This document shows positions 1 to 29,865 of a stretch of DNA of 29,865 nt, piece by piece. This stretch comes from a virus. The DNA is taken from IMG/VR virus record IMGVR_UViG_3300037041_000365, positions 1 through 29,865 of that record; one strand, given 5' to 3'. The notes beneath the pieces are model-generated. The model was not told the DNA's origin and made no database searches. It saw nothing but the letters and a program-made list of their open reading frames with translations. Position 1 is the first letter of the stretch; each line of letters opens with the position of its first letter. The translations under genes were made by a program, and so were the position numbers.

Positions 1-127
1 CATCTAAAGTTACAATTCCTACACCACTATTCTTTATTACATAAGTTACACCACTTCGACCTACTGCAGTTGGTAACGTTACAGTTATAGTATTTGCACA
101 ATCTACAATATAGTTAGAATCATTTAT
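1..127. repeat. Terminal overlap, left copy (circular assembly)
   Basis: This stretch is identical base for base to 29739-29865 at the other end of the window. It lies inside a single open reading frame that reads through the junction. The simplest reading is that the genome assembled as a circle and the assembler left a k-mer-length overlap; 127 is a common maximum k. A genuine short direct terminal repeat is less likely, because the repeat falls inside a coding region. Confidence 0.95.
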
Positions 128-2830
128 TGTGTAGTTAGTTGTTGTCGTATAAACAGAATATGAAACTGACTGCTGAAGTCTAGTTGTTTTATTATTACAT
201 TCAATGTGGTCTTTTCCGTTTGCTATAATTTTAGCTTTTGTACTATCAACAATAAACACTTGATTTGTTCCATATCCAAAACTTGATTCATTAGTGTCAA
301 GATATATCCAACCTTCATTATAGTTACCACCATCTGTAGTTATTCCTAATTCAAAACCGTTTGTTGAATGGCTACGATTGTCAGTAAAAGTTAAATCAGC
401 ATTAGCAAAATTCTCGCCATTTACATTGATACCATTTGCACCTTTGTATATTCCGTTCTCACTTACGACAAAACCATCTCCTTCAATAACTGCTTTAACA
501 TTTGGCATTACTATGTTATTCTTGCCTTTAATAATTACATCTGCACCTATTCCTACAAGATTACTATTGTCTGTGATTGTTTTATTTACTTCTGTGTAAA
601 CTGCAGCAAATCCACCGTGTGGATTAATTGGTTTCTTCGTTTTAAATGGAGCAAAATCTATCTCACTATCTGTAGATAATAATTCAACTTTAGTTAACTG
701 TTTATTGTTAGCATCGTAATCTATAATCTTGTTTATTGACCACCAAGAATTATCTATTCTAATCTTGTCATTTAGCTTTAACTTCTGAATGTCATCTTCT
801 TTTAAATTGAAGTAAGCAATTAACATCTTACCAGTATTGATTTGGCTTATTGTTCTTCTCCAATATGAATTATAAAGATTGTTATCTGTAGGAGTGTAGT
901 CATCATAATACATAAAATCACACAACGCAAAATTAATGTCTAACGTTGGATTCAATGCATCGTCATAGTGATGAAGTAAAGGATATTCTAAGATACCATA
1001 CAAACCTGCAGAGCCTGAATCTATAATCGTATATTGACTGCACGACTTCATTCCACCATCGTATAATATACGAAGATTAGTCTTAGGCGCACTACCTGCT
1101 ACTATTGGAACATAAGCACCAAAGATTGTTTGACCAATCGGTGAAGGTGAGAAGATTAATTCTTTTGTATCTATTCCTTTTACATACTCGTTGTCAAAGA
1201 CATATTCTACTTGTCCGTATACTTCTCTTGTAGTATCGTAGTAAGTGACGTTAGGTGTATCCTTGTCTTGTTTATATGTAAGTATAAGTTTCTTAGAAGA
1301 TAGCTCAGGCAAGAAGTTTAGAATCTGCTCTTTGTCTTTTGCTAGTTTGTAAGTCCAATCTTTCTCAACTCCACTATCATAGAAGTCATCTCTAGTTTTT
1401 AAGATTAGAGTATTCGCATTATTCGTGTCTATCTCAACATACAAGTTGAACATCTGAAATATTGACTTAACAAAATCTTTCTGCTTAATCTTATCAGGTA
1501 CAAACTGATTCATATTCAAAAGAGTTCCTACAGACAAAGTATTTGATGAGATATTAGCACTTAATTTTAAAGATGTGTAGTTTAACTGAGGAGTCATTAT
1601 AGCATCAATAACTGAAGCATCTACCCAATGTAAAGAAATATTAGAGTCATCAACTCTTAATCCTATCTCAAACGTTAATTGTTCTCCTGCTAATACATTG
1701 CTAACTGGAATAGTATAACTGTTATTTAAACTGAATAGAGTTGTTGTGCCACTTGCAAATGGAGCAGAAATCAAGCCATCAGTCATAATGTCATAAGGTA
1801 CAGAATAGGTACTTATTGGATAAGCAGCTACTGCACTCCTATATACTCTTATCTCTAAATAATATGTTTGTTTAGGAAGTGATGTATATGAAGGAAAAGT
1901 ATTTAATAAATACAAATCTCCTGCAGTAGCATTCACAAGCTGAACATCTCCTACTATGTCAATATTTATATTAACACATTCTGCTCCTGACAATGGGAAA
2001 GCACAAGTGTAAACTCCAGTAGCAGGATTGAATAAAGCCTGAGTATCTACTATTTCAACAAATCCAGTTAACGGCTCTATGAAACCTGCAGTATATGGTG
2101 TTTGAACTATACTTACAATATCAGCTGCGTGTGTTGCTTCAACTGTATAGTTAGAATAATCAATCTGCACTAAATCGCCATTATAAGGAATAATTAGTTT
2201 GTCAAATCCACAAGCAGCCAATGAAGACCAAGAATAGTTATATCCTGCATTCTGAAATATTCTATCAAAATAAACCTTTGCATAAATACCCGGTCTGAAA
2301 TCAGAAAGATTATACAAGTTGCCAGTCATCCAAGTTAAGCCATATTTATATCCATCCGTTACATCGTGAGTAAATGAAGAATAGATGTTAGCTGAATTGA
2401 TTGCGTGGTTTAAATCTGAATAGTCAATGTCTTTAAGTTCCTTTGTATCTATGTCAGTAAAGAATGTTGATGCTTGGTCTTTAATCAATACCGAATATTC
2501 AATATCTTGTTCAAAGCTAGAATCTTTCTGAATCTTATTGACTGACAACAACTGAACAAAGGCATCTGCAAGAATCGGAATACCATTCTGAACAACTGTA
2601 CATTTAGTCAAAGCATTGATGTCGAATGTACCTGCAACTATATTGACATCGTAGTAATGGTTTAATAGATCGTGATTGTTCTTAGTTCCTACAAGTGTGA
2701 TAGTCTTTGAGAATGCTCCTGCTCTTTTGCTTACATCTCTAATGTCTGCTACTCCAAAGTTTAAAGGAAAAGCAGTATCTTCTTTAACATCTAAATAACC
2801 TGTTGCTAATTGAATTCTTACGTTATACAT
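1..2830 (-). CDS. Large tail-tip / receptor-binding tail protein, 5' part (gene crosses the circle junction)
   Basis: The ATG is at 2828-2830 and the frame stays open to the left edge; I read the whole frame and found no stop. On the circle it continues through 29738 to a TAA at 29629-29631, giving 979 aa. The first ~120 residues (starting MYNVRIQLATGYLDVKED) look like a tail hub or baseplate-type protein of Bacteroidota phages. The last ~80 residues resemble a fibre tip domain, with phrases such as TITVTLPTA and ANGTETIDG. The start overlaps the preceding 473-aa gene by 8 bp, so the two are probably translationally coupled. A role in tail-tip assembly and host recognition is inferred from position (terminase - 473 aa - this gene - tape measure) and size. 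No enzymatic motif was seen. Confidence 0.85.
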   Translation of the reverse strand, partial: MYNVRIQLATGYLDVKEDTAFPLNFGVADIRDVSKRAGAFSKTITLVGTKNNHDLLNHYYDVNIVAGTFDINALTKCTVVQNGIPILADAFVQLLSVNKIQKDSSFEQDIEYSVLIKDQASTFFTDIDTKELKDIDYSDLNHAINSANIYSSFTHDVTDGYKYGLTWMTGNLYNLSDFRPGIYAKVYFDRIFQNAGYNYSWSSLAACGFDKLIIPYNGDLVQIDYSNYTVEATHAADIVSIVQTPYTAGFIEPLTGFVEIVDTQALFNPATGVYTCAFPLSGAECVNINIDIVGDVQLVNATAGDLYLLNTFPSYTSLPKQTYYLEIRVYRSAVAAYPISTYSVPYDIMTDGLISAPFASGTTTLFSLNNSYTIPVSNVLAGEQLTFEIGLRVDDSNISLHWVDASVIDAIMTPQLNYTSLKLSANISSNTLSVGTLLNMNQFVPDKIKQKDFVKSIFQMFNLYVEIDTNNANTLILKTRDDFYDSGVEKDWTYKLAKDKEQILNFLPELSSKKLILTYKQDKDTPNVTYYDTTREVYGQVEYVFDNEYVKGIDTKELIFSPSPIGQTIFGAYVPIVAGSAPKTNLRILYDGGMKSCSQYTIIDSGSAGLYGILEYPLLHHYDDALNPTLDINFALCDFMYYDDYTPTDNNLYNSYWRRTISQINTGKMLIAYFNLKEDDIQKLKLNDKIRIDNSWWSINKIIDYDANNKQLTKVELLSTDSEIDFAPFKTKKPINPHGGFAAVYTEVNKTITDNSNLVGIGADVIIKGKNNIVMPNVKAVIEGDGFVVSENGIYKGANGINVNGENFANADLTFTDNRSHSTNGFELGITTDGGNYNEGWIYLDTNESSFGYGTNQVFIVDSTKAKIIANGKDHIECNNKTTRLQQSVSYSVYTTTTNYTINDSNYIVDCANTITVTLPTAVGRSGVTYVIKNSGVGIVTLD

Positions 2831-4244
2831 TGACAGTATTTTGATTTGCGTATGTTACCGTTATTGACTTCTTAAATAGTTTCTTATTCCGTTGTTTATT
2901 CACTTCAAACGAATTCTCATTTATTAAAACTGCTGCATAAATATTGTTTGGTAGTTTAATATAAACCAAAGGTGAAGTAATCAACTGCTCAAAGTATATC
3001 GACATTTCTTCAGTCATCCAATTAGTATTTAAATCTAAAGTTTTAGTCACGTTAGAAGAATATACACTTTGCCCGAATGCTTCAGTAGCATAACCCCATT
3101 GACTACTAATAACACTTCCTTCAACATCTCTATTGAATGATTGCTTTTGTACATTACCTTTTTCGTATGCTCTTAGTTGAAAAGCAAAACTTCCATAACT
3201 TCCCATCCTATCCAAGAACAATAACGAATAATCTTCAATCAAGCATCTGTTGTCTATATTTACTCTGTACTTTTGTGAATTTCTTGTTCCTGCTGAATTA
3301 GCATACCAAAAATCATAATACTGTGTATTAGTATCTACAAGCACACCACTACCACTTACCGTAGTCAAAGTACCATAGTTGTTAGTACCTACTTGAACAC
3401 CTGATATATAAGAAGAAGTATCTATATCTTTACTGAATATATTACCACCATCGTTCTCAAAGTAAACAAAGCCTGTAATTACATTGGCATTACCAAAGTT
3501 GATTATCAAGTCTTGATTCAACGTAGAATAGAATCCCGTTAATGGCATATCAGTTAACAATAAATCATTTGTTGTAGTCAATATATAGTTACCTGCCGAC
3601 CAATTAATAAACTCTAAAAATGACCTTGCACCATTAAAGACGTATTTATCTAAATCAGTCAATATGTTTGGTGTGATAGTCTTTCTATTATCTGAGTAGC
3701 TTACAGTTCCATCAATCGCAGCATTCGTCACTTGAGACCATAATGAATTAACTGTAAATGATGTAGTACCAACTATTGACAAAACGGTGAACAGTCCTTC
3801 TAAGTTTGGATTTGCTACACCACTATCTGCTTGATTGATTCTAACTTGGTCACCTACAACATAGGAATGTGTAGCAGTTATTGTTACGTTACCTGAGTTG
3901 TTTGTTAAAGAAGAAGTATATGTAATTGAAGTAATATACTCCTCACCTATCTTCACATCGTATTTGTAGAATGAATTGATAGCAGGATATGTGACTGTGT
4001 TATATAAATCACTATCATAACTTACTTTCGTTTGTAGTAGTTCAGATATATCTATTCTACCATATCCAGTACCAAACTCTGGAAACACTCTATACTCTGC
4101 TATCTTTGTTGCACCACCTTGTGGATAGATGTCAAAGATATATTTATAGCCTAGTAGATTCTTGTTCGTGCCATCTACTATGAACTTAATCGGATTGTAC
4201 GCAGGTGTAAAATCTTGTGGTGCTGCTATTGATGTTATTGCCAT
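2823..4244 (-). CDS. Tail protein of unknown function (tail-tip module)
   Basis: 473 aa, starting MAITSIAAPQDFTPAYNP. It appears rich in beta-strand-forming and aromatic residues, with no signal peptide, membrane segment or nuclease motif. I recognise the pattern as one seen beside the large tail-tip gene in Flavobacterium-type phages, but know no named function. It lies between the large terminase (31 bp gap) and the 979-aa tail protein (8-bp overlap), so a structural role in the distal tail is likely. The start is supported by the ACCATTATA box exactly four bases before the ATG, as at three other structural genes. Confidence 0.7.
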   Translation of the reverse strand: MAITSIAAPQDFTPAYNPIKFIVDGTNKNLLGYKYIFDIYPQGGATKIAEYRVFPEFGTGYGRIDISELLQTKVSYDSDLYNTVTYPAINSFYKYDVKIGEEYITSITYTSSLTNNSGNVTITATHSYVVGDQVRINQADSGVANPNLEGLFTVLSIVGTTSFTVNSLWSQVTNAAIDGTVSYSDNRKTITPNILTDLDKYVFNGARSFLEFINWSAGNYILTTTNDLLLTDMPLTGFYSTLNQDLIINFGNANVITGFVYFENDGGNIFSKDIDTSSYISGVQVGTNNYGTLTTVSGSGVLVDTNTQYYDFWYANSAGTRNSQKYRVNIDNRCLIEDYSLLFLDRMGSYGSFAFQLRAYEKGNVQKQSFNRDVEGSVISSQWGYATEAFGQSVYSSNVTKTLDLNTNWMTEEMSIYFEQLITSPLVYIKLPNNIYAAVLINENSFEVNKQRNKKLFKKSITVTYANQNTVNV

Positions 4245-4248
4245 ATCT

Positions 4249-4257
4249 TATAATGGT
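4249..4257 (-). promoter_or_regulatory. ACCATTATA box before the 473-aa tail gene
   Basis: On the minus strand this reads ACCATTATA followed by four bases and the ATG. The same nine bases at the same spacing occur before the starts at 19995, 22528 and 29589. A TAAAACACGAACTT element lies a few bases further upstream, at about 4263-4277. Whether this is a late promoter or a translation signal cannot be told from sequence alone. Confidence 0.6.
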
Positions 4258-4275
4258 GTTTATTAAGTTCGTGTT

Positions 4276-5427
4276 TTAGAAGCTGAAGTAACTATCGTCT
4301 GTGTAGTAATTATCTTTTATGAATCGACCTGCATACTGAATAGCATCCATCGCATCGTCAAATAGTTTGATAGGCTCATCTGTAATTGAATCACCTACTT
4401 TCTTCCATTTGTAGTTCTCGTATTCTCGTTTCAAGTTTGGATTGTCTAGACAGATTACACCGAATGTTTTAACGTTGTCAATACCTTTCTTCACTCCTTT
4501 CGTTGCGTTGTTTATATTGTATCCTGCGATTTGAATCTCTGCTATTATCTCAGGTCTTGAATGGTCACCTAAGATATCAGCATTCTTGTCAACTCCTAAA
4601 TCATTCATTCGTTCTATCAACATTGTAGTAGTCAGATATGATTCATATATTATAGGCTCAACAAATATATCCTTCTCATTCCACCATACCTTCATTAATG
4701 CAGTTGGATGGTTATACCCAAAATCAAGGCCATAGCAGAATGATTCAAACCTAGCAGGTCTTTCTTTAACGAATTGCCAGTTACTATAGATGTTTGTTTT
4801 AGATATCGTCTTTTCGCCTAAAGCATAGATTTGATACAATGCTTCATCTGTTCGTTTCAAGTCTTCTATCTGTCGCTTAATACTATCAGGTAGGAATGGA
4901 TTGTCTTTGTATGTAGATTTGATTAAGATGCTTTCGTCTTCAGGAAGTTCATATAACCAACTTGAACTATCGGAAGGATTGTAGTCGAATATCATTGTAT
5001 TCTCAGTTCTCATATTCAACTGCTGGAAGTCTTCAAACCAAAGTTCATTGGCTTCATTGCACCAACCGATGTCACGCTTTCTTCCTCTAATCTTTTGCTC
5101 GTCATCTACTGAGAAGAACTCGACTATTGAGCCATTACCAAACCGATATATATTCTCAGACTTGTTATGGCTTGTCACCTCATAGATTTCTAAGTCTTTC
5201 ATTATCTCAAAGAAGTCACGCATCACAGTTGCTCTTAAAGCAGGAAACGTCTTTCTAACTATTGACACTACCTTGTTAGGATTCTGTAAACAGTAAACGA
5301 TTATAACTTGACAAAGTGAATAGGTCTTAGATGAACGTGAGCCACCCTGATTAATTATAAACCTAGTAGCCGAATCAGATAAGGCAGTATAATTCTGCTC
5401 AAAGATTTTAGTTGCTTTGATTTCCAC
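4276..5427 (-). CDS. terL: Terminase large subunit
   Basis: The motor ATPase and nuclease that packages DNA into proheads. The 383 aa show a Walker A-type loop GGSRSSKT at residues 28-35 and a Walker B-like segment with catalytic Glu in IGWCNEANE (about 120-128). The C-terminal RNase H-fold nuclease has likely metal-binding acids in GLDFGYNHPTAL (D235), ILGDHS (D288) and DDAMDAIQYA (about 358-361). The length is slightly short for the family but the motif set is complete. The start overlaps the end of the small subunit gene by 20 bp. The Terminase_3/PBSX-like pattern often goes with headful (pac) packaging, but the packaging mode is not shown by the sequence. Confidence 0.95.
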   Translation of the reverse strand: MEIKATKIFEQNYTALSDSATRFIINQGGSRSSKTYSLCQVIIVYCLQNPNKVVSIVRKTFPALRATVMRDFFEIMKDLEIYEVTSHNKSENIYRFGNGSIVEFFSVDDEQKIRGRKRDIGWCNEANELWFEDFQQLNMRTENTMIFDYNPSDSSSWLYELPEDESILIKSTYKDNPFLPDSIKRQIEDLKRTDEALYQIYALGEKTISKTNIYSNWQFVKERPARFESFCYGLDFGYNHPTALMKVWWNEKDIFVEPIIYESYLTTTMLIERMNDLGVDKNADILGDHSRPEIIAEIQIAGYNINNATKGVKKGIDNVKTFGVICLDNPNLKREYENYKWKKVGDSITDEPIKLFDDAMDAIQYAGRFIKDNYYTDDSYFSF

Positions 5428-5824
5428 TTACAATAGTGACTTTGATTTCGTTTATCTTTTCACCTTGAGATGTCACATCTGTTTTCTCAGTAAGTGAATT
5501 TAATCGTTGTGTAATACTTGGATTGAATTGTCCTACCATACCTCCTTCGATTTGGTCTTGACGTATCTTTCTCTTTATGCGTGAACAGATGTTCATATAT
5601 TCATTATAAGCTTCATTCTGATTTACAAAATACTGATGTACAAAACAGATGTTATCTTCACAATAGTTTTCGAATCCTTCCATTGTAAGTGGTGGTGTAT
5701 GAAATTCTGACTTCACTCCTGCTGCAGTTGCTTTCTGTATCTCTCGTGGTTTTAAACTTGATTGATAACCTTGAAATAATTCCCAAAGTTTTTCAGGTGT
5801 TTCTATATACTTATGTTTTGCCAT
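5408..5824 (-). CDS. terS: Terminase small subunit
   Basis: 138 aa, beginning MAKHKYIETPEKLWELFQGY. It resembles small terminase / DNA-packaging proteins: an N-terminal segment 'tPeklwelf', a central helical part with PPLTMEGFENYCEDN, and a basic helix SRIKRKIRQDQIEGGM. It would bind pac or cos DNA and hand it to the large subunit, which follows with a 20-bp overlap. An in-frame ATG at 5872 exists, but the 16 residues it would add are basic and atypical and overlap the preceding gene. The ATG at 5824 leaves a clean 13-bp gap and begins at the family-like Met. Confidence 0.8.
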   Translation of the reverse strand: MAKHKYIETPEKLWELFQGYQSSLKPREIQKATAAGVKSEFHTPPLTMEGFENYCEDNICFVHQYFVNQNEAYNEYMNICSRIKRKIRQDQIEGGMVGQFNPSITQRLNSLTEKTDVTSQGEKINEIKVTIVSGNQSN

Positions 5825-5837
5825 TATTCGTATTTTT

Positions 5838-6029
5838 CTAGTTTTCTTGATAACACATTTCGTGGTACACATTTTGTGTAACTTGATTGAATTCCAATAC
5901 CTTCACATCTGAGTAAAAAACACAGTAAGCAGAATCAGTTGCTTTCAATAGTTTCTTTATCTTGCTCCATTGTTTAGAATGTAACTCTTGATTGATTACT
6001 GCGATATAGTACTTTCTATCCTTTGACAC
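5838..6029 (-). CDS. Small hypothetical protein
   Basis: 63 aa, basic in its first half (MSKDRKYYIAVINQELHSKQ), with two cysteines. No family was recognised. It overlaps the preceding 46-aa gene by 14 bp and sits just before the terminase small subunit, so it belongs to the same transcript. Its length, spacing and overlap support it as a real gene, but nothing indicates its function. Confidence 0.6.
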   Translation of the reverse strand: MSKDRKYYIAVINQELHSKQWSKIKKLLKATDSAYCVFYSDVKVLEFNQVTQNVYHEMCYQEN

Positions 6030-6156
6030 TTTGAATGTAGTTGAATGCTTGATAAAGTAGTTGAATCTGTCTTACATCTGATTTAATAAAGTTTGCATCT
6101 ATCTCTATGTATATTCCTTTCTGTTGAAATATATATTCTTTAACTGATGCTATCAT
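6016..6156 (-). CDS. 46-aa hypothetical protein
   Basis: A short gene found by reading the gap between its neighbours. The ATG is at 6154-6156 and the TAG at 6016-6018. It starts MIASVKEYIFQQKGIYIEID and is probably mostly helical. A purine-rich stretch (AAGAAGAAGTGAA) lies just upstream. It starts 11 bp after the preceding gene stops and overlaps the next by 14 bp, which fits the packed leftward operon. Function unknown. Confidence 0.55.
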   Translation of the reverse strand: MIASVKEYIFQQKGIYIEIDANFIKSDVRQIQLLYQAFNYIQSVKG

Positions 6157-6167
6157 ATAATCGAGAT

Positions 6168-6425
6168 TCACTTCTTCTTAGTTCGTGTTTTTTTCACTAC
6201 TGGTACTTCAATCACTTCTTCTTCCTCATCCAACACATCACTCCACACATACGTTGGTTTAATTGTAGCTTCAGCTTCAAAGATGTGACCTAATCCGTTT
6301 CTTGAATACCAATCGTAATGCTTTGGTAGTATTTTATCAATGATAACATTCTGATTGCCTAGAACACTATTATACACTATTACAGTTTTGCCTTTATACT
6401 CCTCCTTTATTTGCATTTTTCTCAT
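6168..6425 (-). CDS. Small hypothetical protein with Lys/Arg-rich tail
   Basis: 85 aa. The N-terminal two thirds (MQIKEEYKGKTVIVYNSVLG) suggest a small beta domain. An acidic stretch (DEEEEV) follows, and the end is strongly basic (KKTRTKKK), so it could bind nucleic acid. A second Met at residue 4 is an alternative start. It overlaps the upstream membrane microprotein by 32 bp. No family recognised; similar charge-segregated small proteins occur near terminases in other phages, but this is only a resemblance. Confidence 0.6.
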   Translation of the reverse strand: MRKMQIKEEYKGKTVIVYNSVLGNQNVIIDKILPKHYDWYSRNGLGHIFEAEATIKPTYVWSDVLDEEEEVIEVPVVKKTRTKKK

Positions 6426-6564
6426 ATTCGTTTATTAATAAAAATATTATATGACTAAGAATCGCAGCAGCTATAAACTTATTCTGATATTCGTAATCGT
6501 TCCATATTGCTACAGTCATTCCAATAGATAGAACAAATGTCGTTAATGCTATCCATCTACTCAT
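6394..6564 (-). CDS. 56-aa two-helix membrane protein
   Basis: A short gene with ATG at 6562-6564 and TAA at 6394-6396. It has two hydrophobic segments, residues 4-20 (WIALTTFVLSIGMTVAI) and about 31-44 (IAAAILSHIIFLLI), joined by a polar loop, and ends with charged residues. It starts inside the last codons of the sigma-like gene (8-bp overlap), behind an AAAACACGAACT ... ACCATT sequence like those before structural genes. A holin or anti-holin role is possible but it lies far from the lysis genes; function unknown. Confidence 0.55.
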   Translation of the reverse strand: MSRWIALTTFVLSIGMTVAIWNDYEYQNKFIAAAILSHIIFLLINEYEKNANKGGV

Positions 6565-7093
6565 AATGGTCTTTTTGTAGTTCGTGTTTTAATCGTCTTA
6601 AATCTGATTTCATTTCTGTAATCATTGCGTGTGCAGTAAATACCGATATATTAAAATGGTCTGCTATGCTTCGTGTGGTGTTATATCCTTTGTCGTGATA
6701 TGTCTCAAAGAAGATAAGTTTGATTCTGTCATCTACTGTATTGCGATATATTTCAATAACTGACTTCTGCTCTTGATAGTTCAATTCAAATAGAATCTTA
6801 TCTTTCAATTCATCTTCAGCTTCTTCAATAGGCATATTATTTTCTACACTATTGACTATCTCTATCTTGCTATTAGTATCTCTAAATAGTAACTCACATT
6901 TGATAAAGTGAAATAGAAAATCTTTAACGTTTCCGTATTTAAACTTTGATTCGTTTTTTAAACAGTTCAGATAAGCATTTGAGATGACAGTATCTACTTC
7001 AATACGTATTTTTATACGATTTAAAAGATACATTGTGTATTTCTTAACATCAATGTAGTGATGTTGCAGGTATCTATCCAGTGAGTCCTTCAT
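6557..7093 (-). CDS. Sigma-70-like regulatory protein (candidate)
   Basis: 178 aa, all-helical in appearance. The N-terminal ~80 residues have the spacing of a sigma region 2-like bundle (DVKKYTMYLLNRIKI, DTVISNAYLNCLKN, VKDFLFHFIKCELLF). The C-terminal part has a helix-turn-helix-like stretch TTRSIADHFNISVFTAHAMI at about 139-158, as in region 4. Several Bacteroidota phages carry such proteins just upstream of the terminase genes, so this could switch transcription to the late genes that follow. The similarity is weak and a non-sigma DNA-binding role remains possible. It overlaps its upstream neighbour by 20 bp. Confidence 0.55.
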   Translation of the reverse strand: MKDSLDRYLQHHYIDVKKYTMYLLNRIKIRIEVDTVISNAYLNCLKNESKFKYGNVKDFLFHFIKCELLFRDTNSKIEIVNSVENNMPIEEAEDELKDKILFELNYQEQKSVIEIYRNTVDDRIKLIFFETYHDKGYNTTRSIADHFNISVFTAHAMITEMKSDLRRLKHELQKDHYE

Positions 7094-7280
7094 ACCAAAT
7101 AAAAAAGTCCTTAATAAATATCTTTCGTCTTACCATTGAACAGAAACAATCTTTGCTTTTGATTCCGTTCACTCTTGAATAGATAGCATCTAACTTCTTA
7201 CAGGTCAATTTAGCAGTTTGAATAGTTGAATCTGCTATCTTGATTGATTCGATGTAATCTAGTTCATCTTGCTCAAACAT
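7074..7280 (-). CDS. Small hypothetical protein with cysteines
   Basis: 68 aa from the ATG at 7278-7280 (MFEQDELDYIESIKIADSTI). A longer frame starting at 7316 exists, but its 12 extra residues are encoded by an imperfect repeat and overlap the preceding gene more deeply, so the shorter form is preferred. It has three Cys residues (TCKK, CFC) and a basic C-terminal half. It overlaps the DUF1360-like gene by 22 bp and the sigma-like gene by 20 bp. No family recognised. Confidence 0.55.
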   Translation of the reverse strand: MFEQDELDYIESIKIADSTIQTAKLTCKKLDAIYSRVNGIKSKDCFCSMVRRKIFIKDFFIWYEGLTG

Positions 7281-7507
7281 AACGATGTGATGTAAGTTAA
7301 TAACGATGTGATACAAGCAAATGAAAAACTACCTGAGTAAATTAAACCACTCCAAAATCCCATACATTTGAAACAACCTAACCCCGAATACACCCAATTG
7401 CTTAAAAAGTTAATCGGAATGTACTCAAAAATAGCATCAATCACAAATTGAATAGGCTCAAATTCTACAAACCACCAAGCAAAAGCGACAATAATTAAAT
7501 ACTCCAT
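7259..7507 (-). CDS. DUF1360-like membrane protein
   Basis: 82 aa with hydrophobic stretches at residues 1-12 (MEYLIIVAFAWW) and near the C-terminus. A central GLGCFKCMGFW segment with a Cys-x-x-Cys pair looks like the short DUF1360-type proteins common in Bacteroidota phages. The family is membrane-bound and its function is not established. A -7 box (TATATTTG, 7523-7530) lies 16 bp upstream of the ATG, so this may be the first gene of a middle or late transcript that includes the sigma-like and terminase genes. Confidence 0.7.
   Translation of the reverse strand: MEYLIIVAFAWWFVEFEPIQFVIDAIFEYIPINFLSNWVYSGLGCFKCMGFWSGLIYSGSFSFACITSLLTYITSLCLSKMN
7281..7312. repeat. Direct repeat AACGATGTGAT x2
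   Basis: The 11-mer occurs at 7281-7291 and again at 7302-7312. On the minus strand the first copy ends directly at the ATG at 7280. If the longer start at 7316 were used, the repeat would encode HIV and HHIV. Possibly a small duplication in the translation start region. Confidence 0.6.
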
Positions 7508-7522
7508 GATGTTTTGTTTTTA

Positions 7523-7530
7523 CAAATATA
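7523..7530 (-). promoter_or_regulatory. Possible Bacteroidota -7 box (TATATTTG)
   Basis: On the minus strand TATATTTG matches TAnnTTTG and lies 16 bp before the start at 7507, in the gap 7508-7577. No TTG is found at the usual 19-21 bp upstream, so only half the consensus is present. The position between the early and late-packaging genes makes it worth noting. Confidence 0.4.
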
Positions 7531-7577
7531 CTGCTTAATTCAATACGTTCTACTGTGGTGGCTAGTTTAGAATGATT

Positions 7578-7775
7578 CTAGATAGTGGTTACTATACCAT
7601 CCGAGTTACCAGCCCAAATAGCTCTATCAATATCATCTTCAACTTTATATTTAAATTGAATCATTTGCTTATCGAACTCTTTACCGTAAGATAATAAAGT
7701 TCTGATTTCATTTCTTTGTTCTGATAATCTTTTATTAAGCCTTTCTATTTCGGCTATTAGTTCTTTCTTCTTCAT
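7578..7775 (-). CDS. Small coiled-coil protein
   Basis: 65 aa. Residues 1-28 (MKKKELIAEIERLNKRLSEQ) have heptad spacing typical of a coiled coil; the remainder is acidic and polar. No cysteines or catalytic motifs. Stand-alone coiled-coil proteins of this size are frequent in early phage regions and usually have no known job. It is the last gene of the early group before the 70-bp gap holding a possible promoter. Confidence 0.6.
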   Translation of the reverse strand: MKKKELIAEIERLNKRLSEQRNEIRTLLSYGKEFDKQMIQFKYKVEDDIDRAIWAGNSDGIVTTI

Positions 7776-7782
7776 AGGTTAA

Positions 7783-7944
7783 TTATTTAAGTCTAGTTAT
7801 ACATCCCCAAACTATTTCACCATTAGATACCTCCCATCCATTAATTTTATTTATACTAGATTTAACAATGTATCTTTTAAGCCCATCCCTACTAAACCAT
7901 AGTTTTTTAAATTGTTTCTTTTTCTTTCTAGGTATTCTTTTCAT
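7783..7944 (-). CDS. 53-aa basic hypothetical protein
   Basis: A short gene read from the 301-bp gap between 7775 and 8077. ATG at 7942-7944, TAA at 7783-7785. The N-terminus is very basic (MKRIPRKKKKQFKKLWFSRD) and the rest is beta-like, with Trp residues. Positive charge suggests nucleic acid binding, but no motif is present. The stop lies 7 bp from the next ATG. Confidence 0.5.
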   Translation of the reverse strand: MKRIPRKKKKQFKKLWFSRDGLKRYIVKSSINKINGWEVSNGEIVWGCITRLK

Positions 7945-7958
7945 CTATTTACGGATAT

Positions 7959-8042
7959 TTACGTATTAAAAAATATTGATAGTAACATTATTATAACAAA
8001 AATAGATGTTACTATTAAAAATTCTGTATCTCCTTTTTCCAT
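7959..8042 (-). CDS. 27-aa single-helix membrane microprotein (possible)
   Basis: A very short frame with ATG at 8040-8042 and TAA at 7959-7961. After a charged start (MEKGDTE) it is one continuous hydrophobic helix (FLIVTSIFVIIMLLSIFF). Such a pattern is unlikely in random frames but AT-rich sequence favours hydrophobic codons, so support is limited. It fits between two other small genes in the same direction. Confidence 0.35.
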   Translation of the reverse strand: MEKGDTEFLIVTSIFVIIMLLSIFFNT

Positions 8043-8076
8043 AATTTAAGTATTTTTATCGTTAATTAAGCATTTT

Positions 8077-8361
8077 TCACTTAGATATTCGTTTTTTATA
8101 CCCATTACAAATATCAAGAATAAAATCTATTTTGTTTTCCTCAGTATCAAAACCAGTCATCATTTCTTTAAGGGTATCTTTTAGTATTTCTACTTGCTCA
8201 TCAATAAGTTTGTGCTTTTGTTTTTGTATATATTTTTCAGCGTGTCTATCGCACATCAACTGTATTTTATACCTTCCCATTTCAGTATTCCCAAACTTAT
8301 CAATAATCTCGTAAGCCATTTCTTGAATGGTTTTCTCTCTTTCTATTTTTACTTTTTCCAT
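8077..8361 (-). CDS. Small helical hypothetical protein
   Basis: 94 aa, highly charged and probably all-helical (MEKVKIEREKTIQEMAYEII at the start). A CDRHAEKYI motif is central and CNGYKKR is near the end. No family recognised. Plus-strand frames covering the same bases are shadows of this gene. It lies in the stretch of small early genes between NinG and the promoter at 7.5 kb. Confidence 0.6.
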   Translation of the reverse strand: MEKVKIEREKTIQEMAYEIIDKFGNTEMGRYKIQLMCDRHAEKYIQKQKHKLIDEQVEILKDTLKEMMTGFDTEENKIDFILDICNGYKKRISK

Positions 8362-8399
8362 AATTTTAATTTTAGTTTATTTATGTTTTAAAATTTGAT

Positions 8400-8579
8400 T
8401 CAATTAACAATATACGGTTTAGATTTTTTTTGTAAATACTGAATTAGTGGATAAGTAAAATACCCTAACATAAATATTATTGTAAGAGTTAATTCCGTAC
8501 TCTCACATAAAAAATAAATTGTAAAACATATCATTAGCATAGACATTAATGATATAGTGTATACTGTAAAACCTCTCAT
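8400..8579 (-). CDS. 59-aa membrane protein
   Basis: A short gene read from the 240-bp gap between 8361 and 8602. ATG at 8577-8579, TGA at 8400-8402. Two hydrophobic helices are visible: residues 4-24 (FTVYTISLMSMLMICFTIYF) and about 30-50 (LTLTIIFMLGYFTYPLIQYL). The end is basic. The 23-bp sequence around its start is an exact copy of the one around the next upstream membrane gene (8721). Function unknown. Confidence 0.55.
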   Translation of the reverse strand: MRGFTVYTISLMSMLMICFTIYFLCESTELTLTIIFMLGYFTYPLIQYLQKKSKPYIVN

Positions 8580-8595
8580 CTTATTCTGATTTAAA
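8573..8595. repeat. 23-bp direct repeat, copy 1 (start region)
   Basis: Identical to 8715-8737. On the minus strand it reads TTTAAATCAGAATAAGATGAGAG and contains the ATG and first codons of the gene at 8579. In copy 2 it also contains the stop codon of the gene at 8723. Confidence 0.85.
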
Positions 8596-8601
8596 TGTTA
8601 T

Positions 8602-8721
8602 TTATTTATGTATTCCCATTGGGTCTCCTATAAAGTGATTTGTTCCTAAAACAACTAATATTATAATCATTAAGAATACACCTACATATCCAATTGTTTC
8701 TGATACTTTATCTTCTCTCAT
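8602..8721 (-). CDS. 39-aa single-helix membrane protein
   Basis: Starts at the ATG at 8719-8721 (MREDKVSETIGYVGVF), one base after the stop of the preceding 59-aa gene. A longer frame reaching 8790 overlaps that gene and is not favoured. One hydrophobic helix, residues 10-27 (IGYVGVFLMIIILVVLG), with a short polar tail. The start region is duplicated before the next membrane gene. Function unknown; holin-like size but not near the lysis genes. Confidence 0.5.
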   Translation of the reverse strand: MREDKVSETIGYVGVFLMIIILVVLGTNHFIGDPMGIHK

Positions 8722-8737
8722 CTTATTCTGATTTAAA
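8715..8737. repeat. 23-bp direct repeat, copy 2
   Basis: Second copy of the 8573-8595 sequence. It spans the last codons and stop of the 59-aa gene at 8723 and the start of the 39-aa gene at 8721. Copy 1 still carries the GAATAAG stop-like remnant although no gene needs it there, so copy 2 is probably the original. Confidence 0.85.
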
Positions 8738-8902
8738 GGTTTCGTTGTAGTACTGTTCTGATGTATTATATTCACCATCCATACCATCAAGATATGCTGT
8801 ACGTATTATTTCCTTCTCCATTTCTTTGGCTTTTGCTATATCTGAACTATGCAAGATTCCATTCTCTGCTAATCGTTCCACTAACCATTCAATTGCTGTC
8901 AT
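8723..8902 (-). CDS. 59-aa phage protein (MTAIEWLVE type)
   Basis: ATG at 8900-8902, TAA at 8723-8725. It begins MTAIEWLVERLAENGI, continues with a KAKEMEKEIIRTAY helix and ends EQYYNETFKSE. I recognise this as a small protein repeatedly seen in Bacteroidota phages and prophages, where it has no known function. The start overlaps the stop of the 84-aa gene as ATGA, which supports it as real. Confidence 0.75.
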   Translation of the reverse strand: MTAIEWLVERLAENGILHSSDIAKAKEMEKEIIRTAYLDGMDGEYNTSEQYYNETFKSE

Positions 8903-9153
8903 TCCGTTTCTTTTAAATATAATTCAATTACTCTAATTGTCTTCTCTAAATCTTCTCTGAATTGTCCTTTCTTGCGACATCTTACTATCCGTTTAATTAC
9001 GTCAAATTCATAAGCGTTTAGTTCGTGTTGATTGGCGAATAGGTAAAGACTTCCGTTCGTGTTATTGTAGTGCAAATCTTTTTGTGATATTTCAAAGCCA
9101 TGTTCTAAATTCAATCTATTTATTTCTTCTGCGGTCAATCGTTCTTCTTTCAT
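8899..9153 (-). CDS. Small hypothetical protein
   Basis: 84 aa, starting MKEERLTAEEINRLNLEHGF; mixed charge, with a basic RCRKKGQFRE stretch. It overlaps NinG upstream and the MTAIEW gene downstream by 4 bp (ATGA) each, so it is part of a tightly coupled set. No family was recognised with confidence. A bias towards phage recombination or replication functions can only be guessed from its place beside NinG. Confidence 0.65.
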   Translation of the reverse strand: MKEERLTAEEINRLNLEHGFEISQKDLHYNNTNGSLYLFANQHELNAYEFDVIKRIVRCRKKGQFREDLEKTIRVIELYLKETE

Positions 9154-9674
9154 TCCTTTAGTTTTTGTTTATACTTCAAAATTAACTCTTTTAATTCAAT
9201 CTTTGTAAATTTTCTTGTTTCGTAGGCTTTTTCACGCAAAACTATGAATTCGTCTTTCCCTATTTTCTTCTCTAAATTGATTCCGTATTCAATTAGATTC
9301 CCATGTAGAAAAGTATTACAGTATTCACATTGTAAATGAACATTATCTTCGTCAAATCTTACATTGGCGTGTCCTCCCGAACTAAAATAATGACCAGCAT
9401 TCTCTTTCTTGCAAGGTTTACCGCATGAAATACAATTCAATCCTTTGTCTCTTTGTCTAATCCAAGCGTTAAACACTTGCTGCGTCATCTTTAAATAGTC
9501 CTGTAATGTTAATAAATCTTCTTTCTGCTTAATCTTCTTCTCCTTTTTCATAATAGCGAGATTCTTCAATGCTTGTGCAGTTTTTAAACATACTTCACAT
9601 CGATTAGTTTTTATAGTTGAATTAAACTTTTGTTTAGGCTCGAATGATTCAGAGCAGGTTTTACAGTTCTTCAT
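9150..9674 (-). CDS. ninG: NinG-like recombination protein
   Basis: 174 aa with the NinG (lambda Rap) pattern. An N-terminal zinc-binding pair (MKNCKTC ... RCEVC, Cys 4, 7, 26 and 29) is followed by a long charged helix. The core DKGLNCISCGKPCKKENAGH carries the GH-Y-F-SGGH-N-R-DEDNVH-QC-CN signature of the HNH-like nuclease part. In lambda the protein acts on branched DNA and promotes exchange with the recombination genes. Here it lies downstream of an ERF annealing protein and a YqaJ-type exonuclease, consistent with that role. Overlaps its neighbours by 14 and 4 bp. Confidence 0.88.
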   Translation of the reverse strand: MKNCKTCSESFEPKQKFNSTIKTNRCEVCLKTAQALKNLAIMKKEKKIKQKEDLLTLQDYLKMTQQVFNAWIRQRDKGLNCISCGKPCKKENAGHYFSSGGHANVRFDEDNVHLQCEYCNTFLHGNLIEYGINLEKKIGKDEFIVLREKAYETRKFTKIELKELILKYKQKLKE

Positions 9675-9927
9675 TTATTTCGTCTTTTAATAGTTGCTTT
9701 TTCAATCTTAAATTTTCTAAATGCAAATTTGAATTAATACTATACTGTTGTTCAATCGCTTTAGATAGTGTTTTAATCGTTTCTAATACACTTTCTAGTG
9801 CTTTTGCTTCACTTAGTATGTTTTGCTTTTTTTCTTCGCTTAAATGCAATGATTTAGAACGAAACAATAAACGGTTAATTGATATACTTAAATCAATTCT
9901 TGCTAGTTGTATTTGTATTTGATTCAT
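9661..9927 (-). CDS. Coiled-coil hypothetical protein
   Basis: 88 aa, almost entirely helical with heptads through residues 25-85 (for example SEAKALESVLETIKTLSKAI). No cysteines, no motif. It overlaps the ATPase gene by 4 bp (ATGA) and NinG by 14 bp, placing it inside the replication/recombination set. It might be an accessory partner of one of them; nothing more can be supported. Confidence 0.6.
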   Translation of the reverse strand: MNQIQIQLARIDLSISINRLLFRSKSLHLSEEKKQNILSEAKALESVLETIKTLSKAIEQQYSINSNLHLENLRLKKQLLKDEINEEL

Positions 9928-10772
9928 AATACATTTTTACCTTCGTTTAAAAATTGTGTACCGTTCTGTAATTTAAACATAATCGGTTCGGCTGCGAATG
10001 TTGGTTTACCACCAGTTTCAGTTTCTTTGACTTTCTTAATGTGTACTTCGGTGTACATCCAAAAGTTAGTGTGCATTGGATAACGATGAATAACAATGAA
10101 ATCATCTGCTCGGTTTCCCCATTTACCACCACCTTCAGCATCTGCCATATTCGGTGACATTGGCATACCTTCGTAATCTCCTGATTTATGAGTTTTTCTT
10201 AATGCTTCAGTTGCTGCGTGAATACACATATAAATTGAAGTATTCGTTTTTTTGGCAAACAATCTAAGTTTAGTAGCCATTTCATAATCTAAATCGTGAG
10301 CATTAGCAAACTTTGGCTTTAAGAATGAATTGTGTGGGTCAATCATTAACGTATCGTAATCACCTAGCACTTGAACTTCTTTCATAAACTCTTCTATTGT
10401 CCAAGCCTTTTGAGCATCTATGAAATCAAAATGCGATTCAATAAAGTTTTTACAGTTCTCAAGTTGTTTAGGTAACATATCTTTAATCTTGCATCCAGCG
10501 TATAATTCAATTAGATTTCTTTTTAATCCGTTCACACTATTTTCAGCTGAATAAATCAAATGTTTAAGATTATGTTTTTTAGCTAAGCAAAGCAAGTACC
10601 ATAACACCCAATAAGTCTTACCTACATTTGCGTGTCCTAGAACGATATTAAATGAAGCACGTTTGAATCTTAAGTTAACATCTAAATCAATACCTAATCC
10701 TAATCCTAAAGGAATCTTATCTAACCTAGACAATTCTAAAAATTCATCACTACTTCTGTGGTTAACTATCAT
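9924..10772 (-). CDS. RecA/DnaB-fold ATPase (replicative helicase candidate)
   Basis: 282 aa. Walker A is GHANVGKT at residues 46-53, and Walker B is in DTLMIDPHNSF (Asp 145). Other features fit the AAA_25/RepA/DnaB-like core: ENSVNGLKRNLIEL, CIHAA and WGNRADDF. There is no N-terminal primase-interaction domain, so it is short for a DnaB, and RepA-like or DnaC-like roles are alternatives. The start overlaps the preceding replication organiser by 4 bp, the classic initiator-helicase pair. It probably unwinds DNA at the phage origin, with the host supplying polymerase and primase. Confidence 0.85.
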   Translation of the reverse strand: MIVNHRSSDEFLELSRLDKIPLGLGLGIDLDVNLRFKRASFNIVLGHANVGKTYWVLWYLLCLAKKHNLKHLIYSAENSVNGLKRNLIELYAGCKIKDMLPKQLENCKNFIESHFDFIDAQKAWTIEEFMKEVQVLGDYDTLMIDPHNSFLKPKFANAHDLDYEMATKLRLFAKKTNTSIYMCIHAATEALRKTHKSGDYEGMPMSPNMADAEGGGKWGNRADDFIVIHRYPMHTNFWMYTEVHIKKVKETETGGKPTFAAEPIMFKLQNGTQFLNEGKNVL

Positions 10773-11272
10773 TTCTTTTTTGTTTTTATGTGAAAGCCAT
10801 TTACATCAATTTCATTACCCCACTGGTCGGTTGAAATTACATCCGCTTTTGTATTTATTTTCTTTTCTTTTTTATATTCTTTTATCTCATCTTCTCTACT
10901 CTTCTCTTCTCTTATAGCATTGCTTTTGTATTGCACTTGCAATGCATTTGCATTAGACCATCGTGTTTTAGCAGCTTCGCTTCTTTTAGAAGATACAGAA
11001 TTAAATTCAGTTAGTTGATTATTTAAGAATTTTATTACAATATTATTATCTTTTAATTCTATAATTTCATTATCAATTAATTCTTTTATTATAGATTCTG
11101 ATTTTCTGCAATACTTATGTAATGCAAATGCATAGCTTATGCATCCTAGTTTAAGCCAATAGCCTCCACAAAGATTAATAAAACATACAATTGCTTCATC
11201 AGAACATATCTGAATTTTGCCTTCAAGCCATTCGCTTGGTTCGTGTTTGTAATATGGTAACTCTTTAGCCAT
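10769..11272 (-). CDS. Replication organiser / initiator (candidate)
   Basis: 167 aa. The N-terminal ~90 residues (MAKELPYYKHEPSEWLEGKI, INLCGGYWLKLG, ELIDNEIIE) look like the winged-helix N-terminus of phage replisome organisers of the DUF4373/DnaD-like kind. A KRSEAAKTRW stretch and a basic, low-complexity C-terminus follow. It overlaps the helicase-like ATPase by 4 bp. The gene itself contains a 14-bp inverted repeat around an AT-rich stretch, as expected when an initiator gene carries its own origin (compare lambda O). A 77-aa frame overlapping its start is a shadow. Confidence 0.65.
   Translation of the reverse strand: MAKELPYYKHEPSEWLEGKIQICSDEAIVCFINLCGGYWLKLGCISYAFALHKYCRKSESIIKELIDNEIIELKDNNIVIKFLNNQLTEFNSVSSKRSEAAKTRWSNANALQVQYKSNAIREEKSREDEIKEYKKEKKINTKADVISTDQWGNEIDVNGFHIKTKKK
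10942..11133. other. Candidate replication origin inside the organiser gene
   Basis: A perfect 14-bp inverted repeat TAATGCAAATGCAT occurs at 10942-10955 (minus orientation) and 11120-11133 (plus orientation). Between the arms lies a markedly AT-rich stretch, strongest at about 11000-11095. Additional TGCA-containing words flank both arms (10917-10941 and 11107-11145). The arrangement of repeated sites around an easily melted segment, within an initiator gene, resembles known phage origins. Origin function is inference. Confidence 0.45.
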
Positions 11273-11309
11273 AATAATTTATAAATGCGAAAAGCCAATC
11301 TCAAAAGGT

Positions 11310-11368
11310 GCGTGAGATAACCTTTTTTTGACTGACTTTTCTGTAAAAATTTCCTGAAGTTCTCACGC
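11310..11368. other. Inverted repeat GCGTGAGA / TCTCACGC in leader
   Basis: Eight-base inverted repeat at 11310-11317 and 11361-11368, in the 118-bp gap between the genes at 11272 and 11391. A second, nested hairpin (AAAAGGT ... ACCTTTTTTT, 11303-11328) is present. Together with the -7 box at 11377-11384 this could be a regulated leader for the replication genes. Confidence 0.4.
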
Positions 11369-11376
11369 TTCGTGTA

Positions 11377-11384
11377 CAAATATA
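11377..11384 (-). promoter_or_regulatory. Possible -7 box (TATATTTG) before the replication genes
   Basis: TATATTTG on the minus strand, about 105 bp upstream of the replication organiser start at 11272. No TTG is found at the expected distance. It would allow separate transcription of the organiser, helicase and NinG genes. Confidence 0.4.
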
Positions 11385-11390
11385 ACGTAA

Positions 11391-11606
11391 TTATTCCGTA
11401 TTAGTTGCGTTTTTAATTGTTAAATTTTTGCTAATTATTCCTCTTCTGGAATCACATTCATCTTCCCATTCATCTAATAGCCAAACATCGTAGATTAAAC
11501 TAGGTAAGATATCAGCTTTTTCTATTGCGTGTTCTTTTGAATTAGCTTTACCAATCCAATATGCAGGTTGATTTTCTCTTGTATAAAATACTTTATAGTA
11601 ACTCAT
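11391..11606 (-). CDS. Small hypothetical protein
   Basis: 71 aa (MSYYKVFYTRENQPAYWIGK at the start), with aromatic residues and an acidic LLDEWEDECDS stretch. The first half has the look of a small alpha/beta domain with the phrase 'A-S-K-E-H-A-I-E-K-A'. It overlaps the upstream gene by 4 bp. No known function. Confidence 0.6.
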   Translation of the reverse strand: MSYYKVFYTRENQPAYWIGKANSKEHAIEKADILPSLIYDVWLLDEWEDECDSRRGIISKNLTIKNATNTE

Positions 11607-11824
11607 ATCACTAGGTTATTATCGTTTGCAAATTCTCTAATTTGTTCTCTTAAATAGTCAGCCATATCTAGTTCACTTTCTGAAGCATCTCTATTTTTGT
11701 ACACACCGTGCTTAGTAGTTGACCTTAGTAATTCGTCTAGTTGCAAAACTATTTGCTTCCAATCAAAAGCATCCATTGCTAGTTTAGCATCTTCTACATC
11801 GTCATATTCAATCGTTATTTTCAT
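11603..11824 (-). CDS. Small acidic hypothetical protein
   Basis: 73 aa (MKITIEYDDVEDAKLAMDAF). The pattern 'mkItIEydd-eeA--A-da--w---l-qldelLRs--K' and the end 'lRe-i-efandnNLvi' recur in small phage proteins that I remember from many hosts, all without known function. The start lies just downstream of the terminator after the SSB-like gene; it must then be expressed by read-through or from an unseen promoter. Confidence 0.7.
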   Translation of the reverse strand: MKITIEYDDVEDAKLAMDAFDWKQIVLQLDELLRSTTKHGVYKNRDASESELDMADYLREQIREFANDNNLVI

Positions 11825-11828
11825 AGCT

Positions 11829-11860
11829 AAAAAATTAAGGAGGCTTTTACACCTCCGTTT
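11829..11860 (-). terminator. Terminator-like hairpin after the SSB-like gene
   Basis: On the minus strand a GGAGG-TGTAAAAG-CCTCC hairpin is followed by TTAATTTTTT. Stem and loop nearly duplicate the hairpin at 15359-15385 (one difference in 20 bases). It lies between genes read in the same direction, so it may only partly stop transcription. Confidence 0.7.
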
Positions 11861-11862
11861 AA

Positions 11863-12162
11863 TTAAAAAGGTAAATCGTCTTTTTCTGCTAGTTTACTAC
11901 TAGTTGATTGCATTGACATTCCTGTTGGCTTTGATTCCGTTCTTTCAACGTATTCAGCTTTCACAATTTTGCCATCAGTCCAAGCTACTTTACCGTTACC
12001 TACAAAGTTCTTTTTAACTTTTGCTTCACGTTCTTCTTTTGACTGTGCAACAAAGATACTAGCATTATTGCCGTAATCATCTTGTTTGTCATTTACACTC
12101 ATAGTGTACTTATCGTAACCACCTTGTGCATTCTTGATACTAAAATTAATTAAGCTAGACAT
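11863..12162 (-). CDS. ssb: Single-stranded DNA-binding-like protein
   Basis: 99 aa. The C-terminus is EKDDLPF, matching the acidic tip (DDIPF-type) by which SSB proteins recruit partners. The body is a short beta-rich domain (NFSIKNAQGGYDKY, NNASIFVAQSKEER, GNGKVAWTDGKIV) as in small SSB-like proteins of Bacteroidota phages, shorter than cellular SSB. It would coat single strands at the phage fork and during ERF-mediated annealing. A terminator follows directly. Confidence 0.72.
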   Translation of the reverse strand: MSSLINFSIKNAQGGYDKYTMSVNDKQDDYGNNASIFVAQSKEEREAKVKKNFVGNGKVAWTDGKIVKAEYVERTESKPTGMSMQSTSSKLAEKDDLPF

Positions 12163-12174
12163 ATATTTATTTAT

Positions 12175-12417
12175 TTATTGGTTACTAATTAAAATTTTAT
12201 CTAAACTGATATTACTAAATTTATCTTCATCATCAAATTCAGTAAATTTATCAGGCATTATATTAACTGTTACATATATACATTCATTCTTTTCATAAAA
12301 ATAAAAATCTTCAATGTTATAATCTATAACAATTCCCGTAAATCCATTTTCATTATCATCGTCAGGAATTACAAAAACTTTTGTTCTATTTATTATTAAT
12401 TTATCTAATGCATTCAT
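12175..12417 (-). CDS. Acidic hypothetical protein
   Basis: 80 aa, strongly acidic (MNALDKLIINRTKVFVIPDD; FTEFDDEDKF), beta-rich in appearance. No family was recognised. It overlaps the ribbon-helix-helix gene by 4 bp and precedes the SSB-like gene by 12 bp. Small acidic early proteins sometimes mimic DNA to inhibit host enzymes, but nothing here shows that. Confidence 0.6.
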   Translation of the reverse strand: MNALDKLIINRTKVFVIPDDDNENGFTGIVIDYNIEDFYFYEKNECIYVTVNIMPDKFTEFDDEDKFSNISLDKILISNQ

Positions 12418-12608
12418 AATTGATTGTTTAATAAATTAGTCATACTAATTGTAAAATCACCAAGTGAACTCATTCTAACATAAGCAGAAGCAGATAAATT
12501 TAATTTTTTAGCTTTTTTGTTTATTAATTCTAATTGTTTTTTAGTGCATCTAATAACAAATTTACAATCTTTAATTTCTTCACGATTTATTTCTTTTGGT
12601 CTACTCAT
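12414..12608 (-). CDS. Ribbon-helix-helix-type DNA-binding protein
   Basis: 64 aa. The pattern after the basic N-terminus (FVIRCTKKQLELINKKAKKL-NLSASAYVRMSSL) is that of Arc/CopG or MobC-like ribbon-helix-helix proteins: a short beta-strand, a lysine-rich helix, a turn with NLSASAYVR and a second helix. These act as dimeric DNA-binding repressors or relaxosome helpers. Here, between the exonuclease and SSB genes (4-bp overlaps on both sides), it could regulate early transcription. It is the best visible candidate to bind the repeats at 15276-15328, though no direct link is shown. Confidence 0.6.
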   Translation of the reverse strand: MSRPKEINREEIKDCKFVIRCTKKQLELINKKAKKLNLSASAYVRMSSLGDFTISMTNLLNNQL

Positions 12609-13288
12609 CTTAAAATTGTTTTTAATTGGTTATAATATTGACGAGCCACCTTGACACGTTCAATTATCTTTGCTTGTGCTTCTTCGTCTTTTTGCACAAT
12701 AAATCTTTTAATTCTTAATTCATTCGGTATTTGGTCAAAGTTATGTGAAAGCTGAACTGCATCTCTTACATCTAAATCTTCATCAATTAAATGTAACTTC
12801 CAGTGTTCACGTCTTACTTCATCTTCAACTATCTCAAATGGTGTATTCATTAGACAATAAACAAGTTCACTAGTATCGTGATTCGTTAGCATTAAATAAC
12901 CTTGTAATTGCCACCAGTACTCTTTATTTTTTAAAGTAGAATCAAACATCGGAAACGTGCTACCGTTCCAACTGCATTTAATATCTGCTAAAAGATTATC
13001 TGTGCAAATGTCAGGCTCTCCAGTTAACCATTCGTTATTAAATCTCGTTTCGTTCTTTACTACAAAATCCCATTTAAGAACTTCTGATGCAAATTGTATG
13101 GCTTCATCTTCCATTTGTATACCTTTGTCCGTATAACGGCTTGAGAAGTCTTTATATATACCTAATTCTTTCTCTTTGAATACATCTTGAATGTATGTCT
13201 TTGCAGTTTCAGATAGTACTTCTGATTTTGTTCTTGCGTCTGTCATCAGCTTTCCTAGTGATGAACATCTAAATAATAATTCGCTCAT
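12605..13288 (-). CDS. YqaJ/lambda-exonuclease-type recombinase nuclease
   Basis: 227 aa. The PD-(D/E)XK pattern of the YqaJ family is visible: early CSSLGKLM, then a Glu-rich helix (GIQMEDEAIQFA), GEPDI at the first metal-binding Asp, LADIKCSW with the D-x-K motif, and a YWWQLQGYL helix with the family's conserved Gln and Tyr. Such enzymes resect double-strand ends for a partner annealing protein. The ERF gene lies directly upstream with a 4-bp overlap, completing a two-protein recombination pair. Confidence 0.85.
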   Translation of the reverse strand: MSELLFRCSSLGKLMTDARTKSEVLSETAKTYIQDVFKEKELGIYKDFSSRYTDKGIQMEDEAIQFASEVLKWDFVVKNETRFNNEWLTGEPDICTDNLLADIKCSWNGSTFPMFDSTLKNKEYWWQLQGYLMLTNHDTSELVYCLMNTPFEIVEDEVRREHWKLHLIDEDLDVRDAVQLSHNFDQIPNELRIKRFIVQKDEEAQAKIIERVKVARQYYNQLKTILR

Positions 13289-13818
13289 AATAATTTTATT
13301 GCTGCTTTTTGTAACTCAGTTAATTCAAATTGATTCAAGTCTGAAACTTTAGCTTTGCCTTCAGATATTGCAGTTAATGCTTTTTCAAATCTTTCTTGTG
13401 GCATTGTAGGTTTCTTGTTAACGTGTTTAGTAACATCGTTGGCATCATCATCTTGCATAGATAAAGATAATAAAGATTGAAGTGTGTAACGTCTAAAATA
13501 CGAAATACAACCTCCTAACTTCTGTGGGTCGTTTAACTCAGGTAATTTAATTTCAGCATTAATATCTTCTCCAGTTTCAATGTCAACTATTACACTATGC
13601 ACACATCCATTCATAATAGGTTGTAATAGAAGTAAATTGTATTTATGTAGTATCGGTTCAACTACATCTAGAATAGTATTTAAATCAGCATATTTCGATT
13701 TAAAAAATGGATTATCAGCAGACTTGTTAATCTTACCGATTTCTTGTTTAGCTAAATGTAGCTTAAAATAAATTCCGTTTGGTCTTGGAATTGCGTCTTC
13801 AAATGTTTCGTTTTTCAT
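13285..13818 (-). CDS. erf: ERF-family single-strand annealing protein
   Basis: 177 aa. Conserved ERF features are present: NPFFKSKYADLNTILDVVEP near residues 37-56, then ISYFRRYTLQSLLSL and a DDDAND acidic motif at about 106-128. ERF proteins pair complementary single strands and in P22 help circularise the genome. The downstream exonuclease would supply the single strands. A -7 box TACATTTG sits at 13843-13850 and the leader AAACAAAATG matches that of the gene at 15170. Confidence 0.88.
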   Translation of the reverse strand: MKNETFEDAIPRPNGIYFKLHLAKQEIGKINKSADNPFFKSKYADLNTILDVVEPILHKYNLLLLQPIMNGCVHSVIVDIETGEDINAEIKLPELNDPQKLGGCISYFRRYTLQSLLSLSMQDDDANDVTKHVNKKPTMPQERFEKALTAISEGKAKVSDLNQFELTELQKAAIKLL

Positions 13819-13842
13819 TTTGTTTTATTTTTAGATTGTTTA

Positions 13843-13850
13843 CAAATGTA
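13843..13850 (-). promoter_or_regulatory. Possible -7 box (TACATTTG) before erf
   Basis: TACATTTG (TAnnTTTG) on the minus strand, 25 bp before the ATG, within the 47-bp gap following the DnaA-like gene. The upstream TTG is missing. Leader bases down to the ATG resemble those before the gene at 15170. Confidence 0.4.
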
Positions 13851-13865
13851 ATACTTATTAACTTA

Positions 13866-14276
13866 TTAAATGCTTTTATCTGAAATTAATTTAATTAATT
13901 CTTGTTTTAATTTTATAAAGTCACCGTATTTAGTTGTTTTTAGTAGTTGATGTTCTGTAATTGAAATCTTATTGTTGCTTATTGGTGCAAATTCTGCAGT
14001 ATCTATAAAGCATTTTTCAATATCAGTAGGTAATTCTCCAATATATTCTACAAAATCAATGTAGTTTACGTTGTCGTCATAAACTTTTAATGCATGAATA
14101 ACTGTTGCATGGTCTTTATTGATTAAATCACCAATGAAAGAAAGTGTAAAATTCATATCTCTCAAAGTTCTGCATAAAAAAGAACGCTTGTAGACTAGAT
14201 TTCGCTTTCTACTTTTTGAACGTAAATTATGAAACTCTATAATCTGTGTTAAACTATTAATGTCAATCTCTCTCAT
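13866..14276 (-). CDS. Protein with DnaA domain-IV-like DNA-binding region
   Basis: 136 aa. Residues ~22-70 (SRKRNLVYKRSFLCRTL, FTLSFIGDLINKDHATVIHA) match the layout of DnaA domain IV. There is a basic loop and helix, then the turn and the D-H-A-T-V-I-H-A signature (DnaA has DHSTVLHA) that reads DnaA boxes. No ATPase domain is present. It may bind phage or host origin DNA or regulate early genes. It overlaps the preceding gene by 14 bp. The C-terminal half is unrecognised. Confidence 0.7.
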   Translation of the reverse strand: MREIDINSLTQIIEFHNLRSKSRKRNLVYKRSFLCRTLRDMNFTLSFIGDLINKDHATVIHALKVYDDNVNYIDFVEYIGELPTDIEKCFIDTAEFAPISNNKISITEHQLLKTTKYGDFIKLKQELIKLISDKSI

Positions 14277-14502
14277 CTTCTAGTTGTTTTAGCCATTGTC
14301 TAAAGGCTCGTTGAATGTTTACTTGTTGGTCTATTAATTCGATGTCAGCATCTCGCATAAAGTAGTTGTCAAATCTTCTGATTGAAGCTATTAAATCATT
14401 TGCTACCATCTTCATCTGTTGATTGAATTCTTGGTCTTCTAGGAAGTCTGCTAGTACTGGCATTATTCCGATTGCACCAAGTAGTTTTGTTTCTTGTTTC
14501 AT
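14263..14502 (-). CDS. Small helical hypothetical protein
   Basis: 79 aa, starting MKQETKLLGAIGIMPVLADF; probably a helical bundle with acidic character. No family recognised. It overlaps the upstream gene by 4 bp (ATGA) and the DnaA-IV-like gene by 14 bp, so it belongs to the coupled early chain. Confidence 0.6.
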   Translation of the reverse strand: MKQETKLLGAIGIMPVLADFLEDQEFNQQMKMVANDLIASIRRFDNYFMRDADIELIDQQVNIQRAFRQWLKQLEDERD

Positions 14503-14651
14503 AATCTTGCTTGTCTGATTTGATTCATTAAATCAATATTGTAGCTTGTAAAGAATTGCTTTCTTTTAGCATCGCACACACTCAAAGCAGGAGTGTATGT
14601 GTTTTGTACTTTAGGTTTAATAGTACTTTTTATTTTTAGTATTGCTTTCAT
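14499..14651 (-). CDS. 50-aa basic hypothetical protein
   Basis: A short gene: ATG at 14649-14651, TGA at 14499-14501. Lys-rich N-terminus (MKAILKIKSTIKPKVQNTYT), one Cys. It overlaps both neighbours by 4 bp (ATGA), which is good evidence for a translated frame in this operon. Function unknown. Confidence 0.6.
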   Translation of the reverse strand: MKAILKIKSTIKPKVQNTYTPALSVCDAKRKQFFTSYNIDLMNQIRQARL

Positions 14652-14800
14652 TTCTTTAGTTTTTTTAGTTCTGTTTGTATTAACATTCTTTCGTATTCTT
14701 CTCTTTCAGCTGCTTCAAACTCATTATTACGATTATGCTTTTTGATTCTGAAATCTGATAAGTAAAGTTGATGCTCTAGTTCTTTGATTCTCTCGTTCAT
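14648..14800 (-). CDS. 50-aa charged coiled-coil protein
   Basis: A short gene: ATG at 14798-14800, TGA at 14648-14650. Sequence is MNERIKELEHQLYLSDFRIK followed by Glu-rich and Lys-rich helices. 4-bp ATGA overlaps on both sides. No function can be assigned. Confidence 0.6.
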   Translation of the reverse strand: MNERIKELEHQLYLSDFRIKKHNRNNEFEAAEREEYERMLIQTELKKLKK

Positions 14801-14937
14801 ATTGTTTGTTGTTTAATTGTAAAATAATAGTTTTCTGCTACGTCTATTGCTAGTGTGATTTGATTAGCACTATCCCAGTCGCCTTCTTGAATGTAATAGG
14901 CTTTGATTGTTTCTAGTTCTTTGATTGTATCATTCAT
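14797..14937 (-). CDS. 46-aa hypothetical protein
   Basis: A short gene: ATG at 14935-14937, TGA at 14797-14799. It starts MNDTIKELETIKAYYIQEGD; the 'GDWDSANQIT-AID-AE' part suggests two short helices. 4-bp overlaps with both neighbours. Similar tiny proteins are common in the early regions of Bacteroidota phages but lack functions. Confidence 0.6.
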   Translation of the reverse strand: MNDTIKELETIKAYYIQEGDWDSANQITLAIDVAENYYFTIKQQTI

Positions 14938-15170
14938 AATTCAAATGCTTTAATCTCGTTAATAACTCTGAAATAACTAGCCATAATTCTCTTGGTAACT
15001 ACCATTTGAAACTCGATAACTAAATCTGATTTCGGCTTGAATCCATTAGGTGCAGCAATTTCTACATTGTATCTACACATTGATTCGTACTTTTGATTTG
15101 ATTGTTCTGCTAAATCTAGCAAGTCGATTGCCTGATTAGTTAGCTTTGAAAGTTGTTTAATGTTTTTCAT
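14934..15170 (-). CDS. First early gene, hypothetical protein
   Basis: 78 aa (MKNIKQLSKLTNQAIDLLDL ...), mostly helical, no motif. It is the first gene downstream of the consensus promoter at 15201-15230 and heads the chain of ATGA-coupled small genes. First early genes often act on host functions; the sequence gives no direct clue. Leader AAAACAAAATG just before the start is shared with erf. Confidence 0.65.
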   Translation of the reverse strand: MKNIKQLSKLTNQAIDLLDLAEQSNQKYESMCRYNVEIAAPNGFKPKSDLVIEFQMVVTKRIMASYFRVINEIKAFEL

Positions 15171-15200
15171 TTTGTTTTGTTTTTAGTTAATTGATATATG

Positions 15201-15230
15201 CAAATATATGTACAATGTTTAGAACTACAA
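15201..15230 (-). promoter_or_regulatory. Early promoter P2 (TTG - 19 bp - TATATTTG)
   Basis: On the minus strand TTG (15230-15228) and TATATTTG (15208-15201) are separated by exactly 19 bases, matching the Bacteroidota primary-sigma consensus. It lies 31 bp before the first early gene. Probably the main early promoter. Confidence 0.75.
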
Positions 15231-15275
15231 TACTTTTTAACAATTATTTTTAATTTATTTTTAAAATGTCAATGT

Positions 15276-15328
15276 TTATAAGGTTATAGCCTTATAAAAC
15301 TTTACATAATATCAGCTTATAACCTTAC
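15276..15328. promoter_or_regulatory. Operator-like inverted repeats (TAAGGTTATA)
   Basis: ATAAGGTTATAGCCTTAT (15278-15295) is an imperfect palindrome with ATAAGG and CCTTAT arms. A further copy in opposite orientation, CTTATAACCTTA, lies at 15316-15327. The repeated half-site TAAGGTTATA sits 45-95 bp upstream of P2 and downstream of the terminator. This is a plausible binding site for a regulator, whose identity is not known. Confidence 0.5.
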
Positions 15329-15358
15329 AAAATGTTATAATTAACGTTTAATTAATAC

Positions 15359-15385
15359 AAAAAAAGGAGGCTATTACACCTCCTT
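15359..15385 (-). terminator. Strong terminator between P1 and P2
   Basis: On the minus strand AAGGAGG-TGTAATAG-CCTCCTT is followed by TTTTT: a 7-bp perfect stem, 8-base loop and U-tract. It ends transcription from the phosphoesterase gene and would also stop transcripts from the promoter at 15426-15455. Confidence 0.85.
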
Positions 15386-15425
15386 AATCAATCCAAACCT
15401 AAACAAAACAAAAATTTTAACTCTG

Positions 15426-15455
15426 CAAATATATTAATTATTATAACTCCATCAA
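15426..15455 (-). promoter_or_regulatory. Promoter P1 (TTG - 19 bp - TATATTTG) directly before a terminator
   Basis: TTG (15455-15453) and TATATTTG (15433-15426) on the minus strand are again exactly 19 bases apart. The TTG lies inside the last codons of the phosphoesterase gene. Expected transcripts would begin near 15418-15420 and meet the terminator about 60 nt later. Confidence 0.6.
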
Positions 15456-16169
15456 CTCATTGATGCAAGTTTTTCCGTTTATTATTACTGCACAACCGAT
15501 AATTGGCTTCTTTCCTGCTTTAGCATAAGCCATCGCATAAGCATCGTGGTCTATTCCACAACCTACTTGAGTTCCGAATATCTTAAAGTTAGCACCTGCA
15601 AACCATTCTGTATAGCATTGCGTGTGTAGATGACCTTGAACTGTTGACATCATATCAGCACGACATTTAGCTTTAGCAGTTCCTGCTTCACCGTGAATGT
15701 ATTGAACTTCATCTATTACTACTCTTTCTGTAAAGTTCCATTGTGGAGTTTCTAATACTTCTTTATATGCTTTAATCCACTTTCTAGGAACTGCTCCAGT
15801 TTGTGCTTTACGCATTATTAATCTATCGTGGTTTCCAATGGTCACATCTGCTTTAGGAAATGCTTTATACCAATTTGCAATTTTATCAATAGCCAAATCT
15901 AATTCTTCTCCTCCTGACATTCCATCAACATCTGTTTCGTGATAAGACGAATAGTGGTTATCTATGACATCGCCAATAAATACTACTTTATTACAGTTAT
16001 GTTTTTTATATATTTCAATGCAAAAATCTAAGTAACCTTCTAAACAAAAAGGCTCGTGTAAATCTCCAATACATAATACTCGTGTTTCATTCTTTTCTCT
16101 TGTGGTTTTGATTAATTGAAATTCACTTTCAGTCAATCTTATTCTAGGGGCATAATCTTTTCTTGACAT
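15441..16169 (-). CDS. Calcineurin-like metallophosphoesterase
   Basis: 242 aa with the full set of family metal-binding motifs: GDLH (D36, H38), GDVIDNH (D67), GNHD (N113, H114), IHG (H159) and GHLH (H180, H182). The family hydrolyses phosphoesters, from nucleotides to nucleic acid ends; the substrate here is unknown. Phage members are often placed near replication genes. It is the last gene of the leftward late/lysis block and ends just before the early control region; a strong terminator follows. The start (MSRKDYAPRIRL) is preceded by an AAACAAATG leader. Confidence 0.88.
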   Translation of the reverse strand: MSRKDYAPRIRLTESEFQLIKTTREKNETRVLCIGDLHEPFCLEGYLDFCIEIYKKHNCNKVVFIGDVIDNHYSSYHETDVDGMSGGEELDLAIDKIANWYKAFPKADVTIGNHDRLIMRKAQTGAVPRKWIKAYKEVLETPQWNFTERVVIDEVQYIHGEAGTAKAKCRADMMSTVQGHLHTQCYTEWFAGANFKIFGTQVGCGIDHDAYAMAYAKAGKKPIIGCAVIINGKTCINELMEL

Positions 16170-16233
16170 TTGTTTCTGTTTTAGATAAATGATTTGTCCA
16201 GTTTTTTAATTAATAAACGTGACATTTTGTAAT

Positions 16234-16258
16234 AAAAAAACCTTCGTTATGAAGGCTT
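16234..16258 (-). terminator. Terminator after the endolysin gene
   Basis: On the minus strand GCCTTC-ATAAC-GAAGG is followed by TTTTTTT. It begins a few bases after the endolysin stop codon (16264) and separates the lysis genes from the phosphoesterase. The remaining gap to 16170 holds no clear promoter. Confidence 0.85.
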
Positions 16259-16263
16259 TAGCA

Positions 16264-16863
16264 TTATTTAATATTATTGATTTCTTGCAAGGTGCTTTTT
16301 GAATCTAGTTCAATACCGTGATTTTTAAAGAATGAAATTATCTCACTTAAATAACTGTTTCCTGCTCTTGCTCCAGTAGAATAGATTTTAATAAATTGGT
16401 CTAATTGCCCTGTAAAGATAAAACGATAACCCGGTACATAAGGTGACATCTGATAAGTCTTAATATTCTTTGCTATCTCACTTGAATAATACGGTTTGAT
16501 GTTGACTTGTTTATTCATTGGATATGTATTAGACCTACCTTCAATAATTTTAGTAAAGTAATCTATTTGTCTACCTATTCCAATCTCTAAACTTGCTAGT
16601 TTCACATTTGCACCACTATCAGTATTTCCGATATTACCGGGATTGTTTGTTCTATAACTTCGTGTACCTACTTTGAATCCTTCGTGATCAGTCATTACTA
16701 TTAAAAGCAATTTCAAACCTTTAGAGATATTCATCTTTTCAATCGTTGGAATGTACTCTTTTAGTATCTCATCGTTAAATGAAATCTTAGCATTATTTGA
16801 AATCGGTTTATCAGGAAAATGTGAGCCGTTGATGGTCACTCCTTTATACTTTTCAATATCCAT
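16264..16863 (-). CDS. Lysozyme-like endolysin (candidate)
   Basis: 199 aa. The core region has a Glu in TDHEGF (about residue 60) followed by SYRTNNPGNIGNTDSG and IGRQIDYFTKII. The NNPGNI phrase is typical of lysozyme-fold peptidoglycan hydrolases (transglycosylase or muramidase), with the Glu as likely catalyst. No signal peptide is seen, so it would rely on a holin. The neighbouring spanin-like and holin-like genes support a lysis role. It could alternatively be a virion-associated hydrolase. Confidence 0.7.
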   Translation of the reverse strand: MDIEKYKGVTINGSHFPDKPISNNAKISFNDEILKEYIPTIEKMNISKGLKLLLIVMTDHEGFKVGTRSYRTNNPGNIGNTDSGANVKLASLEIGIGRQIDYFTKIIEGRSNTYPMNKQVNIKPYYSSEIAKNIKTYQMSPYVPGYRFIFTGQLDQFIKIYSTGARAGNSYLSEIISFFKNHGIELDSKSTLQEINNIK

Positions 16864-16869
16864 ATAGTT

Positions 16870-17310
16870 CTATTTAAATTTAAACAAAAGTATAATTAAT
16901 AAGATAAGAAATGCGATTATACCTAGAAATCTAAAGTTAAAAGCAAAACCTTTTCTTTTATCGTTTTTAATCGTTTTAATAGCTTCTTTATACTTGTACT
17001 TTGTATTGTACTTAATTAGCTTTAAAGTATCTCTAATCGTTTTATATTGATATCTTATCTCATATCTAGTTAATGGTGCTTGTAGTTCAGGACATTTAAC
17101 AGAAACTTGACGGTAAATAATTGAATCTTTACCGTTTACTCGAATTGTGTTGGTTACAGTAACCAGTGTAGTGTCGCATATTATCTTACCACCTTTTTCA
17201 ATAAATTTTCTTTGATGAAACTTAGCTGAACAAGAAATCAAAAAGAATAAATAAATTGATAGCAGAAACATAAATACTAATGTTGCTAAATGTGTATAAT
17301 TAATCTTCAT
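16870..17310 (-). CDS. Putative unimolecular spanin (lipoprotein plus C-terminal membrane helix)
   Basis: 146 aa. A hydrophobic signal (residues 8-26) ends in a lipobox LISC, with Cys 27 as the lipid attachment site. A ~90-residue polar middle (KCPELQAPLTRYEIRYQYKT) follows, and then a C-terminal membrane helix (residues ~127-144, LGIIAFLILLIILLF) with a basic end. An outer-membrane lipid anchor joined to an inner-membrane helix is the layout of u-spanins such as T1 gp11, which fuse the two membranes at lysis. The gene lies between the holin candidates and the endolysin. The family match is architectural only. Confidence 0.65.
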   Translation of the reverse strand: MKINYTHLATLVFMFLLSIYLFFLISCSAKFHQRKFIEKGGKIICDTTLVTVTNTIRVNGKDSIIYRQVSVKCPELQAPLTRYEIRYQYKTIRDTLKLIKYNTKYKYKEAIKTIKNDKRKGFAFNFRFLGIIAFLILLIILLFKFK

Positions 17311-17322
17311 TTTTATATGTTT

Positions 17323-17377
17323 AAATGTATAATATAGTAACTAAAATGTACTTAATTTGTTACAAATGTATAATATA
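17323..17377. repeat. 14-bp direct repeat AAATGTATAATATA
   Basis: Copies at 17323-17336 and 17364-17377, 41 bp apart (start to start), in the 67-bp gap between holin-like and spanin-like genes. The second copy overlaps the -7 box at 17363-17370; the first has a near-match (TACATTTA). Confidence 0.7.
17363..17370 (-). promoter_or_regulatory. Possible -7 box (TACATTTG) before the spanin gene
   Basis: TACATTTG on the minus strand, 53 bp upstream of the spanin-like start. No TTG at 19-21 bp. It may provide extra expression of the lysis genes. Confidence 0.4.
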
Positions 17378-17599
17378 TTAGCTATGAATCTTCTTGCTAA
17401 AAGCATCTGATATCTTACTACCTACTGCAACAGATAAGAAACCGAAGAATACTTCAGTATTAAAACCACAATGAAAGAAATCTATTAAGCCAACAAGCAC
17501 ACATATAGAAAATGAAGTAAACATTGTAAGCGAAGTTCTTGACCATTTGCCGTCTTTCTTTAAAGTGTCACGAAATAACTCTTTTATTTTTTCTTTCAT
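17378..17599 (-). CDS. Holin-like membrane protein (candidate)
   Basis: 73 aa from the ATG at 17597-17599 (MKEKIKELFRDTLKKDGKWS); an ATG five codons earlier is possible. After the basic amphipathic start come two hydrophobic segments, about residues 23-40 (TMFTSFSICVLVGLIDFF) and 46-60 (TEVFFGFLSVAVGSK), with a basic C-terminus. The size and the two helices fit small phage holins, as does its place before the spanin and endolysin. The 32-bp overlap with the preceding gene is deep but typical here. Confidence 0.6.
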   Translation of the reverse strand: MKEKIKELFRDTLKKDGKWSRTSLTMFTSFSICVLVGLIDFFHCGFNTEVFFGFLSVAVGSKISDAFSKKIHS

Positions 17600-17798
17600 T
17601 TGGAAGTATAGCAACTAATTTCTCTTTTATTAATATCTCACTTCTATGCGTAGATGCTTGTTTTATTTCTTGCCTATCATTTAAGCACTGGAATAGTCGT
17701 TCTTCTACAGATGACAAACGTGAGTTCATCCAAATTAAAGCTATTACGGTCATTCCTAAAGCACCGTGCTTTTTGATAGTTTCTAAAATTTCAAGCAT
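17568..17798 (-). CDS. Small membrane-anchored protein (lysis module)
   Basis: 76 aa. Residues 12-26 (GALGMTVIALIWMNS) form one membrane-type helix, followed by a coiled-coil-like SSVEERLFQCLNDRQEIKQA and a basic end. This resembles XhlA/BhlA-type accessory lysis proteins in layout (although those usually have the helix at the C-terminus). It could be an antiholin or holin partner. It lies 9 bp after the connector gene, suggesting a shared transcript from the head module. Confidence 0.55.
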   Translation of the reverse strand: MLEILETIKKHGALGMTVIALIWMNSRLSSVEERLFQCLNDRQEIKQASTHRSEILIKEKLVAILPNERKNKRVIS

Positions 17799-17807
17799 TG
17801 TGGTTTA

Positions 17808-18317
17808 TTATAAAAAAAGTATAGAATCGTTAAATCCTTGTGTTTGTTGTACTGCAGGTCTGATGTCTGAATCTTTGTTTAACTGTGAAATAAAGTTCGC
17901 AAACAAGTCTCTATTAGTATCAAGATACTTCCATAATCTTGACTCGTAGAAACTTGCTTTTTGTGCGTAATGGTCTTGAACAAAGTTAACTTCACTTTGA
18001 TTCACGTTATTTGAGTAGTCACCGTTCTGTGTTTGAATACCTTTATTCTTTAACTGATAAGATAAACCGAAAGCAGCATCTTCTGCACTTCTCCAAGCTA
18101 TCGCAGGTTGAATATATGTAACTAATTCTTCTTCATCAACTGTTAACGTTTGGTCGTTGTATGCAGTCAATATGTAGTTATAAAAATAAGTACCTAGAAT
18201 TGGCATTATTCTCATATCACTTTGCGTCTTAATAAACGGTACGATGTTGTTAACGTCAATATTCGCAGTAATTGGTGTTTGCGTTTTTAAATAGTTTTCT
18301 GTTACAAAGTAAATCAT
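17808..18317 (-). CDS. Head-tail connector-like protein (DUF6712-like)
   Basis: 169 aa (MIYFVTENYLKTQTPITANI ...). The pattern 'I-p-ik-tqs-dmrI-piLGt-fYn-i' followed by YIQPAIAWRSAEDAAFGLSY is that of a Bacteroidota phage family usually found beside the portal gene, thought to be a neck or adaptor protein. It overlaps the portal gene's stop by 4 bp. Assignment rests on pattern memory and position. Confidence 0.65.
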   Translation of the reverse strand: MIYFVTENYLKTQTPITANIDVNNIVPFIKTQSDMRIMPILGTYFYNYILTAYNDQTLTVDEEELVTYIQPAIAWRSAEDAAFGLSYQLKNKGIQTQNGDYSNNVNQSEVNFVQDHYAQKASFYESRLWKYLDTNRDLFANFISQLNKDSDIRPAVQQTQGFNDSILFL

Positions 18318-19639
18318 AGTGCAGGAGTTGAAGAAGTTGAAGAAGAAGCTACATCACCACCATCTACTGGAGGTAAACTAGCTAACTTACGAATTTCGTT
18401 TTGTGTCATTGAATCTAGTACCTTGTTAGCTACTAAAGGAGACATTGCATTTAATGCATCTGAAGTAGCAGAAGAAGTAGAGTCTAGTTCAACAATCGTT
18501 TCGTTAACAATCTGAAAGTTGTTGATTACTAATTTTGCGTTAATCTTACAAATGTCTAAAATCTCATTGAAGATTTCTTCTACTGAATTACGCAAAGGAA
18601 TAATACTATTCTTTTCAAATATTACATAAGATTGTTTGATGTCGCTACCACTTCCTAGCTTACCACTTACACGAATACCCATCAAGATAGGGTCTATTAT
18701 ATGTGCCTGACAAATCTTAGAATCAATGCTTTCTGTAGTTACTTGAAATAGATTATCGTTTGAATTTGTAGGTATTGCTTCAATCGTTGGAAGTGATTCT
18801 TTATTATTAGCGAAGAATGCAATAGCTTTTCCTGCATTTGTAGCACCTTTTGCCCTGTCTATTGTAGTTTTTATGTTCTGCTTTTCTTCTTCGTTCTGTG
18901 GTTTCTTTGGAAACATCATAGCAAACGATGGAAAAATAGAATTTTGTATGTTTGACTTCTGAAGATATGACATTTCGCCATCTAAAAACGCCCAATTCAT
19001 ACAAGATGAATACTGTGGAAGTGTGTAAACATCTTGACCAACTGAATAATCTTCATAATAGTACAAGAATTCACGTTCTTTGGTATTGAATTTATAAGGA
19101 CAAATGGTCTGAATATTTATCTGTGTACTCCAATCATCACAAATGTAGTATAAATCATTTGTTGCGTTCTTTCTTACTTTGTCTGCTGCTATATGCTTAC
19201 AGAATATTAGTGTTCCAGTTTGATTAAATCGCAAATGAAAGTATACTCTACCGTGAATGATTTTTTCTTTAGTAACTGCAGGTAATATCTTCTTTAGATT
19301 CATTCGCTTTTCAAAAGCATAGATGTCTACTTTCTCCATTGGTGAAGATGTTTGAGGATACTGCAATTCATAACCACCACCTACTGCAGCATTCGTTTTA
19401 AAGTCAACTACTGCACCGTGCAAAGGCGAAGTATAGTACATCTGATTTAAAAGCTGAGGGAAAAGATTGTCCGAACCAAATCTCACAAAATTACCAACGT
19501 TTAAACGAGCATTTACATAAGGTAAAGACAAATCTCCTCTTCCTACTTTCAAGAATGGTGTAGAGAATGCTTGATATCCTCCCAATTCTTGTACTTCTAC
19601 GGATTTATTTGCTCCGAATTCAAAACCTAAAATCTTCAT
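18314..19639 (-). CDS. Portal protein
   Basis: 441 aa. Typical portal elements are visible: an N-terminal region with GRGDLSLPYVNARLN, the LFPQLLNQMYYTSPLHGAVV helix, and a C-terminal part with ILMGIRVSGKLGSGSDIKQS and the long stem-like helix IIPLRNSVEEIFNEI. The length fits HK97-type portals. It forms the ring through which DNA enters and to which the terminase docks. The end is Ser/Thr rich. It is unusual that the portal lies downstream of the capsid and far from the terminase genes. The adjoining 118-aa gene shares its single start/stop base. Confidence 0.85.
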   Translation of the reverse strand: MKILGFEFGANKSVEVQELGGYQAFSTPFLKVGRGDLSLPYVNARLNVGNFVRFGSDNLFPQLLNQMYYTSPLHGAVVDFKTNAAVGGGYELQYPQTSSPMEKVDIYAFEKRMNLKKILPAVTKEKIIHGRVYFHLRFNQTGTLIFCKHIAADKVRKNATNDLYYICDDWSTQINIQTICPYKFNTKEREFLYYYEDYSVGQDVYTLPQYSSCMNWAFLDGEMSYLQKSNIQNSIFPSFAMMFPKKPQNEEEKQNIKTTIDRAKGATNAGKAIAFFANNKESLPTIEAIPTNSNDNLFQVTTESIDSKICQAHIIDPILMGIRVSGKLGSGSDIKQSYVIFEKNSIIPLRNSVEEIFNEILDICKINAKLVINNFQIVNETIVELDSTSSATSDALNAMSPLVANKVLDSMTQNEIRKLASLPPVDGGDVASSSTSSTPAL

Positions 19640-19995
19640 TAATCGTATATTGTGTTTGTTACTACTCCTGCAACTACCATTCTTCCTTCTTCTACTACAC
19701 TTAGAGTGCTATAATAATCTATAGCTTGGTCTACAATGACAATAGGATTCGCAGATTCGTAAACAGTATATGTAAATTGTCCAATTACAAAAGTTGCATC
19801 TACACCTTCTGTTAATTCGAATAAGTTATATCTTTCTATGTAAGCTGAAGTATCTGTACCCATCCATTGAAAGCCTTGTGAATCTTTGTTAAATTCATTT
19901 TGGAAAAGAAACAGATAGTAAGGATTCGTAATAGTAGAAGTCTCAGTCAAAGTGAGAACAAAAGTATTTACAGAATCTTTTTCTAAGTATATCAT
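19639..19995 (-). CDS. Small structural protein of unknown function
   Basis: 118 aa, beta-rich, starting MIYLEKDSVNTFVLTLTETS and containing NPYYLFLFQNEF. This is a pattern I recall from Bacteroidota phages and prophages next to head or tail genes, with no established role. The ACCATTATA box lies four bases before the ATG, as at three other structural genes. It is the first gene after the terminator following the tail tube candidate. Confidence 0.65.
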   Translation of the reverse strand: MIYLEKDSVNTFVLTLTETSTITNPYYLFLFQNEFNKDSQGFQWMGTDTSAYIERYNLFELTEGVDATFVIGQFTYTVYESANPIVIVDQAIDYYSTLSVVEEGRMVVAGVVTNTIYD

Positions 19996-19999
19996 ACTA

Positions 20000-20008
20000 T
20001 ATAATGGT
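20000..20008 (-). promoter_or_regulatory. ACCATTATA box before the 118-aa structural gene
   Basis: Same nine bases and same four-base spacing to the ATG as at 4249, 22533 and 29594. Located 25-30 bp downstream of a terminator, so a promoter role is plausible here because new transcription would be needed. Confidence 0.6.
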
Positions 20009-20033
20009 TATTAATTACCGTTTGTTATAAAAC

Positions 20034-20061
20034 AAAAAACCCCCACTAATTAAAGTGAGGG
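20034..20061 (-). terminator. Terminator after the tail tube candidate
   Basis: On the minus strand CCCTCACT-TTAATT-AGTGGGGG is followed by TTTTTTG; the stem has one mismatch. It begins about 20 bp after the stop at 20083. Confidence 0.85.
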
Positions 20062-20082
20062 TAGGGATAGCAAAGTTTACTT

Positions 20083-20592
20083 TTAAACTAGTAAACCTGC
20101 AATAATAGTAGGGTCAACTTCGTATGCTAAAGATTCGTTTTCAGCAACCATCGTTATACTGTATTTTGAGCCATCGGCCTTCGCTGTTCCACTTCCTTCA
20201 GCTACTGCAGTAACTTGTGCAGTTGGAAAATACCAGTACTTACCGTTAGCATCTAAAACGATTACTGCTAAGTCTCTTTGTCCTTCTCCTAAGATTTTGA
20301 TAGAACGAGATTTTGCAGCTTCACGTCTGTGAAACATAAGTGTGATAGTTGCAGTTACAAAAGATGAGCCATTGATTAAATCATTAGCTTGGTCTTCTGT
20401 GTACATTCCTGTGTTTCTTTTAAACTCAAAAGGCACGAATGGTGCAGTTTTAGTTATTGCAGTCACTTCCCAGTTAGCATCGTTTACAGTAACTGCAGTT
20501 ACTTCGCTTTGGTCGTTTATGAATACTGTTTGAATACCACCGATATTATTGTCGCATCCTTTGGTTATTGTCGTTATTGTATTACAAGGCAT
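20083..20592 (-). CDS. Major tail (tube) protein (candidate)
   Basis: 169 aa, beta-rich (MPCNTITTITKGCDNNIGGI at the start; YSITMVAENESLAYEV near the end). It has the length and character of siphovirus tube subunits, and the 'kGCdnN-gGi--v-i-d' opening is typical of predicted tube proteins in Bacteroidota phages. It has its own terminators before and after, giving an independently dosed transcript that fits a protein needed in many copies. A head decoration protein is the main alternative, because the gene follows the capsid. Confidence 0.6.
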   Translation of the reverse strand: MPCNTITTITKGCDNNIGGIQTVFINDQSEVTAVTVNDANWEVTAITKTAPFVPFEFKRNTGMYTEDQANDLINGSSFVTATITLMFHRREAAKSRSIKILGEGQRDLAVIVLDANGKYWYFPTAQVTAVAEGSGTAKADGSKYSITMVAENESLAYEVDPTIIAGLLV

Positions 20593-20606
20593 TTCGTTTA
20601 TGTATT

Positions 20607-20637
20607 AAAAAAGGGGTGATGTTTATTGCACCACCCC
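20607..20637 (-). terminator. Terminator after the major capsid gene
   Basis: On the minus strand GGGGTG-GTGCAATAAACAT-CACCCC is followed by TTTTTT. The stem is six G/C-rich pairs. It lies between capsid and tube candidate genes. Confidence 0.85.
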
Positions 20638-20658
20638 TCTCTAGTTAGTAATTAATTC

Positions 20659-21576
20659 TTAAGAATAAAGAACGATTTCTGTTGGGTTAGTATACCAAAA
20701 TCCAACTTTCAAGTTAGCACGAGTTCTCAAATATGGCTCAGCAACTGTATCATTCAAGTTTACTGCTCTTAATGCTTTAGCATCAGATTCAGAATCGAAA
20801 GCATAAATCAAGTTATTCTTCAAAGTAAGAACTGCAGTATTGTTAGGAAGACCTTCAGCAACTACCATCTTGATACCCAAGAAAGTTAAAGCAAGAGGAA
20901 TAGTAACAAATGTTTGAGTGTTACCTTGTGCAGCAGCTAATTCATAAGCAGTAGCAATGTTAGAAGAAACATAAAATCTTAAGTCAGCTTTCTTACGTTT
21001 AATTGAAGCAGGAGCAGCATTCAAAATAGCAGTTAATTGTGCGATAACGTTTGTTGCATCAATAGATACATTAGCAACATCAACTACTGCAGCATCAGCT
21101 AACAATCTCTTAAGATAACCATCGCATAAAGAAAGCAAAGCATCTACAGAATCAGTATCACCATTCCATCTCAACAACTCAACATCTTCGCCAATTTGCA
21201 TTGACATAGTTTCCCAGTAGTAAGACATAAAACTAGCAACTTCAAAACTTCCGTTAGAACCTGCAGCCATCTGCAAAGAAAGGAAAGACTGCTCTAAATC
21301 GAATTGACAAATTTGAGCCATTGCAGATAATGCACATACGTCAATATCAATAGCATCTAATGAATCAGTTGGTGCAGAGAAAGCACAAGTACTAGATTGT
21401 AAGATAGAGCCAAAAGTAACGTTAGCTAATTTTGTAGCTGATTTAATACCCGGCAAAGTTCTGTAGTTGTCTACAATATCTTCAGTAATATACGCACGAG
21501 AATAAAACTCGTTAGGGTTAGCACATAAAAGTGCGTTTGTTTCAATATCTAAATTGAATTTTAAGTTTCTTGACAT
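20659..21576 (-). CDS. Major capsid protein
   Basis: 305 aa (MSRNLKFNLDIETNALLCAN ...), with alternating helix and beta segments and a stretch SIKRKKADLRFYVSSNIATA as in capsid P-domain and A-domain regions of HK97-fold proteins. It lies directly after the protease/scaffold gene (4 bp gap) and before a strong terminator, the normal setting for the capsid gene. Ala-rich composition and balanced codons, with visible C-preferring positions compared with the early genes, suggest high expression. The call rests mainly on context and size. Confidence 0.8.
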   Translation of the reverse strand: MSRNLKFNLDIETNALLCANPNEFYSRAYITEDIVDNYRTLPGIKSATKLANVTFGSILQSSTCAFSAPTDSLDAIDIDVCALSAMAQICQFDLEQSFLSLQMAAGSNGSFEVASFMSYYWETMSMQIGEDVELLRWNGDTDSVDALLSLCDGYLKRLLADAAVVDVANVSIDATNVIAQLTAILNAAPASIKRKKADLRFYVSSNIATAYELAAAQGNTQTFVTIPLALTFLGIKMVVAEGLPNNTAVLTLKNNLIYAFDSESDAKALRAVNLNDTVAEPYLRTRANLKVGFWYTNPTEIVLYS

Positions 21577-21580
21577 TTTT

Positions 21581-22528
21581 TTAGTCTTTATTAAATTGGT
21601 TAAACTTCATTAATTTTTCGTGAGCAGTTAATTTTTGCTCGGTAACATCCGTCACTTCTTCTTCAAGTGTTGGAATCATTGCTTTTACTTCTGCAATAAG
21701 TTGAATAAGTTCGTTGTATTTTTCATCGATTGTAGGCATAACGATTGCTAGGATAGCTTCAGCATCTGCAGTTGGGTCAACAGACATTTCTGCTTCTTCG
21801 ACAACTACTTCTTCTTCTACTACTTCTTCAGTCATTACCACCTCTTCTTCAACTACTTCTTCAGCTACTACTTCAGTTGCAGGTGCATCTTTCACTTCAA
21901 CAATTTCTCCATCTGTTACAACGTAGATTTTGCCTTCAATCAGATGTTCTCCATCAGGTAAATTCATACTATTATTTATTATTTGATTACTGTTTAATTT
22001 CAATCCTAAGAATCCTTCAATAGAGAATCCTAACTGCTCACTTTCAACTAGCTTATTGTAATACTCTTTGTCGGTAATTTGAGCAGTCAACATCAATGTT
22101 CCTTTAGGTACTTCAATACCATAAGAACTAAATGCTTTATCTTCTCTAGGACTCTCCACAATCCAACTTTCAAGAATGTATGCTGGTACTGTTTGCCCTG
22201 CATCGTGTTCTAAGTTGAATAAGTTCTTGTTGTTTAGATTCTGCATAAAGTCGGAGTAGATTGTTTCAATCTCTTGTTCAGAAAATTGAACGTAATATTC
22301 TCCTTCTTCATCGTTTCTATAAATATCCATTGGAATCATAGCAGGTGCTACAATTCTCATCTTTGGCTCATCAGCAAACTGCATTACTTTAGTGTGACTA
22401 TTAAAAGCCATACCTTTGACTAAGATAGCAGGTTTAGAAGTGAATGCGACCTGTTCTATTCCTAGTACTTCACCATCAGAATATTCTTCGTCAATCGTAA
22501 CTTTAAAAATAGGAATATCATTCGCCAT
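21581..22528 (-). CDS. XkdF-like prohead protease fused to a scaffold-like tail
   Basis: 315 aa. The N-terminus VAFTSKPAILVKGMAF and the central LEHDAGQTVPAYILESWIVE plus LGFSIEGFLG match the XkdF-type phage serine protease, with His 108 and Ser 169 as likely catalytic residues. Residues ~205-315 are Glu/Val-rich repeats (such as EEVVEEEVV) and coiled coil, resembling a scaffold. The protein would guide capsid assembly and then cleave itself and the scaffold. It directly precedes the major capsid gene. The ACCATTATA box marks the start. Confidence 0.82.
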   Translation of the reverse strand: MANDIPIFKVTIDEEYSDGEVLGIEQVAFTSKPAILVKGMAFNSHTKVMQFADEPKMRIVAPAMIPMDIYRNDEEGEYYVQFSEQEIETIYSDFMQNLNNKNLFNLEHDAGQTVPAYILESWIVESPREDKAFSSYGIEVPKGTLMLTAQITDKEYYNKLVESEQLGFSIEGFLGLKLNSNQIINNSMNLPDGEHLIEGKIYVVTDGEIVEVKDAPATEVVAEEVVEEEVVMTEEVVEEEVVVEEAEMSVDPTADAEAILAIVMPTIDEKYNELIQLIAEVKAMIPTLEEEVTDVTEQKLTAHEKLMKFNQFNKD

Positions 22529-22532
22529 ACAT

Positions 22533-22541
22533 TATAATGGT
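22533..22541 (-). promoter_or_regulatory. ACCATTATA box before the protease gene
   Basis: Identical nine-base element four bases from the ATG. It lies in the 60-bp divergent region shared with the plus-strand genes, where new leftward transcription must begin, which supports a promoter function. Confidence 0.6.
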
Positions 22542-22567
22542 ATATGTTTTTTTTTGTTATATTTTTG

Positions 22568-22575
22568 TATATTTG
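22568..22575 (+). promoter_or_regulatory. Possible plus-strand -7 box (TATATTTG)
   Basis: TATATTTG on the plus strand lies 13 bp before the ATG at 22589. It would give a nearly leaderless transcript for the only two rightward genes. A TTG at 22554-22556 is 11 bases upstream, short of the usual 19. Confidence 0.5.
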
Positions 22576-22588
22576 TCAAAAAAACGTT

Positions 22589-23146
22589 ATGATAAAAATC
22601 GGAACTAAAAAGATTAACAATGAAGTTACTGAACTGACTATTGAACAGTTTGAGAAACTTAGTACAACGATCAACAATAAAGAACTTGACCAGTTTGAAA
22701 AATGGGCAAAGATATTCATTGACTTAGGAGCAGATGAAGATGAAGTATATGATTTAGACTTTGACAAGTTTACAGAAATTGTAAAGAAATTTTCTGATAC
22801 TAAGAAAAAGCCTGATACAAAGTTTTTAAAATCAATTGAAGTAGATGGTTATACTTACCAATCTTATGAAGATGAGTTTAAATTGAATGTGCGTGATCTA
22901 AAAATGATTGAAAAAGCAGTATCTACAAGTCCTGAGAATTATGTATCTAAAGTTTTGGCTATTATTTTTAAAAGAACTGACTTGACAAAAGCTGAACACT
23001 ACGGTGATTCACATCTTGCATTAAAATCAAAGATGTTTAAAGAGCAAAAAGCAAATATTGCCATTCCTTTTATGGTTTATATTGGCGAAAAGTTAGGTAC
23101 TACTGCTAAAAATATGCAAGTTGAAGCTGCCGAAGTCGTGGAATGA
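22589..23146 (+). CDS. Tail assembly chaperone-like protein, first of pair (candidate)
   Basis: 185 aa from the ATG at 22589 (MIKIGTKKINNEVTELTIEQ). An upstream in-frame ATG at 22544 would add 15 hydrophobic residues encoded by the promoter region and is rejected. The segments 'TIEQFEKL', 'DFDKFTEIVKKFSDTKKKP' and 'FKRTDLTKAEHY' have counterparts in the next gene, so the two look like diverged duplicates. A short/long pair overlapping near the short protein's end is the hallmark of siphovirus tail assembly chaperones. The pair is on the opposite strand to every other gene. Confidence 0.55.
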   Translation: MIKIGTKKINNEVTELTIEQFEKLSTTINNKELDQFEKWAKIFIDLGADEDEVYDLDFDKFTEIVKKFSDTKKKPDTKFLKSIEVDGYTYQSYEDEFKLNVRDLKMIEKAVSTSPENYVSKVLAIIFKRTDLTKAEHYGDSHLALKSKMFKEQKANIAIPFMVYIGEKLGTTAKNMQVEAAEVVE

Positions 23147-23855
23147 TATAAGTGTCGAACAGTTCATTGAATTAAGGTCGCTAAATGGTAGTGACTTTGA
23201 TTCTTTGTTTAGTTATGAAATAGAATGCTTATCTATTTTAACAGATATTGATGTAGATGAGTTTGATGATATGGATATTGACGAACTAGCAAAGATTGTT
23301 AAACAGATTACATTCATAAAAAAGCAACCATCAGGTATTTTTAAGAATAAAGTAAACAGTTTTGTTTATATTGGATTAGATAATTTAAAGTTAGGCGAGT
23401 TCATTGATTTGGAATACTATTTTGCTAATGACTATGTTAAGCACTTGACTTATATTAGTTCAGTTTTGTACCGTAAAACTAAACTTAGCGAATGGGAAGA
23501 ATTGATTTATGAAGATTATTCGTTTGATATTGAGAAACGCAAAGAACAGTTTAACGAGTTGCCTATTACATCAGTCTACGGAATATGCTCCGAATACATG
23601 AAGTATCGTGAGAACTTCTTAAAAGTGTATGAAAATCTATTCAATCCAATCTTTGATGAAGATGAACTAGCAGAAGAACTAGATGAAGAAGATATCAAAG
23701 AACAAGAACAAGAAGATAAAATTAATAGATGGAGTTGGGAGCATACGTTGTATAATTTAGCTAACGAAGATGTTACTAAAATAAAAGACGTACTGGAGTT
23801 GAATCTAGTATTTGCTTTTAATATGTTAGGAATGAAAAAAGAACTAGAGATTTAA
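23121..23855 (+). CDS. Tail assembly chaperone-like protein, second of pair (TTG start or +1 frameshift)
   Basis: 244 aa if started at TTG 23121 (then KLPKSWNDISVEQFIELRSL); no ATG fits. The frame is open from 23097 and is +1 relative to the upstream gene, which ends at 23146. It may be made by reinitiation at TTG, or as a +1 fusion, for example at AAA AAT (23108-23113) where tRNA-Lys can re-pair perfectly. Paralogous segments: VEQFIEL, DIDELAKIVKQITFIKKQP and YRKTKLSEWEEL. The acidic insert and C-terminus are unique to this copy. Its stop codon overlaps the convergent gene's stop. Function by analogy only. Confidence 0.5.
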   Translation: MKLPKSWNDISVEQFIELRSLNGSDFDSLFSYEIECLSILTDIDVDEFDDMDIDELAKIVKQITFIKKQPSGIFKNKVNSFVYIGLDNLKLGEFIDLEYYFANDYVKHLTYISSVLYRKTKLSEWEELIYEDYSFDIEKRKEQFNELPITSVYGICSEYMKYRENFLKVYENLFNPIFDEDELAEELDEEDIKEQEQEDKINRWSWEHTLYNLANEDVTKIKDVLELNLVFAFNMLGMKKELEI

Positions 23856-24277
23856 AGTAAAGTAGAAGACTCAGGTAAACTATAAGGTAATTCTTCTTCG
23901 TCTATCCATTTGAACTCTAAAAACATTTTTGGATTATTTAGAATCCTAGCCATTTCTAAAAGTGGATATACTTCAAATTGCCATCTTATAAAGTCTTGCA
24001 TTATTTCTGAAGTGATTGCTTGAACTTCTGAAGATGCTAACCACTTCTGTATGATTTTTTGAGGAGCAATATAAATTGTTCCTTTGTCTAAAAAGAAAAA
24101 GTAATATAAAGCATTTACAGTAATAGTAATGTTATTAAAGTTATCTGATTGCATAGCAGAAATTCTAATACTATCGTACAAAGAGCCAGTATCTATTAAG
24201 CCAAGTTTTTTGACTTCCATCTGCAAGGCTCTTGCTAGTTTATTCCTTGTTGCGTATTTTACTTTGTATGTTGGCAT
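23852..24277 (-). CDS. HK97-gp10-like tail completion protein
   Basis: 141 aa. The LIDTGSLYDSI stretch (residues ~27-37) followed by beta-strands and YYFFFLDKGT (about 59-68) is the signature of HK97 gp10-like head-tail joining proteins. These cap the tail or neck. It follows the 101-aa gene by 9 bp, and its stop overlaps that of the convergent chaperone-like gene by three bases, leaving no room for a terminator. Confidence 0.72.
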   Translation of the reverse strand: MPTYKVKYATRNKLARALQMEVKKLGLIDTGSLYDSIRISAMQSDNFNNITITVNALYYFFFLDKGTIYIAPQKIIQKWLASSEVQAITSEIMQDFIRWQFEVYPLLEMARILNNPKMFLEFKWIDEEELPYSLPESSTLL

Positions 24278-24286
24278 ACTGCTAAA

Positions 24287-24592
24287 TTACAATATTTCAG
24301 TTGTATAACCCATTTGCTCATAAGCTAAACTAGCATATTTATTAGCTGCGTTTAAGTCTTGTAATTCAGTAGGTAGTATCTCAACTGTGAACGTGCCTTG
24401 CTGTACATCTGTAAAGATTGGTTGATTACTCTCAAAAGTTGTTCTACTTGCATACGTTGCAACTGCTATTTCTAACGTTTTACCATCTGCTCTTGCTGCA
24501 AATTCTAAACGTGCATAGATGCTTTCTAGTTTTAACTCAGTACCTGAAATTGTGATACTCTTTTCTGCGTTTGATTTTATTAAAATTGCCAT
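24287..24592 (-). CDS. Small structural protein of unknown function
   Basis: 101 aa (MAILIKSNAEKSITISGTEL ...). Predominantly beta, no cysteines, and a 'ARLEFAARADGKTLEI' core. Its position between a large fibre and the gp10-like protein implies a virion part, perhaps a minor fibre-associated or neck protein. No family was recognised. Confidence 0.6.
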   Translation of the reverse strand: MAILIKSNAEKSITISGTELKLESIYARLEFAARADGKTLEIAVATYASRTTFESNQPIFTDVQQGTFTVEILPTELQDLNAANKYASLAYEQMGYTTEIL

Positions 24593-24605
24593 AATTATTT
24601 ATTTT

Positions 24606-26840
24606 TTATGCTAAAATACCTAAATTTCTTAATGCTTTTACTACTTGTCCAATTGTGTATCCGTCAAATGTAGCCGTATCATTTGCTATTAAAGATGTGT
24701 TTGTTACAAATGTTGAAGCTGCTCCACCCGTAGCTTGCTGATATAGTTTAATAATATTTCCGTTTTCAGTTCTAAAATGAGGCGCTGCGTTTCCAGCTAC
24801 AATGTCAGCGGAGTATTGCTGAAATGAATCTACGACATTTGTTGAAGGAATAGATGCGTGATTTCTCACAACAAGAGTATTACCTCCGTTACCCATAAAA
24901 GTGTCAGTTCCATATATTCCCGTACCATTTCCTAAGATATAAGCACCTTGACCAAGCAATCCAAAAGAACCATTTGCCCTTGTTAATGTAGATGAATTGT
25001 CACTATTAAAATAAGTCATAAATACATCATCTGCACTTATATTATTTCCAAAATTACCCTTCCTACCTAAATGTATAGACCTTGTTCCAGAATAAGTTGT
25101 TGCACCTCCTGTGTTACCTATAACAATAGTATCTGTGCCTGATGTTTTTGCTCTATCTCCAATTGCAATACCTCCTGCTGAATTAACTACTGTACTGAAT
25201 CCAATAGCAATACCAAATCCTGCTGATGCTCCAGTTGATGCACTATTACCAATTACTGTATTATAAGAAGTTGCATTAGTAATTGAAGCATTTTGACCAA
25301 ATGCAATAGAACCATTTCCACTTGATGAATATCTAATTATTGAATCAGTTGTTCCTGCAATATATATAATGTTTTGATTGTTAAATGCGGCTTGTGGGAT
25401 ATACATTTCACCATTACCTCTAACACTAAATAAATCAACCGTATCAGCACTATTCCTAACCCTAAAAGCTATGTCAGTTGATAATGCTCCTTGGGATTGT
25501 ACGTCTAATCTTGCAGATGGTGTTCTACCTATTCCAAAAAAGTTACCACTTAGTAATGTATAATTTGAACCATTTCTTTGGCGAATTTGACCTCCAGTTG
25601 CTTCGATGTCCCAACCTCCCGAACCTCCGTTAAGGTTATTAAATCCACTGCTATTTAAAAGTATTGATTGATTTGTACCCCCTCTTAATGTTGCTCTTGC
25701 GCTTCCTGACGGGTCTATTATTAAAGTAGGTGATGAACTTGCATTAACACCAATAATAGCTAAACCATTACCCGATACATAAGCTAAATTATCTGTATCT
25801 CCACTATTACGAACTCTAAACGCTATGTCAGTAGCTGCTGTACCAACTGCTTTTAATGTCAATCTTTTTAATGTATTATCCCAGAACAAAGCACTATCTT
25901 GCTGAACTACATCTCCCGTTCCTTGAAAAAATACTCTTCCAACAGTTCCCGAAGTAACCGCAGTTGTTCCTACTGCTATTGCACCACCACTAATAACCAA
26001 GTCACCACTACCTAGTAATGAATTACCGTTTATTGTTTTAATATTTGTAGCACTTACTAAAGTAGGTTGTATTCCTGCAGTACTTAAACTTTCATTTTTC
26101 CAAAGCGAAGTCGCAGAATCGTACTGTAAAATATTATTATCTGCTACCGAAGTAATAGAAACGTTATGAAGTTCTTGAAGTTCAAAACCGTTTTGTACTC
26201 TTACAAATATCTCACCGTTGCTTACGTTTGCTCTCGTTACTATTCCAATAAATACCAAGTGTGCAGGTGCAGCAGGTTTGTTAATCAATCCGTAGATTAA
26301 GTTACCATTTGTACCTAACCAAACTGGGTCTCCTGCAGTTGCTGAAGAAGTATTTAACCCTGCTAAAAGACCTTCAGTAATTACAGTGCCTTTTTTATTA
26401 ATTGCTAAGGTTTCAATAATTAAACCCATCGTTTTAGACGAAGTAGCTTCAGTTACATTGGATGCTTTAGATACAATCATATTAGTACCATCTGCACTAC
26501 TTACATATACTGCTTGACCTTTTGTCATTGCCTCACCTGCTTTAACTGCGTGTTGAAGTGTTGATGCAGTTGCTGCAATAGTCCAAGACCTATCTGCACT
26601 TAAATCGTATGTAGTACCGTTTATAGTTAGATTTCTAGTATCAGGAACTAATCCTGCTATTGAAGGAATAGAAGGTAAATTATCTAAATCATTATAGTCT
26701 CCAGTAGTTGCAACTGTTGCTAAATCAGCACTATTTGCTTTCAATGCTAAAGCATCAAATACAGCGTTACTTGTTACAGGGTTTAAACTACCATCTGTAA
26801 CGGCATCTTCTATTGGTATATTTATATCTATTATTGCCAT
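24606..26840 (-). CDS. Large tail fibre-like protein with YadA-type head repeats
   Basis: 744 aa. The start MAIIDINIPIEDAVTDGSLN and 'NPVTSNAVFDALA' motif are common in fibre N-termini. Residues ~80-260 form a domain with GEAMTKGQAVYVSSADGTN. Two similar segments of the form TDIAFRVRNS(G/A)DT occur at about 340 and 455. Residues ~510-600 show YadA/hia-type repeats (NTVIGNSASTG, GIAIGFSTVV, GIAIGDRAKT, TIVIGN), which form trimeric beta-rolls. It is likely a trimeric host-binding or decorating fibre. No C-terminal intramolecular chaperone (S74) motif was seen. It overlaps the next upstream gene by 10 bp. Confidence 0.75.
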   Translation of the reverse strand: MAIIDINIPIEDAVTDGSLNPVTSNAVFDALALKANSADLATVATTGDYNDLDNLPSIPSIAGLVPDTRNLTINGTTYDLSADRSWTIAATASTLQHAVKAGEAMTKGQAVYVSSADGTNMIVSKASNVTEATSSKTMGLIIETLAINKKGTVITEGLLAGLNTSSATAGDPVWLGTNGNLIYGLINKPAAPAHLVFIGIVTRANVSNGEIFVRVQNGFELQELHNVSITSVADNNILQYDSATSLWKNESLSTAGIQPTLVSATNIKTINGNSLLGSGDLVISGGAIAVGTTAVTSGTVGRVFFQGTGDVVQQDSALFWDNTLKRLTLKAVGTAATDIAFRVRNSGDTDNLAYVSGNGLAIIGVNASSSPTLIIDPSGSARATLRGGTNQSILLNSSGFNNLNGGSGGWDIEATGGQIRQRNGSNYTLLSGNFFGIGRTPSARLDVQSQGALSTDIAFRVRNSADTVDLFSVRGNGEMYIPQAAFNNQNIIYIAGTTDSIIRYSSSGNGSIAFGQNASITNATSYNTVIGNSASTGASAGFGIAIGFSTVVNSAGGIAIGDRAKTSGTDTIVIGNTGGATTYSGTRSIHLGRKGNFGNNISADDVFMTYFNSDNSSTLTRANGSFGLLGQGAYILGNGTGIYGTDTFMGNGGNTLVVRNHASIPSTNVVDSFQQYSADIVAGNAAPHFRTENGNIIKLYQQATGGAASTFVTNTSLIANDTATFDGYTIGQVVKALRNLGILA

Positions 26841-27463
26841 ACTACATTAATTGTTTCATCTATTAAACTTGGTACTGTTACACTTGTTGTTACTCCGTTC
26901 ACTATAAAATTATAAGTTGTATCATGTAAAATTAATAAACCACCACTTGCTACCGTTGTTAAATATGTACCATCACTATTTGTTACCGTTGCATCTTCAC
27001 AAACAATAGGAGGATTTGGAGAAATTGGATTCATTGGAATAGCACAGCTTCCGTAACTTGCTACTTCAAATGTAATACTCATAACCCAACCTGCAACATA
27101 ATCTAAATCAAGATTGTTTAACGGTGACATAGTTGCACTACCGACAACATCTATCTCAACATCGTTGTCATTGGTGTAGTAAACATACATATCTTTTAAT
27201 ATCAACTGACAATCAGATATAATATTATTAAGATTTGCCCTATCAGCTTGTATTAAATCAACACAATAGATGTCTACAGTAAATTGATTCGTGTTTAAAT
27301 TCTCTGTATCACTTGTTGGTGTAACAAATACTACTGGATACTTCTCATCTATTGTAGCGAAGTTAGGCATTTGCTCTCTGAATTCTCCTCCGTACTTTTT
27401 TATCTGTAGGTGAGCATTGCAGAAGGCTTCTATTTTATTTAATAGTGATTTATAGCTTGTCAT
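26831..27463 (-). CDS. Tail protein, possible tail terminator with Ig-like C-terminus
   Basis: 210 aa. The first ~140 residues (MTSYKSLLNKIEAFCNAHLQ, IKKYGGEFREQ, VDIYCVDL, DCQLILKDMYVYYT) resemble a tail-terminator/tail-completion domain. The last ~60 residues (CEDATVTNSDGTYLTTVASG, TTYNFIVNG) are a beta-domain that I recall at the ends of several Bacteroidota phage tail proteins. It overlaps the tape measure gene by 4 bp and the fibre gene by 10 bp. Confidence 0.6.
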   Translation of the reverse strand: MTSYKSLLNKIEAFCNAHLQIKKYGGEFREQMPNFATIDEKYPVVFVTPTSDTENLNTNQFTVDIYCVDLIQADRANLNNIISDCQLILKDMYVYYTNDNDVEIDVVGSATMSPLNNLDLDYVAGWVMSITFEVASYGSCAIPMNPISPNPPIVCEDATVTNSDGTYLTTVASGGLLILHDTTYNFIVNGVTTSVTVPSLIDETINVVWQ

Positions 27464-29589
27464 AGTACTGCCGATTGTTGAATTTTACTCATTTTATTTT
27501 GAACAGAAGTAACATCTGATTCTACTACTATTGCTTTAACCACCATTTGACCACCTTGTTGTTGACCATTTGCTCCAAACGTATTAGCATTGTTATTAGC
27601 ACCGAATAGATTAACGTTAGGAGTAGCTGCTTGTGTAGAAGTGTTTGAATCAGTTGGTGCATTCATAGCAGGTGGAGCAACAGAACCACCACCTCCACCA
27701 CCATATTTAGTAGATGCGATTTTTGCTACGTTTGCTGCGGCAAATATACCTGCACCTGCTGCATAGATAGCACCAGTTGCGGGGCCTAACAATGGTATAG
27801 GATTAGACATACCATTTCTAAATGCTGCGATTGTAGCTCGTATTCCTTCAACTGTTGCAGAAGCTATTGATATTGCTTTATTAATATTGAATTGTCTTTT
27901 TGCTCTTGCTTCAACTGCTTTCACATCTTGGTTTCCCAAACTATTAGTGACTGCAAATATGTTTTGTGCTAATCCATTTACTGAGTCTGTAAACTCTTTT
28001 GCAATTGCTAGTTTAGCATCTGTAACTTTTCTTTGTGCAGCTAAGTCAATCTCAGCATATTTAGCATCAATCTCAGCAAGTTTTATTTTAGTTTGTTCAG
28101 CTACAAATATCTCTGCATCTGCACTACTTCCTAATGCTAATAAATCTGCTTCACTCTTTTCAACTAAATCAGCTACTTCTTTTTCTTTAGCAGTTTGATT
28201 CGCTGCTTCTTTCATTGCCCAAAGTAAATCTTGTTGCTCTATTTGTTTAGCTGCTATTGCTGCATTCTTTTCTTTTTCTTTATCAATCTCTTTTTGATTA
28301 ATCTTATCTCTTGCATCTCCTGCTAACAGACCATACATTTCAATAAGTTTAATATTTTCTTCTTGTTCTTTTTTTGTATGTGTAGTTTTCTCATTATATT
28401 TATTTTGAGTATCCTCAATTAATCTATTATAAGCAATTTGAGAAGCCTTCAATTCTTTTTTAACTCCTTCATCCATTAACTGCATATCCAAATCTTGATA
28501 CATTCTTGCTGCTGCTAATCTATCTGCTTGGTATTTTTTTTCTGCTTCAACTTTTTTATCATTAATTTCTTTTTGTTTATCTGCATTTGATTTAGCATTT
28601 TTAGAATTCTCGTCTGATTGTTTTTTAGCTTCATCTTTTTTTCTGTTAGCTTCAGTCTTATCAATTACTTCAATCTGATGCATAGAATCTTTGACTACTT
28701 CTCTTTGCTCGTTATATGATTTTCTTAAAGCTAAAATCTCTTCTTCATCTAAATCACCACTCAATCGTGCAGCTATCATCTTCTGCTTAATTGCTTCTAG
28801 TCTTGCAGCAGCAGTTTTTAATAGCCAGTACTGCTTTTGCTTTTCCATATAAACAGTATTCTTACCATCAAGTTTAGCCATCTCGATTTCTCTATCGAAA
28901 CCATTAACTACTGACTTGCTTTTTTCTTCGTATGCTGCTGCAGTTTTCTCTGCTGCTGCTGCTTGTTTATCTGCTGCATCTTCTGCTGCGTTATTAGATA
29001 AACCTAACCAATCACACAAGTCTTTGAATGCTTGAACAACCATATCAATAGCATCACCAATCCATCCGAATACTTTACCTACTGCATTAAGTATTGGCTT
29101 TAAGATTCCAAGTTTATTCATTACTAAAGCAATGACTGCGACAATGGCTACAATCGCAGCAACTAATAAAAATATAGGATTCGCTAATAATGAAATACCA
29201 AACTGAATGAAGGCTTTAGTTAAACTACCAACAACTGAAATTAAACCTTTAATACCATTACCAATCGTTGCAGGTGAGATACTTCCTAATGTTTGTTGAA
29301 ACATCTTAGCCTTTCCTGCAGCCTCTTCAAAGTCTAGCGACATCAAAGAATCTTTCATACTGCCGAATGAATTGCTTACCTGCTCAAACTTACTACCTGA
29401 TGCGAATACTGCTACTTGTTCATTAGCATCTGCAAGTTGGTCTTTCAGTTCACCTGCTCTCATAGCAAGTTCCTGCATTTGTTTCGGGTCTGTTGCATTA
29501 GCAAGTTCTCCTTTCAACTCACGAAGTTCTGCTTTAATAGCTGCTAGGCCATTTAACTTTATAGGAATCTCAATCGGTGTTGCTGCCAT
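27460..29589 (-). CDS. Tape measure protein
   Basis: 709 aa. The N-terminal helical part contains ELRELKGELANATDPKQMQE, typical of tape measure starts. A hydrophobic region with two or three membrane-like helices lies at residues ~112-165 (for example PIFLLVAAIVAIVAVIALV). Long charged, Ala/Lys/Glu-rich coiled coil runs to ~545, followed by a second hydrophobic and Gly-rich segment (KISIASATVEGIRATIAAF type, YGGGGGGSVAPP). This composition is diagnostic. By the usual ~0.15 nm per residue the tail would be about 100 nm long (inference). The ACCATTATA box precedes the ATG. Confidence 0.88.
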   Translation of the reverse strand: MAATPIEIPIKLNGLAAIKAELRELKGELANATDPKQMQELAMRAGELKDQLADANEQVAVFASGSKFEQVSNSFGSMKDSLMSLDFEEAAGKAKMFQQTLGSISPATIGNGIKGLISVVGSLTKAFIQFGISLLANPIFLLVAAIVAIVAVIALVMNKLGILKPILNAVGKVFGWIGDAIDMVVQAFKDLCDWLGLSNNAAEDAADKQAAAAEKTAAAYEEKSKSVVNGFDREIEMAKLDGKNTVYMEKQKQYWLLKTAAARLEAIKQKMIAARLSGDLDEEEILALRKSYNEQREVVKDSMHQIEVIDKTEANRKKDEAKKQSDENSKNAKSNADKQKEINDKKVEAEKKYQADRLAAARMYQDLDMQLMDEGVKKELKASQIAYNRLIEDTQNKYNEKTTHTKKEQEENIKLIEMYGLLAGDARDKINQKEIDKEKEKNAAIAAKQIEQQDLLWAMKEAANQTAKEKEVADLVEKSEADLLALGSSADAEIFVAEQTKIKLAEIDAKYAEIDLAAQRKVTDAKLAIAKEFTDSVNGLAQNIFAVTNSLGNQDVKAVEARAKRQFNINKAISIASATVEGIRATIAAFRNGMSNPIPLLGPATGAIYAAGAGIFAAANVAKIASTKYGGGGGGSVAPPAMNAPTDSNTSTQAATPNVNLFGANNNANTFGANGQQQGGQMVVKAIVVESDVTSVQNKMSKIQQSAVL

Positions 29590-29593
29590 ATAA

Positions 29594-29602
29594 TATAATG
29601 GT
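29594..29602 (-). promoter_or_regulatory. ACCATTATA box before the tape measure gene
   Basis: Identical element and spacing as at 4249, 20000 and 22533, preceded by TAAAACACAAGTTC (about 29609-29623), almost the same as the TAAAACACGAACTT upstream of 4249. Confidence 0.6.
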
Positions 29603-29628
29603 AATTATTGAACTTGTGTTTTAAATGA

Positions 29629-29865
29629 TTAGAATGAGTTTAAGATAATCCAATTACTACCATCACTTGCAACTGTATAGCAAACTTTTGTAGCTAAAGT
29701 TAAAGTCAAAACACCGTCTATTGTTTCTGTTCCGTTGGCATCTAAAGTTACAATTCCTACACCACTATTCTTTATTACATAAGTTACACCACTTCGACCT
29801 ACTGCAGTTGGTAACGTTACAGTTATAGTATTTGCACAATCTACAATATAGTTAGAATCATTTAT
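29629..29865 (-). CDS. 3' end of the 979-aa tail-tip protein
   Basis: C-terminal part of the gene that starts at 2830, including the 127-bp duplicated overlap. It ends at TAA (29629-29631) after residues NWIILNSF. The fold of this end looks like the small beta-structured tip found at the C-termini of many phage fibres. The tape measure gene begins 40 bp downstream, after a conserved ACCATTATA box. Confidence 0.85.
   Translation of the reverse strand: MNDSNYIVDCANTITVTLPTAVGRSGVTYVIKNSGVGIVTLDANGTETIDGVLTLTLATKVCYTVASDGSNWIILNSF
29739..29865. repeat. Terminal overlap, right copy
   Basis: Exact copy of bases 1-127. Removing it gives a 29,738-bp circle. Joining position 29738 to position 1 keeps the 979-codon tail gene in frame, since 2830 + 110 = 2940 bases, which is divisible by three. 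Confidence 0.95.

Follow-up and report, generated by a model that had tools for sequence, protein, structure and literature searches.

The window analysed here is the whole 29,865-nucleotide stretch of a viral record (IMG/VR IMGVR_UViG_3300037041_000365), and its minus strand carries exactly four matches to ACCATTATANNNNATG (4242-4257, 19993-20008, 22526-22541, and 29587-29602), the ATG after each copy being the start of the directly adjoining gene; these are the genes of a 473-aa tail protein, a 118-aa protein, a protease (matching Peptidase_S78_2, the XkdF-like phage protease) and the tape-measure protein, identified by tape-measure matches (Table 1). A previous reading made from the letters alone (the sequence-only reading) had placed a nine-base motif, ACCATTATA, four bases before the ATG of these four structural genes, and the count bears it out, since the window has four copies of ACCATTATA-N4-ATG and none of 100 dinucleotide shuffles has any. 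Circular closure of the genome via the joined window ends is not claimed, because the 943-aa frame runs into a stop codon just beyond the junction.

Table 1: Putative late promoters, host-type promoter elements, and associated features of the window.
Feature	Position	Strand	Details
ECF-type sigma-like protein, 178 aa, proposed late-promoter reader	6557..7093	-	predicted fold, conservation
473-aa tail gene late promoter	4245..4279	-	CTAAAACA (4279-4272), 17-nt spacer, ATTATA (4254-4249), 4 nt, ATG 4244
Tape-measure gene late promoter	29590..29624	-	TTAAAACA (29624-29617), 17-nt spacer, ATTATA (29599-29594), 4 nt, ATG 29589
118-aa gene (portal operon) late promoter	19996..20030	-	TTATAACA (20030-20023), 17-nt spacer, ATTATA (20005-20000), 4 nt, ATG 19995
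Protease gene (capsid operon) late promoter	22529..22562	-	ATATAACA (22562-22555), 16-nt spacer, ATTATA (22538-22533), 4 nt, ATG 22528
Fifth, altered late promoter	6562..6592	-	TTAAAACA, 17-nt spacer, ATTATG; inside sigma gene 3' end
Rho-independent-terminator-like hairpin and T run	20039..20062	-	-14.3 kcal/mol, z -2.76
Host-type element TATATTTG	7523..7530	-	15 nt before ATG (7507) of 82-aa gene heading sigma cluster
Host-type element TATATTTG	22568..22575	+	divergent rightward gene, ATG 22589; back to back with protease late promoter
Host-type element TACATTTG	13843..13850	-	24 nt before ATG of Erf-like annealing gene (13285-13818)
Host-type element TATATTTG	15201..15208	-	30 nt before ATG 15170
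Host-type element TACATTTG	17363..17370	-	52 nt before ATG 17310

The nine-base motif makes up the downstream half of a larger, bipartite element, [ATG]AACA-N16/17-ATTATA-N4-ATG, in which a second block, AAAACA or ATAACA, lies upstream of ATTATA at a fixed distance: AACA is followed by N17 and ATTATA at 4249, 20000, and 29594, by N16 at 22533, and by N17 and ATTATG at 6564. An upstream block had already been noticed at 4249, 29594, and 6564, and its presence there stands, but its distance is not the variable 8–12 bases then given; AAAACACGAACT or AAAACACAAGTT lies exactly 8 nt 5' of ACCATTAT at all three sites, while at 20000 and 22533 the shorter ATAACA takes the place of AAAACACGAACT, 17 and 16 nt before ATTATA, respectively. 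The shorter motif form proposed for the 6564 start was also recovered, as ACCATTATG; a further AAAACACGAACT within the gene at 6168-6425 is accompanied by no ATTATA block and was left out of the count. The consensus is roughly TW[AT]AACA - N16/17 - (C)CATTATA - N3-5 - ATG.

When the window was scored with a two-block weight matrix trained on its relatives only, the window itself being left out, the five top sites were the four main ones and the 6564 site (23.1, 21.2, 20.7, 19.9, and 16.6; the next score is 11.5). In 20 shuffles the best score was 17.2 and the mean best 13.0, so that the four main sites (19.9–23.1) exceed every shuffle; the 6564 site alone falls within the range of best shuffle scores, and its support therefore comes from conservation in relatives. 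At the equivalent position, clades B and C (clade labels A–D are those of the present analysis) have the regular form of the promoter, separated from the ATG by 3-4 nt. In the window the -10-like block of this site overlaps the ATG of the 56-aa ORF that it should serve, a point against the proposal developed below; in clade A the site may serve the genes downstream as far as terL, or it may be altered.

Searching IMG/VR with the protease yielded 80 loci, with an upstream region conserved in a form particular to each clade, and a comparison set of 29 contigs was assembled from the window and 28 related contigs, many of them so closely related that the counts given here do not represent independent events. 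In this set, the scan of relatives suggested by the sequence-only reading located the element at 90 of 106 late-block starts of the four late genes (473-aa gene, 18/25; tape measure, 18/26; 118-aa gene, 25/26; protease, 29/29); the copies of the 473-aa and tape-measure genes lacking it belong mostly to distant clades, and some have it at a neighbouring gene. The element is absent from all 132 starts that lie inside late operons (genes of the capsid, the portal, the terminase, and the 169-aa and 210-aa proteins) and from all 60 early starts, in line with the reported lack of the motif at early genes. The element thus shows the distribution of a putative phage late promoter class, standing at late block starts and absent from early and operon-internal genes. 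Its form varies with the clade (TAAAACACGAA...C[CT]ATTATAAGATATG in clades A and C, TAAACATTGACG...TCATTATAGTTATG in clade B, and TAAACATTT...TTAATATAATAGTATG in clade D), and it is conserved at orthologous genes across clades whose proteases are 58–98% identical. The phage group is represented by many IMG/VR contigs, and no close relative was found in the phage collection searched.

The distance between the blocks is equally constrained: from [ATG]AACA to A[TA]TATA, spacers of 16 nt were counted 39 times against 9.8 in shuffles and spacers of 17 nt 84 times against 14.6, while those of 14, 15, and 18–20 nt remain at background level in the window and the 28 contigs. At the level of sequence, this is the spacing of bacterial -35 and -10 elements and lies within the 15–19 nt of two-block sigma70-family promoters. 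Chance repetition in an AT-rich genome (GC 27–36%), to which the mild over-representation of ACCATTAT by itself (5 copies against 1.36 expected) might be ascribed, is refuted by the shuffles, in which the full pattern never arises, by the spacer enrichment, by the weight-matrix ranking, and by the gene distribution with its conservation at orthologous genes across clades; its probability is practically negligible. An operator, i.e. the site of a late repressor or activator near an unrecognised promoter, could likewise present direct repeats of conserved blocks, which are typical of regulator sites too; the element, however, is not palindromic, a spacer of 16/17 nt followed by an AT-rich block is characteristic of core promoters, and the stretch scanned around two of the sites holds no further promoter-like excess, so that we give this explanation very little credence. 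E. coli-type sigma70 promoters, looked for between 19800 and 22700, show no excess (10 found, 10.2 expected).

The late motif is not the only promoter-like sequence of the window. In Flavobacterium johnsoniae promoters follow the consensus TAHHTTTG, transcription starts 4-5 nt beyond it, and leaders exceed 10 nt in 87% of the predicted transcripts (PMC6847099). Elements of this type lie 13–52 nt from their ATGs in the window, and TAHHTTTG occurs at most 60 nt upstream of 12 of 22 copies of the 82-aa gene; it is from these promoters that we infer a host within the Bacteroidota. Bacterial genomes searched with the sigma and the terminase for a host gave no match.

The candidate reader of the late promoters is the 178-aa protein, whose gene was found by profile search in all contigs that extend to its position; an apparent loss in seven contigs was rejected, since these stop before its region. 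Searches by sequence were of little help: no Pfam match to sigma70 region 2 or 4 was obtained, only sub-threshold ones to Mga, UPF0122, and other HTH families; PDB and PHROGs returned nothing useful (one PHROG sigma match, E 0.067); and tblastn against 50,697 phage records gave marginal, unannotated matches only. An AlphaFold model built from a 54-sequence alignment (mean pLDDT 77.6, pTM 0.42) displays three helices (2-26, 32-45, and 55-68), a poorly predicted linker (72-90), and four helices (92-118, 122-132, 139-146, and 150-176) with a terminal helix-turn-helix. Foldseek against the PDB lists sigma factors at nearly all ranks, mostly of ECF types (best E 2e-3, probability 1.00), and the C-terminal domain superposes on region 4 of sigma-E bound to -35 DNA (2h27) with a TM-score of 0.72 at 2.4 A; given a whole-protein E of only 2e-3 and the pTM of 0.42, the domain arrangement is uncertain, whence the low full-length TM-scores. 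Annotated phage ECF sigmas are among the matches in a viral structure library, one of them, a weak structural match and a relative of gp47, the sigma of phage 7-11, from GAP52, itself related to 7-11. The predicted layout is that of an ECF sigma (sigma2 and sigma4, flexible linker, no sigma3), and the protein is called ECF-type by fold and placed in no named ECF group, the Pfam sigma70 match being absent. A function is in this way proposed for a protein family missed by curated libraries.

A distant lineage allows sigma and promoter to be compared jointly. A block from a distant phage (contig G006) encodes a sigma only 22-23% identical, and none of the 13 loci searched in this lineage contains ACCATTATA; its 118-aa, protease, and tail-block genes instead carry AACA...CTACATATA or GTACATATA shortly 5' of the ATG, CTACATATA replacing CCATTATA at homologous genes of distant phages with a diverged sigma. 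The retention of AACA together with a changed -10 block is what would be expected were the phage protein the reader; being correlative and drawn from one distant lineage, this co-divergence is a thin test. Sigma/promoter pairs matched by clade offer material for studying the joint divergence of a sigma and its -10 element.

The reader of the same late promoter might instead be a sigma of the host (housekeeping or ECF) aided by a phage activator, with the 178-aa protein as that activator or in some other role; the host may have several ECF sigmas, and the only Pfam matches of the protein, all below threshold, are to HTH families. We regard this arrangement as unlikely, as the protein's predicted fold comprises sigma2-like and sigma4-like domains, the late motif is unlike TAHHTTTG, and the -10 block is altered in the lineage with a diverged phage sigma. 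The attribution of a late promoter to the protein at 6557-7093, ventured in the sequence-only reading, gains support from the spacing, the late-only distribution, the fold, the presence of the gene, and the co-divergence.

A further peculiarity is the position of the element. From the end of the -10-like block to the ATG there are 3–5 nt at nearly all sites (7 in a few relatives), which agrees with the geometry of leaderless promoters, where a -10-type element lies about 4–6 nt before the ATG. Since the Bacteroidota polymerase starts 4-5 nt after the -7 element, the first transcribed base would be the A of the ATG or one next to it, and the late messages of the main promoters probably have the start codon at their very 5' end. 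A start 6–9 nt downstream, as in 7-11 and phiEco32, would place the 5' end within the start codon or past it and render these conserved proteins untranslatable from there, which weighs against the proposal; hence the polymerase either keeps to the Bacteroidota geometry or uses an element located a little further upstream. Leaderless initiation generally favours AUG, and accordingly the observation that motif-bearing starts are almost always ATG, while terL in these genomes often has GTG, fits leaderless initiation.

So close a position invites a second explanation, also advanced in the sequence-only reading, according to which the bases before the ATG recruit ribosomes in a host lacking Shine-Dalgarno pairing; the near-fixed block 3–5 nt from the ATG would suit it, and Bacteroidota do tune initiation by the sequence just 5' of the ATG (PMC6847099). 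As the sole explanation, however, it leaves the fixed block-to-block spacing unaccounted for: the AACA block lies about 32 nt upstream, locked 16/17 nt from ATTATA, and among relatives the gap to the ATG varies from 3 to 7 nt while the spacer is constant. Moreover, abundant late proteins (capsid, portal, and others) are made from genes without the element, and one site, that of the 118-aa gene, comes directly after the terminator-like hairpin. On account of the fixed spacing and of the absence of the element from operon-internal capsid and portal genes, a pure translation enhancer is rejected as very improbable; given the leaderless geometry, the late promoter site may also matter for translation.

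In our judgement it is highly probable that the elements are late promoters recognised by an ECF-type sigma of the phage itself, following a host-sigma early phase and with ATG-proximal starts; the phage, an uncultured one of Bacteroidota-type bacteria, appears to turn on its particle-building genes through a promoter type and a sigma of its own. According to the programme predicted for this phage group, the RNA polymerase of the host, carrying the housekeeping sigma, would first transcribe early genes from the TAHHTTTG promoters, the sigma-gene cluster included; the 178-aa protein would next bring the core enzyme of the host to the late promoters, from which the blocks running from the 56-aa ORF to terL, from the 473-aa tail gene onward, from the tape measure onward, from the protease with the capsid, and from the 118-aa gene with the portal would be expressed; and the four main promoters would give leaderless mRNAs, with the A of the ATG or an adjacent base as the first nucleotide. 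Bacteroidota mRNAs are without Shine-Dalgarno sites and mostly leadered. A double switch, in which early mRNAs made with the host sigma are leadered and the leading gene of every late operon, transcribed with the phage sigma, is read from a leaderless message, appears to us evenly poised between right and wrong; if true, late messages would initiate translation by a separate route in a mostly leadered phylum, and would provide an uncommon opportunity to study how start codons are chosen in Bacteroidota.

Among known systems, Salmonella phage 7-11 has the sigma gp47 and bipartite late promoters (GTAAtg-16-aCTA), phiEco32 the sigma gp36 and promoters of the form tAATGTAtA, and in both transcription starts 6–9 nt from the element (PMC8948821). 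The present system would work like these two, but its sigma, its motif, and the placing of its start codons relative to the element are different. With 7-11 it shares a phage-encoded sigma of similar length (gp47, 185 aa, is annotated as similar to ECF sigma), host-sigma early promoters, and bipartite late promoters of about 16-nt spacing heading structural blocks; 7-11 differs in its enterobacterial host, its promoter sequence, and its start, which lies 6–9 nt from the element instead of on the ATG, and homology of the 178-aa protein to gp47 was not found by hhalign (E 0.34 over 16 columns). PhiEco32 likewise has a phage sigma and an AT-rich -10-like element resembling CATTATA; its promoter, however, is a single element and its sigma lacks region-4 homology, whereas an invariant AACA block and a predicted region-4-like domain are found here. 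An ATG-proximal start-codon geometry is not reported for either phage (PMC8948821). The promoter or the sigma was not described in the open-access titles and abstracts found, which, as the literature search covered open-access material only, is weak evidence of novelty.

Bacterial ECF sigmas of group 4 (E. coli sigma-E, M. tuberculosis sigma-H) resemble the 178-aa protein in predicted two-domain layout, in Foldseek matches, and in the 16/17-nt spacer, and the invariant AACA may be likened to the AAC at the core of the -35 elements of ECF sigmas; unlike them, the protein has no Pfam-level similarity, would read a -10 block made of A and T only, and is phage-encoded. The Bacteroidota TTTG/TAHHTTTG promoter, finally, offers a parallel in the inferred start 4-5 nt past the downstream element (PMC6847099), but its sequence is different, and TAHHTTTG is found here at early genes and at the divergent rightward gene, not at the late blocks.

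At the 3' end of the sigma gene, which encodes the 178-aa ECF-type sigma-like protein proposed to read the late promoters, the same bases carry the final codons and a predicted late promoter, and the gene's end also overlaps the next ORF, a layout common to clades A, B, and C among the window and its 28 related contigs. The late starts bearing the motif are almost always ATG, whereas terL begins with GTG (5427, − strand), as it does in many relatives.

The 169-aa gene is another late gene with a terminator-like hairpin and T run directly upstream; since no late promoter is found between this hairpin and the gene, its expression may depend on read-through. The sole rightward genes in the window, two overlapping ORFs preceded by a putative host-type (Bacteroidota) promoter, are reminiscent, in position and overlap, of a tail assembly chaperone pair that arises through frameshifting; no PHROG match was obtained for the first ORF.

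Location of the features discussed
Feature	Location	Strand	Remarks
Sigma gene 3' end; embedded late promoter	6557-6564; 6592-6562		
169-aa gene	20083-20592		late gene
Overlapping ORFs of 184 aa and about 244 aa	22589-23855	+	flanked by protease and tail genes
G006	IMGVR_UViG_3300042523_000132		33379 bases; two late modules

Contig G006, containing two portal-like genes, combines head genes of clade A with the tail, terminase, and sigma genes of the distant phage, in whose part the CTACATATA promoter form is found; the contig probably arose by chimeric assembly or by recombination. In three contigs exceeding one genome unit (G003, G004, and G029) the same genes recur at intervals of about 29.7-29.9 kb, which puts the length of one unit near that of the window.
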